Source: Bacillota bacterium
Lineage (GTDB): Bacteria; Bacillota; Clostridia; Peptostreptococcales; Anaerovoracaceae
Assembly (NCBI GenBank): GCA_017459895.1
Contig: JAFUCA010000026.1
Location: 1-64,000, forward strand
Direction: 5' to 3'
DNA: 64,000 bases
A model generated the notes under the pieces. The model did no database searches, was not told where the DNA came from, and saw only the letters and a program-made list of their open reading frames with translations. Numbering within the stretch: the stretch's first letter is position 1; each line of letters begins with the position of its first letter. The translations under genes and the position numbers were made by a program. Of this stretch, positions 1-64,000 are shown one piece after another.

Positions 1-1
1 C

Positions 2-847
2 ACCCAGGCCAGCTTCCTGGAGCTCTTCGAAGGCGATCACGAGAAGTGCAAGGAACTGGAAGCGAAGATCGCACAGAAGATGGGCTTTGAACGCTGCTAT
101 GCCGTTTCCGGGCAGACCTATTCGCGAAAAATCGACTCCCGCGTCCTGGCCGTCCTGGCCGGCATCGCCCAGAGCGCGCATAAGTTCAGCAACGACATCC
201 GCCTGCTGCAGCACCTGAAGGAGGTCGAGGAGCCCTTCGAGAAGGGTCAGATCGGATCCTCCGCCATGGCCTACAAGCGCAACCCCATGCGCAGCGAGCG
301 GATCGCTGCCATCTCCAATTACATCATCAGCGACTGCATGAATCCGATGATCACCGCCGCGACCCAGTGGTTCGAGCGGACACTGGATGACTCCGCCAAC
401 AAGCGGGTCAGCATCAGCGAGGCCTTCCTGGCGCTGGACGGCGTGCTGACGCTCTACATGAACGTGGCGGACGGTCTGGTGGTCTATCCGAAGGTCATCG
501 AGAAGCGCCTCATGTCCGAGCTGCCCTTCATGGCCACCGAAAACGTCATGATGGATGCTGTAAAGGCTGGCGGCAACCGGCAGGAACTTCACGAGAAGAT
601 CCGCGTTCACTCCATGGCCGCCGGCAGGAAAGTCAAGGAAGAAGGCGAAGCCAATGACCTGCTGGAGCGGATCGCCGCCGATCCAGCCTTTGGAACCGAT
701 ATGGAATCCCTGCAGAAGGTCATGCGCCCCGAAAACTACGTGGGCCGGGCGCCGCAGCAGACCGAAGAATTCCTGGCTGAAGTCGTGCAGCCCATCCTCG
801 ATGCGAACAAAGACGCGCTGGGCATCACCGCGGAGGTGAATGTGTAA
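2..847 (+). CDS. purB: adenylosuccinate lyase, C-terminal part (5' end outside window)
   Basis: The reading frame is open from base 2 to the TAA ending at 847, giving 281 visible residues; the N-terminal part lies upstream of the window. The fragment has the fumarase/aspartase-superfamily signature GSSAMAYKRNP (about residues 80-90), which forms the flexible loop holding the catalytic serine, preceded by GTQASF-like TQASF at the very start. The enzyme splits SAICAR and adenylosuccinate to release fumarate in purine synthesis and acts in the cytosol. It is the only gene on this strand before 48.6 kb and converges on the DUF819 gene. Family assignment is firm; the start cannot be seen. Confidence 0.95.
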   Translation, partial: TQASFLELFEGDHEKCKELEAKIAQKMGFERCYAVSGQTYSRKIDSRVLAVLAGIAQSAHKFSNDIRLLQHLKEVEEPFEKGQIGSSAMAYKRNPMRSERIAAISNYIISDCMNPMITAATQWFERTLDDSANKRVSISEAFLALDGVLTLYMNVADGLVVYPKVIEKRLMSELPFMATENVMMDAVKAGGNRQELHEKIRVHSMAAGRKVKEEGEANDLLERIAADPAFGTDMESLQKVMRPENYVGRAPQQTEEFLAEVVQPILDANKDALGITAEVNV

Positions 848-867
848 CCGGCGAATCGCAATGCTTC

Positions 868-920
868 TTTTTAAAAAACACAGCCCCGGGACCTGCCTGC
901 AGCGCGGCCCGGGGCTTGCT
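868..920 (-). terminator. intrinsic terminator between purB and the DUF819 gene
   Basis: Perfect 9-bp stem AGCCCCGGG (882-890) / CCCGGGGCT (908-916). Read on the minus strand it is followed within a few bases by a run of six T, so it should end the long minus-strand tetrapyrrole unit. On the plus strand the stem is followed by only a short T-poor tail, so its use by purB is less certain. Confidence 0.75.
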
Positions 921-2132
921 TTATAATCCGATCATCGTTCCGGCGAAGATCCCGTAATAATTGCCGAGAACATACCCCAGCGTTCCCACCAGGATGGCCG
1001 GGACGATCAGGGCGTTCCAGCCTTTGGCAATGGCCATGGCCGCCGCCGTCGTCGGACCGCCGATGTTGGCGTTGGAGGCGATGATGATCTCCTCCAGACT
1101 GAACCGGAACACTTTGCCGAAGATGAAGGAGAACAGCATGTTCATGAACACGATCATTCCGCAGAACAGCAGCAGCAGCGGCGCCTTCGTCACGATCATG
1201 TAGATGGAAGCCGGCACCCCGATCACCGCGAAGAAAATATGGATCAGGTACGTTCCGATCTCCTGAGCCCCGGGGATGCTTCCCACCTGCTTCGGGAAGA
1301 GAGTCGCCACCAGCATCGTCAGCGTCGTAATGATCAGATACTGGCTGCCCAGCAGCCCGTTCAGAAGGGCCAGCCCGAAATTCGATGTGGGGATCACCTC
1401 CCCGAGGACTCCGGAGAGCTTCACCGAGACCGCCACGATGGCCAGGGACAGTGCAATGCAAAGGGCGATGTCCTTCAGGGAAATCTGCTTAGGCGTCCAG
1501 AAGGAAGCCGCCCCCGCCGGACTTCCGTCCCCGCCGCCGGCCGACTGCAGCTCATCGATCAGGGGATGCCTGTATTTTTTCAGGAAGAATTTCGATCCCG
1601 CCGCCGCGATCAGAGCGAAGAAATACAGGGCCATCAGCAGGTTGTCCGCGACCACCGAGGAAGACACGAGTTCTCCTCCCACCTGATAGGCATCCGCCAT
1701 GGCAACGAGATTCACGCTGCCGCCGGTGTAGGTTCCGATCATCATGGGCAGCACCAGCCCCAGGTCCGCGAAAGCTCCCTTGAGCAGGTTGAAGGCGAGA
1801 ATGCCTCCGGCGATGGTGCCGATCCCGCTGATCAGATAGATGATGAGCAGCCTGCCGCTTTCCCGGCCGATCTTGCGGATGTCCGCGTTGAACAGCAGCA
1901 TCGGGATCGACAGCGGGATGATGTAATCCCATACGAAATCGTAGGCCGCCGCATCCAGCGGAATGATCCCCGTATTGGACAGGATCATGGCGCCGATCAG
2001 GGCCATGACGCATCCCGTAAGCTTCGAGCCGATGCGGGTCTTCTGCTCCAGCCAGACGGCCAGCGTGGCAATTCCCGCAATGATGGCAAACAATGCCCAC
2101 GTGTTTTCTGCGCTTATCAGCGAAGTGTTCAT
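921..2132 (-). CDS. DUF819 family integral membrane protein
   Basis: A 403-residue protein made almost entirely of hydrophobic segments (about ten), with the family's N-terminal pattern in which a helix is followed by a short KTRIGSKLTG loop, and Gly-rich helices such as NIGGPTTAAAMAIAKGWNAL near the C-terminus. DUF819 (YjcL-like) proteins are membrane proteins of uncertain substrate that resemble ion/solute symporters. The gene is last in the minus-strand tetrapyrrole unit, 28 bases after hemB, and is followed by an intrinsic terminator. Its place suggests movement of a precursor, product or ion linked to tetrapyrrole synthesis, but this is inference only. Confidence 0.8.
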   Translation of the reverse strand: MNTSLISAENTWALFAIIAGIATLAVWLEQKTRIGSKLTGCVMALIGAMILSNTGIIPLDAAAYDFVWDYIIPLSIPMLLFNADIRKIGRESGRLLIIYLISGIGTIAGGILAFNLLKGAFADLGLVLPMMIGTYTGGSVNLVAMADAYQVGGELVSSSVVADNLLMALYFFALIAAAGSKFFLKKYRHPLIDELQSAGGGDGSPAGAASFWTPKQISLKDIALCIALSLAIVAVSVKLSGVLGEVIPTSNFGLALLNGLLGSQYLIITTLTMLVATLFPKQVGSIPGAQEIGTYLIHIFFAVIGVPASIYMIVTKAPLLLLFCGMIVFMNMLFSFIFGKVFRFSLEEIIIASNANIGGPTTAAAMAIAKGWNALIVPAILVGTLGYVLGNYYGIFAGTMIGL

Positions 2133-2160
2133 CTGTCGTTCTCCGTTCTGTCTGTCAATT

Positions 2161-3144
2161 CTAGCCGATCTTTCCCTCGTCGATCATCTTCGCCAGTTCT
2201 TTCGCAAAGTAGGTGATATACATTCCGGCACCGCTGCGGTAAGCGCCCACCGCCATCTCGCCGATGATTCTCTCCTCGTCGATCCAGCCGTTCATCGCCG
2301 CCGCCTTGACCATCGAATATTCCCCGCTGACGCTGTAGGTCGCCACCGGGATATTGGTCGCCTGCACGACCCGCTCCAGCAGATCATAAAACGCCATGGC
2401 AGGCTTTACGATGAGGAAATCCGTTCCCTCCTGCACATCCAGCAGAGCTTCCTTCATCGCCTCCCGGCCGTTGTGGTAATCCATCTGATAGCTCTTGCGG
2501 TCGCCGAACTGAGGTGCCGAATCCGCCGCGTCCCGGAACGGCCCATAGAACGCCGACGCGAATTTCACGGCATAGGACATGATGGGAATGTTCTTGAATC
2601 CGTCCTCATCCAGCTTGCGGCGAATTGCTGTTACATGGCCGTCCATCATATCCGACGGAGCCACGACGTCCGCCCCCGCCTCCGCCTGGGAGCTGGCGAT
2701 CTCCGCCAGCTTGACCAGCGTTTCATCGTTATCCACATCGTGGCCGTGCAGGATCCCGCAGTGCCCGTGGGAGGTGTATTCGCACATGCAGACATCCGCG
2801 ATGAAGAGCATATCCGGGAAATGCTTCTTTCCCTCCCGAAGGGCTCTCTGAACGATTCCGTCATGGGCGTAGGCCTGGCTGCCGCATTCGTCCTTGTGCT
2901 CCGGTATACCGAACATCAGAATGTTGTTTACGCCCAGCTGCGCCGCTTCCTCCAAAGCATACGGCAGCTGGTCCACGCTGTAGCGGTACTGTCCCGGCAT
3001 CGACGGAATCTCTTCCTTGATATTCGTTCCGTCCATCGTGAAGATCGGATAGATGAGAGAGGACTTATCGATCCTGGTCTCTCTGACCATTTTTCTCATC
3101 GCTTCCGTCGTACGCAGTCTTCTCGGTCTCATGATCATTTCCAT
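2161..3144 (-). CDS. hemB: porphobilinogen synthase (delta-aminolevulinate dehydratase)
   Basis: Condenses two 5-aminolevulinate molecules to porphobilinogen. The 327-residue length is normal for the family. Visible marks are the Cys-rich zinc site in DVCMCEYTSHGHCG (about residues 120-133), the first active-site Lys in SYAVKFASAFYGPFRDA (about 190-205) and the Schiff-base Lys in FLIVKPAMAFYD (about 245-255). The start at 3144 lies inside the end of cobA-hemD (10-base overlap), which fits translational coupling. With hemC and cobA-hemD upstream it supplies the tetrapyrrole ring for the cobalamin genes. Confidence 0.97.
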   Translation of the reverse strand: MEMIMRPRRLRTTEAMRKMVRETRIDKSSLIYPIFTMDGTNIKEEIPSMPGQYRYSVDQLPYALEEAAQLGVNNILMFGIPEHKDECGSQAYAHDGIVQRALREGKKHFPDMLFIADVCMCEYTSHGHCGILHGHDVDNDETLVKLAEIASSQAEAGADVVAPSDMMDGHVTAIRRKLDEDGFKNIPIMSYAVKFASAFYGPFRDAADSAPQFGDRKSYQMDYHNGREAMKEALLDVQEGTDFLIVKPAMAFYDLLERVVQATNIPVATYSVSGEYSMVKAAAMNGWIDEERIIGEMAVGAYRSGAGMYITYFAKELAKMIDEGKIG

Positions 3145-4676
3145 TTTGTTTCTCCCTTCACGTTATCTTCCTGCTCTTTCATCCGGATCACCAGCTCGGT
3201 CAGGCTGTCCATGCTGGCTTCCTCCGACATGAAAGTTTTCATTCCGTACTGTTCGGCGCAGGCCCTGGTCTGCTTACCGATGCACGCCGCACGGACCAGG
3301 CGGAAATCCAGCCCGGGATTGCGGCTGACGAACCCGCGCACGGTGGATGCGCTGGTGAATACCGCGCAGTCGATTTTGCCGCTTTCAAACAGCGCCGCCT
3401 CATCCACCAGATCCTGCGCCGCGTCAACGGTATCGTAGGTCGCGATGTCCGTGACCTTCGCCCCGGCCTCCTCCAGCCTTTGCAAAAGCTGGATATTCCC
3501 TGCGGCAGCCCGTGGGATCAGGATCCGGTCCTCCGGCTCCACCAGGGCCGCCAGTTCCCTGCCCAGGGTCTCCCCGTCGTAGACCGACGGCATGAAATCA
3601 GCGTTCAGCCCATGCTCCGACAGCTCCTTTCTGGTGCCGGTTCCGATGGCCGCGATCTTCAGAGGGGCCAGACTGCGGACATCCCTGCCGCCTGCCTTCA
3701 GGACATCGAAGAACACCCGCACGCCGGTGGGACTGGTAAACACGATCCACCGGAAATCGCTGATGTGATCCAGCGCCTCTTCCAGCAGGCTCTGATCCTC
3801 TCTCGCCTCTGTCTCGATGGACGGAAGCTCCAGCACCTCCGCACCCAGACGGCGAAGCCGCGCCGCCATCCCGGAAATCATACCCCGGGGACGGGTCACG
3901 ATGATCCGGCTGCCCGCCAGCGGCCGTTTCTCTGCCCAGGCGAACTGATCCGCCAGAGCGCAGACCCGGCCGACGATGATGATGGCCGGTGTTTCGACGC
4001 CCTGCCTCCGGACCTCCTCCTCAAGATCCGCCAGGCCCGCGACGATCCGCTTCTGCCCTGCCGTCGTTCCCTGCTGCAGCACCGCTGCCGGCATCTGCGG
4101 ATCCATTCCCGCATTCAGAAGCCCCTCGCAGATGTAACCGAGCCGGGCGATCCCCATCAGAAAGACCAGAGTCCCCTTCGTGCGCACCAGGACTTCGAAG
4201 TCGATGTCCTCGCTGGAGCCCTTTCGCTTGTGCCCCGTGATGATGTGCAGGGACGAGGTGTAATCTCTGTGGGTGACCGGGATGCCGTTATAGGCGGGCA
4301 CCGCGATGGGTGATGGGATTCCCGGCACGATCTCGTAGTCGATTCCGTGCTCCGCCAGCAGCTCCAGCTCCTCTCCGCCTCTTCCGAAGAGGAAGGGATC
4401 ACCTCCCTTGAGCCGGACGACTTTTTTCCCCTGCAGCGCCTGCGCCAGGAGCAGCTCGTCGATTTTATCCTGGGGCATGGTGTGATTGCCGGACCGCTTG
4501 CCGACGTTGATGTGCTCCGCCTCCTTCGGGAACAGAGAGAACAGCGAGTCTCCGATGAGCGCATCGTAGACGATCAGATCCGCCTGCCGGATCACTTCCG
4601 CCGCCTTCACAGTCAGCAGCCCCGGATCTCCGGGTCCTGCTCCCACCAGCCATACCTTACCTTTGTTCATATCCAA
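3135..4676 (-). CDS. cobA-hemD: fused uroporphyrinogen-III C-methyltransferase / uroporphyrinogen-III synthase
   Basis: Two enzymes in one 513-residue chain. Residues about 5-250 are a SUMT-type methyltransferase: VGAGPGDPGLLT at the N-terminus binds S-adenosylmethionine and RLKGGDPFLFGRGGEE is the second signature. Residues about 255-500 are HemD, which closes hydroxymethylbilane to uroporphyrinogen III. The product of the pair is precorrin-2. This fusion is common in Clostridia and related Bacillota. The gene lies between hemC (11-base gap) and hemB (overlap). The fold of the HemD half is weakly conserved, so its call rests partly on position and on the known fusion. Confidence 0.95.
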   Translation of the reverse strand: MDMNKGKVWLVGAGPGDPGLLTVKAAEVIRQADLIVYDALIGDSLFSLFPKEAEHINVGKRSGNHTMPQDKIDELLLAQALQGKKVVRLKGGDPFLFGRGGEELELLAEHGIDYEIVPGIPSPIAVPAYNGIPVTHRDYTSSLHIITGHKRKGSSEDIDFEVLVRTKGTLVFLMGIARLGYICEGLLNAGMDPQMPAAVLQQGTTAGQKRIVAGLADLEEEVRRQGVETPAIIIVGRVCALADQFAWAEKRPLAGSRIIVTRPRGMISGMAARLRRLGAEVLELPSIETEAREDQSLLEEALDHISDFRWIVFTSPTGVRVFFDVLKAGGRDVRSLAPLKIAAIGTGTRKELSEHGLNADFMPSVYDGETLGRELAALVEPEDRILIPRAAAGNIQLLQRLEEAGAKVTDIATYDTVDAAQDLVDEAALFESGKIDCAVFTSASTVRGFVSRNPGLDFRLVRAACIGKQTRACAEQYGMKTFMSEEASMDSLTELVIRMKEQEDNVKGETKWK

Positions 4677-4687
4677 TGCTCCTTACC

Positions 4688-5563
4688 TTATTCGTAACGC
4701 GCCTTCATCGCCTTCGCCAGCTCGACCCCCAGGCGCTCGGGATGCTCCGGATCGCCGGTCATGGATTCTCTGTGCCATGCTCCGCTCGCCTCATCGTAGT
4801 AGAGTCCCTCCAGCCGCAGCTGTTCGTCACGGCATACCGCAAAGGCTGCGATGGGCGAGGAGCATCCTCCGTCCAGCCATCGCACGAAGGCCCGCTCCGC
4901 CAATACTTCCCGCTGGGTTCTGAGATCGTTATAATCCGCGGCCCAGGGGCAGTCTGCGCCCTGTTTCGCCTGCACCGCCAGCACTCCCTGCCCGGCGGCG
5001 GGAAGGATCTCCTCCGGCTCGAAGTACCGACTGATCCTGTCCTCCAGTCCCAGCCGGATCAGCCCGGCGGCCGCCAGGATCAGCGCTCCGTACTGACCTT
5101 CGTCCAGCTTTCTCAGCCGGGTCTGCACGTTCCCCCGGACGCTCTCCACGGTTGCCTGGGGATAAAGCTTTTCGATCTGGATCCGTCTGCGGAAGCTGGA
5201 GCTTCCAATGGGTCTGCGGAAGTCGATCTCGCTCTGCCCCTCCGGGAGCACCAGCACATCTCTGGGATCTTCCCGCCTGGAGACGGCGATCACCGGAAGC
5301 TCCTCCGGAACCTCCATCGGAAGGTCCTTCAGCGAGTGGACCGAAATGTCGCTGCGTCTGTCCATCAACGCCTGGTCCAGCTCCCGGACAAACAGGCCCT
5401 TGCCTCCGATCTTATCCAAAGTCTTGTTCAGGATCTTATCTCCCGTTGTCTTCATAGGCACCAGTTCGTATGCGATGCCGTGGTCTGTCAGGAAGCTCCC
5501 CACCAGTTCGCTCTGGATGATGGCGAGCCTGCTTTCTCTGGTTCCTATCCTTACCGGTCTCAT
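4688..5563 (-). CDS. hemC: hydroxymethylbilane synthase (porphobilinogen deaminase)
   Basis: Polymerises four porphobilinogens to hydroxymethylbilane. The 291-residue protein starts with IGTRESRLAIIQ, carries VHSLKDLP and the GSSSFRRRIQ substrate-binding stretch, and has the cofactor-attachment Cys in WLDGGCSSPIAAFA (about residue 235). The ATG at 5563 overlaps the end of sirC by four bases (ATGA), so the two are probably translationally coupled. The C-terminal domain is short but within the range seen in Clostridia. Confidence 0.97.
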   Translation of the reverse strand: MRPVRIGTRESRLAIIQSELVGSFLTDHGIAYELVPMKTTGDKILNKTLDKIGGKGLFVRELDQALMDRRSDISVHSLKDLPMEVPEELPVIAVSRREDPRDVLVLPEGQSEIDFRRPIGSSSFRRRIQIEKLYPQATVESVRGNVQTRLRKLDEGQYGALILAAAGLIRLGLEDRISRYFEPEEILPAAGQGVLAVQAKQGADCPWAADYNDLRTQREVLAERAFVRWLDGGCSSPIAAFAVCRDEQLRLEGLYYDEASGAWHRESMTGDPEHPERLGVELAKAMKARYE

Positions 5564-6045
5564 ACTTCCTCCTCTGTCAGCACCTTCTGGATCCGCTGCC
5601 GGACGGCCTTCGCCCTGCGGTGATCCCTGCCCGATGCGTTCACACCAATGACGGTCTCTCCCTGCCGCACGATCCCCGGGAAATAAAAATCACACAGCTC
5701 TTTATCGCTGGACGCGTTGACACAGATCTGCTTCTTTCGGCACAGATCCGCGATCTGCCGGTTCAGCTCCTTGTCTGCGGTCGCCGCAAAGACGATATCC
5801 CTTCCCTCCAGATCTTTTTCTTCGAATCTCCGCCGGATCCATACAACGCTTCCCGCATCCGCCAGATTCCGGATGCTCTCCTCCGCCTCGGGAGATACTA
5901 CCGTGATGTGCTCCGCGAAGGGCTGCAGGACTGCGATCCTTCTGGCAGCGATGCTGCCGCCCCCCACGAACAGGATGTCCCTCTCGCTCAGATCGACATA
6001 CAGCGGGAACCAGGGCCGGTCTCTGTTTTCGTTTGACTCACTCAT
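5560..6045 (-). CDS. sirC: precorrin-2 dehydrogenase / sirohydrochlorin ferrochelatase-type protein
   Basis: A 161-residue protein with an N-terminal NAD-binding Rossmann fold, YVDLSERDILFVGGGSIAARR (about residues 16-36), as in the N-terminal domain of CysG and in Met8. It oxidises precorrin-2 to sirohydrochlorin using NAD. It is shorter than Met8 because the C-terminal helical part is reduced; proteins of this length often have only the dehydrogenase activity, and CbiK in the same unit can insert the metal. It overlaps both neighbours by four bases, which points to coupled translation. The symbol is by function; ysnH/hemA-linked names also exist. Confidence 0.9.
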   Translation of the reverse strand: MSESNENRDRPWFPLYVDLSERDILFVGGGSIAARRIAVLQPFAEHITVVSPEAEESIRNLADAGSVVWIRRRFEEKDLEGRDIVFAATADKELNRQIADLCRKKQICVNASSDKELCDFYFPGIVRQGETVIGVNASGRDHRRAKAVRQRIQKVLTEEEV

Positions 6046-7169
6046 TGTTTCCGCCTCTTTTTGATCACAATGTTCAGGATCCCGCCGATCACGATGATGA
6101 TCAGCGCCAGGATCAGCACGTTGGTCGCCGCTTCCTGCGGGATCTGGCTCTTCGAACCGATGGAATCCTGATAGAAGGTCAGTTCGTATTCGATCTCCAC
6201 CGGATCTCCCATGGCCGTGGTATCGGCGATCACCGGCATGGGATCATCCATGACCGCAATGGGGATGGTGAAGGAGGAATTCCCTCCGTCCTTCGTCTCG
6301 TTCAGGTATTTCTCTCCGCCTACGATCATATAGTCGTAGTAGGTGCTGGACCACAGAAGCCTTGCCCAGGCTTTGCCGTCCTTCACGATCAGCCAGGTCG
6401 GAGACGAAACGGATGCCCTGCCGCTGCCCCCGGCCATATTGACCTGGATGGAGTACTCACCGTCCTCCATATTCAGCGGCACAGGATCATAGGAAGCCAG
6501 CGCACCCTCCCCGGAGTCCGCTCCAGCCTTTGCATCGGCGCCGGAAGACGCGTTCCCGCTGCCGGCCCCTTCACCGTTCTCATAGGCCTCCACCGCCTGA
6601 TCGATCTTGTCGTAGTCCGGCACCTGGATGGCGAGGGCCTCCTTCGGAAGGGACCCCGCCTCGAACAGGATCGTGCGGTCGTACCATTTCTTTTTTTTCT
6701 TACTGAAGGCGGCGCAGGAGATCTCCTCATTCAGGCCGCTGACCTCCATCTCAAAGCTGCCCTGTCCGGACCGTTCCTTCAGCTCCGTGTATTCCTCCAG
6801 GGGCGCTGCGGCGGCTTCCTGTGCCGTCCCCGGATAGACGAATTTGTAGCTGGTGCTGTACAGCGTGATATCGGCAGTCATCTTCCCGTCTTTGACCTTG
6901 AGCACGGCCTTCTCGATCCGAAAGAACGTGGAACTGGAGCGAACCTCGATCTTGTAATTGCCCTCATTCACATCCGCCGCCCGGATCGGCACCATGCCGT
7001 AGCTTTTGACCTCTTTCGAAGCGGCCATATCACCGGAGGTCGCCACCTGGTCGTAGCCCTCCGCCGCAAAAGCCGGACAGAAGCAGCCGAGCAGAAGCAC
7101 GAAAACAAGGGCTGTGATCAGCCTTCTGCCTTCGCGTCTCGTATGCACTTTGTCGGCTCGTCCTGTCAT
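6042..7169 (-). CDS. membrane-anchored surface protein with two NEAT-like beta-sandwich domains
   Basis: 375 residues: an N-terminal signal (hydrophobic stretch about 18-35, ending PAFA), two extracellular domains and a C-terminal transmembrane helix followed by KKRRKQ. Domain A (about 45-165) has the GNYKIEV start and the STSYKFVYPGTAQEA stretch. Domain B (about 245-345) has GEYSIQV, GGSGRASVSSPT, SSTYYDYMIV and the ADTTAMGDPVEIEYEL signature. Both domain types recur in the proteins at 10835, 20862 and 24253. The NEAT family binds heme or other tetrapyrroles, so a role in tetrapyrrole or metal capture is likely, but the relation to NEAT is my structural reading, not proven. The gene sits between repeat array A and sirC. 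Confidence 0.65.
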   Translation of the reverse strand: MTGRADKVHTRREGRRLITALVFVLLLGCFCPAFAAEGYDQVATSGDMAASKEVKSYGMVPIRAADVNEGNYKIEVRSSSTFFRIEKAVLKVKDGKMTADITLYSTSYKFVYPGTAQEAAAAPLEEYTELKERSGQGSFEMEVSGLNEEISCAAFSKKKKKWYDRTILFEAGSLPKEALAIQVPDYDKIDQAVEAYENGEGAGSGNASSGADAKAGADSGEGALASYDPVPLNMEDGEYSIQVNMAGGSGRASVSSPTWLIVKDGKAWARLLWSSTYYDYMIVGGEKYLNETKDGGNSSFTIPIAVMDDPMPVIADTTAMGDPVEIEYELTFYQDSIGSKSQIPQEAATNVLILALIIIVIGGILNIVIKKRRKQ

Positions 7170-7222
7170 TTCTGCTCCTTGTTATTTCCGGGCAACGTCA
7201 AATGGTTTCCCACATATCGCTT

Positions 7223-7490
7223 TTGTCACGCAAAGCCTATTTTTTAACTCCATGGTGACAATTTCTCTGATCGTTTGTCACGAAGGTCCCAAAAACTGCT
7301 CTTCCCGTGACAAACCGAGGGATCATTTGTCACGCGGAACATCTTTTTTGACACTACCGTGACAATTTCCTTTGAAAACAATTGTCTGGCATACCAGTTT
7401 TGTCACGGTGTTTCACTTTTTTGCTCTTCCTGTGACAATCCATTTTCTATTTTGTCATACAGGAGGTCTTTTTTACCCCTCCCGTGACAA
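7223..7490. repeat. repeat array A: five 39-bp TTGTCAC/GTGACAA inverted-repeat units
   Basis: Fills most of the 371-base gap between cbiK and the NEAT-like gene. Units run 7223-7261, 7275-7313, 7327-7365, 7400-7438 and 7452-7490. Each is exactly 39 bp with 7-bp arms; unit 5 has one changed arm base. Start-to-start distances are 52, 52, 73 and 52. The 25-bp interiors differ but tend to hold a run of T in the middle and end in pyrimidines. Arrays B (30372) and C (48238) are homologous. No ORF, promoter or known regulatory site explains it. Confidence 0.9.
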
Positions 7491-7540
7491 ACCTGGTTTT
7501 CTTGCAGCATCTGTTACTTCTGTTCACTGAGTTTCTCTAG

Positions 7541-8512
7541 TTATTTGATCCGCTCCGCTGCCCGGGCATGCCGCACCAGCATCTCCTGTACGGCGGGGTA
7601 CTCTCCCAGGCCCCGCAGCACAGAAACCACCGGGTGACCGGCCGCCTCCAGCCGGCTTTGCCAGGAATCCTCCTCCGGTCCTGCCATGTCGTTCTTCGCG
7701 TGATCTCCCGCCACGATCATCAGCGGCGCCAGGATCACTTCACCGGCGTGGGCCTGCATCTGCTCCAGCACATCCTCCAGCGTGGGCGTTCCTTCGACGG
7801 TGCCCACATACACGTTTTCACAGCCGACATTCCGAAATGCCTGCTGCATCTGGTCATAGATCCGGTTCGCTTCCGGCCTCTTCGCCGATCCGTGGCCCAT
7901 CAGCACCAGCGCCCTCGCGCCGGGGGCTCCGCCGGCGCCGGACGCTTCGCCGGCTCCCGGTTCCTCCGTCCGTTCCCCGGACAATTCCGCTCCCAGAAGC
8001 TGCTCCGCCAGGATCTTCGCCAGCTGCTCCCGGTCCTCCTCCGTGCTGAGCAAAGGCTGGCCAGCCCGAATACAATCAAACCGGCCGACCGCTTCCGAAA
8101 GAGCGGAAAGCATTCGGTCGTTTTCTGCTCCGGGGATCATATGGGTCGGCTGCACCAGCACGTCCCGGATCCCCTCCGCCTGCATTCGTTCCAGCGCTTC
8201 CTCCAGGGTGTCCGTATGGACCTGGTTCGCGGCGGGACCGACGGCGGAGTTCGCGGCGGGACCGACGGCGGAGTTCGCGGCGGGACCGTCCGCAGACTTC
8301 GCTGCGGACTCCGCCAGCCCCGCGGCATCTTCAGCTCCATCCCGGTCCCGCAGCCGCTTCACGATCATCCGGCTGGTCCATCCCCGGTAGAGTCTCCGGT
8401 CCGGGAAGGCCGCCGCCAGATGCTCCTCGATGGCGTCAATAGTCTTCTTTCTTGTTTCCTCATGGGTGGTTCCGAAGCTGACCACCAGCAGCGCCTTGTC
8501 CAGCCTTTGCAT
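7541..8512 (-). CDS. cbiK: sirohydrochlorin cobaltochelatase (anaerobic, cytosolic)
   Basis: Inserts Co2+ into sirohydrochlorin, committing it to cobalamin. The 323-residue protein begins with ALLVVSFGTTHEETRKKTI, typical of CbiK, and carries the active-site histidines in VQPTHMIPGAEND (about residue 135) and LVLMGHGSAKRPEANRIYDQ (about 213). It is longer than usual because of two low-complexity loops: about residues 75-97 (a 24-bp in-frame tandem repeat at 8225-8290) and about 180-205. There is no signal peptide, unlike the paralogue at 11783. A good Shine-Dalgarno (AGGAGGG) precedes the ATG, and the first codons coincide with a copy of the dispersed 11-mer. Confidence 0.93.
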   Translation of the reverse strand: MQRLDKALLVVSFGTTHEETRKKTIDAIEEHLAAAFPDRRLYRGWTSRMIVKRLRDRDGAEDAAGLAESAAKSADGPAANSAVGPAANSAVGPAANQVHTDTLEEALERMQAEGIRDVLVQPTHMIPGAENDRMLSALSEAVGRFDCIRAGQPLLSTEEDREQLAKILAEQLLGAELSGERTEEPGAGEASGAGGAPGARALVLMGHGSAKRPEANRIYDQMQQAFRNVGCENVYVGTVEGTPTLEDVLEQMQAHAGEVILAPLMIVAGDHAKNDMAGPEEDSWQSRLEAAGHPVVSVLRGLGEYPAVQEMLVRHARAAERIK

Positions 8513-8521
8513 GAAACCCTC

Positions 8522-9253
8522 CTAAAGATTCTTCTTCTTATAGATAAAGCCCACCGAGATCAGCGAGAAACAGATCAGGTATCCGATCAGTATGACCACG
8601 CCCCAGGGGGAATAGCCGGTGCCGTCCGAGATCCCGCGGATCATGCCGCTGGTCTGTGACAGGGGCAGCGCCGCCACCACTTGACGGATCCCTCCCGGCA
8701 TCGCGTCGGTGGAGAAGAAGGTATTGCACAGAAACGACATGGGCGTGATGATGTACGCCGTATACCGGGGCGCGTCGGTGTAGCTCTTCGCCAGGAAGGA
8801 CAGCACCAGCGCCAGGGTGGCGAACACCGTACCGTTCAGAAACAGGATCAGGAAGGACAGTCCGTTGAAGATCAGCCCCGTGCGGATGGGCAGGGTCAGC
8901 AAAAGGATCATGCAGCCCGAGTACATTCCCCGAAGGCTCCCTCCGATGACCTGTCCCAGAATGAACTGCCACAGCGGCGTGGGCGAGACCATGACCTGAT
9001 CCAGCGCCTTCTCATAGAGACGCTGCACGCTCATGTTCTGGGCCACCGCGCTGAAGCTTCCGGTCATGGTGGACAGCGAAACGATGCCCGGGATCAGGAA
9101 GTTCAGATACGGCTCCCCGTGGGAGGTCGTCTGGATCCCCAGGCCGAAGACGATCAGATACATCAGCGGAGTGATGACGGCCGCCAGCGTTATTTTGTAG
9201 AAATCCCTGCGGAATTCTCTCCATTTTTCCCATAAAACCGCCAGCACGCCCAT
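8522..9253 (-). CDS. ABC-2 type transporter permease
   Basis: 243 residues with about six transmembrane segments and the ABC-2 family pattern, including the early TPLMYLIVFGLGI helix and the GQVIGGSLRGMYSGCMILLL stretch. The ATG at 9253 overlaps the last base of the ATPase stop codon, so the two genes form one exporter of the DrrAB/NodIJ type. The pair is embedded between cbiL and cbiK. Substrate is unknown; export of a corrinoid intermediate, a metal or an unrelated lipid-like compound are all possible. Confidence 0.85.
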   Translation of the reverse strand: MGVLAVLWEKWREFRRDFYKITLAAVITPLMYLIVFGLGIQTTSHGEPYLNFLIPGIVSLSTMTGSFSAVAQNMSVQRLYEKALDQVMVSPTPLWQFILGQVIGGSLRGMYSGCMILLLTLPIRTGLIFNGLSFLILFLNGTVFATLALVLSFLAKSYTDAPRYTAYIITPMSFLCNTFFSTDAMPGGIRQVVAALPLSQTSGMIRGISDGTGYSPWGVVILIGYLICFSLISVGFIYKKKNL

Positions 9254-10095
9254 TACTTCTGATCGATCCTCCTTCCGATCCGTTCGATGAATACGTCTTC
9301 CAGTGTGGTATTTCGCAGGGTCGCATCCCGCCCCGCGCCGGACAGGTATTCGATGGCCTCCTCCCGGGTGGGGAAATAATGGCTCACGAGCGTTTCATCC
9401 GAATTCTCATCCACCGCGAAATGCCCCAGAGCGCTGATCAGCGCGTCCGGCGTATCGATGGTATCCAGCCGGCCTTTGTCGATGAGCGCCACCCGCTCGC
9501 ACAGGGACTGGGCTTCATCGATGTAGTGGGTCGTCAGCAGGATGGTGATGTTCCTGCTGTGCAGCTGACGCAGCAGGTTCCACATCTGGCGCCGGGAAAT
9601 GGCGTCCATTCCCGCCGTCGGCTCGTCCAGCAGCAGGATCTCCGGCTCCGTCATCAGCGCCCGGCAGATCATCAGCTTTCGCTTCATGCCTCCGGAAAGG
9701 TGGCGCACCACCCGGTGCCGGTAGTCGATCAGTCCGGCAAACTCCAGCAGCTCGTCGCTTCGGGCCCGGATCTCTTTTTTCGGCATATAGTAAAGCCTGC
9801 CCTGGTATTCCATGACCTCATCCATGGTCATGTCCTGGCGCATGGAATACTCCTGGGTGATGATGCTGAGCTTGCGCTTCACGGCAGAGGCCTTGCGGTC
9901 CAGCTTCTGTCCGTCGATGCGGATCTCTCCCGCCGTAGGAAGGAGCACCGTGGACAGCATGCTGATGGTCGTGGTCTTGCCGGCGCCGTTGGGTCCCAAC
10001 AGTCCGAAGAATTCCCCGGTTTCGATGGTCAGATCCAGCCCGCCCACTGCGGTGAAATCGCCGAATTTTTTTGTGAGGTTTCTGATCTCAATCAT
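9253..10095 (-). CDS. ABC transporter ATP-binding protein (DrrA/CcmA type)
   Basis: 280 residues with an intact nucleotide-binding site: Walker A GPNGAGKTTT (about residue 34), signature LSGGMKRKL (about 133), Walker B ILLLDEPTAGMD (about 155) and the H-loop in LTTHYIDEAQ (about 190). The short C-terminal extension matches ABC-2 exporters. It powers the adjacent permease at 8522. It lies downstream of cbiL (31-base gap), so it should be co-transcribed from the riboswitch at 13.2-13.4 kb unless the stem at 11.7 kb stops transcription. Confidence 0.92.
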   Translation of the reverse strand: MIEIRNLTKKFGDFTAVGGLDLTIETGEFFGLLGPNGAGKTTTISMLSTVLLPTAGEIRIDGQKLDRKASAVKRKLSIITQEYSMRQDMTMDEVMEYQGRLYYMPKKEIRARSDELLEFAGLIDYRHRVVRHLSGGMKRKLMICRALMTEPEILLLDEPTAGMDAISRRQMWNLLRQLHSRNITILLTTHYIDEAQSLCERVALIDKGRLDTIDTPDALISALGHFAVDENSDETLVSHYFPTREEAIEYLSGAGRDATLRNTTLEDVFIERIGRRIDQK

Positions 10096-10125
10096 GGAAC
10101 TACCTGCTGCCGGCTGTCCCGGCGG

Positions 10126-10821
10126 TTATCTGTCTTCTTTCGGATCCTTCGCGATGATCAGCGAGAAATAACCCGCTTCATCGGGGATCTCCTCCAGGCT
10201 GCGGTACACCTTCTCGGATGGCATGCCGCAGTCCTCCACCATCTGCACCTGCTTGCCGCTTGCCCGCAGGATCTCCTTGACTTCCTTCATGTGGCTGCCG
10301 GATTTCATCAGGACATACGTCCCGTCCTGATCCAGCCCGTCACTCAGCTTGTGCAGCGCCGGCATCACGTGCATGGGCTCGTTCCACTCCACGATGGGAA
10401 TGTTCAGCCGGGAAGCTGCCGCGCAGAACGAGGTGATCCCGCTGACCAGCTCGGTCTGATAGCCGGCCGCCTCAAGGTATGGCTGCAGGTAGGTGAAGGT
10501 ACAGTAGACACTGGAATCGCCCAGCGTCAGATAGACCACGTTCTTTCCCTGCTCCAGGTACTCCGCGATCTTCTCCGCCCCCCTGCGGTGATTCTCCCGC
10601 TGTACCTGCCGGTCCATGACCATGGGCATATAGACGGGCACCAGCTCCTTGTTGGCCAGCTCCGGCACAGCAGCGACGGCGATCTTATATGCGACGGTTT
10701 CTCTGGGTTCTTTTCCCGGCAGTGCGATCACGTCGTTTTCCCGGATCAGCCGGCAGGCCTTGAGGGTCATCAGTTCCGGATCTCCGGGGCCGACGCCCAC
10801 ACCGTATGCGATTCCTTTCAT
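10126..10821 (-). CDS. cbiL: cobalt-precorrin-2 C20-methyltransferase
   Basis: 231-residue tetrapyrrole methylase with the N-terminal SAM-binding motif YGVGVGPGDPELMTLKA and the YLTLGDSSVYCTFTYL stretch that is typical of the C20 enzymes. Methylates the C20 position of cobalt-factor II. It is the one ring-methylase that lies outside the main cbi cluster, placed here between a NEAT-like lipoprotein and an ABC exporter, near both CbiK copies. CobI-type enzymes act in the aerobic route; the rest of the pathway here is anaerobic, so the cbiL name is used. Confidence 0.93.
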   Translation of the reverse strand: MKGIAYGVGVGPGDPELMTLKACRLIRENDVIALPGKEPRETVAYKIAVAAVPELANKELVPVYMPMVMDRQVQRENHRRGAEKIAEYLEQGKNVVYLTLGDSSVYCTFTYLQPYLEAAGYQTELVSGITSFCAAASRLNIPIVEWNEPMHVMPALHKLSDGLDQDGTYVLMKSGSHMKEVKEILRASGKQVQMVEDCGMPSEKVYRSLEEIPDEAGYFSLIIAKDPKEDR

Positions 10822-10834
10822 TGGGTTCTCCTTT

Positions 10835-11659
10835 TTATTCTTCCACCAGCGTCACGGTCAGTTCGTACTCGATCTCATGGGGCTCGCTCATGGCCGTGGT
10901 ATCCGCAATGACCTTCATGGGCTCGTTGAGCTTCGAGACCGGAATCTCGAACACGGAATTGCCGCTCTCGTTCACCGGCTCATACTTCTCTTCATCCACG
11001 ATCATGTAGTCGTAGTTCTCGCTGGACCAGGTCACGGTCATGATAGCTTCACCGTTCTTCACCGTCATGGTGGTGGGGCTGTCGATGTCCGCTCTGCCGG
11101 TGCCGCCCTCCTTCGCAACGTCTACCTGATACTCGCCGTCCTCCAGATCGATCTCGGTTCCGGCGTGGATGTCATCTCCGGGGACCGGATTGGAGACCGT
11201 CACGTTGTGGGTGTACCAGTTTCCGTGGGTACCGATGATGGATACTTCGAAAGGCTCGTCCAGCGCCGGAACCGGAACATCAAATCCGTAAACCTCCTCC
11301 GTATACCCGTCGCCGTAATCGATGGTGTCAACGGTCCGGGGCAGCATCTCGGCGCCTTCCTTCTGGGCGTCCTCCTTATTGCCGTAGAACAGGTTGACGA
11401 TCTTCTTGGACTGCAGGCTGACGTGGACCGTCATCTCTCCGCCCTTCACGGTCAGGATGCCCTTGTCGTTGTTGTAATCGTTGACATGGAACATGTTGTG
11501 GTCCGAGACGAAATCTACCACATAGGTTCCGTCCTCCAGACCTGCCGCTTCAGCACCGCCGGAAGCCGCATCATCGCCGGATCCGCCGCAGCCGCTCAGG
11601 GCGAGGGCTCCGAGGGTTGTCATAACAACGATCAGTAATAAATAAAATGTTCTCTTCAT
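10835..11659 (-). CDS. lipoprotein with two NEAT-like domains
   Basis: 274 residues. The signal ends in the lipobox ALSGC (Cys at about 24), so the protein should be lipid-anchored on the outer face of the membrane. Domain A (about 40-150) starts DGTYVVDFVSDHNMFHV and contains the LFYGNKEDAQKEGAE stretch; domain B (about 165-270) starts DGEYQVDVAKEGGTGRADI and contains SSENYDYMIVDEEKY and the ADTTAMSEPHEIEYEL signature. It is the closest match in the window to the protein at 6042. A surface tetrapyrrole- or metal-binding role is inferred. The position downstream of the riboswitched lipo-CbiK suggests joint control. Confidence 0.7.
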   Translation of the reverse strand: MKRTFYLLLIVVMTTLGALALSGCGGSGDDAASGGAEAAGLEDGTYVVDFVSDHNMFHVNDYNNDKGILTVKGGEMTVHVSLQSKKIVNLFYGNKEDAQKEGAEMLPRTVDTIDYGDGYTEEVYGFDVPVPALDEPFEVSIIGTHGNWYTHNVTVSNPVPGDDIHAGTEIDLEDGEYQVDVAKEGGTGRADIDSPTTMTVKNGEAIMTVTWSSENYDYMIVDEEKYEPVNESGNSVFEIPVSKLNEPMKVIADTTAMSEPHEIEYELTVTLVEE

Positions 11660-11674
11660 AAATATACCTTTCGG

Positions 11675-11728
11675 CTAAAAACGGGAAGAAGCACCGGCAG
11701 GAGATTTGTCTCCCTGTGCCGGTACTTC
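11675..11728 (-). terminator. stem-loop after the lipoprotein CbiK gene
   Basis: A long, nearly perfect hairpin of about 17 pairs spans 11688-11728 between the stop of the lipo-CbiK gene and the start of the NEAT-like lipoprotein. On the minus strand it is followed by TTCCCGTTTTTAG, so it looks like an intrinsic terminator. It may reduce rather than block read-through, because the next gene has no obvious promoter of its own. Confidence 0.65.
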
Positions 11729-11782
11729 CCTGTCATTCGTTATACTTCGGGAACCGAAATTCCCGGTTCTTTGTACGAAATC

Positions 11783-13018
11783 TTATTTGATCACTGCGCC
11801 GGCATGCTCAACGTAGATCTTCTCTACGTCAGCAATTCTGCCCAGTCCTTCGATCTGGCAGGAGACGTTGTCCGCGCCAAGACCGTCGCCGATCTCCACC
11901 GGAGCGTCAGCGCCTTCGACCTCGAACTCACCGCCGTTGACAAATCCATAGTACCAGGTTCCTTCTTCGTCAGCTGCCATGTCGTTGTTGGCATGGTCTC
12001 CTGCAACGACCATCAGCGGACGCAGGATGACCTTGCTGTAGCCAGCTGCTTCAACAGCCTTCTTGACTTCCGGCAGAGCCGTATCCGGCGGGTTGCCCTC
12101 AACGGTACCGATGAAGACGTTCTTATATCCCAGCTGTTCCATCTGTGTCTGCATCTGGTCATAGGTTACGTTGGCTTCGTGGCCTGTGCCGTGTCCCATG
12201 AAGACGATGGCGGTTCCATCCTCTGCCAGAGCATCGATGGAGTCCGCGCCTGCAACGCTGACTGCCTCAGCAACAGCAGCCTTGGCGACCGCTTCCTTGT
12301 CCGCATTGATCTCGGAAGCATCCGCGCCAACCTCGCCCAGCAGGGGCTCAGAGATCTCGACGGATTCGAAGTTGTCCTTCACCGCCTCAACGGCCTCGGT
12401 CAGCTCGTCATACTCCGCGCCGTGCATCAGGTGCGTCGGCTGGATGACCAGGTTCTTGACTCCGTTGGCAACGGCTCTGTCCAGCGCCTGCTGAACGTTG
12501 TCGATCTTCTCACCGTCACGAGCCTGTACGTGGTTGATGATGATCTGCGCGGTGAACGCTCTTCTGACGGACCAGTCCGGATATGCTTCCTGCAGCGCCT
12601 TCTCCACGCCGCCGATGTCGGTAGCACGGCTGTCGTTGAAGGATGTGCCGAAGCTGCAGACCAGCAGTTCGTTCTCGCCGATGTCATCGCCGTTCAGCGG
12701 ATCATCCTTAGACGCATCGCCGGTGTCCAGACCGAAGTAGTCCGGATCGTCCAGCTGTTCCTTCTGCTCATCGGTCAGAGCATCGTACGCAGCCTTCGCA
12801 GCCTCACACTGCGCATCGGTCTCGTCCGTTCTCTCCTGGACCTGGATCGCTTCGATCGCTGCATTGCATGCCGCGACTGCATCCACATCCTCGGTGACCG
12901 CCGCCTGGTCATCTGCCGCCGGCTCTTCGGATTCTCCGCAGCCCGCGAACATGACCGTCATGCCGAGCGCCATGACCAGCGCCAGGCCGACTACAAGAAA
13001 TTTTCTCAGATTCTTCAT
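11783..13018 (-). CDS. extracytoplasmic lipoprotein of the CbiK cobaltochelatase family
   Basis: 411 residues. I place the start at the ATG at 13018 because it opens a signal peptide (MKNLRKFLVVGLALVMALG) with lipobox MFAGC; upstream in-frame codons overlap the riboswitch. After the lipid-anchored Cys comes a short acidic helical stretch with YDALTDEQKEQL (about 65-85), like the repeats in the protein at 24253. Residues about 110-400 are CbiK-like: VCSFGTSFNDSRATDIGG, VIQPTHLMHGAEYD and FMGHGTGHEANVTYDQMQ keep both active-site His motifs. A periplasmic CbiK is known in Desulfovibrio; here the enzyme would be outside the membrane. It may load or strip metal on a captured tetrapyrrole rather than serve synthesis directly. 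Confidence 0.88.
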   Translation of the reverse strand: MKNLRKFLVVGLALVMALGMTVMFAGCGESEEPAADDQAAVTEDVDAVAACNAAIEAIQVQERTDETDAQCEAAKAAYDALTDEQKEQLDDPDYFGLDTGDASKDDPLNGDDIGENELLVCSFGTSFNDSRATDIGGVEKALQEAYPDWSVRRAFTAQIIINHVQARDGEKIDNVQQALDRAVANGVKNLVIQPTHLMHGAEYDELTEAVEAVKDNFESVEISEPLLGEVGADASEINADKEAVAKAAVAEAVSVAGADSIDALAEDGTAIVFMGHGTGHEANVTYDQMQTQMEQLGYKNVFIGTVEGNPPDTALPEVKKAVEAAGYSKVILRPLMVVAGDHANNDMAADEEGTWYYGFVNGGEFEVEGADAPVEIGDGLGADNVSCQIEGLGRIADVEKIYVEHAGAVIK

Positions 13019-13057
13019 ATGAAAGCCTCCTCTTGTGATAGATATAACGTTTGAAGA

Positions 13058-13092
13058 ATACAAAAGCCTTCGCCCACCCGAGCAAAGGCCTC
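13058..13092 (-). terminator. riboswitch expression-platform terminator
   Basis: On the minus strand, between the B12 box and the lipo-CbiK start, a GC-rich stem (GCCTTTGC paired with GGCGAAGGC) is followed by TTTTGTATT. This fits a terminator that forms when cobalamin is bound, switching off lipo-CbiK and the genes behind it. Confidence 0.7.
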
Positions 13093-13171
13093 CTGAAGAA
13101 TTCATTGTGTTCTCAATCGGTATCACTCGCCAGTGTCTCGTGGCAGGAACGGCCTCCACGGCCATTCGCAC

Positions 13172-13372
13172 TTCCGGCAGGCAGGTCTCCTGGCTTACGG
13201 GTCTCTGTTTCGTCCGCCTTCCCAGAATGAAACGTTCCAGTGGCCTTGGCTGCCGGGGCAGCCGGGTGGACAAAACCCTCCGCTTACAGTGACGAGTTCG
13301 CACAGGTCTCACACCTGTTTCCCTATTATCCGGAGTCTTTCGATCCGGCACCTGACGGTTCTGTATTCCCAA
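13172..13372 (-). promoter_or_regulatory. cobalamin riboswitch upstream of lipo-CbiK
   Basis: The B12 box AGCCAGGAGACCTGCC is at 13180-13195 on the minus strand. Upstream of it are GGCCACTGG, the TCACTGTAAGCGGAG element and GGGAAACAGGTGTGAG with its pairing partner, in the usual order. It precedes an intrinsic terminator and then the lipo-CbiK gene, so high cobalamin should shut the unit down. By position it may also feed cbiL, the exporter and cytosolic cbiK. Confidence 0.95.
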
Positions 13373-13375
13373 TAA

Positions 13376-13408
13376 ATACTGACCCGCAGCCCTTCTGCGG
13401 GTCAGCGT
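13376..13408 (-). terminator. intrinsic terminator of the NCS1 permease unit
   Basis: Perfect 11-bp stem CTGACCCGCAG (13379-13389) / CTGCGGGTCAG (13395-13405) with a 5-base loop, followed on the minus strand by TATTTATT. It separates the permease unit from the riboswitch just downstream. Confidence 0.85.
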
Positions 13409-13498
13409 CAATATTATACCACTCTGATGATGCTCAATCAACACCCCAGATTGTTTCTTAAATGTTCACTCAGAACTCCGCCCGGCAGGGTCCAAACA

Positions 13499-14911
13499 CT
13501 ACTTCACATCCCGAAGCAGATATTTCCTGACGGAGGGAATCATAGCGCCGAACCCGTACACCAGACCTGCAACCAGGCAGGAGAGACCGGTGCCGGTGGT
13601 GATATTAAAGATCTCCATCCGCGCCACGGCATTGATCGGATCGTAAACCATAAAGTAGGCAACCGTTCCTGCCAGGAAGGCGATATAGCCCAGCACATTG
13701 AAGCCTCCGGTATAGTAATACGCGTTCTCCCTGCCCTGCTCGAACATATCCCGGACCGAGATCTTCTGCCGCCGCACGAGGAAGTAATCCACCAGAATGA
13801 TGATGACCGTCGGACCGCCGATGAACCCGATCACCGAAAGGAATACGCTGTAATACTCCATGACTACGCCGGTGAAGTTGAGGAACAGCACCCAGATGGA
13901 CCATGCGATCAGAATCTTGCGGTAGCTCCAGTTCGGCAGCACGGCTTTCGTGCTCACCGAAAGGCTGTACATCGCAACCGCCATGATCGAGATGTTGGAG
14001 CAGATCAGACAGATCATCGACAGGATCGCCAGTCCGCCGCCGATCTCTTCGAACCAGATCGACGGGTCATTGGAATAGACCCCGGCAATATCCGAAACCG
14101 CAAGCGCGCCGAAGGCACCGACACAGGCGATCAGCGCATAGACCACGCCGAATCCCGTCATGAATCCCCAGTAACTGCCGCGCTCCGTCTTGCCCAGTCT
14201 GGGGATGACACCGATTACCGTATACCAGGCGCAGACAAACGCCAGATTCCATTCCGTAGCGATCATGTAATTCTCACGGAAGGTCTCCCCGATCGGTTCC
14301 ACAGCCTGCATGCTCATCAGCTCGCTCCAGGAATAGTTCTTAAAAACGAAGACGAACAATACGATGCAGGCGATGATGATGCCGGGAATGACGACATAAG
14401 ATATCTTCGTAATCACATCCGGGCCCATGAGCGCTATGATGAACCCGATGATCACACAGGTGGCTCCCAGCCAGGGGATCCACGAATCCGACAGCACATT
14501 GCCCGTTGCTATGGTGTACAGCGCGCTGATGGAGGTCCCGTGAATCTGCGTCAGGATCGCCTCCCATCCCCAGGTCGCGAAGATCGCGACGAACCAGATC
14601 ACAACGATCCCCTTGTACCCGAAACAGGCCCGTTGATAGATCCACGTATCGATCCCCTCCCGGGCAGGAATGATGACCGCCAGCAGGTAGATGATGCTGA
14701 ACAGCACCACAACACCGAGGGTGTTGGTCAGCGCCGCCTTCAGTCCGATCACCGAGATAATCGCACCGCCCTGGGTAAAGCACCAGGGCGCCATCGAATA
14801 GACGATCGTGACAGCTGCAATGGCCCAGAACCCGTGGGTTCTCTCCGAGCTTCGCATCGGGATGATTCCGAATACCGCTTCCTGATTCGCGTTTTGTTCA
14901 TTCTTATTCAT
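13499..14911 (-). CDS. NCS1-family permease (purine-cytosine permease / CodB-like)
   Basis: 470 residues with about twelve hydrophobic segments and the NCS1 hallmarks of a short soluble N-terminus, the MAPWCFTQGGAIISVIG helix I region and the Gly/Ala-rich FGALAVSDIAGVYSNDP stretch. The family imports nucleobases, hydantoins or thiamine-like compounds with a cation. The gene follows a 59-aa membrane protein and a nitrilase-family amidase, so import of an amide or a cyclic ureide that is then hydrolysed is a fair guess. Exact substrate cannot be read from the sequence. Confidence 0.85.
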   Translation of the reverse strand: MNKNEQNANQEAVFGIIPMRSSERTHGFWAIAAVTIVYSMAPWCFTQGGAIISVIGLKAALTNTLGVVVLFSIIYLLAVIIPAREGIDTWIYQRACFGYKGIVVIWFVAIFATWGWEAILTQIHGTSISALYTIATGNVLSDSWIPWLGATCVIIGFIIALMGPDVITKISYVVIPGIIIACIVLFVFVFKNYSWSELMSMQAVEPIGETFRENYMIATEWNLAFVCAWYTVIGVIPRLGKTERGSYWGFMTGFGVVYALIACVGAFGALAVSDIAGVYSNDPSIWFEEIGGGLAILSMICLICSNISIMAVAMYSLSVSTKAVLPNWSYRKILIAWSIWVLFLNFTGVVMEYYSVFLSVIGFIGGPTVIIILVDYFLVRRQKISVRDMFEQGRENAYYYTGGFNVLGYIAFLAGTVAYFMVYDPINAVARMEIFNITTGTGLSCLVAGLVYGFGAMIPSVRKYLLRDVK

Positions 14912-14928
14912 TCAGACCCACCCCCTCT

Positions 14929-15108
14929 CTACAGAATTCCGATAATGATGATCACAACGCAGGCCGCTGCTGTTGCCACCATTCCGATATAATCCGCCTT
15001 CGTCAGCCGCGGCACGTATTCGTAGTCCGGCGACTCGATCTCTTCGATCCTGGCCTCCAGTTCCTCCCGGAGCAGTTCCTTAAAGGATTTCTCCTGATCA
15101 CTTGCCAT
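14929..15108 (-). CDS. 59-aa single-pass membrane protein next to the NCS1 permease
   Basis: Starts MASDQEKSFKELLREELEAR, continues with a charged, probably helical segment (about residues 8-26, rich in Glu), then RLTKADYIGMV and one C-terminal transmembrane helix of Ala, Val and Ile to the end. It lies 17 bases upstream of the permease start and downstream of the amidase, so it is very likely part of the same transcript. Small subunits of this shape accompany several secondary transporters, which makes an accessory role plausible. I know no named family for it. Confidence 0.7.
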   Translation of the reverse strand: MASDQEKSFKELLREELEARIEEIESPDYEYVPRLTKADYIGMVATAAACVVIIIIGIL

Positions 15109-15127
15109 AATCCATACCCTCCTGTTC

Positions 15128-15955
15128 CTATTTCACGATTTCTTCATATGTGGACGGATTTCTGTCCTTCAGCAGAACATAGTACCCCTCACGCAAAGGC
15201 TGGAGCTGATCCAGGTCCACAGCTGCTCTGATGATCTGCTCCTGATCTGCCGCCGCCGCGATGGGTCTTCCCAGCGGCCCCGAGATCCTGCTTCTGCCGA
15301 AGAAGCTGAGCTCTCTGTCTGTACCGACGTGATTGCAGGATGCCAGATAAACGACATTGTCGAAGGAGCGTGCCGTGTTGACGATCTCCCAGTCTCCCTC
15401 GTTCGGTTCCGTTTCCCACGCCGCAGGGGCCGCGATGATCTCCGCGCCCTTCAGTGCCAGGATCCTGGCCACTTCCGGATACGCCATATCCCAGCAGATC
15501 ATGAGGCCGATTCTGCCGATGGAGGTTTCATATACGTTGTATTCCGTTCCCTTCTCGAAAAATCTGGTTTCTTCTCCGTCCACCAGATGCGACTTCCGGT
15601 AGCACCCCAGGGGCCGGCCCTGATCGTCAATGAGCGCCGCGGAGTTGTACAGTACCGGCCGTCCATCTTTCATGCCCTGTTCCACAAATCCGTAAATGAG
15701 ATGGACCCCGTGCTTCTTCGCCTGCTCCGAAAGGATCTGTGCTGTATCCCCGTCCGGGAAGGGCTCCGCCAGGCTCTGATAGAGCTCCCCGCACTCGTAT
15801 CCCGTCACCGCCAGCTCCGGAAAAATGACCAGATCCGTATCTCCGCCGGTGACCGCTTCCTCCAGCATGGAAATCATCTTGCTGATATTCTGTTCTTTCG
15901 CTCCCAGCGCCGACTGCATCTGGCAGCAGGCGATGGTTATCTTTCTCTTATCCAT
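15128..15955 (-). CDS. carbon-nitrogen hydrolase (nitrilase superfamily)
   Basis: 275 residues from the ATG at 15955, preferred because GGAGG stands eight bases upstream and the chain then opens MDKRKITIACCQMQ, the usual first strand; 14 further in-frame codons upstream are unlikely to be used. The catalytic triad is present: Glu in VIFPELAVTGYE (about 45), Lys in CYRKSHLVDGEE (about 118) and Cys in IGLMICWDMAYPEVARIL (about 152). It cleaves a C-N bond in an amide, carbamoyl or nitrile compound. Linkage to the NCS1 permease suggests a catabolic or salvage pair. Confidence 0.9.
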   Translation of the reverse strand: MDKRKITIACCQMQSALGAKEQNISKMISMLEEAVTGGDTDLVIFPELAVTGYECGELYQSLAEPFPDGDTAQILSEQAKKHGVHLIYGFVEQGMKDGRPVLYNSAALIDDQGRPLGCYRKSHLVDGEETRFFEKGTEYNVYETSIGRIGLMICWDMAYPEVARILALKGAEIIAAPAAWETEPNEGDWEIVNTARSFDNVVYLASCNHVGTDRELSFFGRSRISGPLGRPIAAAADQEQIIRAAVDLDQLQPLREGYYVLLKDRNPSTYEEIVK

Positions 15956-16065
15956 TCTCCTTCCCTCCGATTCATCCATAGTATCTGCTTCCCGCATTGA
16001 TGTATAAGAGCAGTATACTGTATGTGTGAGAGGTTATCAATCTCATTCTGAAGAGCGATGCCAAA

Positions 16066-16902
16066 TCACTCCCCATCCCCATAGATCGCTGTCATCTGGG
16101 CGGCGATCTGCGGGAAGTCGATCTCGCATGCTCCCTCCCAGATCCCCACCGGAACGCGATCCTGAAACGTGTATATGCTGATCAGAAAATCATGTTCAAA
16201 ATCATAGACGATGACCTTCTGGTTCTGCAGATCGATGATCCAGTATTCCCGCACGCCGGCGTCCGCATACTTCCGGTGCTTGATGGTCATATCCTTCCTG
16301 CGGGTGGAGGGGGAGAGGATCTCCATGATCAGATCGGGCGCGCCCCAGATGCGGTTATTCACCAGCTGACTGCGGTCGCATACGATGCTGATATCCGGCT
16401 CAACCACCGTATCGTCATCACAGTCGATGTGGACCGAGACCGGCGCAGAGAAAGGAATGCAGTCGCCCCCGCGGGCTCGGATGAACAGTTTCAGATCCGT
16501 CATAATTTCATATATAACAAACTGATGCTTCGTCGTCGGCGCCGCCAGATTATAGATGACTCCGTCGATCAGCTCGATCCGCTCATGCTCCCTCAGCGGG
16601 TAATAATCCTCCGCCGTATGCTTCCCCTGGGGGACCGCTCTGTAGTGCTCCGCGGCGCTGCCCTCCTTCACCAGCACGCGTTCGCCCTCCGGAGGATAGT
16701 CGTAAACCGGACCCGGGTAAGTCGCGTAGTGTTCCTCCGTGAAGAACTTCTCCAGAGCCTGCAGTGTATGATAGCGCGGCGAGCGGGTCTCCCCGGAAAA
16801 GATCTTCTGCACCGTTCCCAGCGGAACGCCGGAGCCCTCGCAGATCTGCTCGTTGGTGTATCCCCGTTCCCTCTTCAGTTTCTTCATTTCTTCGATCGTC
16901 AT
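16066..16902 (-). CDS. XRE-type HTH fused to a Uma2 (DUF820) nuclease-like domain
   Basis: 278 residues. The first 55 form a helix-turn-helix of the XRE type (RERGYTNEQICEGSGVPLGTVQKIF). Residues about 95-260 are a Uma2/DUF820 domain of the PD-(D/E)XK fold: EPDISIVCDRSQL (about 175), APDLIMEILSPSTRRKDMTIKHRKY (about 195-218, with the E...K pair) and VREYWIIDLQNQKVIVYDF. Uma2 proteins are widespread in cyanobacteria and Bacillota and their function is not settled. A strong promoter with CGGGTA operator sites lies just upstream, which fits self-regulation by the HTH. Confidence 0.85.
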   Translation of the reverse strand: MTIEEMKKLKRERGYTNEQICEGSGVPLGTVQKIFSGETRSPRYHTLQALEKFFTEEHYATYPGPVYDYPPEGERVLVKEGSAAEHYRAVPQGKHTAEDYYPLREHERIELIDGVIYNLAAPTTKHQFVIYEIMTDLKLFIRARGGDCIPFSAPVSVHIDCDDDTVVEPDISIVCDRSQLVNNRIWGAPDLIMEILSPSTRRKDMTIKHRKYADAGVREYWIIDLQNQKVIVYDFEHDFLISIYTFQDRVPVGIWEGACEIDFPQIAAQMTAIYGDGE

Positions 16903-16925
16903 GCCTGCTCATCTCCTTTATCGTA

Positions 16926-16992
16926 ATCATACATCCATTTTACCCGTTTGTCAACCAAATTCGGGTATTTCATGCAACCCGTATTCGGGTAA
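16926..16992 (-). promoter_or_regulatory. promoter and CGGGTA operator sites of the XRE-Uma2 gene
   Basis: On the minus strand a perfect -35 TTGACA (16949-16954) and a -10 TATGAT (16926-16931) are 17 bases apart. The motif TACCCG/CGGGTA occurs at 16940-16946 (between the two boxes), 16962-16967 and as the dyad ACCCGTATTCGGGT at 16977-16990. The HTH of the gene itself is the obvious candidate to bind. Confidence 0.8.
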
Positions 16993-17069
16993 TAAAGATG
17001 AAAAAGACGCCGCAGTTGTCAATGCAGCTTCGGCGCCCGAATCGGTTTGGAATTGCTACTTCGCAGAAA

Positions 17070-17384
17070 TTACTCCTCTGTCTCCTCCTGGGGCCAGTAC
17101 ACGCAGTGGCACGGATAGTACTCGCCCATGTAGACCCATACGGTATCGCCCATGGGCAGTTTCTCCGGCTTATCCTCGAAATACAGGTCCGGAATGAACA
17201 GCTTCAGAGTCGTCCGCTTTTTCCCTTTGACCAGAATGCCCTCCTTCACCGGATTGTCCCGGAACGCCTCCAGCTTCTCCCGGAAATTCTGCACGCCGGT
17301 CTCCCTGCCGAAGTGATCCGCGAACTCGTTGATGTCCGAGTACACGACGTTGTCCTGATCCTTGAACCAACCAAATCTCATCAT
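17070..17384 (-). CDS. 104-aa protein of unknown function
   Basis: Not recognised. Starts MMRFGWFKDQDNVVYSDINE, has a mixed alpha/beta composition with many aromatic residues, and ends with MGEYYPCHCVYWPQEETEE, which contains a Cys-X-Cys pair. No signal peptide or transmembrane segment. It lies 18 bases after the ABC ATPase at 17403 and is the last gene of the import unit, so it may be a cytosolic metal- or corrinoid-handling accessory, but this is only positional inference. Confidence 0.6.
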   Translation of the reverse strand: MMRFGWFKDQDNVVYSDINEFADHFGRETGVQNFREKLEAFRDNPVKEGILVKGKKRTTLKLFIPDLYFEDKPEKLPMGDTVWVYMGEYYPCHCVYWPQEETEE

Positions 17385-17402
17385 AATACGTTTCCTCCTA
17401 TA

Positions 17403-18569
17403 CTAAACACGTTCCAGTTTTCCCAGCCTTTCCGCCAGATCGATCAGATCCCGCATCCGGGCGTTCGTCGTTCCGATGGGAAACTCCGCTGCGATGACCC
17501 TCCCGCACTGCTCCACGCACTCCTTCGCTCTCGCAAAGGCTGGCTCTGCGATCTCCTCGAAGGGCGGGGTGGTGATCACCTCAGCCGCAAGAAGCCTTGC
17601 CAGCTGATAGTCGATGTCATTTTCGCTCAGTACACCGGCGATGAAGGGCGCGTTTTCCTTCTGCAGGCGCCGGTAAACGGGGATCCCGCTGCCCCCGGAG
17701 CTCAGCACCAGCACCCGGGGCGCCCTGCTCCCGGCATCTTCCTCCCGTCCGAAAGGAGCGCTGCCGCCAGCCTTTGCATCCCCTGCGGGCGCCGGAAGCT
17801 CGATGCTGCCGAACAGCGGATCGAAGAACCCGTTGTCCAGACTGTACAGCTCCCGGATCATATCCTCGTGGAAGATCTCCTCCGGAACGCCGTAGCGGTA
17901 GATCCGGTCGCCCTTCACGCAGATGATCCGGTCCGAGATCTTCTCCGCCAGATCGATCTCGTGCAGGGACATGATGACCGTGATCCCCTTCTTCTTCGCC
18001 ATGCTCCGCAGGATCGTCAGCAGCTCCAGCTTGTACCGGATGTCCAGAAACGACGTGGGCTCGTCCAGAATGATAATCTCCGGATCCTGGCAGATGGCCC
18101 GGGCCAGCAGGATCCGCTGCCGCTGTCCGTCGCTGATGGCATTGAAATCCTTCGGCCCCAGCTCCGTGGCGTGGACCACCGCCATTGCCTCGTCCACCAT
18201 GCGCTCATCTTCCTCCGTCAGCAGCCCCAGCTTGCCCGTATACGGGTAGCGGCCGCTGGCAACGATGTCATAGCAGGTCAGAAGATCGGTCTTGAGCCGC
18301 TCCGTGAGCACCACCGCCATCTTCTGGGACAGATCCCGGGCAGGCATCGAATGAAGATTCTGCTCATCGAAATAGACCTTGCCGCCGATCAGGGCCAGCT
18401 GACGGGTGATGCTCTTGAGGATCGTAGACTTGCCGGCGCCGTTGGGGCCGATCAGCGTGACGATATCCCCCTTCCGGATGTCGATGCAGATGTCCCGGAT
18501 CAGGGCCTTGCCGTTGTAGCCCACCGACAGGTCATCCATGCGGATGTAGGCTTTTTCGTTCTGACTCAT
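17403..18569 (-). CDS. ABC importer ATPase (FecE/BtuD type) with C-terminal extension
   Basis: 388 residues from the ATG at 18569, which overlaps the permease stop (ATGA); a longer reading upstream only mirrors the permease. Walker A GPNGAGKSTI (about 38), signature ISDGQRQRI (about 138) and Walker B IIILDEPTSFLD (about 158) are intact. Typical FecE/BtuD proteins end near residue 255; this one has about 130 more residues that begin after a Gly/Ala-rich linker and contain RVLVLSSGGSGIPVYRRLQ and a Rossmann-like pattern. The extra domain may sense a ligand or nucleotide. It powers the FecCD permease upstream in the unit. Confidence 0.9.
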   Translation of the reverse strand: MSQNEKAYIRMDDLSVGYNGKALIRDICIDIRKGDIVTLIGPNGAGKSTILKSITRQLALIGGKVYFDEQNLHSMPARDLSQKMAVVLTERLKTDLLTCYDIVASGRYPYTGKLGLLTEEDERMVDEAMAVVHATELGPKDFNAISDGQRQRILLARAICQDPEIIILDEPTSFLDIRYKLELLTILRSMAKKKGITVIMSLHEIDLAEKISDRIICVKGDRIYRYGVPEEIFHEDMIRELYSLDNGFFDPLFGSIELPAPAGDAKAGGSAPFGREEDAGSRAPRVLVLSSGGSGIPVYRRLQKENAPFIAGVLSENDIDYQLARLLAAEVITTPPFEEIAEPAFARAKECVEQCGRVIAAEFPIGTTNARMRDLIDLAERLGKLERV

Positions 18570-19654
18570 CCCCGCATCCTCCTTCTGCTGATCATCATGT
18601 AGATGACGACCGGCGCGCCGAATACCGCGGTCACCGTGCTGATGTTCAGCTCGATGGGCGCGAAGGCCAGCCGGGCGATCAGATCGCACACCATACAGAA
18701 TACGCCGCCGCCCAGGGCGCACCCGGGGATGACCACCAGCGGTTTCGACGTGCCCATGGCGCCTTTCACCAGGAACGGAACGGCGATCCCCACGAAGGAG
18801 ATCGGTCCCGCAAAGGCTGTAACGCACGCGGACAGAAGGCTGGATAATGTGATCAGCGCCGCCCGGAAGAACCTGATATTGACCCCCAGGCTCTGGGCGT
18901 ACATCTCTCCCATCTGATACGCCCCGATGGGCTTGGAAAGCATCATCGTGAGAATGAAACCCACGCCGCAGACCACCAGGCACACGCCTACGTTGGACCA
19001 GGTCATACCGGAGAAACTTCCCTGGGACCAGCCGTGGAGGTTGGCGATGTCCGAGTCCTCCGCGAAGGTGATCATGAATTCCGTCACCGCGTTGCAGATG
19101 TAGCCGACCATGATGCCGGCGACCAGCAGCATGCCCATGTTCGGCACCCGGTGGGAAACCGCCAGGACGAACAGGGTCGCGATCATGGATCCGACGAAAG
19201 CCGCCGCGATCAGCGTGAAGGAAGACACGTGCTTCGCGTTCTGCAGGAACACGATCAGAACGAAGGCGACCACCATCTTGGCGCCGGAGGAAATGCCCAG
19301 CACATAGGGTCCCGCAATCGGATTCTCAAAGAACGTCTGCAGCAGGAAGCCCGCCAGCGCCAGCGCTCCGCCGAGGATCATCGATACGAAGATCCGGGGC
19401 AGCCGGATGGTCCAGATGATGTCCAGGGTCTTCTCATCCCCCTCCCGCAGGAAGATGGCCCGGACGATCTCACCGACGCTGATATGGACATTGCCGGAAT
19501 TGATGTTTATCACCGTGATCACCGCGAAGGCGATCAGCAGGATCACAAAAACCATGATGCAGCGGCTCCGCCGGCGAAAATTCTCCGCATGAAAACCACC
19601 GGCTGGGGCGCCGGCGGTCCTGTTTGTTGAAATTTCCTTGTTTTTATCCTTCAT
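18566..19654 (-). CDS. FecCD/BtuC-type ABC importer permease
   Basis: 362 residues with about nine to ten transmembrane segments and family motifs: RIFVSMILGGALALAGFLLQ (about 105-125), NPIAGPYVLGISSGA (about 132-146) and GPISFVGIAVPFLVKG (about 285-300). Members import iron-siderophores, heme, cobalamin or cobinamide. It is flanked by its ATPase and a substrate-binding lipoprotein, making a complete type II importer. The riboswitch at the head of the unit favours a corrinoid or a compound needed for cobalamin. Confidence 0.93.
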   Translation of the reverse strand: MKDKNKEISTNRTAGAPAGGFHAENFRRRSRCIMVFVILLIAFAVITVININSGNVHISVGEIVRAIFLREGDEKTLDIIWTIRLPRIFVSMILGGALALAGFLLQTFFENPIAGPYVLGISSGAKMVVAFVLIVFLQNAKHVSSFTLIAAAFVGSMIATLFVLAVSHRVPNMGMLLVAGIMVGYICNAVTEFMITFAEDSDIANLHGWSQGSFSGMTWSNVGVCLVVCGVGFILTMMLSKPIGAYQMGEMYAQSLGVNIRFFRAALITLSSLLSACVTAFAGPISFVGIAVPFLVKGAMGTSKPLVVIPGCALGGGVFCMVCDLIARLAFAPIELNISTVTAVFGAPVVIYMMISRRRMRG

Positions 19655-19666
19655 ACGATTACTGAA

Positions 19667-20869
19667 TTACTGCAGTTTCTGAATGTACTTCAGATCCGTC
19701 GGTTCATCCTCGGAGAACAGCTTGTGAAAATCGAGGATCATATCCGCTACGATATCCGTTCTCTGATACATGGAGCTGCCGGTCACCCAGCAGTTTCCGT
19801 TCTGAACCGCCGCCATCTTCTCCATGACCGGATCCTTCGCCTTCAGGTCATCCAGACTCTTGACGGATCCGTCGATGCTGCCGTTGTAGATGATATAATC
19901 CGCATCCACGGCTGTATCATAGAATGTTTCGATGGACATGTCAATGGATGTCCTGCCGCTTTCGTCGTCCAGATCCTTGAAGATGTATCTGGCTCCGGCG
20001 ATCTCAATCATCTTCGGAATGTAGTCGGTGCTCCGGCGGACGACGACTTTGCCGTCCGAGGAAATATAGAAGAACGCGACGGTTTTCTCGGTATTCTGAA
20101 AATCATCCAGCTCCTTGATGGATGCCATCTGCTCGTCGAAGAAAGCGTCCGCCTCTTCCTCATGATCGGTGAGAACGCCATACAGCCGGATCCATTCCGC
20201 TCTGCCCATGGGATCGGACTCATAGCTGGAGCGGTCCACCAGCACCGGGATCCCCAGGTCCTCGATCATCTCCTGCACCTCCGGCGTGTGATCGATCATG
20301 GTCGATTCGATGGCCAGATTGCAGTCCTCGTCCAGCATGGTCTCATAATCCGGCGCGCTGTATTTGCCGGCATAGATGATCTTGCCCGCCTCCATGTCGG
20401 CCTTCGGCTCATCAAAGGTCCAGGCGTCCTTCTTGATGGAGGACATCCGGATGTGATCCTGGGCATTCATGGAGTAGAACATGGCCATGGTGGCGGTCGC
20501 CGCCAGGTAGATCCGGTCGATCGGCTTGTAGAGAACGATGATATCCTCTTCCAGACCTTCCGGCGCGATCTCTCCCTCCGGTACCAGCAGGAACCGCTGA
20601 TGGTCGTGGATGTCGATCAGGTCATACCCGCCCTCATAGCGGTAAACGCTGTACTCGGTGGCCCGGTCCAGCTCCAGGGTGGACTCATAAGTCAGTCCCG
20701 GGATTTCGGGTCCTGCCGCCGCAGCACCGTCTGCGTCTTCGGCTGTTGTTCCGCCGCCGCTGCCGCTGCCGCCGCATCCGGTCAGTCCCGCCAGCGCCAT
20801 GCACATGGCCAGCAGCAGGGCAAGCCATCGATTTTTTCTGATTGTTCTTCCTAGGCTGTGATTACTCAT
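19667..20869 (-). CDS. FepB/BtuF-type substrate-binding lipoprotein
   Basis: 400 residues. The start at 20869 is chosen because it overlaps the stop of the upstream gene (ATGAGTAA) and opens a signal peptide with lipobox LTGC (Cys about 33). The rest is a class III binding protein: LVDRSSYESDPMGRAEWIRLYGVLT (about 185-210) and a TDYIPKMIEIAGARYIFKDL stretch (about 275) are typical. It delivers substrate to the FecCD permease. Its sequence is close to the C-terminal part of the giant protein at 20862, so the unit has two binding proteins. Confidence 0.9.
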   Translation of the reverse strand: MSNHSLGRTIRKNRWLALLLAMCMALAGLTGCGGSGSGGGTTAEDADGAAAAGPEIPGLTYESTLELDRATEYSVYRYEGGYDLIDIHDHQRFLLVPEGEIAPEGLEEDIIVLYKPIDRIYLAATATMAMFYSMNAQDHIRMSSIKKDAWTFDEPKADMEAGKIIYAGKYSAPDYETMLDEDCNLAIESTMIDHTPEVQEMIEDLGIPVLVDRSSYESDPMGRAEWIRLYGVLTDHEEEADAFFDEQMASIKELDDFQNTEKTVAFFYISSDGKVVVRRSTDYIPKMIEIAGARYIFKDLDDESGRTSIDMSIETFYDTAVDADYIIYNGSIDGSVKSLDDLKAKDPVMEKMAAVQNGNCWVTGSSMYQRTDIVADMILDFHKLFSEDEPTDLKYIQKLQ

Positions 20870-23800
20870 GGCTGATCTTTTCCTCTTTGTTCTTCTTGAT
20901 ATACTGATCAAACTGTTCTGCAGCTGCCTTCTCTTCCCCGGCGATCACGCCGTAGACCTTGACCCATTCCGCCGCCGCGAAGTTGGTCGCTTCCTGCTCC
21001 GAGCGGTCGATCATCATGGGAACCGACAGAGACGAATATCTGGTCTGCAGCTTCTGCAGGATCTTCTGCTGCTCTTCGGACAGCGCCTTATCCTCATCGG
21101 AGCTCTTCTTCGTCAGCTTCTTCGGCAGGATCTGCCCCGGCAGAATGACCAGATCCGCTTCCGCGCGGACGATATCGCGAAACTCGGGCGTCTCGTAATT
21201 GTCCTGGGTCAGGATCTTTTCTTTCTCCACGGCTTTGGCCGCCTTCGGATTGGTGATGTCTTCCGGATTCATACCGATGATGGCCACCGAATCCAGATGT
21301 CCGAGCTGTGTGATGGTATCCAGCGCCGCTTCCGATGCGATGTACGCATCCTTCACCGGCTTCGTTATTATAACACAATCCTTGTCCAGACCGGCGGGAA
21401 GCTCTGCTCCCTTCGGCACGATCAGGTAATTGACGACATTGTTCTGATACAGCTCGTTTGTGATCTCATTGTCCGATTTGGCGATGGGCTTTCCTTCCTC
21501 ATCGTATTCGATCTTCTGCTCCGCCGCTGTCGCATCAGTATCGCCGCCTGTTTCGGCCTCTGCCTCAGCCGCTTCCTGCGCCGTGGCATCCGCCGCATCC
21601 GCTTCCTCTGCAGCCGTCGGTTTTTCCTGACTGCTTACGATCTGATCCGCGATGGTCCCGGACGGCTCAGCCTTTGCACCGGCATCTCCAGCCTTTGCAT
21701 CGCTGTCCGACGCAGCGGCGTCCTTACCCGCCGTTTCTTTTTTCTCCAGAGCCGTATCGGTGCCCTGATCGATGCTGACCAGCGTGATGTCGTTCTCGTA
21801 GCGGAAAATCTTGAAATACTTCGCATACTTCACATTTTCCGTCCCCTTGACCTTCAGACCCAGAAGGTCCGGTGCCTTATCGGTCAGCTTCTTGGTGTTG
21901 GTCACATGTCCGTCGGTGCCCGCGGCAGCCTTTCTGCCCGCGCCGGCCCCGGCTTTATAAATGAAAATGTTATATTTGACCCAGTGGGGCTGGGACATGG
22001 CGGTCGTACGTCCGATGATGGTGTTGTTGGCGTTGAGCTTCACCGGAATGACGAACTTGGAGTTGCCGCCGCCCTGCTTGGAGTAGACCCGTCCGTTGGC
22101 CTTCAGGGAATCGTATTTGCTGCTGCCGAATTCGATGGTCGCGTATGCCTTGCCGCCGGTGACTGTGATCTTATTGCAGCGGATGTAGGCAAGCCGCCCG
22201 GAGCCTCCGCTCCAGCTGAACCGGTCCGGCGTATAGACGCCGTCCTTCAGGCTGGTGGAATTGTTGACCGCACTGGTGCTCTTGCTGGAATCGTCCTTCC
22301 ACTTGGAGACCTTGTCGGCTTTTTTGTTGTTCTTGAATTTCGTCTGGGTTCCGCTGGTCTTTTCGGATTCTTTTTTCTTCTTTCCGGTGGTGATGCTGGC
22401 GCCGCTGGAAGTCTTCTGGGCGTCCTTGCTGTAAAAGATGATCCACTTGTCCGGCCGCCAGGGATCGGTCTTGGGATCGCCGTCCGACTCGTATTTCTTC
22501 GAGTGCGGGGTGATGGTCAGCTTCTTGTCCAGCGCAGACACCGGAATGGTGAAGGTGTAGTAGCCGTTCACGATCCTGGCCTTGATCCAGTTGTTCTTGC
22601 CGGCCTTTTTCGCCTGCGCCGGCGTGCCCATGTAAACATAATCGTACCCATCGCCGGTCAGAGTGATGGTCGCCGTCATGGTCTTATCCTTATTGATCGT
22701 CAGGATCGTCCATGCCGGATCCGATTCCTTCGGATAGAGATAGAACATCTTCCGGTCGGTGGTGGCCTTGACCTTGTAGGTGCCGGCCGTCAGCGTCTGC
22801 CCTCCTGCCGGGCTCACCGGATCGGTCTGGCTCCCTGGATTTGCCGGTCCGCTGGGATCGGTCTGTCCGCCGGGAGCTGCCGGATCGTCGGAACCGGAGG
22901 AGCCGCTTTCCGGAAGGTCGGTGCTGTCGCTGATCTTCTCGGAGGATGCGTTCAGCGTCAAATGGTAGGTATAGTTGACCCAGTGGGGCGCCGACATGGC
23001 AGTCGTGCGGACCGCGCAGGGCTGATCCTGATTCAGCATCACTTCAGCGGTCACGGTCTGACTGCTGATGGGTGTCACATCCTTGCCGCAGGTGCCGGTT
23101 TTCGGATCGTAAAGCGCCGGCGTTTCGTCCGTGGACTCCGCCGTGCCCATATAAAGATGGGTCATGTTTGCGCTGCTGGCCTTGAGTACGGCATAGGCCT
23201 TGCCATTTTTGATAACGACCTTCTCGCAGGTCATGGTCGCCTTGCCGGTGCCGCCGGTGAAAGTGAAGCTGTCCGGCTTATAGGTGCCGTCCTCCAGACT
23301 GGCATCGCCCGTGCGGTTCTCTGCCTTCGCCGTGACGGTGATGGTGTAGTCGATCCAGTGGGCTTCCGACATCGCCGTCGTGCGCCCGCCCAGATCCATC
23401 TTGCTTCCGAGGCTGACCGGAATGGTCGCGATCATTCCGCTGCCATCCGCTTTCATCTGATAAACGCCCTTGCCCAGCTTGCCGCTGTCCGGATCATACA
23501 GGTCGGTATTAACGTCATCCGTATTCTTGTCCGAATCGATCTTGCCGGTGAACAGATGGGTGAAGTTCGTACTGCTGATCCGGATGACGGCTTTGGCCTT
23601 GCCGCCGGATACGGTGATCTTATCGCAGGAAAGCTTCGTCTTGCCGGTGCCCCCGGTGAAGGTGAAGCTTTCGGGCTGATAGTCTCCGTCGGCCAGATCG
23701 GTCGCGTTATTCACTTCTTTGTAGACCGCATTGCCGGCAGAAGCAGCTTTTGCCGCCCCCTTCTTTTTGACGTCCGCTGCGTCTTTGGAATCCTCCGTGT

Positions 23801-24089
23801 CCCTGACTTCCGCGTTTCCATCCGAATCCCCGTGGGACTGCGGCTGCTGAGCATCTGTTTCAGAGGCCTTCGGCTCCTCCGGCGCCCTGGTTTCTTCCGG
23901 CGCCTTCGTCTGCTCGACGGTCTTTTCTTCCTTCGGCGGCTCGGTCTCCTTCTCGACGACCTTCTCTGCCTGCTCCTTTTCTCCGGGATCCGCCTCCGCT
24001 GCATCTTCTGCAAAGGCTGGTACCGAGAAACTCATGGTCACCATGATTGCCAGCATGATTGCTAACAGCTTGCTTCGAACACTCCTCAT
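20862..24089 (-). CDS. giant exported protein: four NEAT-like domains fused to a BtuF-like binding domain
   Basis: 1075 residues from the ATG at 24089, which opens a signal peptide (MRSVRSKLLAIMLAIMVTMS, cleavage after AFA about 27). Order: acidic low-complexity linker (about 28-120); B domains about 125-265 and 270-400, each with FTFTGGTGK and RTTAMS.HW; a Pro/Gly linker; an A domain about 450-575 (MFYLYPKESDP, DYVYMGTPAQAKKAG); a Lys/Ser-rich linker; a third B domain about 620-730 (RTTAMSQPHWVKYNIF); and about 760-1075 a class III solute-binding domain (GLDKDCVIITKPVKDAYIAS, MMIDRSEQEATNFAAAEWVK). No lipobox or C-terminal anchor is seen. It probably captures a ligand and hands it to the FecCD importer. 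Confidence 0.75.
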   Translation of the reverse strand: MRSVRSKLLAIMLAIMVTMSFSVPAFAEDAAEADPGEKEQAEKVVEKETEPPKEEKTVEQTKAPEETRAPEEPKASETDAQQPQSHGDSDGNAEVRDTEDSKDAADVKKKGAAKAASAGNAVYKEVNNATDLADGDYQPESFTFTGGTGKTKLSCDKITVSGGKAKAVIRISSTNFTHLFTGKIDSDKNTDDVNTDLYDPDSGKLGKGVYQMKADGSGMIATIPVSLGSKMDLGGRTTAMSEAHWIDYTITVTAKAENRTGDASLEDGTYKPDSFTFTGGTGKATMTCEKVVIKNGKAYAVLKASSANMTHLYMGTAESTDETPALYDPKTGTCGKDVTPISSQTVTAEVMLNQDQPCAVRTTAMSAPHWVNYTYHLTLNASSEKISDSTDLPESGSSGSDDPAAPGGQTDPSGPANPGSQTDPVSPAGGQTLTAGTYKVKATTDRKMFYLYPKESDPAWTILTINKDKTMTATITLTGDGYDYVYMGTPAQAKKAGKNNWIKARIVNGYYTFTIPVSALDKKLTITPHSKKYESDGDPKTDPWRPDKWIIFYSKDAQKTSSGASITTGKKKKESEKTSGTQTKFKNNKKADKVSKWKDDSSKSTSAVNNSTSLKDGVYTPDRFSWSGGSGRLAYIRCNKITVTGGKAYATIEFGSSKYDSLKANGRVYSKQGGGNSKFVIPVKLNANNTIIGRTTAMSQPHWVKYNIFIYKAGAGAGRKAAAGTDGHVTNTKKLTDKAPDLLGLKVKGTENVKYAKYFKIFRYENDITLVSIDQGTDTALEKKETAGKDAAASDSDAKAGDAGAKAEPSGTIADQIVSSQEKPTAAEEADAADATAQEAAEAEAETGGDTDATAAEQKIEYDEEGKPIAKSDNEITNELYQNNVVNYLIVPKGAELPAGLDKDCVIITKPVKDAYIASEAALDTITQLGHLDSVAIIGMNPEDITNPKAAKAVEKEKILTQDNYETPEFRDIVRAEADLVILPGQILPKKLTKKSSDEDKALSEEQQKILQKLQTRYSSLSVPMMIDRSEQEATNFAAAEWVKVYGVIAGEEKAAAEQFDQYIKKNKEEKISHE

Positions 24090-24186
24090 TTCTGTCGTTC
24101 CTTTCGTTGTCTTCCTCAAACCGATTATACCAGAACAGCGCACCTGCAGGATGCCCTCTTCTGATGCAATCCGCAAAACCATGATA

Positions 24187-24213
24187 GGGAACCATCCGAA
24201 ACGGATGGTTCCC
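24187..24213 (-). terminator. perfect stem-loop between the repeat protein and the giant fusion gene
   Basis: Twelve-base perfect stem GGGAACCATCCG / CGGATGGTTCCC with a 3-base loop. On the minus strand it is followed by TATCATGGTTTTG, a weak T-tract. It could attenuate transcription or mark an mRNA processing point between the first and second gene of the import unit. Confidence 0.55.
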
Positions 24214-24252
24214 CTGATGAATCACTGCATTCCGGAGTGAATAGTACCCGGA

Positions 24253-26121
24253 TTACTTGACCTTGACGGTCTTGGCCTTGGACCACTTGGTGTAGACCAT
24301 CTGGTTATTGATCTTCTTGAAGCCTCTGATCTTTACTGTGCACTTCTTGCCCTTCTTCAGCTTCTTGATCACTTTCTTCGTGGTGGAATTCTTCGTGATC
24401 TTCACGGTCTTGGCCTTGGCTCCGGCCACCTTGTAGGAAATCTCATAGCCGGCGACGTTCGCGTCCTTCTTCCAGGTAACCGTGACCTTCTTCTTGCCAG
24501 CCTTTGCCTTCTTCAGCGTGATCGTGGATGCCTTGATCTTGCTGATCTCGGCGTTGGTCCTGGCCTGCGCATCCTTCTTATCGATCGCGGTCTTGGCATC
24601 GCTTACCGTCTTGATGTCTGCCGCCAGCGTCTCGTCCGCCTTCTGCGCATCTGTCAGCTTGGCAATGGCTGCCAGAGCGGCCTGTACCTTGTCCTTGTTG
24701 GTCGGATCGGCCTTGGCTGCTGCGATGGCTGTCTGGGCAGCTTCATAAATCTCGATCTGCTCTTTTGCCGTATTTACTTCTGTAATGTCTGCCGCCAGTT
24801 CTTCTTTCTGCGCGTCGGTCAATTTCGCGATAGCATCCAGTGCAGCCTGCACCTTGTCCTTATTGGTCGCATCGGCCTTGGCTGCTGCGATGGCTGTCTT
24901 AGCATCCTCCAGATCAATCGCCTCTTTTGCCGTATTTACTGCAGCGATGTCTTCGGCCAGTGCTTCTTTCTGCGTGTCGGTCATTTTCGCAATAGCATCC
25001 AGTGCTTTCTGAACCTTTTCTTTGTTTGTCGGGTCAGCTTTAGCCTCTTCAAGTACTGCCTGAACTTCCAGCAGATCTGCTTCAGCGATCATCCGTGATG
25101 CCAACTCCTGATCCTCTGTGTCCGCTGCAATGTCTCTGATATCCTCGATCAGTTCCGGTGTGTTGGTGATCGTCCATGTCAATATTCTCTGCCACGATGC
25201 ACTAGCTTCGTCAATTACATATTCTTTCGTATCATCATTTACTTTTTTCAGATCATTGTATACTCCAATATGGATGGGAACTCCTATTTGTTCGATCGGA
25301 ACGTTAAATTCAAACATGCTCCAATAATAAGGGATCTGGCCATAATCCTCACCTTTGTAGGTGTAGTTATCCTTCGCTGTTCCAACTGTTACATCAATTC
25401 CTTCTGCGTATTGCTCCGCATCTTTCAATTCAAATTGTGTCAGGGAAACCGCGAATTTAGAGTATCTGTTCGATGTCATCGGTTTTGTAGTGACTTCCAC
25501 CGTAATCGTCCCGTCCTCATTGACATACAGTTCCGTCCCCTGCTCAGCCAGCGAGACCATTCCCATGCTGGAAATAACCTTTTCAGACTTTTCCTGATTC
25601 TGGGTTGGCTTCCAATCCGGCTCGTCCATTTCGATCAGATAACTATAGTTGACCCATTTATAGCTGCTTTTCATATATGTCCGGACTGCAATTGATTCTT
25701 CGCCGTTGATGTCGACCGGCACAACAGCAGTCAGAGTATCTTCGGTATCAACCGCATAGACACCTTCTCCACAATTGCCTGTTTCATCAACCAACGAAGG
25801 TACATCATCAGAGCTATCAAGTTCGCCTGTGTACAGATGTGTCTTTGTGTTTTTATCAACCTTGAAAACTCCCATTGCCTCTGCATCAGTAACGATTACT
25901 TTCTCAAGCGAGAGAGCTGTTGCCACAGATCCGTCTGATTTCTTCAATAATGTAAAAGTGTAATCTTCAGCTGAATACTCACCGTCTTCTAATGTCGTTT
26001 CATTGTCAACGAACACCTCTGCTTCGCCCTCGTCGTTTTCGTCTGCAAACACTGTACTTCCCATGGCAAATACCATTGACAGGGACAGTACGGCTGCAAG
26101 CAGCCACTTCATTTTTTTCAT
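24253..26121 (-). CDS. exported repeat protein with NEAT-like N-terminus and fibronectin-like tail
   Basis: 622 residues. A GTG 18 codons upstream is possible, but the ATG opens a normal signal peptide (MKKMKWLLAAVLSLSMVFAM, cleavage near VFA) and has GAGAGGA about ten bases upstream. Residues about 32-175 resemble the B domain (LEDGEYSAEDYTFTLL, THLYTGELDSSDDVP, RTYMKSSYKWVNYSYLIEM); about 185-320 is a second beta domain. About 330-530 holds four helical repeats of roughly 45-48 residues with KADPTNKDKVQAAL and AKLTDAQK. About 535-622 is a fibronectin III-like domain rich in Lys. It is the first gene after the riboswitch. Likely cell-surface; binding partner unknown. Confidence 0.7.
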   Translation of the reverse strand: MKKMKWLLAAVLSLSMVFAMGSTVFADENDEGEAEVFVDNETTLEDGEYSAEDYTFTLLKKSDGSVATALSLEKVIVTDAEAMGVFKVDKNTKTHLYTGELDSSDDVPSLVDETGNCGEGVYAVDTEDTLTAVVPVDINGEESIAVRTYMKSSYKWVNYSYLIEMDEPDWKPTQNQEKSEKVISSMGMVSLAEQGTELYVNEDGTITVEVTTKPMTSNRYSKFAVSLTQFELKDAEQYAEGIDVTVGTAKDNYTYKGEDYGQIPYYWSMFEFNVPIEQIGVPIHIGVYNDLKKVNDDTKEYVIDEASASWQRILTWTITNTPELIEDIRDIAADTEDQELASRMIAEADLLEVQAVLEEAKADPTNKEKVQKALDAIAKMTDTQKEALAEDIAAVNTAKEAIDLEDAKTAIAAAKADATNKDKVQAALDAIAKLTDAQKEELAADITEVNTAKEQIEIYEAAQTAIAAAKADPTNKDKVQAALAAIAKLTDAQKADETLAADIKTVSDAKTAIDKKDAQARTNAEISKIKASTITLKKAKAGKKKVTVTWKKDANVAGYEISYKVAGAKAKTVKITKNSTTKKVIKKLKKGKKCTVKIRGFKKINNQMVYTKWSKAKTVKVK

Positions 26122-26197
26122 TTCTCTTTGTCCTCTCTTTCTCGTCAGCTTATCAATAAACACTTTATTCCGCACTGTCCGTCACCAGCAGACAGGC

Positions 26198-26235
26198 AAA
26201 AACAAAACCCTCCGCAATGACCTGCGAAGGGTTGG
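26198..26235 (-). terminator. riboswitch expression-platform terminator
   Basis: On the minus strand an imperfect stem ACCCTTCGCA / TGCGGAGGGT is followed by TTTGTTTTTG. It lies between the second B12 box and the start of the repeat protein, where a cobalamin-controlled terminator is expected. Confidence 0.75.
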
Positions 26236-26331
26236 CATATCGTCGCCGCACAGAAACAGAAGCCTGACCTGCGACTTCTATCCGCGTCTTATCATTGGCA
26301 GAACCTTCTTCGGAAGCTCATTGCGTCAATC

Positions 26332-26525
26332 TTAAAACCGGCAGGTTTCCTGACTCAGGATCATCACCTCAATGCACCTTCTCAGAGCGCTCGCTCCAAT
26401 GGTCTCGCATCAAGACTACCCATTCACAGTGACCGGATCGTTCAGGACTCTCACCTGATTCCCTATTATCCCGAACCGGACAGCAGCTTCCGCTGTGTCC
26501 CGGCGCGGGCACCGATTTCGTTTCC
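26332..26525 (-). promoter_or_regulatory. cobalamin riboswitch upstream of the surface/import unit
   Basis: B12 box AGTCAGGAAACCTGCC at 26340-26355 on the minus strand, preceded by ACCATTGG, GTCACTGTGAATGGG and GGGAATCAGGTGAGAG in the standard order. A terminator follows at 26198-26235. It should repress the repeat protein, the giant fusion protein and the FecBCD-type importer when cobalamin is plentiful, which is good evidence that this system serves corrinoid or cobalt supply. Confidence 0.95.
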
Positions 26526-26539
26526 TATTCAATTGTTCA

Positions 26540-26988
26540 AACGTATTGTACCATCCCGCCGCATCCGACGCAAGGGATGATATTTTCGGGTTTCACGAAT
26601 CTCCCGTATTGCTCAGACATGAGTGATCGAGGCTGGCGACACGAAGCCAAACCAAAATTCAGTTGTTTTGATGATGGCGGAACGAAATGCCGAGTTTCCA
26701 TCCCCGGTTTGATCCATATGCTCTTCCTCGGTCCAAATCGTCCTCAAGGAATATGAAAAATTGGGGCAAATCCTGCGAGCTGAGGCTCACGGCCGAGGAT
26801 TTGTCCTAAAAGCATCTCAGGTTATACTGGTTTTTGATCCGCATGCATCAAAATCGTCTGTAATCCCGCTGCAATTGGACGGGACCGTCACGTGCAGCTG
26901 CTGGCTGCTGCACAGAGCTGCCAGCTACCGCCGCATCCCCCGTTCGATCACGACAAAGGGCACCGTCTGCAGAACCATTCCATCCGCC
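26540..26988. other. 450-base intergenic stretch without a recognised gene
   Basis: Lies between the second riboswitch and cbiC. It is less GC-rich than its surroundings. I see a 34-codon minus-strand ORF (26717-26613, starting MDQTGDGNSAFRS, with GAGGAAG before the ATG), a 37-bp inverted repeat with arms CAAATCCT / AGGATTTG (26767-26803), and TTTTGATG / CATCAAAA about 180 bases apart. Nothing here matches a family I know. It could be a decayed or non-autonomous element or the site of an RNA. Confidence 0.4.
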
Positions 26989-27669
26989 TCACTTCTGCCA
27001 GCCCCGCTTCATCGGGTCGATGGTTCCGACCGCGGAATACAGCAGTGCGTTGCAGATCGAGGCCGCCACGTTGCTGCCGCCTTTTCTCCCAAAGGCTGCA
27101 ATGGCGGGGATGTCATTTTCTGCGCAGAGTTCAAACAGCTCCTGCTTGCTCTCCACCACGTTGACGAAGCCGACGGGAACCGCCACTATCAGTGTCGGGC
27201 GAAGGCCTTCCCGGATCATCTCCGACAGGGTGATCAGCGCCGTGGGAGCATTGCCGCTGACAAAGATCGCGTCGGGATGCTCCGCCGCGCCCCGGCGCAT
27301 GCTGGCGGTCGCCCGGGTGGTCCCTTCCTCCTTCGCCTGCCGCATGATCTGAGGATCCGCCATGTAGCAGACGGCCTCTGCGTCCAGCTTCTTCAGAGAG
27401 GGCTTGCTGATCCCGGACAGGGCCATGTTGGTATCCGTGATGAAGACGCACCCACCCTCCTGCAGGGCTGCGATGCTCCGCTCCACCGCGTGCTCCGTGA
27501 ATTTCAGATTCCTTCCGTAATCAAAATCCGCAGTCGTATGAATCACCCGCTTCACCACTGCCAGATGCTCCGCCGGAACCTCGATGCCCCGCTCCCCCAT
27601 CTCTGCCTCGATGATGCGCATGCTTTCTTTTTCGATGTCCGCCGGACGGACGTATTGATAAGTACTCAT
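26989..27669 (-). CDS. cbiC: cobalt-precorrin-8 methylmutase
   Basis: Moves the C11 methyl group to C12, giving cobyrinate. 226 residues from the ATG at 27669, chosen for AGGAGA eight bases upstream and the usual start STYQYVRPADIEKESM. The family's active-site His lies in VVKRVIHTTADFDYG (about 48), and the Gly-rich PVGFVNVVESKQELFE (about 165) is also typical. Last gene of the main cbi unit, 34 bases after cbiP; a copy of the dispersed 11-mer lies in that gap. Confidence 0.96.
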   Translation of the reverse strand: MSTYQYVRPADIEKESMRIIEAEMGERGIEVPAEHLAVVKRVIHTTADFDYGRNLKFTEHAVERSIAALQEGGCVFITDTNMALSGISKPSLKKLDAEAVCYMADPQIMRQAKEEGTTRATASMRRGAAEHPDAIFVSGNAPTALITLSEMIREGLRPTLIVAVPVGFVNVVESKQELFELCAENDIPAIAAFGRKGGSNVAASICNALLYSAVGTIDPMKRGWQK

Positions 27670-27702
27670 CTTCTGTTCTCCTCGCATTCTCCAGCCTTTG
27701 CA

Positions 27703-29178
27703 TCAGTAGCGGTCCATGATCTTGTAGATCTTCTCCATATCGAGAGCCGCGCGCACCCCATCCGCCAGAATATCGTACTGCATCTGCACGTATTCCTCAT
27801 GGGGAATCACCCGGATCGCCCCCGGATCCAGACCCTTGCGGCGGGCCAGGCAGCGGATCAGCGCCTCCGTCAGCTCGCCGGTATCAAACAGCCCGTGCAG
27901 ATAGGTCCCGTAAACGTTTCCCTGATGACAGCCGTCCGTCTTGCCGTTATCCAGCGCGCAGAAGGGCTCGCCCCGCACGGCGCTGACTCCCATGTGGATC
28001 TCGTAGCTGTCCAGCCGGATCCCTTCGAAAGGCTCCGCCTGCACGGTGCCCTGCACTCTGGTCCTGGATTTCTGCGGGGTGAAGGTCGTGTCCACCGGCA
28101 GCAGTCCCAGCCCGTGGAGGTATTCCGTATCGCCCTCCAGCTTTTCCGGGTTGTACAGGTTCTCTCCCAGCATCTGATAGCCGCCGCACACTCCCAGCAC
28201 CGGTCCGCCGGCCGCCGCGTGCTTCAGGATGGCCGCCTCCAGTCCGCACTGGCGCAGCCACAGCAGATCGTCCATGGTATTCTTCGTTCCGGGCAGGATG
28301 ATCAGGTCCGGGCGGCCCAGCTCCTTCACGTCTCTGACATAGCGGACGCCGGACAGTTCCTCCATCTCCAGTGCGTTGAAATCGGTAAAATTGGAAAGTC
28401 TGGGCAGGCGGATCACCGCGATATCGATGGGAGCGGCGGCCTGCTTCTGGTCCAGCCGGGAGGACAGGGAATCCTCATCATCCAGATCCACGTGGAGCAT
28501 GGGCACAACGCCCAGCACCGGGATGCGGGTCTTCTCCTCCAGCATCTCCAGACCCGGTTTCAGGATCTCCACGTCGCCCCGGAACTTGTTGATGATCATG
28601 CCCTCGATCCGGGCCCGGTCCTCCGGCTCCATCAGCTCCGCCGTCCCGTACAGCTGGGCAAACACCCCTCCCCGGTCGATGTCGCCCACCAGGAGCACGG
28701 GAGCATTCAAACACCTTGCCAGTCCCATGTTGACGATGTCGTTCTCTGCCAGATTGATCTCCGCGGGGCTTCCCGCGCCTTCGATGACGATGATATCGTG
28801 CTCCGCCGCCAGCTCGTCGAAGGCCTTCCGCACCTCCGGCAGCAGCTGTTTTTTGTAATGGTGATACTCCATGGCGGACATCTCATCCCGGATCTCTCCC
28901 AGGACGATGATCTGGCTGCCGGTATCACTGGAGGGCTTCAGCAGCACCGGGTTCATCCGTACGTCGGGCTCAATCCCGGCGGCTTCTGCCTGCATGACCT
29001 GAGCCCGCCCCATCTCAAAACCGTCCCGGGTGATGTAGCTGTTCAGGGCCATGTTCTGGCTCTTGAAGGGTGCCACGGAATATCCGTCCTGCCGGAAGAT
29101 TCTGCAAAGCGCTGCGCAGACGACGCTTTTACCTGCGTCGGACATGGTCCCCTGGATCATGATGCATTTTGTTTTCAT
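27703..29178 (-). CDS. cbiP: cobyric acid synthase (adenosylcobyric acid a,c-diamide amidotransferase)
   Basis: Amidates four side chains of adenosylcobyrinate a,c-diamide with glutamine and ATP. 491 residues from the ATG at 29178, which overlaps the stop of the upstream decarboxylase (ATGA); the further upstream in-frame extension only mirrors that gene. N-terminal ATP-binding site IMIQGTMSDAGKSVV (about 5-20) and C-terminal class I glutaminase with nucleophile Cys in GPVLGVCGGYQMLGE (about 330) and His in YGTYLHGLFD (about 425). Length is normal. Confidence 0.97.
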   Translation of the reverse strand: MKTKCIMIQGTMSDAGKSVVCAALCRIFRQDGYSVAPFKSQNMALNSYITRDGFEMGRAQVMQAEAAGIEPDVRMNPVLLKPSSDTGSQIIVLGEIRDEMSAMEYHHYKKQLLPEVRKAFDELAAEHDIIVIEGAGSPAEINLAENDIVNMGLARCLNAPVLLVGDIDRGGVFAQLYGTAELMEPEDRARIEGMIINKFRGDVEILKPGLEMLEEKTRIPVLGVVPMLHVDLDDEDSLSSRLDQKQAAAPIDIAVIRLPRLSNFTDFNALEMEELSGVRYVRDVKELGRPDLIILPGTKNTMDDLLWLRQCGLEAAILKHAAAGGPVLGVCGGYQMLGENLYNPEKLEGDTEYLHGLGLLPVDTTFTPQKSRTRVQGTVQAEPFEGIRLDSYEIHMGVSAVRGEPFCALDNGKTDGCHQGNVYGTYLHGLFDTGELTEALIRCLARRKGLDPGAIRVIPHEEYVQMQYDILADGVRAALDMEKIYKIMDRY

Positions 29179-30329
29179 ACCAGTTCCTCTTTGATTGCCT
29201 CGATCAATCGTATGTTTTCTTCCTGTGTTCTCACTGCGATCCGGTACCAGCCTTCGCCAAGTCCCGGGTAATTGCTGCAGTTTCGGATCAGGATCCCGCG
29301 GCGGCGAAGCTGCCGGTCCAGACCCGGCCATGCGCGAAACAGCAGGTAGTTTGCCTCACCGTAAACGGTGGCCGGATTTCCTGTGATCGACTGTTCTGCG
29401 ACCGGCTGTCCTGCGGCCGGCTGTTCCTGAGCTCCGCTGTCCCCCCGGCTGAGCAATTCCGCCAGCCTCGCTTTCAGCCAGGGACGCTGCTGCTCCGTGA
29501 TCTTCAGTCCCCGTTTCACGTGATCCGTATCCTCCAGCGCTGCGATCCCCGCCGCCTGGGCAAGGGATGAGACGTTCCAGGGAGGGCCGGCGCGGCGAAG
29601 TCTCTCCGTCATCTCCGCGTCCCCGCAGAGGCAGTAGCCCAGCCGGACGCCCGCCATGCCGTAGAGCTTCGTGAACGCTTTCATGATAATAAGGCTGCCG
29701 GTTTCGGTCCGCAGCTGCGGCACCATGGTATGGGCCTGCGGATCTGTCAGAAATCCGTTGAAGCACTCATCGATCACGAGATCCGTTCCCGCCCTGCGGC
29801 AGTGATCACAGATCCTTTGCAGCAGCCGGTGATCCGTCGTGATCCCGGTCGGGTTGTTGGGCTCGCATAGAAATACGGCGTCCGTATCTTCGCCGATCGC
29901 GTCCAGGATATCCTCACCGATCTGAAATCCCCGGCTCTCCCGCAGCATATACCGCCGGATCTGCCAGCCGTTTTCTGCAAACGCCGTCTCATATTCAGAA
30001 AAGGTCGGTGCCGTCACCAGCAAGACCGGGGCCTTCGGTGGCTCCGGCTTCAGCGCCTGAGCCAGCCGGAAGATGATATCCGCGGCACCATTGCCACAGA
30101 AGATCCGATCCTGCGGGATCCCTTCCGCTTCCGCCAGCCTTTGCGTAAGAGTCCGGCAGAGGGGATCCGGATAACGGTCCGCCCGGGCCGCCGCCTCTGC
30201 GATCGCCGCTGCCGCCGCCGGTGAGATCCCCAGCGGATTGACATTCATGCTGAAATCCAGCGGCTGCCTGCCATATTCCATTTCAAACCCGGCCCAGTCG
30301 CCGCCATGGGTCAGCGCATTCTCGCTCAA
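29175..30329 (-). CDS. cobD: L-threonine-O-3-phosphate decarboxylase-like PLP enzyme
   Basis: 384-residue fold-type I aminotransferase relative, close to histidinol-phosphate aminotransferases, as CobD of Salmonella. Marks: NVNPLGISPAAAAAIAEA (about 30-47), CEPNNPTGITTDHRLL (about 155), and the PLP Lys in IMKAFTKLYGMAGVRLGYC (about 220). Inside the cbi cluster its expected product is (R)-1-amino-2-propanol phosphate for CbiB. A low-complexity insert (about 310-330, QEQPAAGQPVAEQS) lies in a surface loop. An aminotransferase of histidine synthesis cannot be excluded by sequence alone, but context makes it unlikely. Note that cobD here follows Salmonella usage. Confidence 0.88.
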   Translation of the reverse strand: MSENALTHGGDWAGFEMEYGRQPLDFSMNVNPLGISPAAAAAIAEAAARADRYPDPLCRTLTQRLAEAEGIPQDRIFCGNGAADIIFRLAQALKPEPPKAPVLLVTAPTFSEYETAFAENGWQIRRYMLRESRGFQIGEDILDAIGEDTDAVFLCEPNNPTGITTDHRLLQRICDHCRRAGTDLVIDECFNGFLTDPQAHTMVPQLRTETGSLIIMKAFTKLYGMAGVRLGYCLCGDAEMTERLRRAGPPWNVSSLAQAAGIAALEDTDHVKRGLKITEQQRPWLKARLAELLSRGDSGAQEQPAAGQPVAEQSITGNPATVYGEANYLLFRAWPGLDRQLRRRGILIRNCSNYPGLGEGWYRIAVRTQEENIRLIEAIKEELV

Positions 30330-30371
30330 CTCCGTACCTCCGTCATCCTTTGTCCATCGTCTCCGCGGTCT

Positions 30372-30629
30372 TTGTCACGCGAAGCACTCTATTCACCCGC
30401 CGCGTGACAATCTGGCAGATCGATTGTCACACACCTTGCCTTTTTTGAAGTCATCGTGACAAAATGGTCACCTGTTCCAACCGATATTGTCATGCGATTG
30501 TCTTTTTTTATACTTTGTGTGACAATCCACGAACTATTTTGTCACGCAGGAGGATAGTTCCGCTCCTATCGTGACAATCCATCTGTCTTTTTGTCACATA
30601 TGAGGTCTTTTTCACTCATCCCGTGACAA
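30372..30629. repeat. repeat array B: five 39-bp TTGTCAC/GTGACAA inverted-repeat units
   Basis: Fills the 332-base gap between cbiB and cobD, inside the cobalamin unit. Units: 30372-30410, 30424-30462, 30487-30525 (left arm TTGTCAT), 30539-30577 and 30591-30629, all exactly 39 bp. Start-to-start distances are 52, 63, 52 and 52. Units 4 and 5 also have inner pairing (AGGAG/CTCCT and ATGAG/CTCAT), so the strand could fold into longer hairpins. Spacers between units often read TCCA....TATT, shared with arrays A and C. Confidence 0.9.
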
Positions 30630-30661
30630 TTACGATTTTCGTATTGTCTCCGAAAAGCATC

Positions 30662-31657
30662 TCACCCCACCAGCATGAGAAAAACGCAGCTTCCGGCCAT
30701 GCACAGGAGCACCGCCAGAATGGATGCCGCATACAGCATCCGATTGGTCCGCAGAATGTCCTCCGGCTCGATGGGCCGCAGGTCATCGCCGATGGTGGGT
30801 TTGTCGTAGAACTCACCAAAGTAATACGCCGGGCCCGCCAGGCGTATCCCCAGTGCCCCCGCACAGGCCGACTCCGTCTGCGCGGAATTGGGGCTGGCAT
30901 GATTGCGGTTGTCTCTTCGCCAGATCCTCCATGCTCCCCGGGCGCTGCGGCCGGTCATTGCCGCCGCGCAGATCCACAGAAGCGCCCCCAGCCGCGCCGG
31001 GATATATCCGGCTGCGTCGTCCAGATGCGCCGGGACCCGGCCGAAATCGATGTATTTCTCGTTTTTGTATCCGACCATGCTGTCCATGGTGTTGATCGAC
31101 TTGTAGGTCAGCGCCAGGGGCGCGCCTCCGATCATCATGTACAGATACGGAGCGATGACCCCGTCGGAATAATTCTCCGCAACCGTCTCCACCGCCGCCC
31201 GCATGACACCGTCCGCATCCAGCGCCTGCGTATCCCGGCCGACGATCCGTGAAACCGCCTTGCGGGAAGCGATCAGCCAGGATGGATCCTCCCGGTTCGT
31301 GAGGCACCGGTAGACGTTCTTCGCTTCTTTGGCCAGACCCCGGATCGCCACCGCCTGCCAGCACCACAGCGTGTGCAGTAGGAAAAAGGCGATCGGATGG
31401 ATGAGCCAGGCCGCGATGCAAAGGCTGGCGGTAACGATGAAGGTCGTTACCGGAATCAGTGCCGCCATGACTGCGCCGCCCCGGCGCCGTCCCCGGGGCG
31501 TGTCCGCAAAGATCGCCCGCAGGTGCTTTTCGAGAAATGTGATGCCCCGGCCGATGATCACCACTGGATGCGGAAGCTTTGCCGGATCGGCAAGCAGCAG
31601 GTCCAGCAGGAATCCGAAAATGACGGACAGCTCAAACAAAAGCAGAAACAGTATCAT
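30662..31657 (-). CDS. cbiB: adenosylcobinamide-phosphate synthase
   Basis: Integral membrane enzyme that joins aminopropanol phosphate (or ethanolamine phosphate) to adenosylcobyric acid. 331 residues with four or five hydrophobic segments; typical stretches are LLDLLLADPAKLPHPVVIIG (about 16-35), AVETVAENYSDGVIAPYLYMMIGG (starting about 140) and MDSMVGYKNEKYIDFGRVPAHLDD (starting about 172). Start overlaps the cbiA stop by four bases. A dispersed 11-mer copy lies in the second hydrophobic segment (31418). Confidence 0.97.
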   Translation of the reverse strand: MILFLLLFELSVIFGFLLDLLLADPAKLPHPVVIIGRGITFLEKHLRAIFADTPRGRRRGGAVMAALIPVTTFIVTASLCIAAWLIHPIAFFLLHTLWCWQAVAIRGLAKEAKNVYRCLTNREDPSWLIASRKAVSRIVGRDTQALDADGVMRAAVETVAENYSDGVIAPYLYMMIGGAPLALTYKSINTMDSMVGYKNEKYIDFGRVPAHLDDAAGYIPARLGALLWICAAAMTGRSARGAWRIWRRDNRNHASPNSAQTESACAGALGIRLAGPAYYFGEFYDKPTIGDDLRPIEPEDILRTNRMLYAASILAVLLCMAGSCVFLMLVG

Positions 31658-33117
31658 CGCTTCGCCTCCGGGCCCTCTGCCGGATCACCGCTGCGGTCCA
31701 GCAGCAGACTCCGGCTGCCGCCCTCGTATTTCCGGGCAGCAGTCACGAACCGCTGCGCCAGCGTTTCACCGCCGGCAATTCCCTGGGGGGATCCGGCCAG
31801 ATACAGATGCGGGAACCCCGCATACATGGTATCCGTCGCGTATCCGAAAGCCCACTGTTTTCCGTTGGAATTCTTCGTCAGCAGCAGGTCGCTTCCCTGC
31901 TCGCTCGTATCCCAGTAATGGAATTCATGAACCGGTACCTGCTCTCCGGGACGAAACAGCATGCTCTGCCGATCGCAGCTGATCCTGCCGTAGCCAAACC
32001 GAACCAGTCTGCCCTTTCCATCGGCCTGCCCCGGTAGAACATCGCACATTTTCCAGGAGGATCCTTTGTCATCCGCAAGCTCCCTCCCCAGATACAGGAA
32101 TCCGCCGCACTCGGCGATGGTGGGAAGACCGCCGAGGGCCGCCTCCCGGATGGAGGTTCGCATCGGGGTGTTTTCCCACAACTGTTTCGCGTACAGCTCC
32201 GGATAACCTCCCGGAAGGTAGAGCCCGCAGGCCCCCTCCGGCAGCTTCCGGTCCCTGAGAGGGCTGAACCAGAGGATCTCCGCTCCCGCTTCCTCCATCG
32301 CCCGGATCGATGCCGCGTAGATAAAGTTAAAAGCCTTGTCTCTTGCCACGGCGATCCGCACCCGGGACGCACCGGATCCGCCTGCTGCCTCGGGACGCTG
32401 CAGGGAACCGGCGCTCTTTGCCCTGGACTCGCCAGCCTTTGCGCCGGCCGCCGCCAGAAGACGCGGCCAGTCGATGGTCTCCTCCATTCGCTCGCCGATC
32501 CGGTCGATCCGCTGGCCCAGCTCCTCGATCTCATCCGCCGTCATCAGCCCCAGATGGCGGCTTTCGAAATCCGCCTCCTGCATATGGGGAACATAGCCGA
32601 GGATCGGGATGCCGCTTTCCTCTTCGATGGCCGGACCGTACGTCCGGAAAAAGGTCTCGCTGCAGTCGTTCAGGATGCACCCGCAGATCCGGCTGGAACT
32701 GCGAAAAGATGCAAGTCCGCGGATCACGGCCGCCAGCGTCAGCGCTGCTCCCTTCGGCCGCAGCACCAGGACCGCCGGCACCTCCAGAAGACTTCCCACA
32801 TGCCAGGCGCTGGCCTTCGTTCCTGATGCCGTCATTCCGTCATAATATCCCATGACGCCTTCGATGACCGCCGCGTCATGGCCCGCGCAGCCGCGTTCAT
32901 ATGCCGACCGCACCCCGTCTTCTCCCGCGAGAAACACATCCAGATTGTCGCTGTCGATGCCCAGCACCGACCGGTGAAACATCGGATCGATGTAATCCGG
33001 ACCGCACTTGAAGGCGCAGGGATCATAGCCTTTGCGCCGCAAAAGCGCCAGAAGCCCGCAGGTCACGGCTGTCTTGCCGCTGTTCGATTGTGCCGCTGTG
33101 ATCATGAATCGCAGCAT
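31654..33117 (-). CDS. cbiA: cobyrinate a,c-diamide synthase
   Basis: Uses ATP and glutamine to amidate the a and c side chains of cobyrinate. 487 residues: N-terminal P-loop ITAAQSNSGKTAVTCGLLALL (about 6-26), then CGPDYIDPMFHRSVLG, and a C-terminal glutaminase domain with nucleophile Cys in LPTIAECGGFLYLGREL (about 345) and His in VHEFHYWDTSEQ (about 410). A non-conserved linker around residues 225-245 carries one dispersed 11-mer (AKAG). Start 12 bases after cbiET. Confidence 0.97.
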   Translation of the reverse strand: MLRFMITAAQSNSGKTAVTCGLLALLRRKGYDPCAFKCGPDYIDPMFHRSVLGIDSDNLDVFLAGEDGVRSAYERGCAGHDAAVIEGVMGYYDGMTASGTKASAWHVGSLLEVPAVLVLRPKGAALTLAAVIRGLASFRSSSRICGCILNDCSETFFRTYGPAIEEESGIPILGYVPHMQEADFESRHLGLMTADEIEELGQRIDRIGERMEETIDWPRLLAAAGAKAGESRAKSAGSLQRPEAAGGSGASRVRIAVARDKAFNFIYAASIRAMEEAGAEILWFSPLRDRKLPEGACGLYLPGGYPELYAKQLWENTPMRTSIREAALGGLPTIAECGGFLYLGRELADDKGSSWKMCDVLPGQADGKGRLVRFGYGRISCDRQSMLFRPGEQVPVHEFHYWDTSEQGSDLLLTKNSNGKQWAFGYATDTMYAGFPHLYLAGSPQGIAGGETLAQRFVTAARKYEGGSRSLLLDRSGDPAEGPEAKR

Positions 33118-33129
33118 CGTCTCCTCCTG

Positions 33130-34401
33130 TTACTCGCCGCTTTCCTCGCGCCGCTGTCCTGTGATAATAAAGATCGGGTTTTCCGCGGTCATCATGTGCC
33201 GTTTGCCCAGGGCTTTCGCGGCGCTCACCGCAACCTGGCGGATCTGCACCTCCATCCCCGCCGCGCTCATCACCTGCACCGCCTCCTGCATGGTCTCCAG
33301 TACGATGGCCGACACGCAGATCCGCACGCGGCCGTTCTTTCCCAGAGCGATCCCGAGGATCTCCTTCAGCGTCCCGCCGGAGCCCCCGATGAAGACCTTG
33401 TCCGGCTTCGGAAGATCCGAAAGCGCCTGGGGCGCCGCTCCGTCCACCGGGCAGAGGTTCCACACGCCGAACTTTTCCCGGTTCTGCCGGATCAGGATGC
33501 TCCCGTCCCGGTCGCGCTCCACCGCATAGACCCGTCCGCGCCTTGCTTTCATCGCAAGCTCTACGGATACGCTGCCGGTACCCGCGCCCACATCCCAGAC
33601 GATGTCCTCTTCCCTCACCTGCATCTCGCTCAGGATCGCTGCCCGGACCGTCTGCTTGGTCATCGGCACGTCGCCCCGGATGAACGCTCCGTCCCGGATG
33701 CCCGGCGTCAGATCCCCGGCCCACGGCGCCGGCTGCGCCAGCATTACTGACAGGGGCGCGAAAGTCATTTGGGTGAATTCCTCTGCCGTTCCTCTCATGA
33801 TCCGCTCGTCCTCATAGGTCAGCCGCTCCCCTGCGGCAAGCTCCAGTGCCCCGAGACCTGCTTCCGTCAGCTGCCGGGCAAGTTCCGCCGGACCCAGCCT
33901 TCCGCCGGTCAGGAAAAACACCGGTCTTCCCTGCATGACCTCCGCCACCGCGTCGCAGTCCGTTCCGTGGGCGGATACCAGCCGCCAGTCCTGCCAGGGC
34001 TGTCCGAGCCGGGCCGCGAACACCTGAATGCTGGAGATTCCCGGCAGGATCTCCGCCTCAATCCCCGCCTCTTTAAGCACAGGCTGGAGGCTCCTGGTCC
34101 CGGAATAGAATCCGGAATCCCCGCTGTAGAGGACACAGATCTGCGGCGCTTCCGCTGCGGCGCCGTCGCCGGATGCAGCTGCCGCATCGGCAGCTGCGCG
34201 CTCCTGCTGCGCCTGCCGGATCGCGTCCATTATCTCCTCCGGATAGATCGCTGCGATGCGCTCGGTCTCCCCGGCGAAAGGAATGCTTTCCAGAAGCCGC
34301 TTCGCGCCGATCAGAAGATCTGCCTGCAGAATCGCTTCTCTGACCTCCACGGTCATCGACCCGGGACTTCCGCACCCGGTCCCTGCCAAAATCACTTTCA
34401 T
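33130..34401 (-). CDS. cbiET: cobalt-precorrin-7 C5- and C15-methyltransferase (CbiE-CbiT fusion)
   Basis: 423 residues from the ATG at 34401 (ATGA overlap with the cobK stop). Residues about 1-205 are CbiE, a tetrapyrrole methylase with VILAGTGCGSPGSMTVEV and YSGDSGFYSGTRSL. Residues about 225-423 are CbiT, a Rossmann methylase and decarboxylase with WDVGAGTGSVSVELAM and VFIGGSGGTLKEIL. The fusion corresponds to CobL in the aerobic route. The chain carries an Ala-rich insert near residue 75-90. Confidence 0.96.
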   Translation of the reverse strand: MKVILAGTGCGSPGSMTVEVREAILQADLLIGAKRLLESIPFAGETERIAAIYPEEIMDAIRQAQQERAAADAAAASGDGAAAEAPQICVLYSGDSGFYSGTRSLQPVLKEAGIEAEILPGISSIQVFAARLGQPWQDWRLVSAHGTDCDAVAEVMQGRPVFFLTGGRLGPAELARQLTEAGLGALELAAGERLTYEDERIMRGTAEEFTQMTFAPLSVMLAQPAPWAGDLTPGIRDGAFIRGDVPMTKQTVRAAILSEMQVREEDIVWDVGAGTGSVSVELAMKARRGRVYAVERDRDGSILIRQNREKFGVWNLCPVDGAAPQALSDLPKPDKVFIGGSGGTLKEILGIALGKNGRVRICVSAIVLETMQEAVQVMSAAGMEVQIRQVAVSAAKALGKRHMMTAENPIFIITGQRREESGE

Positions 34402-35231
34402 TTTATCTTCTCCCTGCAAACTGCCAGCACCTCTTCATAGGAAAGGCCCTCTTCCCGGGGCCGGGCGATCACCACTGCGGGAATCCCGCAGGCCTCACAG
34501 GCCCGGATCTTCTCCGCGAAGCCTCCGGCAGCGCCGCTGTCTTTGGTTACCATTACATCGATATTATAATCCCGGATCACCGCTTCGTTCAGCGCCTGAC
34601 TGAAGGGGCCCTGAATCGCGATGATGTTCCTGTGGGGGATCTTCGCCTCCTCACAGAGGTGAATGCTCTGCCCCAGGGGCAGCACCCGGGCGTACAGATT
34701 CTCCGGATCGATCACCGCAGCATAGACGGCCAGATCCTTGGATCCGGTGGTCAGCAGCACGCGACCCCTGGGACCTGCGATATCCAGCGCCATCTGCGCC
34801 GCCTCCGCTGCATCTGCAGCGATCCGGTGGACCGGCGCATCTATGGTCTGGTGCGCCGGACGGCCCGGCGCTCTCGCAGCTTGGTGCGCCAAACGCTCCG
34901 GCGCTTCTGCAGGCTGCAGTTCTGCCGGATCCTTCTCCCGGACCAGCCGCAGCAGGTCGATGCTCTCTGCTTCCGCCGCCTGCCGGATGTTTTCTGTGAC
35001 CAGGACTGCATAGGGGTGAGTCGCGTCGATCACCACATCCGCGCCCCGAATCAGTTCCCGGATCTCAGGCACGTCCTTCAGGCCTTCGGCTACGGTGATA
35101 CCGTCCGCGCAGCCCTGCTCCTCCGCACCGTATTCCGAAGCGACACTGACCACTACGTCAGCGCCCTCCCCTGCCAGCGCCAGGGACAGATTCCGTCCTT
35201 CTGTTGTTCCTCCGAAGATGACTGCTCTCAT
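34398..35231 (-). CDS. cbiJ: cobalt-precorrin-6A reductase
   Basis: NAD(P)H-dependent reductase of the corrin ring. 277 residues with the N-terminal MRAVIFGGTTEGRNLSLAL and DVVIDATHPYAVLVTENIRQA (about 70-90), both diagnostic for CobK/CbiJ. Residues about 108-130 hold an in-frame tandem duplication (APERLAHQAAR / APGRPAHQTID) coded by a GC-rich repeat at about 34840-34915, in a region that is not conserved. Coupled to cbiET by a four-base overlap; array D lies upstream of its start. Confidence 0.95.
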   Translation of the reverse strand: MRAVIFGGTTEGRNLSLALAGEGADVVVSVASEYGAEEQGCADGITVAEGLKDVPEIRELIRGADVVIDATHPYAVLVTENIRQAAEAESIDLLRLVREKDPAELQPAEAPERLAHQAARAPGRPAHQTIDAPVHRIAADAAEAAQMALDIAGPRGRVLLTTGSKDLAVYAAVIDPENLYARVLPLGQSIHLCEEAKIPHRNIIAIQGPFSQALNEAVIRDYNIDVMVTKDSGAAGGFAEKIRACEACGIPAVVIARPREEGLSYEEVLAVCREKIK

Positions 35232-35243
35232 TTATTTCTCCTG

Positions 35244-35395
35244 ATGGGGTCGTATCTGACATATCCATGGGAAGGCAACCCCATAGAGTTACGAAATACT
35301 ACCCCAGATTTCCTCCCGTCCGCGGTGACATCTGGGGTAGTGTCAAGCAATCTTATGGGGTTACCTCCCCACAAGGTTCCGTTATACTACCCCAT
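35244..35395. repeat. repeat array D: three inverted-repeat units with ACCCCAT/ATGGGGT arms
   Basis: Occupies the gap between cobJ/cbiH and cbiJ. Units: 35244-35284 (ATGGGGT / ACCCCAT), 35298-35341 (ACTACCCCAGAT / ATCTGGGGTAGT, 12-bp perfect arms) and 35355-35395 (ATGGGGT / ACCCCAT). Distances between successive arm sites are 33, 23, 32, 23 and 33. The middle unit is in opposite arm order. The layout mirrors arrays A-C although the sequence is unrelated. Confidence 0.8.
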
Positions 35396-35402
35396 GGCTT
35401 CG

Positions 35403-36164
35403 CTATTTCTCATCCTGATCCTTATGAAAGGAACTCCGTTTCTCATATCCCCTGGGGGTGACCATGTGTCCGTCGATCATTCTGGTCGATTCCGATCCGA
35501 TAAACACCGTGGTAAACATATCGATGGGCTCCGCCGGAAGGTCCGCCAGAGAAACGATCCGATATTCCTGGCCCTGCCGGCCGATGTTCTTCACCCAGCC
35601 GCAGACCGTATCCGCCGGCTTGTGCTCCATCAGGATCTGCACCGCCTTCTCCAGATAATCGCTGCGTTTTTTTGACTTCGGATTGTACAGGCATACCGCG
35701 AAATCCCCCTCCGCTGCGCAGCGCAGGCGGGTCTCGATCAGCTCCCACGGGGTCAGCAGGTCTGACAGGGAGATCACGCAGAAATCGTGTCCGATGGGCG
35801 CTCCCAGCACCGCGGCTCCCGAAATGGCGGCGGTCACGCCGCTGACCACCTCCACATCCACGTCTCCGTACTGCTCCGCCAGCTCATACAGCAGCCCGGC
35901 CATTCCGTATACCCCCGCATCCCCGCTGCAGACCATGGCAACGGACCTGCCAGCCTTTGCAGTTTCGATCGCCCAGCGGCAGCGCTCGATCTCCTGCTTC
36001 ATCGGCGTCGTGAACATCTCCTTGTCCGGGAACAGATCCCGCACCAGGTCCACATACACCGTATAGCCGGCGATCACATCCGCCCGCCGCAGCGCCTCCA
36101 TCGCCTCTTCCGTAAAAAACTCCCGGCCGCCGGGGCCGATCCCAACCGCATAAACCTTGTTCAT
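35403..36164 (-). CDS. cbiH: cobalt-precorrin-3 C17-methyltransferase
   Basis: 253 residues from the ATG at 36164, which has AGGAAGG just upstream and opens MNKVYAVGIGPGGREFFT. Tetrapyrrole methylase with VAMVCSGDAGVYGMAGLLYE (about 75-95) and FAVCLYNPKSKKRSDYLEKA (about 165-185), the latter typical of the C17 enzymes that contract the ring. It follows cbiG by eight bases. No extra C-terminal domain is present. Confidence 0.96.
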   Translation of the reverse strand: MNKVYAVGIGPGGREFFTEEAMEALRRADVIAGYTVYVDLVRDLFPDKEMFTTPMKQEIERCRWAIETAKAGRSVAMVCSGDAGVYGMAGLLYELAEQYGDVDVEVVSGVTAAISGAAVLGAPIGHDFCVISLSDLLTPWELIETRLRCAAEGDFAVCLYNPKSKKRSDYLEKAVQILMEHKPADTVCGWVKNIGRQGQEYRIVSLADLPAEPIDMFTTVFIGSESTRMIDGHMVTPRGYEKRSSFHKDQDEK

Positions 36165-36172
36165 ATCCTTCC

Positions 36173-37270
36173 TCACTCGTTCTCTTCACTGCGCCAGGTC
36201 CAGTCCGGCTCGTAATTCATCTGCGCCATCGCCATCGTCACCCCGCCGGAAGCGACCTTGCCCTGAATCAGCGTTCCTCCCGAGGCCAGCACCGCGCTGC
36301 GCTCACACACGTTGTCCACGCCGGTAATCGACGCCACGAACGCCGACGGAGTGAAATCCCCCTTCACCTGCTGCAGCTGCTCACTGCTGTAGGTCAGAAG
36401 GGGCCAGCCGTGCTCCGCGCAAAAGCTGGTGAGGCCGGGTTCGTCTTTTTTCAGATCGATGGACGCCACCGCTGTGATCGCCGCCGGATGAACACAGGTC
36501 AGCTCCAGCACGTCAAACAGCATTTCCTCAATGGCCTGCTGAGAGGTACCCCTGCGGCATCCGATGCCCAGCACGCAGATCCTGGGAACCAGATGGAGGG
36601 GATGGCGTCCCACCACCTCGATATCCAGGCTGACGTCGATGTCATTGGTACTGAATCCGGCGGCTCCCTCCGCTTCCTCCTCTGCGTCATACGCATAGGG
36701 AATGACCTGGGGCGAGATCAGATCGATCCCCTCGGGCACCTCGCCCCGGACCGGCCACTGGCTGTAGACGCTGATGCGGCCGCCGGCCAGAAGCGTGCTG
36801 GAAATGTGCATGATCTTTTCTTTTTCCAGGAGCACGCAGGACTGGTGCTTCGACCATTCGTCCACCGCGAACACCCCGTTCACATCGGTGGCCGTCGTGA
36901 TCACGCAGTCGCTTCCCGTGATCTGCGCGATCCGCCGGGCCAGATCGTTGGCTCCGCCCAGATGCCCGGAGAGAAGCGGGATCACATGCAGGGCCCGCTC
37001 GTCGATCACCACCACCGCCGGATCCGTCTGCTTGTCCTTCACAAAGGGCGCGATGGCGCGCACCGCGATCCCCGCTGCCCCCACATAGATGAGCGCATCC
37101 AGCTTCCCGAAATTCTCTTCCGTCCACCGGTGGACGCTCCGGGGCCTTCCGCTGCGGGCTGCTTCTGCCCCCAGGGCCCGGGCGATCTTCTCCGCCAGAG
37201 CCTGCCCCCGGTCCGTGAAGGCGATGCAGCCGATCTTCTGTTGTTTTCCCATACTGCTGCTCTCGTTCAT
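36173..37270 (-). CDS. cbiG: cobalt-precorrin-5A hydrolase
   Basis: Opens the delta-lactone of cobalt-precorrin-5A and releases acetaldehyde. 365 residues: N-terminal domain with KIGCIAFTDRGQALAEKIA, central LLSGHLGGANDLARRIAQITGS (about 98-120), and a C-terminal CbiG_C domain with VLGIGCRRGTSQQAIEEML (about 232-250) and SIDLKKDEPGL. Length is normal. It lies between cbiF (15-base gap) and cbiH. Confidence 0.96.
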   Translation of the reverse strand: MNESSSMGKQQKIGCIAFTDRGQALAEKIARALGAEAARSGRPRSVHRWTEENFGKLDALIYVGAAGIAVRAIAPFVKDKQTDPAVVVIDERALHVIPLLSGHLGGANDLARRIAQITGSDCVITTATDVNGVFAVDEWSKHQSCVLLEKEKIMHISSTLLAGGRISVYSQWPVRGEVPEGIDLISPQVIPYAYDAEEEAEGAAGFSTNDIDVSLDIEVVGRHPLHLVPRICVLGIGCRRGTSQQAIEEMLFDVLELTCVHPAAITAVASIDLKKDEPGLTSFCAEHGWPLLTYSSEQLQQVKGDFTPSAFVASITGVDNVCERSAVLASGGTLIQGKVASGGVTMAMAQMNYEPDWTWRSEENE

Positions 37271-37285
37271 GCTCCCGCACCCGTT

Positions 37286-38047
37286 CTATTCGCTGTGGCT
37301 TGCCTGCCGGAACTCCGTCGTAAAGGACGGATCGTACAGCTTGCTTCGTTCGTATTCGCTTCCCAGAAACCCCCCCACCAGGATCAGCGCCGTTTTCGTG
37401 ATCTGGTTGTCCGCAGCGGCCTGCGCCAGGGTGCTTACCGTGCAGCGCACGACCTTCTCCTCCGGCCAGGTCGCCTTGTAGACGATGGCCGCGGGAGCAT
37501 CGGGAGCATAACCTCCCTCCATCAGTTCCCGGCTGACGTCCTCCAGCAGCCCTGTCGAAAGGAAAATGACCATGGTGCAGTCGTGTCTGGCGAATTCCCG
37601 GATGCTCTCCTTCTCCGGCACCGGAGTCCGCCCCGCCATGCGGGTGATGACAACGCTCTGGCTCACCTCCGGCAGGGTGTATTCCGCATTCAGCGCCGCC
37701 GCTGCCCCGCTGAAGCTGGAAACGCCCGGGATGTCCTCATACTCGATCCCAAGGGCATCCAGCCGGTCCATCTGTTCCCGGATCGCCCCGTAAAGGCTGG
37801 CATCGCCGGTGTGCAGCCGGACGGTATCCCGGCCCTCTGCCTCCGCCTTCTTCATGACTTCGATCACTTCCTCCAGCGTCATCGTCGCGCTGTTGTAGAT
37901 CTCGCATCCGGCCTTTGCATAATCCAGCAGCGCCGGATTCACCAGGCTTCCCGCGTAGATGATCACGTCGGTCTGCTCCAGAAGCCGCGCTCCCCGCAGG
38001 GTGATCAGATCAGCCGCTCCCGGCCCCGCTCCTACAAAATGAATCAT
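37286..38047 (-). CDS. cbiF: cobalt-precorrin-4 C11-methyltransferase
   Basis: 253 residues from the ATG at 38047, which overlaps the cbiD stop (ATGA); upstream in-frame sequence only mirrors cbiD. Opens MIHFVGAGPGAADLITLRGA and contains VRLHTGDASLYGAIREQMDRL (about 78-98) and GVSSFSGAAAALNAEYTLPE (about 110-130), both diagnostic for CbiF/CobM. Part of the tightly packed block cbiD-F-G-H. Confidence 0.97.
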   Translation of the reverse strand: MIHFVGAGPGAADLITLRGARLLEQTDVIIYAGSLVNPALLDYAKAGCEIYNSATMTLEEVIEVMKKAEAEGRDTVRLHTGDASLYGAIREQMDRLDALGIEYEDIPGVSSFSGAAAALNAEYTLPEVSQSVVITRMAGRTPVPEKESIREFARHDCTMVIFLSTGLLEDVSRELMEGGYAPDAPAAIVYKATWPEEKVVRCTVSTLAQAAADNQITKTALILVGGFLGSEYERSKLYDPSFTTEFRQASHSE

Positions 38048-39249
38048 TTCTGTCGTTCCTCCCACATGCTTAATATCTGCTGCCCCGGCTCTGTCATGCC
38101 GAGCAGTCCGTATACATTCGAAAACATCAGTGCTCCGATCCGGCAGCTGCCCGCCGCGCGGTGCTCCAGCTTTTCCTGGATCGCCTTCATCATGCTCCCT
38201 ATCACAGGCTCCCGAAGTCCCTCTTCCTCCAGCAGCTCGATGCAGGCATCGGTGGTCGCCGCCTCCATCAGCTTCCTGCAAAGGCTGGTGCTCCCGCCGC
38301 AGATGGCGGCATGGGCGCAGAAGACCTCGTTCCTGCCATCCGCGTATTTCGAGTGGGTGTTCATGATTCCGGCGGCCACCTTGGACAGCTTGCCCGCGTG
38401 GGCCACCAGAAGCACCGTATCGACGGGACTTCCGGCGATCATATCCAGGGTCTCTCCGAGAAAATTGGAGAACTTCAGCACCGGGATCCCCAGGCTGTCC
38501 AGATCGTGTCCCTGGATGTAGTCGGCGCCGTAGTTGCCGGGCGCCAGGATCAGATCCGTCGATTCCGCGGCGATCTGCTTCAGCTCGACTTCGATGGTAT
38601 CCACCAGCGCCTGCTCGCTCATGGGTTCCACGATCCCGGTGGTGCCCAGGATCGAGATGCCCCCCACGATGCCGAGCTTGGGGTTGAAGGTCTTCTGCGC
38701 GGCAGCTTCCCCTTCCGGAACGGAAATGATCACCTCGATGCCGCCCCGCCGCGGATCCGCCCCGTTCAGACCGATTCCTTCCGGATCCAGCTCCTCAAGG
38801 ACGGCGCGCACCGCCTCTTCGATCATTCTCCGGGGGCCGGAATTGATGGCCGCGTTTCCCACCGGCTGATCCAGGCCCGGCTTTGTCACCCGGCCGACAC
38901 CCCGGCCTCCGTCGATGTGCACCCCCGGCTCGCCGCAGCGCTTCACATCCGCCCGGATCAGCATTCCGTCGGTCACATCCGCATCATCGCCGGCGTCCTT
39001 CGGAATCGCCGCCCAGGCACAGGACGGCTTGTTCAGGCTGCGCTCCGCCCCGGACGGCTCCAGGCCGAACTCCGTGACCGGAACCTCTACGGGAATGCCC
39101 TTGCCAGTCATCAGCCGGACCGTCTGCGGCGCTTTCCCGCATAACAAAAGCCGCGTTGCCGCCGCTGCCGCAAGAGCCGCGCAGGTTCCTGTCGTATAGC
39201 CGCATCGCAGCATTTTTGTCCCGCTTCGGGTATAGTGCTCAAATGCCAT
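38044..39249 (-). CDS. cbiD: cobalt-precorrin-5B C1-methyltransferase
   Basis: 401 residues. N-terminal LRCGYTTGTCAALAAAAATR is the classic CbiD opening; GIGRVTKPGL-like GVGRVTKPGLDQPVGNAAIN (about 120-139) and ISILGTTGIVEPMSE (about 205-220) follow. First gene of the main cobalamin unit, behind riboswitch 3 and its terminator. Carries a dispersed 11-mer copy near its 3' end (38278). Confidence 0.97.
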   Translation of the reverse strand: MAFEHYTRSGTKMLRCGYTTGTCAALAAAAATRLLLCGKAPQTVRLMTGKGIPVEVPVTEFGLEPSGAERSLNKPSCAWAAIPKDAGDDADVTDGMLIRADVKRCGEPGVHIDGGRGVGRVTKPGLDQPVGNAAINSGPRRMIEEAVRAVLEELDPEGIGLNGADPRRGGIEVIISVPEGEAAAQKTFNPKLGIVGGISILGTTGIVEPMSEQALVDTIEVELKQIAAESTDLILAPGNYGADYIQGHDLDSLGIPVLKFSNFLGETLDMIAGSPVDTVLLVAHAGKLSKVAAGIMNTHSKYADGRNEVFCAHAAICGGSTSLCRKLMEAATTDACIELLEEEGLREPVIGSMMKAIQEKLEHRAAGSCRIGALMFSNVYGLLGMTEPGQQILSMWEERQK

Positions 39250-39369
39250 GGAACCTTCCCTTTCTGTCTATGGGTCTCATTCTATCATCCTGCCACAAAA
39301 AAGGAAAGCAGATGCAGAAATCCATGTTGGGGAAACATTGGCGCAGACTGCATCTGCGGATGAAAAGGC

Positions 39370-39402
39370 GATATAAAAACGCACCCGCTTCCGGGTGCGC
39401 TG
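39370..39402 (-). terminator. riboswitch expression-platform terminator
   Basis: On the minus strand GCACCCGGAAGCGGGTGC, a short GC-rich hairpin, is followed by GTTTTTATATC. It lies between riboswitch 3 and cbiD and should form in the cobalamin-bound state. Confidence 0.85.
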
Positions 39403-39484
39403 CTGCTCTCGCCGATCACCGCGGCCCAATGCCGCAGCTATGCGTAAATAACGCCGCCGCCTCACCTCAGAAGACTGACTGGTT

Positions 39485-39650
39485 CAAAGCTCCGGCAGGT
39501 CTACCGACTGAATCATCAAACCTACTTGGACGCCTTCCCGGGGACGATCCCCAGTGACTCTGTTGTCCGTTCGTAGATATCACGGTTGCTGAGACACAGT
39601 GCCGGATTCTCACCGGCTTCCGAATAATTGCCTTGCTTCGCTGTTTAATT
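39485..39650 (-). promoter_or_regulatory. cobalamin riboswitch upstream of cbiD
   Basis: B12 box AGTCGGTAGACCTGCC at 39494-39509 on the minus strand, preceded by GTCACTGGGG and by a GCCGGTGAGAATCCGGC element and the GCAAGGCAATTATTCGGAAG start in the usual order. With the terminator at 39370-39402 it gives feedback control of the cbiD-to-cbiC unit by cobalamin. Confidence 0.95.
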
Positions 39651-39683
39651 CCGGTATTATGCTATCATCTCCGGAGGATTCTG

Positions 39684-40616
39684 TCAACCGATGAATCCCG
39701 GGGTCGAGAGATATCTTTCGCCGGTATCGGGGAGGATGCAGACGATATGTTTCCCCTCGTTCTCCGACCGCTTCGCCAGCTGAATCCCGGCCCACAGCGC
39801 GGCGCCGGCGGTGATCCCCACCAGCACGCCTTCCCGGCAGCCGATCTCATTGGCCGTGTGATAGGCGTCCCCGCCGCTCACCGTGATGATCTCATCGTAG
39901 ATCTCCCGGTCCAGCACCTCCGGAATGAAATTGGCGCCGATGCCCTGCAGCGGGTGCGGGCCAGCCTTTCCGCCGGAAAGAAGCGGAGAATCCGCCGGCT
40001 CCACGGCGACGACCTGCACATTGGCGTCTTTGGACTTCAGATACTCTCCGGCACCTGTCAGAGTTCCGCCGGTACCCACGCCGGCCACCAGAATATCGAC
40101 CTGCCCCTCCAGGTCCTCCCAGATCTCCGGCCCGGTGGTCTCAAAATGAGCCTTCGGGTTCGCCGGGTTGACGAACTGCCCGGCAATGATGCTCCCCGGG
40201 GTCTGCGCCTGGATCTCCTCAGCCTTTGTGATGGCACCGGCCATGCCGCCGGCTCCCGGTGTGAGGACCAGCTCCGCCCCGTAAGCCTTCATCAGCAGCT
40301 GCCGCTCCACCGACATGCTGTCCGGCATGACGATGATCGCCCTGTATCCCCGGGCCGCCGCGATGGCGGCAAGACCAATGCCGGTGTTGCCGGAGGTCGG
40401 CTCGATGATGGTTCCTCCCTCGCTCAGCCGGCCGCTGGCCTCCGCATCGTCAATGATGGACCTCGCCACCCGGTCCTTGACGGATCCGGCCGGATTAAAA
40501 TACTCCAGCTTCGCGAAGATCTTCGCCTGCAGCTGCTCGCTCTTCTCGATCCCTGTCAGCTCCAGCAGCGGCGTTCCTCCGATCAGCTGGTCTACGGATG
40601 TGTACACTCTACCCAT
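39684..40616 (-). CDS. cysK: cysteine synthase A (O-acetylserine sulfhydrylase)
   Basis: Makes cysteine from O-acetylserine and sulfide with PLP. 310 residues, normal length. PLP Lys in YFNPAGSVKDRVA (about 45), the substrate loop TSGNTGIGLAA (about 70-80) and the phosphate-cup GVGTGGTLTGAGEYLK (about 175-190) are all present. It lies 40 bases after copA, on the same strand. The link to copper genes may be chance or may supply thiols; nothing in the sequence decides. Confidence 0.96.
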   Translation of the reverse strand: MGRVYTSVDQLIGGTPLLELTGIEKSEQLQAKIFAKLEYFNPAGSVKDRVARSIIDDAEASGRLSEGGTIIEPTSGNTGIGLAAIAAARGYRAIIVMPDSMSVERQLLMKAYGAELVLTPGAGGMAGAITKAEEIQAQTPGSIIAGQFVNPANPKAHFETTGPEIWEDLEGQVDILVAGVGTGGTLTGAGEYLKSKDANVQVVAVEPADSPLLSGGKAGPHPLQGIGANFIPEVLDREIYDEIITVSGGDAYHTANEIGCREGVLVGITAGAALWAGIQLAKRSENEGKHIVCILPDTGERYLSTPGFIG

Positions 40617-40656
40617 GTGTGCTCCTCCTTACTCCTCTGCTACACCATATCCTATT

Positions 40657-43368
40657 TTACCCTATGGAAAGGACTTTGTAATCCTTTTCTTCGATGGCTC
40701 TGGTCAGGATGTCATCGCCGACCTCCGCGGCGAGCTCAACGACGGCCGTATCCGCCTCGTGGCTGACGGTGGCTTCCGTCACGCCGTCCAGCGCCTCCAG
40801 CGCCTTCTTCACGGTCGCTTCGCAGTGGGGGCACATCATGCCTTCGATGTTGATTGTCTTTTTCATGGTTTCCTTCTCCTTTTCTTTGATGTCTTCGATA
40901 TCTTCCGCCGGCTCCGCTGTCTTCTTTCGGAGCGGCTTGTCGTGCTTCGGATCACTGATGTCCGCCAGGTTCAGCCGCAGCGCGTTCATGCATACGCAAA
41001 AGCTGGACAGGCTCATGGCCGCAGCCCCGAGCATGGGATTCATGGACCATCCCCCCATGAGATGCACATAGGCTCCGGCGGCCAGGGGGATCAGCAGGAT
41101 ATTATAAATGAAAGCCCAGAACAGATTCTCGTGAATGTTGCGCAGGGTCCTGCGGCTGAGCCGGATGGCTGCCGCCACATCGGAGAGGCGGCTGTTCATC
41201 AGCACCACGTCCGCGGCGTCGATGGCCACATCGGTGCCTGCACCGATGGCGATTCCGGTATCGGCGCGGGTCAGGGCGGGAGCATCGTTGATGCCGTCAC
41301 CCACCATCGCCACCTGTCCCCGGGCGGCCAGCCTTTGGATGACCGCGTCCTTGCCGGAGGGGAGCACGCCGGCGATCACCTCATCGACGCCTACCTGTGC
41401 TCCGATGGTCTGCGCCGTCTGCTCGTTGTCTCCGGTCAGCATGACCACCCGGATGCCCATGTTCTTCAGCTGCCGGATCGCCTCGGGGCTGTCCTCCTTG
41501 ATGGTATCGGCCACGGCGATGATGCCGAGGGGCCTTTCTCCGAGGGCAAAGGCCATCGGGGTCTTGCCCTCTGCGGCCAGAGCGGAAGCGGCCTCCCTCA
41601 GATCGGCGCAGCCGGCCGGGCCGGCCGCACCAGCCGGATGCGCTTCGGTCTGACATGCACCGGCCGGGTGCGCATCCAAACCCTCCTGCATGAAGTCCAG
41701 ATTGCCGCCGGCAAGCCTCTGCCCCTTCAGAACTCCCTCAAGGCCGCTGCCCGGGAGCACGCGGAACTCCTCGACGGGGAGCATCTCGTTCGCAGCGTCA
41801 TTCTCATCGGTCCCCGCCGCATTCTGCCGCATTTCCTCCGCCCGGCGGACGATCGCACGGGCCAGCGGATGCTCGCTGCGGGATTCCAGCGCCGCCGCAT
41901 ACGTCAGCAGTTCTTCCTCGCTTACTCCCGCGGCCGGGATCAGATCCGTGACCTCCGGCTCGCCTTTCGTAATGGTTCCGGTCTTATCCAGCGCGATGAT
42001 CTGGGTCCGGCCGGCGGATTCCAGGGACGCCGCCGTTTTGAACAGAATGCCGTTTCTCGCGCCGACTCCGTTTCCGACCATAATCGCCACCGGCGTCGCA
42101 AGGCCGAGGGCGCAGGGACAGCTGATGACCAGCACGGAAATGCCTCTGGCCAGAGCGTATCCTGTTTCGGCCCCGACCAGCAGCCAGATCAGGATCACGC
42201 AGATGGCGATACCGATGACCGCCGGGACGAAGATTCCGGACACCCGGTCCGCGATCTTGGCGATGGGCGCCTTGGTCGCCGCCGCGTCGCTGACCATCCG
42301 GATGATCTGCGCCAGCGTGGTATCTTCTCCGATCCGGGTGGCCCTGGCTTTAATATAGCCGGAGGTGTTGACGGTCGCGGCGGACACCGGATCCCCCGGC
42401 TGCTTATCCACCGGCACGCTCTCGCCGGTGAGGGCCGCCTCGTTGACTGCGGTGTTGCCTTCGATAATCTCTCCGTCCACCGGAATGCTGTCCCCCGGAC
42501 GAACGATGAAGACATCCCCGACTCCCAGCTGCTCGATGGGGATCTCCGTCTCCTTCCCGTCAGGCCCTTCGATGACCGCTGTCTGCGGCGCCATCCGCAG
42601 CAGACCCTTCAGGGCATCGGTGGTGCGGCCCTTTGACATGGCTTCCAGCATCTTGCCGATGGTGATCAGGGTGACGATCATCGCCGCCGACTCGAAATAG
42701 AAGTTGTGCATATCCGCCATGACGGCTTCTTCGCTTCCCGCCAGCTGATCCGCGGTCATTTTGAAGAGAATGAGCACGCTCCACACAAAGGAGGTCATGG
42801 AACCCATGGCCACCAGGGTGTCCATGTTGGGCGCCAGATGCAGGAGGCTGCGGAATCCGCTGCTGAAAAACTTCCCGTTGATCATCATGATGACGGCGGC
42901 CAGGATCATCTGGCCCATCCCCATGGCGATGTGGTTTCCGTCGAAGAAAGCCGGCAGCGGCCAGCCGAGCATCATGTGCCCCATGGATCCGTACATCAGG
43001 ACGATCAGAATGCAGACGGAGGCGATCAGCCGCCGCCGCAGTTTCGGTGTTTCCCTGTCCTCCAGCGCCGCCTCCTGCTCCCGCATCCGGGCTTTCGCCG
43101 CGGCCGCATCGCCGCGGGAGGCTGCAAAACCCCGGGACTGCCCGGCACCCCCTGCACCTGTGTCTGCGGAGGCGCTGGCGCCATAGCCGGCGTTCTCCAC
43201 GGCCCGGATGATTTCCGCCGGATCCGCCGATCCCTCCACGCCCATGGAATTGGTCAGAAGGCTGACCGCCACGGAGTCTACTCCCGGTACTTTCGCCACG
43301 GCCTTCTCGACTCTGGCCTGGCAGGCCGCGCAGCTCATTCCTGTTACATTATATTTCTGCAAACTCAT
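40657..43368 (-). CDS. copA: copper-exporting P1B ATPase with HMA domains at both ends
   Basis: 903 residues. N-terminal HMA domain (about 3-68, GMSCAACQ metal site), eight transmembrane segments with the CPC motif VISCPCALGLATP (about 415), phosphorylation site DKTGTITKG (about 460) and the hinge VGDGINDAPALT (about 720). Unusually, after the last transmembrane helices and an acidic linker the chain ends with a full second HMA domain (about 838-903) whose opening, MKKTINIEGMMCPHCEATV, looks like an independent CopZ start. It exports Cu+ from the cytosol. Eight bases downstream of csoR and surely co-transcribed with it. A Gly/Ala/His-rich insert lies near residue 570-590. Confidence 0.95.
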   Translation of the reverse strand: MSLQKYNVTGMSCAACQARVEKAVAKVPGVDSVAVSLLTNSMGVEGSADPAEIIRAVENAGYGASASADTGAGGAGQSRGFAASRGDAAAAKARMREQEAALEDRETPKLRRRLIASVCILIVLMYGSMGHMMLGWPLPAFFDGNHIAMGMGQMILAAVIMMINGKFFSSGFRSLLHLAPNMDTLVAMGSMTSFVWSVLILFKMTADQLAGSEEAVMADMHNFYFESAAMIVTLITIGKMLEAMSKGRTTDALKGLLRMAPQTAVIEGPDGKETEIPIEQLGVGDVFIVRPGDSIPVDGEIIEGNTAVNEAALTGESVPVDKQPGDPVSAATVNTSGYIKARATRIGEDTTLAQIIRMVSDAAATKAPIAKIADRVSGIFVPAVIGIAICVILIWLLVGAETGYALARGISVLVISCPCALGLATPVAIMVGNGVGARNGILFKTAASLESAGRTQIIALDKTGTITKGEPEVTDLIPAAGVSEEELLTYAAALESRSEHPLARAIVRRAEEMRQNAAGTDENDAANEMLPVEEFRVLPGSGLEGVLKGQRLAGGNLDFMQEGLDAHPAGACQTEAHPAGAAGPAGCADLREAASALAAEGKTPMAFALGERPLGIIAVADTIKEDSPEAIRQLKNMGIRVVMLTGDNEQTAQTIGAQVGVDEVIAGVLPSGKDAVIQRLAARGQVAMVGDGINDAPALTRADTGIAIGAGTDVAIDAADVVLMNSRLSDVAAAIRLSRRTLRNIHENLFWAFIYNILLIPLAAGAYVHLMGGWSMNPMLGAAAMSLSSFCVCMNALRLNLADISDPKHDKPLRKKTAEPAEDIEDIKEKEKETMKKTINIEGMMCPHCEATVKKALEALDGVTEATVSHEADTAVVELAAEVGDDILTRAIEEKDYKVLSIG

Positions 43369-43375
43369 ACTTTAC

Positions 43376-43708
43376 CTACTTCATCAGTTTCTTCAGCACA
43401 TCCACCAGCTCGTCGATGGTCTCATCGTTGCCCTGCCGTATGTCTTCGGCCACGCAGGTCCGGACATGGCTGGCCAGCAGTTCCTTATTGAAACTATTGA
43501 GCGCGCTGGTCACCGAAGACACCTGGATCAGGATGTCCGGACAATAGGCGTCCTTCTCCAGCATCCCCTCGATGCCCCGGATCTGCCCTTCGATCCGCTT
43601 CAGCCGGTTCATCAGACTGCGGAATTCTTTATCGGTGCGTTCTTTCGTTCTCTCGTCCCTGTGGGCGCAGTGAGCGCAGGCGTTTTCCCTTAGAATCTGT
43701 TCTTCCAT
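43376..43708 (-). CDS. csoR: CsoR-family copper-sensing repressor
   Basis: 110 residues from the ATG at 43708; longer in-frame readings upstream cover the operator and the repeat stem and are not credible. DUF156 fold with EFRSLMNRLKRIEGQIRGIE (about 30-50) and the Cys-His-Cys copper site: Cys in KDAYCPDIL, His and Cys in LLASHVRTCV. N-terminal CAHCAH adds extra possible ligands. In the copper-free state it should bind the operator at 43756-43772 and repress csoR-copA. Confidence 0.95.
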   Translation of the reverse strand: MEEQILRENACAHCAHRDERTKERTDKEFRSLMNRLKRIEGQIRGIEGMLEKDAYCPDILIQVSSVTSALNSFNKELLASHVRTCVAEDIRQGNDETIDELVDVLKKLMK

Positions 43709-43755
43709 AGTATTGATCGCCGTATTTCTTCGGCGTTCCTCCTGTCGTAAATAGT

Positions 43756-43772
43756 ATACCCCCGTAGGGTAT
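43756..43772. promoter_or_regulatory. CsoR-type operator
   Basis: The 17-bp pseudo-palindrome ATACCCCCGTAGGGTAT lies about 50 bases upstream of the csoR start. Its TACCC.....GGGTA core is the known form of CsoR sites in Gram-positive bacteria, so autoregulation is likely. Confidence 0.8.
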
Positions 43773-43783
43773 TTGTCAATACC

Positions 43784-43847
43784 CATGCAAAGGCTGGTGC
43801 CCAAGGGGTTGCCAGCTTTTGCGGCAGGCTGCGCCAGCCTTTGCATG
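43784..43847. repeat. inverted pair of the dispersed 11-mer between MATE gene and csoR
   Basis: CATGCAAAGGCTGG and CCAGCCTTTGCATG face each other with about 36 bases between; the interior also has GCCAGCTTTTGCGGC, a degraded copy. The stem begins four bases after the MATE stop codon, where a terminator is expected, and is the only tight dyad of the 11-mer in the window. Confidence 0.8.
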
Positions 43848-43850
43848 AAA

Positions 43851-45251
43851 TCAGGCAGCGGAGCGGTTCTGCCTGCGGCAGACGAGGGCGTAGGCGGTGA
43901 GGACCATGATGCCGGTGAAGGCCCAGGAGATGGGATAGACGATGATGATGCTCTGGAACGACCCGAACCGGGGGAGTACGACGAAGACCCAGGCGATCCG
44001 GAAAAGGCACGAGCCGATGATCGTCAGAACGGTGGGAAGGACGGAATAGCCCATCCCCCGCAGAGCGCCGCTGGTCACTTCATAGGAATTGGCCACGAAG
44101 TTGAAAAGACAGACGGTGATGATCCGGGTCGCGCCAAACGCGATGACCTCCGGATCCGTTGCAAACAGGCCGATCAGCGGATAGCGCAGCAGCATGAAGC
44201 TGATATCCACGGCCGCCGAGGAACAGACGCCGAACAGAATGCACCAGCGGTATACCTCCCGGCAGCGCTTCAGATCCCCCGCACCGTAGTTCTGCGAGGT
44301 GAATGTGACCGCCGCCTGGGTAAAGGAATTGATGACGAAGTAGGCGATGAACTCAAAGGTCTGGGCCGCCGCCGATCCCGCCACCGCGGACGAGCCGAAG
44401 CTGTTGATCGCCGACTGAAGGATGATATTCGAAAACGAGAAGACCATGCCCTGCAGACCGGCCGGAATGCCGATGCGCATGATTTCCAGAAGTGGTTTTT
44501 TGCGAAGATACAGGTGGCGCAGCCGGACCTGGAACCGCTCCTCCTCCCTTGCCAGAAGGATCAGGATCACCGCCGCGCTGATGCCGCTGGAAATGTCCGT
44601 GGCGATGGCGACTCCCGCCTCGTTCCAGTGAAAAACGATGACAAACAGCAGATTCAGCCCCACGTTGATGACGCCGGATGCCAGCAGGCAGTACATCGGC
44701 CGCTTGCTGTCGCCTTTGCTGCGCAGGATCGCCGAACCGAAATTATAGATCATGAGAAACGGCATGCCGAGCATGTAGAGCCGCAGATACAGGATCGCTT
44801 TCTCGAGAATATCCTCCGGCGTGCCCATGATCCCGAGGAGCGGCCTGGCCACCAGATTGCCGATGAGGACGAGCAGCAGCCCGCTGAGGATGGCCGTCGT
44901 CATAGAGGTGGCCACCGCATCGTGTATCCGGGTGTCCCTGCCCTGTCCGATCAGCCTTGCGACCGCCACGTTCGTTCCCATCGCCATGCCGGTGAACAGT
45001 CCGACGATCAGCGCGATGACCGACGCGTTGGCTCCCACCGCTGCCATGGCCTGGCTTGAGGCGAACCGCCCCACCACCGCCGTGTCCGTCGCGTTGAACA
45101 GCTGCTGCATGACGCTGGTCGCCATGAACGGCAATGCGAACAGGATGATTTTGCTCCATAGCGTTCCGTGAAGCATATCGATCTCGTTTTTTGACTGTCG
45201 GCTCTGGTTGCCGCTTCCTTCGTTGTTGCTCTGAATCTTCTTGCCTCGCAT
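43851..45251 (-). CDS. MATE family efflux transporter
   Basis: 466 residues, about twelve transmembrane segments in two MatE repeats. N-terminal half: TLWSKIILFALPFMATSVMQQLFNATDTAVVGRF (starting about 30), the family opening with the Gln-Leu-Phe motif. Second half: NAIIL-like SFSNIILQSAINSFGSSAVAGSAAAQTFE. Exports drugs or metabolites with Na+ or H+. Position between two metal-resistance loci does not fix a substrate. The start at 45251 gives a charged 25-residue tail; a start at the internal Met 26 is possible. Confidence 0.92.
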   Translation of the reverse strand: MRGKKIQSNNEGSGNQSRQSKNEIDMLHGTLWSKIILFALPFMATSVMQQLFNATDTAVVGRFASSQAMAAVGANASVIALIVGLFTGMAMGTNVAVARLIGQGRDTRIHDAVATSMTTAILSGLLLVLIGNLVARPLLGIMGTPEDILEKAILYLRLYMLGMPFLMIYNFGSAILRSKGDSKRPMYCLLASGVINVGLNLLFVIVFHWNEAGVAIATDISSGISAAVILILLAREEERFQVRLRHLYLRKKPLLEIMRIGIPAGLQGMVFSFSNIILQSAINSFGSSAVAGSAAAQTFEFIAYFVINSFTQAAVTFTSQNYGAGDLKRCREVYRWCILFGVCSSAAVDISFMLLRYPLIGLFATDPEVIAFGATRIITVCLFNFVANSYEVTSGALRGMGYSVLPTVLTIIGSCLFRIAWVFVVLPRFGSFQSIIIVYPISWAFTGIMVLTAYALVCRRQNRSAA

Positions 45252-45326
45252 GGTCTCAGTATATCATATTCTGCTGTTTATTTCTTCTGTTCGGACGAAC
45301 GCAGTTTCGGCCGCGGCGCTGCTCGT

Positions 45327-45424
45327 GGCTCGCTGCCGGTCGCTCGCCGCCGGTTACTCACTATCGGTTGCTCGCCGCCGGTTACTCACTATCGGTTGCT
45401 CGCCGCCGGTTACTCACTATCGGC
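45327..45424. repeat. three-copy 28-bp tandem repeat
   Basis: The element TTACTCACTATCGGTTGCTC... recurs with starts at 45354, 45382 and 45410, a period of 28, preceded by degraded copies back to about 45327. It lies upstream of the MATE gene and abuts array E. Not open as a plausible gene. Confidence 0.8.
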
Positions 45425-45426
45425 AT

Positions 45427-45600
45427 CTCTGCCAGAAATACGGTTCACAGGCTGTTCTGGCAGAGTTCTATCGTTCTTATGGGTGAAATTCTTCTCAAAC
45501 TCTGCCAAACAACTGGTCTTCTGATAATCTGGCAGAGTTTTCATGGGCTCATTGAAAAAAACTCTGCCAGATTCAGCACATTTTCTTATATCTGGCAGAG
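45427..45600. repeat. repeat array E: three inverted-repeat units with CTCTGCCAG/CTGGCAGAG arms
   Basis: Units at 45427-45465 (39 bp), 45500-45537 (38 bp, left arm CTCTGCCAA) and 45562-45600 (39 bp). Starts are 73 and 62 bases apart. Arms extend to AACTCTGCCA / TGGCAGAGTT in unit 2. It fills the gap between the Zn/Cd ATPase and the MATE gene. Unit size and spacing match arrays A-C, but the arm sequence is different. Confidence 0.85.
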
Positions 45601-45687
45601 TTCTATGTTGATGTTGCAGCTGGATCATGGATTCTGTACGACATGGCACATGGGTCAAGCAGCAACCTCTCTCTCAGTCACTGCAGT

Positions 45688-47931
45688 CTACAGCTTCCTG
45701 ACGAACAGAGTCCGCATGGCATTCAGGACGGCCAGCACCATGACACCGACGTCCGCGAAGATGGCAGCCCACATACCGACGATGCCCAGCGCGCAGAGAA
45801 TCAGACACAGCACTTTGATGCCGATGGCGAACCAGATGTTTTCCTGAACGATCCGCATACATTTGCGTGAGATGCGGATCGCCTTGGAGATCTTCAGCGG
45901 ATCATCGTCCATCAGCACCACGTCAGCCGCTTCGATTGCGGCGTCGGACCCCAGCGCGCCCATGGCGATGCCGATGTCCGCCCGGGAGAGCACCGGCGCA
46001 TCGTTGATCCCGTCGCCGACAAAGGCAAGACGGCCCCGGCGGGGATCATCCTTCGCTGCGCCCAGATCCTGAAGCAGGGCCTCCACAGCTGTGACTTTAT
46101 CCGCCGGCAGCAGGTCGCTGCGGATCTCCGTAATTCCCAGTTTCTTTCCGACCATTTCCGCTGCTGCCCTGTTGTCTCCGGTGAGCATGACCGTGCGATT
46201 GACGCCGGCCGCCTGCATTCTGGAAATCGCCGCAGCCGCATTGTCTTTGATGACGTCGGCGATCACGATCCTGCCGGCGTACCTGCCATCCACCGCGACG
46301 AAGACCACGGTTCCTTCATCGAAGGCGGCATCGGCCATCGGCTCTCCTGCCGGCTCCAAAGCCACCTCACCTGCCGGCTCCGAAGCCACCTCACCTGCCG
46401 GCTCCGAAGCCGCTCCATCCCTGCCTGCCGCAGCGCCGGCCAGCTGCATCATCTTCCGGTTGCCGACGCAGACCAGCCGACCGTCCACCCGGGCGCGGAT
46501 CCCGTGCCCGGCGATCTCCTCGACGTCTTCCACCTGGGGTCCATCGAACGTAGCAGCCGAAACCTGCTGGCCTGCGAACGGCAGGGCCTCATCCGCCTGC
46601 TCACTGGCCCTGCGCAGGGCCTGGGCGATCGGATGAGAGGAATGGCGCTCCGCGGCCGCCGCCAGATGCAGCAGCTGCGCCCTCGCCGCCATTTCGTCGG
46701 CGGAAATCTCAAATCCGGTGCTTCCGGCAGGGGCAATCTCACCCCGGGTGCTTCCGGCAGAGGCAATCTCACCCCCTGCAGAGGCATTCTCAAACCCGGC
46801 TCCCCCGGCGGAAGCCGCAGGTTCGATCCCCGCGGGCACGACCCGGACCACTTCGAACACACCCCTGGTCAGGGTGCCGGTCTTATCCATGACCACCGTC
46901 CGAACCTTCGACAACGCCTCCAGGTAATTGGACCCCTTGACCAGGATGCCCTCCCGGCTGGCGCCGCCGATCCCGGCGAAGAAGCTGAGTGGGATGCTGA
47001 TGACCAGCGCGCAGGGGCAGCTGACGACCAGGAACGTCAGCGCACGGTAGATCCAGACGCTCCAGATGGCGGCTGCTCCCGATCCGGCGCTGCCGGCTGC
47101 ACCAGCACCGGCGCCAGCTCCGACGCCAACCCCGGTCATCCCCAGCCCCGTCAGGATCTGCACCAGCGGCGGCAGGATCGCCAGGGCCACCGCGCAGAGA
47201 ACGACCACCGGCGTATAGACCCGGGCAAAGCGCGAAATGAAATTCTCCGAGCGGGACTTGCGGGAGCTGGCATTCTCCACCATGTCCAGGATCTTCGAGG
47301 CCGTGGACTCATCGAACTCCCGGCTCGTGCGGATCCGCAGCACCCCGTTCGTGTTGATGCATCCGCTGATGACCTCGTCACCCTCGTGCACGCTGCGGGG
47401 CACGCTTTCCCCGGTCAGCGCGCTGGTATCCAGGCTGGCGCTGCCCTCCTCCACGGTGCCGTCGATGGGGATCTTCTCCCCCGGCTGCACCAGGATCAGC
47501 GTACCGACCTCCACCTCATCCGGATCCACCTGCTGGATCCCCTCCGGACCTTCGATGTTCGCGTAGTCCGGGCGGATGTCCATCAGCTCGCCAATGTTGC
47601 GGCGGCTGCGTCCCACAGCGTAGCTCTGAAACAGCTCGCCTACCTGATAGAACAGCATGACGGCGACTGCCTCCGTGAAATCCCCGGTCCGGTAGACGGC
47701 CAGCGCCAGCGCTCCGATGGTCGCGATGGCCATCAGCAGATTTTCATCCAAAGGCTGGCGGTTCACGATGCCCTTGCCAGCCTTTCGGAGAATATCGTAG
47801 CCCACCACCAGATACGGCACCAGGTACAGCACCAGCATGACCGGCCGGTCCAGCTCGATGAAATGCAGCGCGATCAGAAGCACCGCCGCGATGATGATCC
47901 TTATGAGATTGTTCTTTTGCTTCTTATTCAT
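45688..47931 (-). CDS. heavy-metal P1B ATPase (Zn/Cd/Pb type)
   Basis: 747 residues without an N-terminal HMA domain; the separate 72-aa HMA protein just upstream probably fills that role. CPC motif VVSCPCALVISIPLSFFAG (about 290), DKTGTLTRGVF (about 340) and FVGDGINDAPVLSRADIG (about 655) are intact, and the CPCALVIS form points to Zn2+/Cd2+ export (ZntA/CadA group). Two Ala/Gly-rich stretches, about residues 375-410 and 500-535, hold in-frame 24-base repeats in the nucleotide-binding region. Divergent ArsR gene and the operator at 48546-48567 suggest metal induction. Confidence 0.93.
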   Translation of the reverse strand: MNKKQKNNLIRIIIAAVLLIALHFIELDRPVMLVLYLVPYLVVGYDILRKAGKGIVNRQPLDENLLMAIATIGALALAVYRTGDFTEAVAVMLFYQVGELFQSYAVGRSRRNIGELMDIRPDYANIEGPEGIQQVDPDEVEVGTLILVQPGEKIPIDGTVEEGSASLDTSALTGESVPRSVHEGDEVISGCINTNGVLRIRTSREFDESTASKILDMVENASSRKSRSENFISRFARVYTPVVVLCAVALAILPPLVQILTGLGMTGVGVGAGAGAGAAGSAGSGAAAIWSVWIYRALTFLVVSCPCALVISIPLSFFAGIGGASREGILVKGSNYLEALSKVRTVVMDKTGTLTRGVFEVVRVVPAGIEPAASAGGAGFENASAGGEIASAGSTRGEIAPAGSTGFEISADEMAARAQLLHLAAAAERHSSHPIAQALRRASEQADEALPFAGQQVSAATFDGPQVEDVEEIAGHGIRARVDGRLVCVGNRKMMQLAGAAAGRDGAASEPAGEVASEPAGEVALEPAGEPMADAAFDEGTVVFVAVDGRYAGRIVIADVIKDNAAAAISRMQAAGVNRTVMLTGDNRAAAEMVGKKLGITEIRSDLLPADKVTAVEALLQDLGAAKDDPRRGRLAFVGDGINDAPVLSRADIGIAMGALGSDAAIEAADVVLMDDDPLKISKAIRISRKCMRIVQENIWFAIGIKVLCLILCALGIVGMWAAIFADVGVMVLAVLNAMRTLFVRKL

Positions 47932-47969
47932 AACAGGCCAGTCTCCGCAGTGTCGCCGTCAGGATCCCC

Positions 47970-48188
47970 CTACAGGAAGATCTCCATATCGTCTTCGATC
48001 TTCTTACAGTTGGTACGGACGCGCTCCATGACTTCGGCTGGTTCCGCGCCCTCTTCGAATTCGACTTTCATCTTGAGTGCCATGAAATTCACGGTGGCGT
48101 CCTTGACGCCTTCCGTCTTCTGAGCGGCAACTTCCATCTTGTTCGCGCAGTTGGCGCAGTCCACATCGATCTTGTAGGTCTTCTTCAT
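47970..48188 (-). CDS. stand-alone HMA metal-binding protein
   Basis: 72 residues, one ferredoxin-like HMA domain with metal site DVDCANCANKME (about 8-19), the DCANCAxK form found in Zn/Cd ATPases. Probably a metallochaperone or detached N-terminal domain for the P1B ATPase that starts 38 bases downstream. It is the first gene of the pair and lies next to array C. Confidence 0.93.
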   Translation of the reverse strand: MKKTYKIDVDCANCANKMEVAAQKTEGVKDATVNFMALKMKVEFEEGAEPAEVMERVRTNCKKIEDDMEIFL

Positions 48189-48237
48189 TTCAGATTCTCC
48201 TTTTCGGTTCTGGTAGTGTCAAATTCTCTATTTAGAA

Positions 48238-48505
48238 TTGTCACGAAACAAACAATATTTGTCCATTGTATGACAATTCTTCGCTCTTATTGTCACGAAT
48301 CCTGTCATTATTGATATCGCCGTGACAATTTGCTCTATAAAAGCCGGTTCGTACGGATGAATTTGTCACACAGAAGCTTTCTTCTACCCTTCCCGTGACA
48401 ATTGCTTATCTGAATTGTCACGAAGCTTCACTTTTTTGATTCTCCCGTGACAATCCATTTCACATTTTGTCACCCAACAGGTTATTTTCTCCCTTCCCGT
48501 GACAA
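48238..48505. repeat. repeat array C: five 39-bp TTGTCAC/GTGACAA inverted-repeat units
   Basis: Lies between the HMA gene (minus) and the arsR operator. Units: 48238-48276 (right arm ATGACAA), 48290-48328, 48363-48401, 48415-48453 and 48467-48505, each 39 bp; start distances 52, 73, 52, 52. The last unit's interior is close to the last units of arrays A and B, so the arrays are diverged copies with the same polarity. Confidence 0.9.
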
Positions 48506-48545
48506 TTCCGGTTTTCCTAAGTCACCTGACACAACCTTAGTTCTT

Positions 48546-48567
48546 CAATTAAACGATTGCTTAATTG
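48546..48567. promoter_or_regulatory. ArsR/SmtB-type operator
   Basis: Perfect dyad CAATTAA-8-TTAATTG, AT-rich and of the size bound by ArsR/SmtB repressors, about 90 bases before the arsR start and upstream of the divergent HMA-ATPase pair. A good candidate for metal-dependent control of both directions. Confidence 0.7.
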
Positions 48568-48658
48568 TTTTTCTGTATCATAGCACACATTCCCGCAGCC
48601 GTCAACCTTGAAAACCTCCAGCCTTTGCATTAAAATACAGATTGTGAGGTACGAACGA

Positions 48659-49033
48659 ATGGATCAACACAAAACACTTCCCCATTCCCATGACAGCGGC
48701 TCCGAACACATCATGGAGCGCAGCCCGGATCCGGCGGACTTTCAGACCGTCGCGGGACTGATGAAACAGCTGGGGGATCCCAGCCGGCTGCGGATCTTCT
48801 GGATCCTGTGCCATGTGGAGGAATGCGTCACAGACATCGCTGCCATGACGGACATGTCCAGCCCCGCCGTTTCCCACCATCTGCGGATTTTGAAGACGAA
48901 CGAACTGATCGTCTCCCGCAGGGACGGCAAGGAGATGTACTACAAGGCAGCCGAGACCGATATCGCCCAAAAGCTGCACCATGCAGTGGAGGAGATCATG
49001 GAGATCTCCTGTCCGAAAGGGGATCACAGATGA
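48659..49033 (+). CDS. ArsR/SmtB-family metal-responsive repressor
   Basis: 124 residues from the ATG at 48659, with GAGGT eight bases upstream. His-rich N-terminus (MDQHKTLPHSHDSGSEH), winged HTH with MKQLGDPSRLRIFWIL (about 38-53) and DMSSPAVSHHLRILKTNEL (recognition helix, about 67-86), then ETDIAQKLHHAVEEIME, where the His/Glu residues fit an alpha-5 metal site. It should release DNA when Zn/Cd binds. Divergent from the HMA-ATPase pair. Confidence 0.9.
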   Translation: MDQHKTLPHSHDSGSEHIMERSPDPADFQTVAGLMKQLGDPSRLRIFWILCHVEECVTDIAAMTDMSSPAVSHHLRILKTNELIVSRRDGKEMYYKAAETDIAQKLHHAVEEIMEISCPKGDHR

Positions 49034-49431
49034 CCGATCTGGAAAGAGCAAGAGATTTTTTCAAGAACGACAAATACGCGACGGAGGTGACGGGCATCGA
49101 GATCACCGCCGTCGGTCCGAAGTACGCGAAGGTCGAGCTGGACCTGAACGAAGGGCACTACAACGCCATCGGCGCGGTGATGGGCGGCGTCTATTTCACC
49201 ATGTCGGACTTCGCCTTTGCCATCGCCTCGAACTTTGACGCGGACCCCTGCGTCACCCTCGGCAGCCACATCATTTACCTGTCACCGGCCAAAGGCCGGC
49301 ATCTGATCGCCGAGACCTGCCGCATCAAGGACGGCCGCAAAACCTGCTGCTACCGGGTGGACATCCGGGACGAACTGGGCACTGAGGTGGCGACCGTCAC
49401 CGTGGAAGGATACAAAGTACAGAAATCCTAA
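49030..49431 (+). CDS. PaaI-type hotdog thioesterase
   Basis: 133 residues from the ATG at 49030, which overlaps the arsR stop (ATGA). Hotdog fold with the PaaI signature HYNAIGAVMGGVYFTMSDFAFAIASN (about 42-67), where Asn/Gly/Asp positions of the active site are kept. Such enzymes hydrolyse acyl-CoA thioesters. Coupling to a metal repressor is not explained by known biology and may be simple read-through. Confidence 0.88.
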   Translation: MTDLERARDFFKNDKYATEVTGIEITAVGPKYAKVELDLNEGHYNAIGAVMGGVYFTMSDFAFAIASNFDADPCVTLGSHIIYLSPAKGRHLIAETCRIKDGRKTCCYRVDIRDELGTEVATVTVEGYKVQKS

Positions 49432-49442
49432 GGAGGAATACT

Positions 49443-51905
49443 ATGGATAAAAACAGACCTGCAGGACGTAAGGTAACCCACTCCGGCGGCGGAAGCGGTG
49501 TCGGCAAGACCGGCGGGGGACTCGGCGGAAGCAGCGCCGGAAGCGGCGGATTTTTCGGCGGCGGAAGCGGCGGTTCCGGTCATTCCGGGGGCTCCCACAG
49601 CAGCTCCCACGGCGGCCACAATTCCGGCTCCCACAGCGGCGGATCCTTCGGAAGCTCCGGCGGCAGCAGCTCCGGCTCCTCCGGCGGCGGACTTCGCGCA
49701 GTGACCCGCAGCAAAGGCGGGCTCATGGGCATCATCGTTGTCATTTTGGGTCTGGTCTTCGGCGGCGGAGGCCTTGCGATGAACGGCATGGACGGGGGCA
49801 CCGACTATCAGGAAGCCGTCCAGTACGGCAGCGGCACCTACAACGGATGGTATAACGACAGCTCCTCTTCCGGCGGCTCCGGCGTGCTCAACACGAAGGT
49901 CTCCCCGGACGCCCGGGCGAAATACACTGCCATCAGGGGCGACGGCACCGATACGAACACCATCCTGGTCTACATGTGCGGTACCGACCTGGAATCCAAG
50001 TCGGCCATGGCCACCAGCGATCTGAACGAAATGATCAGCGCCACCGTCGGCAAGAACATCAATCTGATCGTTTACACCGGCGGCTGCAGAAGCTGGAGAA
50101 ACAGCACCATCAGCAGCAGCAAGAATCAGGTCTGGCAGATCAGCAACGGCGGCATCAAATGCCTGATCGATAACGCCGGCAGCGACTCCATGACAAAGGC
50201 CTCCACCCTTTCCGGGTTCATCAAATGGGGAGCGAAGAACTTCCCGGCAAGCCGCACGTCCCTGATCTTCTGGGATCACGGCGGCGGCTCCATCAGCGGC
50301 TACGGATACGACGAGAAATACCCCCGCAGCGGCTCCATGACGCTGGCGAATATCAACACAGCCCTCAAGGACGCGGGGATCAAATACGACTTTATCGGCT
50401 TTGACGCCTGCCTGATGGCGACCACGGAGACCGCCCTCATGCTGGGCAATTACGCCGATTACATGATCGGAAGCGAAGAAACGGAGCCGGGCATCGGCTG
50501 GTATTACACCAACTGGCTGACCAGCCTTTCCGAGAACCCGTCCCTGGAGACCCTGCAGATCGGCAAGATGATCGCGGACGACTTCACGAAGCAGTGCGCG
50601 AAGAAATGCCCCGGACAGTCCACGACCCTGTCCGTCACCGACCTGGCGGAACTGTCCCAGACGCTGCCGGAGAAGCTGAGCGCTTTCGCGGAGGACGCCG
50701 CAGGCAAGATCAGCGGCGGCGATTACAAGCAGGTTGCGAGCGCCCGCAGCAGCAGCAAGGAATTCGCCCGCAGCACCGGCATCGATCAGATCGACCTGAT
50801 CCACTTCGCCAGCCTGATGGACACCAGCGCCGGCAAGAATCTGGCGAAGACGCTGACCGAGGCGGTCAAGTACAATGTCACCTCCAGCAATACTGCCAAC
50901 GCTTACGGGCTTTCGATCTACTTCCCATATAAGAAGCTGAGCCAGGTGGACAGCATGACCCACACCTACGAAGCCATCGGAATGGACGATGACTACACCT
51001 CCTGCATCCGCCAGTTCGCTCAGATGCAGACGGCAGGTCAGGCGGTTTCCGGCGGAACGGCCAATCCGTTTGAAGCACTGATGGGAAGCGGCTCCGGATC
51101 CTCGGATCTGACGAGCCAGGCCATGCAGCAGCTGATCGGCACGCTGTTCTCCAGCGGCTTCAGCGGCAGATCCATCGGCATCGACGGACTGGACAGCTCC
51201 AATATGGATTATATGACGGAAGGCGGGCTGGACGCGGATACCATCGCGGGTTACGTGACGGCCAACACCATCACCTCAGAGGATCTGGTCTGGCAGCAGA
51301 ACGCTGCCGGATCGCAGGCTCTGATCCTGACGGAAGATCAGTGGGATCTGATCCAGAGCGCTGACATGAACATGCTCTACGATGACGGGGAAGGCTACAT
51401 CGAGCTGGGTCTGGACAATATATTTGAGTTCGATGACGACGGCAACCTGCTCCCGGCTCTGGACCGCTCCTGGATCTCCATCAACGGGCAGCCGGTGGCC
51501 TACTATCATACCGAAACACTGGAAAGTGACGCCGGCGCCACATCCAGCGGCTACGTGCCCATCACCCTCAACGGGCAGGAAGCGCACCTGATCCTCTCCA
51601 TCGATCCGGAAGGGATCGGCTCCGTCGCCGGCGTGTGCTACGATTACGACGAGGATGTCACCCAGACCATCGCCAAGAATCTGACCAGCCTGAACGAGGG
51701 TGATCAGGTGAAGTTCCTCTGCGACTACTACACCTACGACGGCAAGTATCAGGACAAGTACAAGTTAGGCAAAACCTGGACCGTCGATGATCCGGACAGC
51801 GCGAAGATCACCAACACCGATGTCGGAAACGGCGATGTGATGATTCTTTACAAGCTGACCGACATCTACGGACAGGAGCACTGGACACCGGCCATCCGGC
51901 AGTAA
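49443..51905 (+). CDS. clostripain-family (C11) cysteine protease, membrane-associated
   Basis: 820 residues. Residues 1-85 are almost pure Gly, Ser and His, followed by one transmembrane helix (about 95-112). The protease domain starts with TNTILVYMCGTDLESKSAMA (about 177) and has catalytic His in LIFWDHGGGSISGYGYDE (about 278) and Cys in IGFDACLMATTETALML (about 320). A C-terminal part of about 330 residues without a known domain follows. C11 enzymes cut after Arg or Lys and mature by self-cleavage. The Gly/Ser/His N-terminus on the probable cytosolic side is unusual. Confidence 0.88.
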   Translation: MDKNRPAGRKVTHSGGGSGVGKTGGGLGGSSAGSGGFFGGGSGGSGHSGGSHSSSHGGHNSGSHSGGSFGSSGGSSSGSSGGGLRAVTRSKGGLMGIIVVILGLVFGGGGLAMNGMDGGTDYQEAVQYGSGTYNGWYNDSSSSGGSGVLNTKVSPDARAKYTAIRGDGTDTNTILVYMCGTDLESKSAMATSDLNEMISATVGKNINLIVYTGGCRSWRNSTISSSKNQVWQISNGGIKCLIDNAGSDSMTKASTLSGFIKWGAKNFPASRTSLIFWDHGGGSISGYGYDEKYPRSGSMTLANINTALKDAGIKYDFIGFDACLMATTETALMLGNYADYMIGSEETEPGIGWYYTNWLTSLSENPSLETLQIGKMIADDFTKQCAKKCPGQSTTLSVTDLAELSQTLPEKLSAFAEDAAGKISGGDYKQVASARSSSKEFARSTGIDQIDLIHFASLMDTSAGKNLAKTLTEAVKYNVTSSNTANAYGLSIYFPYKKLSQVDSMTHTYEAIGMDDDYTSCIRQFAQMQTAGQAVSGGTANPFEALMGSGSGSSDLTSQAMQQLIGTLFSSGFSGRSIGIDGLDSSNMDYMTEGGLDADTIAGYVTANTITSEDLVWQQNAAGSQALILTEDQWDLIQSADMNMLYDDGEGYIELGLDNIFEFDDDGNLLPALDRSWISINGQPVAYYHTETLESDAGATSSGYVPITLNGQEAHLILSIDPEGIGSVAGVCYDYDEDVTQTIAKNLTSLNEGDQVKFLCDYYTYDGKYQDKYKLGKTWTVDDPDSAKITNTDVGNGDVMILYKLTDIYGQEHWTPAIRQ

Positions 51906-51949
51906 CCGGCAGACCACTGGCCGGCAGACCGTCGGCCTTCTAAGACCAA

Positions 51950-51999
51950 TAAAAAAGCTGGCGCATTCGATCCGCTGCGATCGATGGCCAGCTTTTTAT
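51950..51999. terminator. bidirectional intrinsic terminator
   Basis: AAAAAAGCTGGC and GCCAGCTTTTT enclose a loop with its own CGATCCGC/GCGATCG pairing, between the convergent C11 protease and Na/Pi cotransporter genes. A-tract and T-tract on either side let it serve both strands. Confidence 0.9.
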
Positions 52000-52004
52000 T
52001 ATGT

Positions 52005-53843
52005 CTATTTCTCCAGATCCATGGTGACCTGATCCTGGGTGCCGTACAGCTGGTCCAGCTCGCCGAAATAACGATCGTGGACCTTCCGGAACTCCTCCAT
52101 GTAGGCCGGGTCGTTGGCGTGGTGGAGGTTGTGCAGGTATTCATGCTCGTTTCCGCTGATCTCCGGGAAGGAGCGGCCCAGCAGGTAGACCGCCAGATCG
52201 GAGCACTGGTCGGAGACCCGCTCCAGATTCAGCAGGATGTTCTGGAACTGGATGCCGCTGAAGACCTCGCACTGGCCCTGCATCATCCGCTCCACGTGAC
52301 GTCCCTTGAGGTCCTCGACCATCTCATCGATGACCTCCTCAAAGGGCTCGACCCGGCGGGCCATGGCGATATCATTGTTGGCATAGGCTTCGGAGGATAA
52401 GACGAGAACGTCCCGGACCGCGCCCATGGCGATGCGGATCTCCTCCTGAGCCTCGGAGGAGAACTCCTTGCCTGCCTCCCGCTGCTCCTTCAGAGTATCG
52501 ATGATGTTGACCGCCAGATCTCCGATTCTCTCGAAGCAGACCAGCGCTTTCAGCTGGAAGCTCTGATTTCTCCGGTCGGATTCCAGGGTGATGTTCGGGG
52601 AAATGGCCACCAGATACTGGTTGGAGGCATCCGCCATCCGGTCCAGCAGATCCTCCCGGCGGCGGATCCGATCCTCTCTGGCTTCCTCAAATTCAAACAG
52701 CTGCTGGGCAGCCGCGTCGTAATTGTGAGTCGCGACCTCGGACATGGTGATCAGCACCTGTTCCGCTTCATCCAGCGCCAGGCGCGGGTTAGCGATCAGA
52801 CGCTCATCCAGACGGCGCAGGGACGCCTCGATCTCGCTGTCTTCCAGGGCCTCGGGACTGTCCGGAACGATCCGCTCCGCGATCCGGGCAAAGACATTGG
52901 CGAAGGGAAGCAGGCAGATGGCCGGCACCAGTCGAAACAGACCGTGGATGTTCGCCACACCGCCGGACTTCAGTCCCATGTACCATATCTCATCGCCGAG
53001 GACGCCGGTCTGCCGCAGCACGAACAGCGCCGCAATGATCAGGATCGCCGCGCATACATTGTAGATGATATGGATCAGACAGGTCCGGATCTGCTCAGGC
53101 TTGGCGCCGATCCGGCAGACCAGATAGGTCGTCAGGCAGTCACCGATGTTGACGCCGATGATCATCGCGAACACACCGCAGAAATGCACTCCCACGGAGC
53201 TTGCGATGGTCTGCAGGATGCCGACGACCGCAGAGGAACTCTGGATGATTCCCGTCACCGCCACGCTGGACAGGAATCCCAGCACGTAATTACCTTCGAA
53301 GGAAACCAGGATATGGGACAGCTCGTCGCCGAAGGAGGAAACCACCGAGCTCATGTTCATCAGTCCCACGAAGAGGATGCCGAATCCCATGCAGATCGTT
53401 CCCGCCGAGGAGGCGCCCTTCCCCTTCACGAACATGATCAGAACGATGCCGATGGTCAGGGCCAGCGGCGCCAGATTGTCCGATTTAAAGAAATACAAAA
53501 CGCTTCCGGCTCCGGCGTCCACGTCCATCAGACGAATGATCTGGGCCGTGATCGCCGTACCGACATTCGCCCCCAGGACGATGCCCACCGACTGACGGAA
53601 GGTCAGGAATCCTGCGCCCACCAGGCCGACGGTCAGCACGATGGTTGCCGTCGAGCTCTGGATCATGCAGGCAACCACCATGCCGAGCAGGAAGCCCATG
53701 ATGGGTTTGCCCGTCACCTTCGCCAGTGCCGCCTTCATCGCGCCGCCGGAGCTGGACTTCAGTCCGTCCCCCATGATCCGCATGCCATAGAGAAACAGAG
53801 CCAGCCCGCCCAGCAGCGCCACCACTGTATAAAATATTTCCAT
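52005..53843 (-). CDS. Na+/phosphate cotransporter family protein with C-terminal PhoU domain
   Basis: 612 residues. N-terminal half has two inverted Na/Pi repeats, each with the QSSS motif: MIQSSTATIVLTVGLVGAGF (about 61-80) and GIIQSSSAVVGILQTIA (about 195-210). About 340-600 is helical and PhoU-like. Imports phosphate with sodium, or in some bacteria moves other anions. NptA/YjbB relatives have this layout. Follows the telA-xpaC pair at a short distance (35 bases) on the same strand. Confidence 0.93.
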   Translation of the reverse strand: MEIFYTVVALLGGLALFLYGMRIMGDGLKSSSGGAMKAALAKVTGKPIMGFLLGMVVACMIQSSTATIVLTVGLVGAGFLTFRQSVGIVLGANVGTAITAQIIRLMDVDAGAGSVLYFFKSDNLAPLALTIGIVLIMFVKGKGASSAGTICMGFGILFVGLMNMSSVVSSFGDELSHILVSFEGNYVLGFLSSVAVTGIIQSSSAVVGILQTIASSVGVHFCGVFAMIIGVNIGDCLTTYLVCRIGAKPEQIRTCLIHIIYNVCAAILIIAALFVLRQTGVLGDEIWYMGLKSGGVANIHGLFRLVPAICLLPFANVFARIAERIVPDSPEALEDSEIEASLRRLDERLIANPRLALDEAEQVLITMSEVATHNYDAAAQQLFEFEEAREDRIRRREDLLDRMADASNQYLVAISPNITLESDRRNQSFQLKALVCFERIGDLAVNIIDTLKEQREAGKEFSSEAQEEIRIAMGAVRDVLVLSSEAYANNDIAMARRVEPFEEVIDEMVEDLKGRHVERMMQGQCEVFSGIQFQNILLNLERVSDQCSDLAVYLLGRSFPEISGNEHEYLHNLHHANDPAYMEEFRKVHDRYFGELDQLYGTQDQVTMDLEK

Positions 53844-53878
53844 GTCCCAATTACCTGATTGTCAACTTCATCAACTAG

Positions 53879-55117
53879 CTATTCTGTGTACAGTCCGAAG
53901 GGGTCATCGCTCATCACGCTGACCTGAGCATCCGGCGCCGCCGTCTGTACCGGCGCGGCGGACTGCTGCTCCGCTGTTCTTCCCGCCGCGTACATGATCT
54001 TGGTCCGCAGCTCATCCTCCAGCTTGACCAGCTTCGCCTCCGCCTCGCGGCGCTTCGCCCGTCCGTCGTCCTGAATTTTGATCACTTCGTCAATGGTAGA
54101 GATCAGGTTGGCCTGTGTCTTTTCGAGGGTTTCCATGTCTACGATGCCTCTCTCGTATTCCTTGGCGGATGCCACCGTCGCCTGATGCAGCGCTTCGGCG
54201 TTCTGAATCAGCATCTGATTGGTTGCGTCGGTGACCAGCTGCTGCGCCTTCGCCGCCTCCTGAGAGTGGGCCAGCCCCAGAGCGATCAGCATCTGGCTTT
54301 TCCACAGCGGCAGGGAATTGACCAGAGTCGACTGGATCTTCTCCGACATGAGGGAGTCGTTGTTCTGGACCATGCGGATCTGGGGCGCCATCTGCAGGGC
54401 GACCGTTCTGGTCAGCTCCAGATCGTAGATCTTCTTCTCGAACCGTTCGCATTTGTCGCTGAGATCCTGCAAAGCCTGGATATCCTCGGGCAGCTTGCTC
54501 TCCTCTGCCTTCCTCTGCAGCTCTACCAGCTCTCCCGCGCGCACGTCAGCCAGCTTCTTCTTGCCGGCTTCGATGTACATGGACAGCTCCTTGAAGTACA
54601 GATGATTCTTCTCGTACAGTTTATCCAGCAGCGCGATATCCTTCATCAGAATGACCTGATGATCCTGCAGCGCGTCCGCGATCTTATCCACATTCTTCTC
54701 CGCGGCTGCGTACTGAGCCTTCTTGTGCTCCAGCTTCTTCTCCGCGCTCTGGAACATCCCGAACAGGCCCTTCTTCTCTTCGCCGCTGGTCTTGATCTCC
54801 GTCACCAGATCCGACAGCAGGTTTCCGACGGATCCCAGATCCTGGGTCTTCACGCTGTTCAGCGCGGACTCGGAGAACTCCGCCAGCTTTTGCTGGGCGC
54901 CTACGCCGTACTGAAGGACCATGGTCGTATCGCTCACATCGATGGTCTCAGCGAACTGGTCGATCTTCGCCTGCTCCTCCGGGGTGAACTTCGCCTCGGT
55001 CTCGGCCACCGCGGCCTGCACCGCAGCCGGAGCGGGCACCGCCTGATCCGCCACCTGCGCTACGGCCTGCGCCTGCGTAACTTCTTCCATTACTTCATTG
55101 TTGTTCATTTCATCCAT
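53879..55117 (-). CDS. telA: toxic anion resistance protein TelA
   Basis: 412 residues from the ATG at 55117, preceded by AGGAGG. Mostly helical, with FAETIDVSDTTMVLQYGVGAQQKLAEFSESAL (starting about 55) and the ALGLAHSQEAAKAQQLVTDATNQMLIQNAEAL stretch (starting about 285), both typical of TelA/YceH. Linked to tellurite and cell-envelope stress resistance, molecular role unclear. Forms a pair with the XpaC-like gene upstream, as in many Bacillota. Confidence 0.93.
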   Translation of the reverse strand: MDEMNNNEVMEEVTQAQAVAQVADQAVPAPAAVQAAVAETEAKFTPEEQAKIDQFAETIDVSDTTMVLQYGVGAQQKLAEFSESALNSVKTQDLGSVGNLLSDLVTEIKTSGEEKKGLFGMFQSAEKKLEHKKAQYAAAEKNVDKIADALQDHQVILMKDIALLDKLYEKNHLYFKELSMYIEAGKKKLADVRAGELVELQRKAEESKLPEDIQALQDLSDKCERFEKKIYDLELTRTVALQMAPQIRMVQNNDSLMSEKIQSTLVNSLPLWKSQMLIALGLAHSQEAAKAQQLVTDATNQMLIQNAEALHQATVASAKEYERGIVDMETLEKTQANLISTIDEVIKIQDDGRAKRREAEAKLVKLEDELRTKIMYAAGRTAEQQSAAPVQTAAPDAQVSVMSDDPFGLYTE

Positions 55118-55156
55118 TGCGTTCCTCCTGCCGGATCTGCCGGCCTCTGACAGCAA

Positions 55157-56038
55157 CTATTTCTCAAAATCCGAGCCGAGCAGCCCGTCTTGTTTTAACA
55201 TCATCTTAAGCACGCTGATATCCGTAGAGGCATCCACGATTCCGTCCTCATAGAGCCGGTTCAGCAGATTGCCGCAGGCTTCGGTGACCAGCGTGATCCC
55301 GCTGATGACCTCCTCCTTCAGATCGTCCATATCCTCACCGGTGATGTTCTTCTTCGCATAGGACAGATAGGACTCGGTGGAGTTGATGATCATCGGAAGG
55401 TACCGGTCCGTCAGGCGCTTGATCTCGGTCTCAGAGCCCGGCACCTCGGATACCCGGCGAAAAATATTCTGCACGATGGGAATCAGCTGCTCCAGCCCCT
55501 GCCGGATCTCCTCATCCCGGGTCTGGGATCGAAGCTCGTCCAGCCTTTGGACGTATTCGTTTCGCTTGGTCTTCAGCAGATCCCCGGTCCCTACGCGGAA
55601 TGCCTCGGAGATGTTGGATTTTTTCTTGCCGCCGAACAGATGCTTCTTCTTCGGCTGGGTCAGCATCGCCTGATCGGGGATCCAGTCCGCCTTATAGGTC
55701 ACCGTCTCCGGCAGGACCTTCAGCGCGCTGAAGCCGGTCTGCCCGGTGAAGAAGGCCAGCTGCCCGGTCTTGCCGGATTTGATTCCGTCGGCGCCGGTGC
55801 GGGCGGTCACCTGATCCACCTTGATCTGGTCCTTGTAGATCTCGATCTTCATCTGCAGCTGACGCAGATCCAGATTGGTGGTATTGGTGATCTCAAGAAA
55901 ATAGTCCTTGCTGGGGGCAACGGTGCCCCGGTTTCCCAGCCGGTACCTGCCGTTCTCAAAGACATCTCTGAGCCAGGCGATGACCGTCTGCCGGATATCC
56001 TCCTCCATGGCCGTCTGCGCGGCTATCTGTTCACTCAT
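55157..56038 (-). CDS. XpaC-like protein (5-bromo-4-chloroindolyl phosphate hydrolysis family)
   Basis: 293 residues from the ATG at 56038. N-terminal part has a beta-rich segment (about 40-110) and the C-terminal half is helical, ending with STDISVLKMMLKQDGLLGSDFEK, the XpaC-type end. No transmembrane helix was seen here, although many XpaC proteins have one. The family is a standard partner of TelA. Despite the family name, it is not established as a phosphatase. Confidence 0.85.
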   Translation of the reverse strand: MSEQIAAQTAMEEDIRQTVIAWLRDVFENGRYRLGNRGTVAPSKDYFLEITNTTNLDLRQLQMKIEIYKDQIKVDQVTARTGADGIKSGKTGQLAFFTGQTGFSALKVLPETVTYKADWIPDQAMLTQPKKKHLFGGKKKSNISEAFRVGTGDLLKTKRNEYVQRLDELRSQTRDEEIRQGLEQLIPIVQNIFRRVSEVPGSETEIKRLTDRYLPMIINSTESYLSYAKKNITGEDMDDLKEEVISGITLVTEACGNLLNRLYEDGIVDASTDISVLKMMLKQDGLLGSDFEK

Positions 56039-56158
56039 TGATTGCTCCTGTTCCTTCTGATGCGGATGCACCGAAGATGCATAGTAATAAACCGCTTCGA
56101 ATATTATACCAAAGATTCCTGTCTCATAACAGATGAATCGGCCGGTTTTTTGGCGTCA

Positions 56159-56785
56159 TCAGGGGCCGATCATGCCCTTGCCCATGTCTCCCAGACACTG
56201 GTTGATCTTCTCCCGGTACGTCTGCCCCGTATCCTCCGGCACTCCGATCAGAGGCTCGCCGATCTGACTGCCTTCGCTGTCAAAAAACAGCGCGGTGGGG
56301 TATTCCTCGATCCCTCCCAGAACGGCCTTCAGGTCACCGGTGGCTTTGTAGAGGGCGGTTCCCCCGAATCCTGCCTGCTGCAGGAGGTCCTCCGCCCGGT
56401 CTTTTTTGTCGCTGCCGTCCTCACAGTAAACGGCCAGCCGCACATTGTCCATCAGCTGCTCCTCGATGGCCGCCAGCTCCCACAGTTCGTTCACGCTGCC
56501 GGATTCCGCGGTGGACCAGACGCTGATGATGGTCAGGTCCTTTTCGGCGAGCTCCTCCTCGGTGAACCTGCCGCCGTCAAACTCCTTCGCGCTGAAATGC
56601 CGCAGGTTCTCTCCGTCGCTGACCGCCGCCTGTGTCGTCTCCTCGGGTGCTGCGGTTTCCTCCACAGCCGATTCGGGCTCCTGGGAGCCGCACCCGCCCA
56701 GCACCGGGATCGCTATAAGCAAAAACAGGGCCGCTAAAATACAAGCAGTCCTGTTCGTTCTCTGTTTGATTCCAAGGTTCTTCAT
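56159..56785 (-). CDS. thioredoxin-like lipoprotein
   Basis: 208 residues from the ATG at 56785, preceded by GGAGGG seven bases away. Signal with lipobox VLGGC (Cys about 31), an acidic Glu/Ala/Thr linker, then a TlpA/ResA-like fold: LTIISVWSTAESGSVNELWELAAIEEQL. In true thioredoxins WCxxC would follow ISVW; here the site reads STAESG, so both active-site Cys are missing and it cannot be a normal disulfide reductase. Fold and thioredoxin-like cis-Pro (EYPTALFFDSEG) remain. Confidence 0.78.
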   Translation of the reverse strand: MKNLGIKQRTNRTACILAALFLLIAIPVLGGCGSQEPESAVEETAAPEETTQAAVSDGENLRHFSAKEFDGGRFTEEELAEKDLTIISVWSTAESGSVNELWELAAIEEQLMDNVRLAVYCEDGSDKKDRAEDLLQQAGFGGTALYKATGDLKAVLGGIEEYPTALFFDSEGSQIGEPLIGVPEDTGQTYREKINQCLGDMGKGMIGP

Positions 56786-56841
56786 CGTTTTTCCCTCCAT
56801 CGTAAGTATACACGATTTCGAACCCCGTTGGTAGTCCCACT

Positions 56842-59118
56842 TCACATGATCCCGGTCGCCTGCAGGATATCCTTCACGTCGCTGACGGCGGTCACTTCGA
56901 TCTTATCCAGCACCTCCTGGGCCACATCCTTCAGATCGTGCATGTTGGGCTGGGGGATGAACACCTTCGTCACCCCCGCCCGCTGGGCCGCCATCAGTTT
57001 CTCCGGCAGACCGCCGATGGGGGTCACCGCGCCCCGCAGCGACACTTCTCCCGTCATGGCGATGTGGGGATCCACGACCCTGCCGGTCAGAAGAGATGCC
57101 AGCGCTGTGGTCAGGGTCACGCCGGCGGAGGGACCGTCCTTCGGCACTGCGCCGGCCGGAACGTGAATGTGAAGGTCGTTTTCCTTCAGCTTCTGCGCTT
57201 CCTCCGGGAACAGCTGCTTCACCAGGCTGATGGCGATCTTCGCCGACTCCTGCATCACATCCCCCAGCTGACCGGTGATAGTCAGATTGCCCTCTCCCTT
57301 GGTCAGCATGGTCTCGATGTAGAGGATCTCTCCCCCCACCGGTGTCCAGGCAAGGCCTGTGACGACTCCTGTATGGGGCTTCGGCAGGATGGTATCGTGG
57401 ATGATCGGCCGCTCCTCCATCTCGTCCCGTACGGTATCGGGGGTGACCGTCATCTTCTCCTCCGGCTGCTCGGATACGCGCACCGCCAGGATCCGGCACA
57501 GGGTATCGATCCGCTTTCGCAGCCCCCGCACACCTGCCTCCATGGTGTACTCCTCGATCAGCGTGTTCAGCGCATCGTCGGTGATCTCCAGCTGTTCGGA
57601 TGTGATCCCCATCTTCTCCATGGACTTCGGCGCCAGGTGTCTCCTGGCGATCTGCAGCTTCTCCAGCGGGGTGTATCCGGTGAACTGGATCACCTCCATC
57701 CGGTTCAGCAGCGGCTCCGGAATGGTGTCCGCCGTATTGGCGGTACAGATGAACAGCACATCCGACAGATCGTAGGGTACGTTCATATAGTGATCGGTGA
57801 AGGTGTTGTTCTGTTCCGGATCCAGCACCTCGAGCAAAGCGCTGGCCGGGCTTCCGTGGAAGGATTCGGACATCTTATCCACCTCGTCCAGCACCATGAC
57901 CGGATTGGAGACACCGCTCTTGCTGATGCCGTCCATGATCCGTCCCGGCATGGCGCCGATGTAGGTCCTGCGGTGTCCCCGGATATCGGATTCGTCGTGC
58001 ACACCGCCCAGACTGACCCGGACATACTCCCTTCCCAGGGCCCGGGCGATGCTCCGGCCGATGCTGGTCTTGCCGGTACCGGGAGCACCGACGAAGAGCA
58101 GGATCGAGCCGGACTGCTGTTTCTTCAGATTCATGACCGCGATCTGCTGCACGATCCGGTCCTTGACCTTCTTCAGCCCGTAGTGATCCTCATCCAGAAT
58201 CTGCCGCGCCGCCTCCAGATCGATGTGGTGGGCGTCTTCCTTCTGCCATGAAAGGCCCGTGACGAAGTCCAGATAATCGTAGAGCAGTCCCGATTCGGCG
58301 CTCTCCTTTCGCTCCTGCTTCAGCCGGTTCAGCACCTTCTCCGCTTCCTTGCGGGCGGTCTCATTCATGCCGGACTCGGCGATCTTCTTCTCGAACTTCT
58401 GCACGTCGGATACGTTCTCCGGGTGCATCTCATCCAGTTCCTTCTGCAGATGCTCCATCTGCCGCTTGATGGCGGATTCACGGTACATCTGCTGCTGCTC
58501 CTGCTGCTGGGAGCTGACGGCTTCGTTGGTGATCCGGCCCACCTCGAGGAAATCGTAGAGGATCTCCTCGATCCGTTCCGCCCGCCGCAGCCGGCTGTCC
58601 TCCGCCAGGATGGCATACCGTTCTTCGTTGGTGATCTTCACCCACGGCGACATCATGCAGGCCGCCATACCCAGCGTCCGCAGCTGCCGGATATAGAATT
58701 CGGCGGAGGCGCCCCACTCGAAGCCGGATACGAAGTCCAGCATCTCCTTCTTCAGGCTCTTCAGCTTCTCGGCCTCCACGGCGCTGTCCAGATCGTCCAG
58801 CTCATTGCGGCGGCTGATGGTCAGCTGGAAGGTCCGGTCAGGATTGACGCCGACGCTCTCGATGTCGACCCGGTACTGGGTCTGAATGGCCGCGTAACCC
58901 TGGGCATTGATCTCTGTGATCGTGCCGGCCACACCGATGGGATAGAAACTGTCCTCATCCAGGCTGGCGAAGTCCTCGTTCTCCTTCGCTACAATCAGGA
59001 TGACCCTCTCGTGATTGGAGATCTCCCGTCCTCCCGCGCTTCGCTTCAGCTGATCCATCTGGAAGTACACCGTCGCGTCCGGTGTCAGAATCATGTTGTA
59101 AACTGGTACTACTAACAT
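56842..59118 (-). CDS. lon: ATP-dependent Lon protease
   Basis: 758 residues with a short N-terminal LON domain (about 1-190), coiled-coil, AAA+ module with Walker A VGAPGTGKTSIGR (about 345) and VMVLDEVDKM (about 410), and a proteolytic domain with Ser in KDGPSAGVTLTTALASLLTG (about 665) and Lys in GGLPEKLMAAQRAGVTKV (about 708). Degrades misfolded and regulatory proteins. Its N-terminal domain is a little reduced compared with E. coli Lon (784 residues). Confidence 0.96.
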   Translation of the reverse strand: MLVVPVYNMILTPDATVYFQMDQLKRSAGGREISNHERVILIVAKENEDFASLDEDSFYPIGVAGTITEINAQGYAAIQTQYRVDIESVGVNPDRTFQLTISRRNELDDLDSAVEAEKLKSLKKEMLDFVSGFEWGASAEFYIRQLRTLGMAACMMSPWVKITNEERYAILAEDSRLRRAERIEEILYDFLEVGRITNEAVSSQQQEQQQMYRESAIKRQMEHLQKELDEMHPENVSDVQKFEKKIAESGMNETARKEAEKVLNRLKQERKESAESGLLYDYLDFVTGLSWQKEDAHHIDLEAARQILDEDHYGLKKVKDRIVQQIAVMNLKKQQSGSILLFVGAPGTGKTSIGRSIARALGREYVRVSLGGVHDESDIRGHRRTYIGAMPGRIMDGISKSGVSNPVMVLDEVDKMSESFHGSPASALLEVLDPEQNNTFTDHYMNVPYDLSDVLFICTANTADTIPEPLLNRMEVIQFTGYTPLEKLQIARRHLAPKSMEKMGITSEQLEITDDALNTLIEEYTMEAGVRGLRKRIDTLCRILAVRVSEQPEEKMTVTPDTVRDEMEERPIIHDTILPKPHTGVVTGLAWTPVGGEILYIETMLTKGEGNLTITGQLGDVMQESAKIAISLVKQLFPEEAQKLKENDLHIHVPAGAVPKDGPSAGVTLTTALASLLTGRVVDPHIAMTGEVSLRGAVTPIGGLPEKLMAAQRAGVTKVFIPQPNMHDLKDVAQEVLDKIEVTAVSDVKDILQATGIM

Positions 59119-59143
59119 TCTATTTTAACCCCTTTCTCTTCTG

Positions 59144-59710
59144 TTATTGTCTGACGAGCAAAAGCTGGAGCATCTGTACCAGCTCCCCCAGCTGTTCATC
59201 GATGTCCCTGCCGGCGCAGCTGCGGTTCATGGCGATGAATTTCACCGGCGCCAGCAGCACCGCCGCAACATTCTCATCGCTGTACTGCCGCAGGATCCCC
59301 CGCCGCTGATACTCATGGATCAGATCGAAGATCCCGCAGAAGCAGTCCTCCTCGGCAAACCCCTGAGCCACGCCGGGGCATCGGGAGCACTGCTCCACGA
59401 AGCTGAACATCGCCTCGTGCTCCACCGTATAGGTGTAGTAGCCCTGTACGATGCTCCGGATCAGTTCCCGTCCGTCCATCTCCGGAGAGAGCTGCTGCTG
59501 CAGGTAAACATAGGTCTCCCGGGAGCACTCCCGGAACACCTCCGCCAGCATCGCTTCCTTGCTGTCATAATATACGTAGATCGTTGCCGGGGACACCCCC
59601 GCATCTCTGGCGATCTTGGCAACCGATGTGGAGGCCAGCCCGTCCCGCAGAATGAGCCGGACCATGGATTCCTTGATCCGCCGCTGTTTGTCGTAATCTC
59701 TCGTTCTCAT
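59144..59710 (-). CDS. TetR/AcrR family regulator
   Basis: 188 residues from the ATG at 59710; upstream in-frame codons run into the promoter. N-terminal HTH with TSVAKIARDAGVSPATIYVYYDSKEAMLAEVF (starting about 27) and a helical ligand domain with four Cys around SFVEQCSRCPGVAQGFAEEDCFCG, which might sense redox or metals. Divergent from the ABC exporter at 59849 and 25 bases upstream of lon on the same strand. Its own promoter holds TGAACGTTCA, a likely self-operator. Confidence 0.92.
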   Translation of the reverse strand: MRTRDYDKQRRIKESMVRLILRDGLASTSVAKIARDAGVSPATIYVYYDSKEAMLAEVFRECSRETYVYLQQQLSPEMDGRELIRSIVQGYYTYTVEHEAMFSFVEQCSRCPGVAQGFAEEDCFCGIFDLIHEYQRRGILRQYSDENVAAVLLAPVKFIAMNRSCAGRDIDEQLGELVQMLQLLLVRQ

Positions 59711-59741
59711 AACCGGCTCCTTCCCAGCCTTTGCATGATCT

Positions 59742-59770
59742 ATATTAAATGAACGTTCAGTTATTGTCAA
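59742..59770 (-). promoter_or_regulatory. tetR promoter with internal operator
   Basis: On the minus strand -35 TTGACA (59765-59770) and -10 TAATAT (59742-59747) are 17 bases apart. The perfect 10-bp palindrome TGAACGTTCA (59750-59759) sits between them, well placed for repression by the TetR protein. Confidence 0.8.
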
Positions 59771-59820
59771 GGACTTTTCTGGATAAACCAGGTCCACATT
59801 ATAAAATCGGTGTGGTGAAA

Positions 59821-59841
59821 ATTATACATCGGGTGTATAAT
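59821..59841 (+). promoter_or_regulatory. dyad overlapping the -10 box of the ABC exporter
   Basis: ATTATACA-5-TGTATAAT, a perfect 8-bp dyad whose right arm is a consensus -10 TATAAT (59836-59841). Transcription would start at about 59848, one base before the ATG at 59849, and no Shine-Dalgarno is visible. The site is unlike TGAACGTTCA, so a second regulator may act here. Confidence 0.65.
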
Positions 59842-59848
59842 CATAACT

Positions 59849-61669
59849 ATGCTGAAGATATTACTGAAATACTGGCACTTCGCACTGCTTGCCATACTGT
59901 TCATGATCTGCGAGGTCGCCGTCGATATGATCCAGCCGAAGCTGATGGCGACGATCGTCGACGACGGCATCCTCGGGCTGTCCGGAAACGGCACGCCGGA
60001 TCTGCAGCTGATCTCCTCCACCGGTCTGATCATGCTGCTGGTCGTGCTGGCCGGGGGCCTGTCGGGGATCCTCAGCGGCACCATGGCCAATTTCTGCAGC
60101 CAGCGATTCGGCAACGACATCCGCAAACGATGCTTTGAACGGATCATGCATCTGTCCTTCGAGCAGACCGACGCCTTCACCACGGGCTCGCTGATCACCC
60201 GGATCACCAACGATGTGACCCAGCTGGAGCGTCTGGTCCAGCAGTCGGTGCGCGGATTCGTACGCTGCATCATGTTCATGGTGGTCGGCACCATTACTCT
60301 GCTCTCTCTGAACCAGCATTTTCTGGTGATCCTGGCCATCGCCTTCCCGCTGGTCCTGATCGATATCATTTTCATTCTGTGGCGGACCAATCCGCTGTTC
60401 ATGCGCCTGCAGAAGCGGATCGACAGCATGAACACGGTTATTCGAGAGAACATTAACGGCGCCCGCCTGGTCAAGGCCTTCATTCAGGAGGAGCGGGAGG
60501 AAGCCCGTTTCGGGAAAGCCAACCAGGCGCTGGTGAAGACCCAGCTGCGCATCCTGATCCTGATGAGCTACCTGCGGCCGGTCATGAACATCATTCTGAA
60601 CCTGGCCACCGTCGCTCTGATCTGGATCGGCGCCATTCACGTCCAGAGGGGCGGGATGCAGCCCGGCGAGGTCATGGCGGCCGTCACCTATATTTCCCAG
60701 ATCCTGAACGGGATGATGATGCTGGCCATGATCTTTCAGACGCTTTCCCGGGGCACCGCCTCCTACCGGCGCCTTAAGGAGGTCTTCGATACGGAGCCGG
60801 TGATCCGGGACGGAGCCGGCGCGGAGGCCGGACTGATCGGCGATCATTACAACGGAGAAGGCGGCGCTGTTGAATTTCGGGGCGTGACCTTCACCTATCC
60901 GAAGCGGACGGACGACCGGGCGGAGCTGACCCGGTCCCTGTCGCCGGATCCCTCCGGCAGCGCTCCGGAGGAGGAGCTGGGGGAAGACGGCAATGTCCTT
61001 CGGGGGATCGATCTGCGGATCGAATCCGGTGAGACGCTGGCCATCGTCGGCGCCACCGGCAGCGGCAAGACCAGCCTGGTCAATCTGATCCCCCGCTTCT
61101 ATGACGCCACCGAGGGAAACGTTCTGGTGGGCGATAAGGATGTGCGGGACTATCTTTTGACCGAGCTTCGGGAGAAGGTCGCCTTCGTACCCCAGAAAAA
61201 CGAACTGTTCAGCACGAACATCCGGGATAACATCCGCATCGGCCGACCCGATGCCACAGAAGAAGAGATCCGGTTCGCCGCCCGCTGCGCTCAGGCGGAT
61301 GACTTCATCCTGCAGCAGCCGGAGGGCTACGATACCGCCGTTGCTGAAGGAGGCATGAGCCTGTCCGGCGGCCAGCGGCAGAGGATCGCCATCGCCCGGG
61401 CGCTGCTGAAGTCCTCCGACATACTGATCCTGGACGACTCCACCAGCGCACTTGATCTGAAAACCGAAGCCGCCTTCTACGACGCGCTGCATGAGCATTT
61501 TGACTCCCTGACCTGCATCGTCATCGCCCAGCGGATCACCACCGCGCGGAGGGCGGACCGCATCGCGGTCCTGGACCACGGCAGGCTGGTGGGATGCGGT
61601 ACGCACGAGGAACTGCTGGACGGATGTCCGGTCTATCAGGACATCTGCTCCTCCCAGATGGGTGCTTAG
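59849..61669 (+). CDS. ABC exporter half with degenerate ATP site
   Basis: 606 residues: six transmembrane helices (about 1-320) and a nucleotide-binding domain. Walker A GATGSGKTSLV (about 400) and signature SLSGGQRQRIAIARALL (about 505) are intact. Walker B reads ILILDDSTSALD, with Asp where the catalytic Glu should be, and the H-loop reads CIVIAQRITTA, with Gln for His. This is the pattern of the non-catalytic half of heterodimeric exporters such as TM287/288 and LmrCD. A Ser/Pro/Glu-rich insert lies before the nucleotide domain (about 355-385). Partner: the gene at 62617. Confidence 0.93.
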   Translation: MLKILLKYWHFALLAILFMICEVAVDMIQPKLMATIVDDGILGLSGNGTPDLQLISSTGLIMLLVVLAGGLSGILSGTMANFCSQRFGNDIRKRCFERIMHLSFEQTDAFTTGSLITRITNDVTQLERLVQQSVRGFVRCIMFMVVGTITLLSLNQHFLVILAIAFPLVLIDIIFILWRTNPLFMRLQKRIDSMNTVIRENINGARLVKAFIQEEREEARFGKANQALVKTQLRILILMSYLRPVMNIILNLATVALIWIGAIHVQRGGMQPGEVMAAVTYISQILNGMMMLAMIFQTLSRGTASYRRLKEVFDTEPVIRDGAGAEAGLIGDHYNGEGGAVEFRGVTFTYPKRTDDRAELTRSLSPDPSGSAPEEELGEDGNVLRGIDLRIESGETLAIVGATGSGKTSLVNLIPRFYDATEGNVLVGDKDVRDYLLTELREKVAFVPQKNELFSTNIRDNIRIGRPDATEEEIRFAARCAQADDFILQQPEGYDTAVAEGGMSLSGGQRQRIAIARALLKSSDILILDDSTSALDLKTEAAFYDALHEHFDSLTCIVIAQRITTARRADRIAVLDHGRLVGCGTHEELLDGCPVYQDICSSQMGA

Positions 61670-61685
61670 GCAGACTGAACAGACT

Positions 61686-61781
61686 TTGCGCGGCGCCCGA
61701 CCAGCCTTTGCGCGAAGTGTGAGCAGTCCTTGCGCGAGGTGTGAACCGTCCTTGCGCAAAGTGTGCGCAGTCCTTGCGCGG
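61686..61781. repeat. five-copy 22-bp tandem repeat
   Basis: TTGCGCG-type cores start at 61686, 61708, 61730, 61752 and 61774, exactly 22 apart, with GTGTGA.CAGTC between. The second copy contains one dispersed 11-mer (61701). It begins 17 bases after the exporter stop and leads straight into the 147-bp array. Confidence 0.85.
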
Positions 61782-61784
61782 CTG

Positions 61785-62575
61785 TTTCTGCGAAGTAGTA
61801 GGGAAATCGACTGTTCTTCGCGGAAACGCGGCGGTCGCTGCTATCGATGGCAGCACTGTTTCTGCGAAAAGTCACGAGATCCGGCGGTTCTCGCAGAAAC
61901 GCCAAGAGCGATGCTCCGGGCGGCAAGCTCTTTTCTGCGAAGCAGTGGGGAAATCGACTGTTCTTCGCGGAAACGCGGCGGTCGCTGCTATCGATGGCCA
62001 CCCTGTTTCTGCGAAAAGTCACGAGATCCGGCGGTTTTCGCAGAAACGTCAAGAGCGATGCTCCGGGCGGTAAGCTCTTTTCTGCGAATCAGTGGGAAAA
62101 TCGACTGTTCTTCGCGGAAACGCGGCGATTGCTGCTATAAATGGCAACCCTGTTTCTGCGAAAAGTCACGAGATCCGGCGGTTCTCGCAGAAACGCCAAG
62201 AGCGATGCTCCGGGCGGCAGACCATTTTCTGCGAAGCAGTGGGGAAATCGACTGTTCTTCGCGGAAACGCGATGGTCGCTGCTATCGATGACAGCACTAT
62301 TTCTGCGAAAAATCACGAGATCCGGTAGTTCTCGCAGAAACGCCAAAAGCGATGCTCCGGGCGGTAAGCTCTTTTCTGCGAAGCAGTGGGGAAATCGACT
62401 GTTCTTCGCGGAAACGCGGCGGTCGCTGTTATAAATGGCAACCCTGTTTCTGCGAAAAGTCACGAGATCCGGCGGTTCTCGCAGAAACGCCAAGAGCGAT
62501 GCTCCGGGCGGTAAGCTCTTTTCTGCGAAGCAGTGGGAAAATCGACTGTTCTTCGCGGAAACGCGGCGATCGCCA
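61785..62575. repeat. repeat array F: 147-bp tandem repeat with TTTCTGCGAA/TTCGCAGAAA sites
   Basis: Copies start at 61785, 61932, 62079, 62226, 62373 and 62520 (last partial); every step is exactly 147. Each copy holds four sites in alternating orientation: TTTCTGCGAA, TTCGCGGAAA, TTTCTGCGAA and TTCGCAGAAA, about 32, 42, 31 and 42 bases apart. Copies differ by a few point changes only. Because 147 is divisible by three, several frames stay open, but base changes do not look protein-like. It separates the two halves of one ABC exporter. Confidence 0.92.
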
Positions 62576-62616
62576 CTGCGCGCGACCGACGAACCGCTGT
62601 CCGGATAGGCCAATAC

Positions 62617-64000
62617 ATGGAAGAAAACACAATGAGTAGTAACACAGCACAAAACAATCAAAACGCACAGATGAGCATCGGCCGCCGCGGCCGGGGAAGC
62701 ATGGGGGCACCTGTCGAGAAGCCGAAGAACGGCCGGAAGACCCTGGGCCGGCTGCTGGCCTATTTTCGCGGCCAGCGCGTTTTTGTGGTGCTGCTGTTTG
62801 TGATCGTCACCTCAGCGGTGATCCTGCAGGTGGCGGCACCCAGTTTCCTGAGCCGGGCCATCGACTGTATAACTGCGGGAACCTTTGACCGGCTGCCCCG
62901 GATCCTGGTCTTCATGTTGGCCATTTACCTGGGCGGCAGCATCTGCTCCATGATCCAGGAGATCGTCTCCGCCCACCTGTCTCAGCGGATCGTGAAATCC
63001 ATCCGGGGCGAGCTGTTCGGCAAGACCATTCACCTGCCGGTTTCCTATCTGGACAGTCACTCCCACGGAGATCTGATCAGCCGGATGACCAACGACGCCG
63101 AGAACATCTCCAACGTCGTCTCCTCGTCACTGAGCTCCCTGTTCTCCGGGGTGCTGACCCTGATCGGAACGCTGTCCATCATGCTCTGGTACAGCTGGCA
63201 GCTGACGCTTCTGTCCTGCTCCACCATCGTGCTCTCGGTGGTTTTCACTAGGATCCTCTCGAAGCTGATCCGCAAATACTATGTGCAGCGGCAGCAGCTT
63301 CTGGGCTCCATCAACGGGATCGTGGAAGAAAAGGTCTCCAATTATAAAACCGTCACCGCCTACAACCAGCAGGAGGCGACGATTGAGGAATTCAACCGGA
63401 CGTCAGATCAGCTGACGAAGACCGGCATCACCGCGGAGATCATCTCCAGCTCCATGGGTCCGGTCATGAATATGCTGAACAACATTTCTTTCGTGATCGT
63501 CGCTGTGTTCGGCGGCTATTTCGTCATCAAGGGGATGATCAGCGTCGGCGTGATCTCGGCCTTCATTATCTATTCCAAGCAGTTCTCCCGGCCGATCAAT
63601 GAGCTGTCCCAGCTCTACGGACAGATCCAGACCGCCATGGCCGGCGCCGAACGGATCTTCGAGATCCTGGACGCTGCGAGTGAAGACAAGAGCGGCGATG
63701 TCCGCGTGAAGCAGACGAAGGGCGTCATCGAGTTTAAGCACGTGGATTTCTCCTACGTCCCGGGTAAACCCATCATCCGCGATTTCAATCTGAAGGTAGA
63801 GGCGGGCAAAAAAATAGCGCTGGTCGGTTCCACCGGCAGCGGCAAGACAACCATCGTCAATCTGCTCATGCGGTTTTATGAAATCGACAGCGGCGAGATC
63901 CTTCTGGACGGCGTGAACATCAAGGACATCGACTGCAATGATCTGCGGGATCTGATCGGAATCGTCCTGCAGGATACGGTTCTGTTCACCGATTCCATCC
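62617..64000 (+). CDS. ABC exporter half, catalytic partner (3' end outside window)
   Basis: Open from the ATG at 62617 to the window edge (461 codons). About 55 residues of polar, Gly/Arg-rich N-terminus precede six transmembrane segments; the nucleotide-binding domain starts near residue 370 with VEFKHVDFSYVPGKPIIRDF-type sequence (IEFKHVDFSYV), Walker A VGSTGSGKTTIVNLL (about 407) and the Q-loop in GIVLQDTVLF (about 452). Walker B and H-loop lie beyond the window, so its catalytic state is assumed. An alternative start is the ATG five codons later. Pairs with the half at 59849. Confidence 0.92.
   Translation, partial: MEENTMSSNTAQNNQNAQMSIGRRGRGSMGAPVEKPKNGRKTLGRLLAYFRGQRVFVVLLFVIVTSAVILQVAAPSFLSRAIDCITAGTFDRLPRILVFMLAIYLGGSICSMIQEIVSAHLSQRIVKSIRGELFGKTIHLPVSYLDSHSHGDLISRMTNDAENISNVVSSSLSSLFSGVLTLIGTLSIMLWYSWQLTLLSCSTIVLSVVFTRILSKLIRKYYVQRQQLLGSINGIVEEKVSNYKTVTAYNQQEATIEEFNRTSDQLTKTGITAEIISSSMGPVMNMLNNISFVIVAVFGGYFVIKGMISVGVISAFIIYSKQFSRPINELSQLYGQIQTAMAGAERIFEILDAASEDKSGDVRVKQTKGVIEFKHVDFSYVPGKPIIRDFNLKVEAGKKIALVGSTGSGKTTIVNLLMRFYEIDSGEILLDGVNIKDIDCNDLRDLIGIVLQDTVLFTDSI

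What the first reader, a model, noticed from the sequence alone, without database searches (positions are those of the whole stretch)
6523..61711. An 11-mer, CCAGCCTTTGC, occurs exactly at least 20 times in both orientations
Exact copies start at 6523, 8050, 8500, 15193, 17533, 17767, 21688, 24010, 24497, 27691, 30134, 31418, 32432, 35950, 38278, 43787, 43834, 48618, 59724 and 61701. Chance expects well under one in 64 kb. Thirteen read CCAGCCTTTGC and seven GCAAAGGCTGG on the plus strand. They lie in genes in different frames (AKAG, QRL, PAF) and in gaps, and many extend to CCAGCCTTTGCAT. One-base variants are also frequent. This resembles DNA-uptake sequences of Neisseria or Pasteurellaceae, or a Chi/KOPS-type chromosome motif, none of which I know with this sequence in Bacillota.
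Basis: seen in the sequence. Interest (0 to 1): 0.9.

Follow-up and report, generated by a model that had tools for sequence, protein, structure and literature searches.

The report
Likely DNA-uptake tag in Clostridia
Some uncultured Clostridia carry hundreds of copies of a short DNA word, in species-specific dialects, that looks like the self-tag two families of Gram-negative bacteria use to recognise their own DNA, something apparently not known before in this phylum.

Summary
CCAGCCTTTGC occurs 21 times in the window and 601 times in the 2.5-Mb genome, 301 forward and 300 reverse; the reversed word occurs 3 times. Codon usage does not explain it: 94 copies in genes against 1.45 after synonymous shuffling, in all six frames. 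Four other species of the genus carry the same word; 26 further species carry TGCCTTTGC. Unbiased word counts show more variants sharing the end TTTGC. No such density was seen in 282 genomes outside the genus. Sites are kept between species above background (10 of 16 against about 12%), and word type follows a ComEC tree. ComEC, ComEA, DprA and a pilus-like locus are present. Best reading: a DNA-uptake sequence with dialects, working like Neisseria DUS or Haemophilus USS, arisen independently in Bacillota. Uptake and receptor are not shown; pilus presence correlates only weakly, and motif-free relatives also have the competence genes.

The parts
3473..3483 (+).
   Evidence: exact match; frame
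6523..6533 (+). CCAGCCTTTGC copy in gene 6042-7169(-), reads AKAG
8050..8060 (-). CCAGCCTTTGC copy in gene 7541-8512(-), sense, reads QPLL
8500..8510 (+). CCAGCCTTTGC copy over the first codons of 7541-8512(-), reads MQRL
15193..15203 (-). CCAGCCTTTGC copy in gene 15128-15997(-), sense, reads LQPLR
17533..17543 (-). CCAGCCTTTGC copy in ORF 17403-18983(-); identical at the aligned place in 3 of 4 aligned genomes (G011, G010, G001; not G045)
17767..17777 (+). CCAGCCTTTGC copy in ORF 17403-18983(-); the flanks differ between species, but 3 of 5 aligned genomes (G010, G001, G045) hold a copy at or near this place
21688..21698 (+). CCAGCCTTTGC copy in gene 20862-24182(-); kept in G011, the only genome aligned here
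24010..24020 (-). CCAGCCTTTGC copy in gene 20862-24182(-), reads PAF; kept in G011, the only genome aligned here
24497..24507 (+). CCAGCCTTTGC copy in gene 24253-26175(-), reads AKAG; kept in G011, the only genome aligned here
27691..27701 (+). CCAGCCTTTGC copy between genes 26989-27687(-) and 27703-29331(-); not kept in the 4 aligned genomes
30134..30144 (+). CCAGCCTTTGC copy in ORF 29175-30329(-); not kept in the 2 aligned genomes
31418..31428 (-). CCAGCCTTTGC copy in gene 30662-31657(-), reads SLC; not kept in the 4 aligned genomes
32432..32442 (+). CCAGCCTTTGC copy in gene 31654-33117(-), reads AKAG; not kept in the 4 aligned genomes
35950..35960 (+). CCAGCCTTTGC copy in gene 35403-36176(-), reads AKAG; identical in G001, G010, G011; TGCCTTTGC at the same place in G045; neither word in G008 and G013
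38278..38288 (-). CCAGCCTTTGC copy in gene 38044-39249(-), reads SLC
43787..43797 (-). CCAGCCTTTGC copy, one arm of an inverted pair; inside called ORF 43376-43846(-) but probably upstream of that gene's true start (by eye)
43834..43844 (+). CCAGCCTTTGC copy, other arm of that pair; the stretch folds to a long hairpin, -36.9 kcal/mol, z -2.8
48618..48628 (+). CCAGCCTTTGC copy at the start of a called gene 48608-49033(+), perhaps upstream of the true start
59724..59734 (+). CCAGCCTTTGC copy at the 5' end of gene 59144-59797(-), probably upstream of the true start (by eye)
61701..61711 (+). CCAGCCTTTGC copy just downstream of gene 59849-61669(+)

Best explanation
CCAGCCTTTGC is a species-clade dialect of a DNA-uptake sequence. 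The cell's surface DNA-binding apparatus (a ComG/type IV-like pilus or an associated pilin, then ComEA and ComEC) would bind free DNA better if it carries the word, so DNA of the same species is taken up preferentially. Recombination of such DNA makes the word accumulate over the genome wherever the protein sequence tolerates it, on both strands. The receptor's preference has drifted between species, giving dialects (CCAGCCTTTGC, TGCCTTTGC, AAGCCTTTGC, GGATTTTGCG and mixtures) that share the 3' core TTTGC. Shown: genome-wide excess, independence of codon use, strand and frame neutrality, site conservation, dialects that follow a ComEC tree, competence genes in the genome. Inferred: that the word acts at uptake, what binds it, and the drive that spreads it.
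For: 601 copies, 301/300 by strand, reversed word 3. In genes 94 copies against 1.45 +/- 1.13 in 100 synonymous shuffles; six frames 10/16/19 sense and 24/6/19 antisense; 25 of 119 in the 10% of DNA outside called genes, p=0.0003. Poisson-like spacing (CV 0.99) and no strand runs. Same word 234-337 times in 4 other species; TGCCTTTGC >=150 times and >=4x the reversed word in 27 of 49 species, one of them G045, which also has CCAGCCTTTGC; further variants by unbiased word counts. Density 216-373 per Mb in the 8 motif-bearing genomes of the genus in the order-wide draw, at most about 95 per Mb in 282 genomes outside the genus (WGCCTTTGC). Site identity 10 of 16 against 11-13% of background 11-mers, p=2e-6; at 35950 one species has the other dialect at the same place. 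Motif-free and motif-bearing genomes separate in a ComEC tree with 100/99 support, the CCAGCCTTTGC species in it (4 of 5) grouping together at 89/84. ComEC in 18 of 21 genomes, DprA in 45 of 49, ComEA-type HHH_3 matches in 20 of 21; in this genome a T2SSF-T2SSE pilus-like locus. Published uptake sequences show the same marks: 9-12 bp, hundreds to thousands of copies, dialects with a fixed inner core following phylogeny (passages of PMC12616744; abstract of PMC3630211).
Against: No uptake or binding experiment exists; the organisms are known here from draft assemblies. Competence genes and a homologous pilus-like locus also occur in motif-free relatives. A strong (non-Tad-type, classed by hand) T2SSF match is found in 21 of 31 genomes with one of the two words and 8 of 18 others, p=0.14; G006 (91% complete) has the word and no T2SSF match, G021 (96%) and G030 (98%) only Tad-type ones. 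No ComEC match in G010 and no ComEA-type match in G011, both motif-bearing but under 80% complete. No receptor candidate stands out. The ComEA tree is less simple than the ComEC tree. Inverted pairs, common in Neisseria terminators, are not in excess: 2 gaps under 100 bp, 2.8 expected. Four of the ten sites tested (27691, 30134, 31418, 32432) are not kept in any aligned relative. The papers seen report no uptake word outside the two Gram-negative families.
Confidence: 0.72

Rival explanations
1. Binding site of a chromosome-organising or segregation protein (SMC loader, nucleoid-associated or division-site protein) that needs hundreds of sites and whose specificity has drifted between species.
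For: Genome-wide spread, both strands, conserved sites, clade restriction would fit a DNA-binding protein of any kind.
Against: Known systems of that sort recalled here (matS, Noc sites, parS) are palindromes in tens of copies, unevenly placed; this word is asymmetric, about 600 copies, randomly spaced. Dialect change within one group is the hallmark described for uptake words.
Confidence: 0.1
2. Chi- or KOPS-like polar signal for AddAB/RecBCD or FtsK.
For: Hundreds of copies spread over the chromosome. The window's contig alone is uneven, 17 plus against 7 minus.
Against: No polarity overall: 301 against 300 copies genome-wide, neighbours on the same strand in 38 of 97, contig C6 (same sign of GC skew as the window's contig) 20 against 21. 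11 bp is longer than known Chi or KOPS words (recalled).
Confidence: 0.02
3. Word made frequent by mutation, repair or methylation bias, like the cyanobacterial HIP1 octamer.
For: HIP1 is another genome-wide over-represented word of debated cause (recalled; its paper's title is in the reference list of PMC1939737).
Against: HIP1 is a palindrome; this word is not, and the changing part is the 5' half while TTTGC stays. Copies persist within diverging flanks, as at 17767. No methylation data were available.
Confidence: 0.07
4. Codon or peptide bias (repeated AKAG, MQRL and similar) or a dispersed mobile repeat.
For: Antisense phase 0 (AKAG) is the commonest single frame, 24 of 119.
Against: Synonymous shuffling leaves 1.45 of 94; all six frames and intergenic DNA hold copies; flanks beyond the 11-13 bp show no shared sequence, so no mobile unit.
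Confidence: 0.02

Closest known systems
DNA uptake sequence (DUS) of Neisseriaceae and its dialects
   Same: 10-12 bp contiguous asymmetric word, many copies, dialects with a fixed inner core that follow phylogeny (abstract of PMC3630211; passages of PMC12616744).
   Different: Different word (DUS GCCGTCTGAA), different phylum, no excess of terminator-type inverted pairs, no ComP-like receptor identified; uptake not tested.
Uptake signal sequence (USS) of Pasteurellaceae
   Same: 9-12 bp, at least 600 copies in H. influenzae, two dialect types (passages of PMC13192263 and PMC12616744).
   Different: USS is AAGTGCGGT with AT-rich regions downstream; here no such flanking regions.
HIP1 of cyanobacteria
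   Same: Genome-wide over-represented short word of unsettled function (recalled).
   Different: Octameric palindrome (title in the reference list).
Chi / KOPS
   Same: Many dispersed copies.
   Different: Those are strand-polarised (recalled); this is not.

Membership tests
DUS/USS-type uptake sequence (functional class) | Short non-palindromic word in hundreds of copies on both strands without polarity | tested here: met
   601 copies, 301/300; 38 of 97 neighbours on the same strand
DUS/USS-type uptake sequence (functional class) | Excess not due to codon use; present in all frames and between genes | tested here: met
   94 against 1.45 in synonymous shuffles; six frames plus 25 intergenic of 119
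DUS/USS-type uptake sequence (functional class) | Dialects with a conserved inner core that follow phylogeny | tested here: met
   the ComEC tree holds 18 of 49 genomes and the CCAGCCTTTGC group's own support is 89/84; the ComEA tree is less clear
DUS/USS-type uptake sequence (functional class) | Organism has a DNA-uptake machine (pilus, ComEA, ComEC, DprA) | tested here: met
   genes found in the window's own genome; also met by motif-free relatives, so not discriminating
DUS/USS-type uptake sequence (functional class) | Inverted pairs in excess as terminator hairpins (common, not essential) | tested here: not met
   2 gaps under 100 bp in the contigs examined, 2.8 expected
DUS/USS-type uptake sequence (functional class) | Sequence-specific receptor such as ComP | tested here: inconclusive
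   small proteins of the pilus-like locus had no pilin Pfam hit; one is DUF4860; no specificity data
DUS/USS-type uptake sequence (functional class) | Preferential uptake or transformation of DNA carrying the word | not testable with these tools
   needs experiment
Neisseriaceae DUS or Pasteurellaceae USS (by descent) | The same word family (GCCGTCTGAA; AAGTGCGGT) | tested here: not met
   word differs; nearest named relatives are Clostridia-type MAGs
Chi/KOPS | Strand polarity along the replichore | tested here: not met
HIP1-type word | Palindromic octamer | tested here: not met
   word is asymmetric; HIP1 form from a reference title and recall

The most novel reading that the evidence does not exclude
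A third, independent origin of self-specific DNA uptake, and the first in a Gram-positive lineage: one genus of uncultured Clostridia has evolved an uptake word with the 3' core TTTGC that has split into at least four dialects among its species, so that sex by transformation is partitioned by dialect without an outer membrane being involved.
Probability: 0.65. Interest if true: 0.93.

Novelty: new variant of a known kind. Interest (0 to 1): 0.87.

Why it matters
[quoted passage not shown] An uptake word in Bacillota would show that the outer membrane is not needed for the trait, give an independent case for the molecular-drive model of how uptake words accumulate, and offer a dialect series inside one genus in which receptor and word can be matched. 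It would also say that these uncultured bacteria are naturally transformable and tell which DNA they accept.

Tried and rejected
Chi/KOPS: rejected for lack of polarity. Codon or peptide bias: rejected by synonymous shuffles. Mobile repeat: flanks are not shared. Terminator element: close inverted pairs are not in excess, though the two seen form stable hairpins. ComEA as an obvious receptor: present with its usual SLBB-HHH layout in motif-free genomes too. Pilus presence as predictor: weak, 21 of 31 against 8 of 18. A first version of the gene calls missed overlapping genes and overstated intergenic copies (31 of 119); it was redone (25 of 119), and the frame and shuffle numbers cited are those. 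The gene assignments of single window copies come from one search, which used the first version; three copies it called intergenic (17533, 17767, 30134) lie in ORFs and are listed so. Words repeated in L061, L066, L068 and L109 (GGATTCGGC) turned out to be mostly clustered within about 1 kb of each other, probably inside one gene, DnaJ-like by eye. Four gaps over 9 kb without a perfect copy in contig C6 include a microcompartment-like gene cluster and a 2671-aa surface protein (names by eye), suggestive of depletion in accessory DNA; but one of these stretches (L016) holds several near-matches, and no systematic test was made. The paper search for the words themselves found only unrelated papers among the 15 of 23 listed. 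Structure prediction of the small pilus-locus proteins was not attempted, because loci from the genome search and the fetch from genomes are not on that tool's list of allowed sources. A wider reading of the order-wide count by its ratio to the reversed word was dropped: that word holds CG pairs and is rare in AT-rich genomes (for example G105, 261 against 8 in 5.8 Mb), so density was used instead.
Full report
OBSERVATION. The window holds 21 exact copies of CCAGCCTTTGC, 14 on the plus strand and 7 on the minus strand; shuffles give 0.03. It is the most frequent 11-mer of the window. In the whole genome (2,495,951 bases, 55 contigs) there are 301 + 300 copies, one per 4.15 kb, while the same letters read backwards occur 2 + 1 times.

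ANATOMY. In 452 kb of this genome the word is bounded sharply: of 206 places with GCCTTTGC, 83% have A just before, 92% C before that and 69% C before that; after it A is favoured (55%), and beyond that no position stands out strongly. So the unit is (C)CAGCCTTTGC(A). The commonest one-base variant is CCAGCTTTTGC, 30 copies against 124. In the contigs examined for order, neighbouring sites share a strand in 38 of 97 cases (p=0.04 towards alternation), gaps have mean 3.5 kb and coefficient of variation 0.99, and 2 gaps are under 100 bp against 2.8 expected. The window's contig alone has 17 plus and 7 minus copies; contig C6 has 20 and 21. The two close pairs are inverted and fold to stable hairpins, one in the window at 43787-43844.

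NOT CODON USE. With improved gene calls (370 genes, 433 kb), 119 copies divide into sense frames 10/16/19, antisense 24/6/19 and 25 between genes, which make up 10% of the DNA (p=0.0003). Shuffling synonymous codons within each gene leaves 1.45 +/- 1.13 copies (maximum 5 in 100 shuffles) where 94 are observed. The gene calls come from a simple script, not a standard gene finder.

WHO HAS IT. Among the 49 species-level genomes of the genus that are held, five hold CCAGCCTTTGC in hundreds: the window's own (601) and G001, G010, G011, G045 (311, 308, 337, 234). G012 has 29, the rest 0 to 19, and 32 genomes of other families of the order 0 to 5. TGCCTTTGC, by contrast, is at control level in the own genome (45 against 56) but reaches at least 150 copies and four times the reversed word in 27 species, up to 622; G045 has both words. 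Together 31 of 49 species carry one word or the other by this criterion; G032 and G033, and weakly G034, among the other 18 have words of their own. In an even draw of 297 genomes and 135 genera of the order (15 of them from this genus, own included), WGCCTTTGC reaches 373 per Mb in the own genome and 216 to 338 per Mb in the seven other genomes of the genus that bear a word (G003, G004, G006, G008, G013, G014, G030); the seven without are at 28 to 60 per Mb, and the 282 genomes outside the genus at about 95 per Mb at most (G328, 190 in 2.0 Mb, reversed word 119). Of 22 named public genomes, reached through 22 of the 80 Lon homologue loci, one is enriched: the MAG behind CAMOZS010000137.1 (SRR873601_bin.129), 654 copies in 1.7 Mb against 61. 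The titles of the Lon relatives are uncultured Clostridiales, Lachnospiraceae, Oscillospiraceae, 'Mogibacterium sp.' and similar MAGs, many with ruminant-gut sample names; NCBI places Mogibacterium in Bacillota, Clostridia, Anaerovoracaceae. The genus itself was not named by the tools, so its placement in Clostridia is inferred from these relatives and its habitat is not known.

DIALECTS. Word counts without any prior word, against a third-order Markov model, put members of this family at or near the top in the word-bearing genomes sampled: G000 CAGCCTTTGC 155/1.5 (observed/expected); G008, G007, G038, G004, G013 TGCCTTTGC; G003 TTGCCTTTG 34/0.6; G033 AAGCCTTTGC 17/0.3; G030 GCCTTTGC plus GGATTTTGCG 12/0.2; G032 a mixture with GGCTTTTGCA and AGGGTTTTGC. 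G034 shows a weak TAGCCTTTGC. In G022, G023, G024, G031, G037 and G041 the best words are unrelated and weaker (the strongest CATTGGCA in G022, 21/3.8). Synonymous shuffles support the others too: G008 46 against 6.3, G007 39 against 3.2, G003 31 against 1.7, G033 14 against 0.9, while the motif-free G037 gives 2 against 2.2. The 3' core TTTGC is constant in these words; the 5' half changes.

PHYLOGENY AND SITE CONSERVATION. In a ComEC tree (19 rows from 18 genomes; G010 had no ComEC match) the five motif-free genomes and the motif-bearing ones separate with 100/99 support, and the CCAGCCTTTGC species G011, G000, G045, G001 group together (89/84), next to TGCCTTTGC species. The ComEA tree (19 genomes) does not show this so simply: the CCAGCCTTTGC species sit on a long branch of 1.26, and G019, motif-free by count, joins the TGCCTTTGC side with 87/91. 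In a 20-kb stretch compared with six relatives, 10 of 16 aligned places in the four other CCAGCCTTTGC species are identical, against 11-13% of all 11-mers in the same alignments (p=2e-6; G011 5 of 6, G001 2 of 2, G010 2 of 3, G045 1 of 5); in the two TGCCTTTGC species 0 of 6 are. At 35950 the own genome, G001, G010 and G011 have CCAGCCTTTGC, G045 has TGCCTTTGC at the same place, and the TGCCTTTGC species G008 and G013 have neither. At 17767 copies sit at or near the same place although the flanks do not align. Four of the ten sites are not kept in any aligned relative. The p-value treats places as independent, which related species are not.

MACHINERY. ComEC (PF03772) is found in 18 of 21 genomes tried; in the own genome a DNA polymerase III delta gene lies 3.3 kb downstream. 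DprA is found in 45 of 49. HHH_3 matches occur in 21 of 21, ComEA-type ones (short frames) in 20 of 21, not in G011; SLBB-HHH frames were read in the 19 that were fetched. At C34 of the own genome lies a locus of transglutaminase-like lipoprotein, T2SSF, a 104-aa small membrane protein, a DUF4860 protein, two more small single-helix proteins and a T2SSE ATPase, flanked by Hpt, GGDEF and EAL signalling genes; the same kind of order is read by eye in G001, G010, G011, G013, G004, G008, G014, G031, G037, G041 and G019 (in some masked by longer antisense frames of the listing, in G010 cut by the contig end). The small proteins tried have no pilin hit in Pfam. G041, motif-free, has in addition a canonical type IV pilus locus, one protein with the N_methyl signature. 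A strong, non-Tad-type T2SSF match, classed by hand, exists in 21 of 31 genomes with one of the two words and 8 of 18 others (p=0.14), so the pilus alone does not predict the motif. G006 (91% complete) has the word but no T2SSF match; G021 (96%) and G030 (98%) have only Tad-type ones. Other MAGs without a match are 74-84% complete.

MECHANISM. The pattern fits uptake words: a receptor on the uptake apparatus prefers DNA with the word, word-bearing fragments recombine into the chromosome more often, and the word spreads by this bias until it is limited by protein sequence. That accounts for both strands, all frames, random spacing, conservation of places, and dialects that change with the receptor. 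Steps shown: the sequence facts. Steps inferred: binding, uptake, drive. Rivals are a chromosome-organising protein or a HIP1-like bias; neither has direct support here, but they are not excluded. Chi and KOPS are contradicted by the absence of polarity.

LITERATURE. Seen as passages: PMC12616744 (only two families known to discriminate at binding; dialects and cores), PMC13192263 (USS 9-12 bp, at least 600 copies), PMC5397411 (in two Veillonella strains no word of 10 bp or more occurs 100 times), PMC5031613, PMC1939737, PMC13020248, PMC1852404; PMC3630211 as abstract and outline. Eight paper searches were made; as far as titles and starts of abstracts show, none listed an uptake word in Bacillota. 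The library lacks most subscription papers and preprints, so absence from print is not proved.

VERDICT. A real, dialect-forming genome-wide word restricted, in the genomes searched, to one genus; most probably an uptake sequence, in a phylum where the papers seen report none. It works like DUS/USS by the sequence tests that could be run, except inverted pairing; it is not a member of either by descent.

Noticed in passing
window 61785-62573: Tandem array of a 147-bp unit, 5.4 copies, 90% match, preceded by a 22-bp array at 61708-61780 whose start overlaps the copy of the word at 61701-61711.
   Followed up: partly
L299-L302 against L303-L317 (ComEA loci): ComEA of the CCAGCCTTTGC species sits on a long branch (1.26 changes per column) with longer glycine-rich linkers; might reflect a change of receptor preference or an exchange of the gene.
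   Followed up: partly
L177:7062-11891: A compact pilus-like locus (transglutaminase lipoprotein, T2SSF, DUF4860, small membrane proteins, T2SSE) without recognisable pilins, shared by motif-bearing and motif-free species.
   Followed up: partly
L186:5377-14514: G041, a motif-free species, has a separate canonical type IV pilus locus with an N_methyl pilin, ATPase-like genes, a T2SSF protein and a peptidase-like gene (names partly by eye).
   Followed up: no
genome G045: Carries both words in hundreds (234 and 441); either a transition state or a mixed bin (7% contamination listed).
   Followed up: no
window 20862-26175: Two large secreted proteins with repeated domains of the haem/iron-transport kind (by eye), near cobalamin and haem synthesis genes (by eye).
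   Followed up: no
L011:556-13976: A microcompartment-like gene cluster (by eye) lies in a 13.9-kb stretch of contig C6 without any perfect copy of the word.
   Followed up: partly
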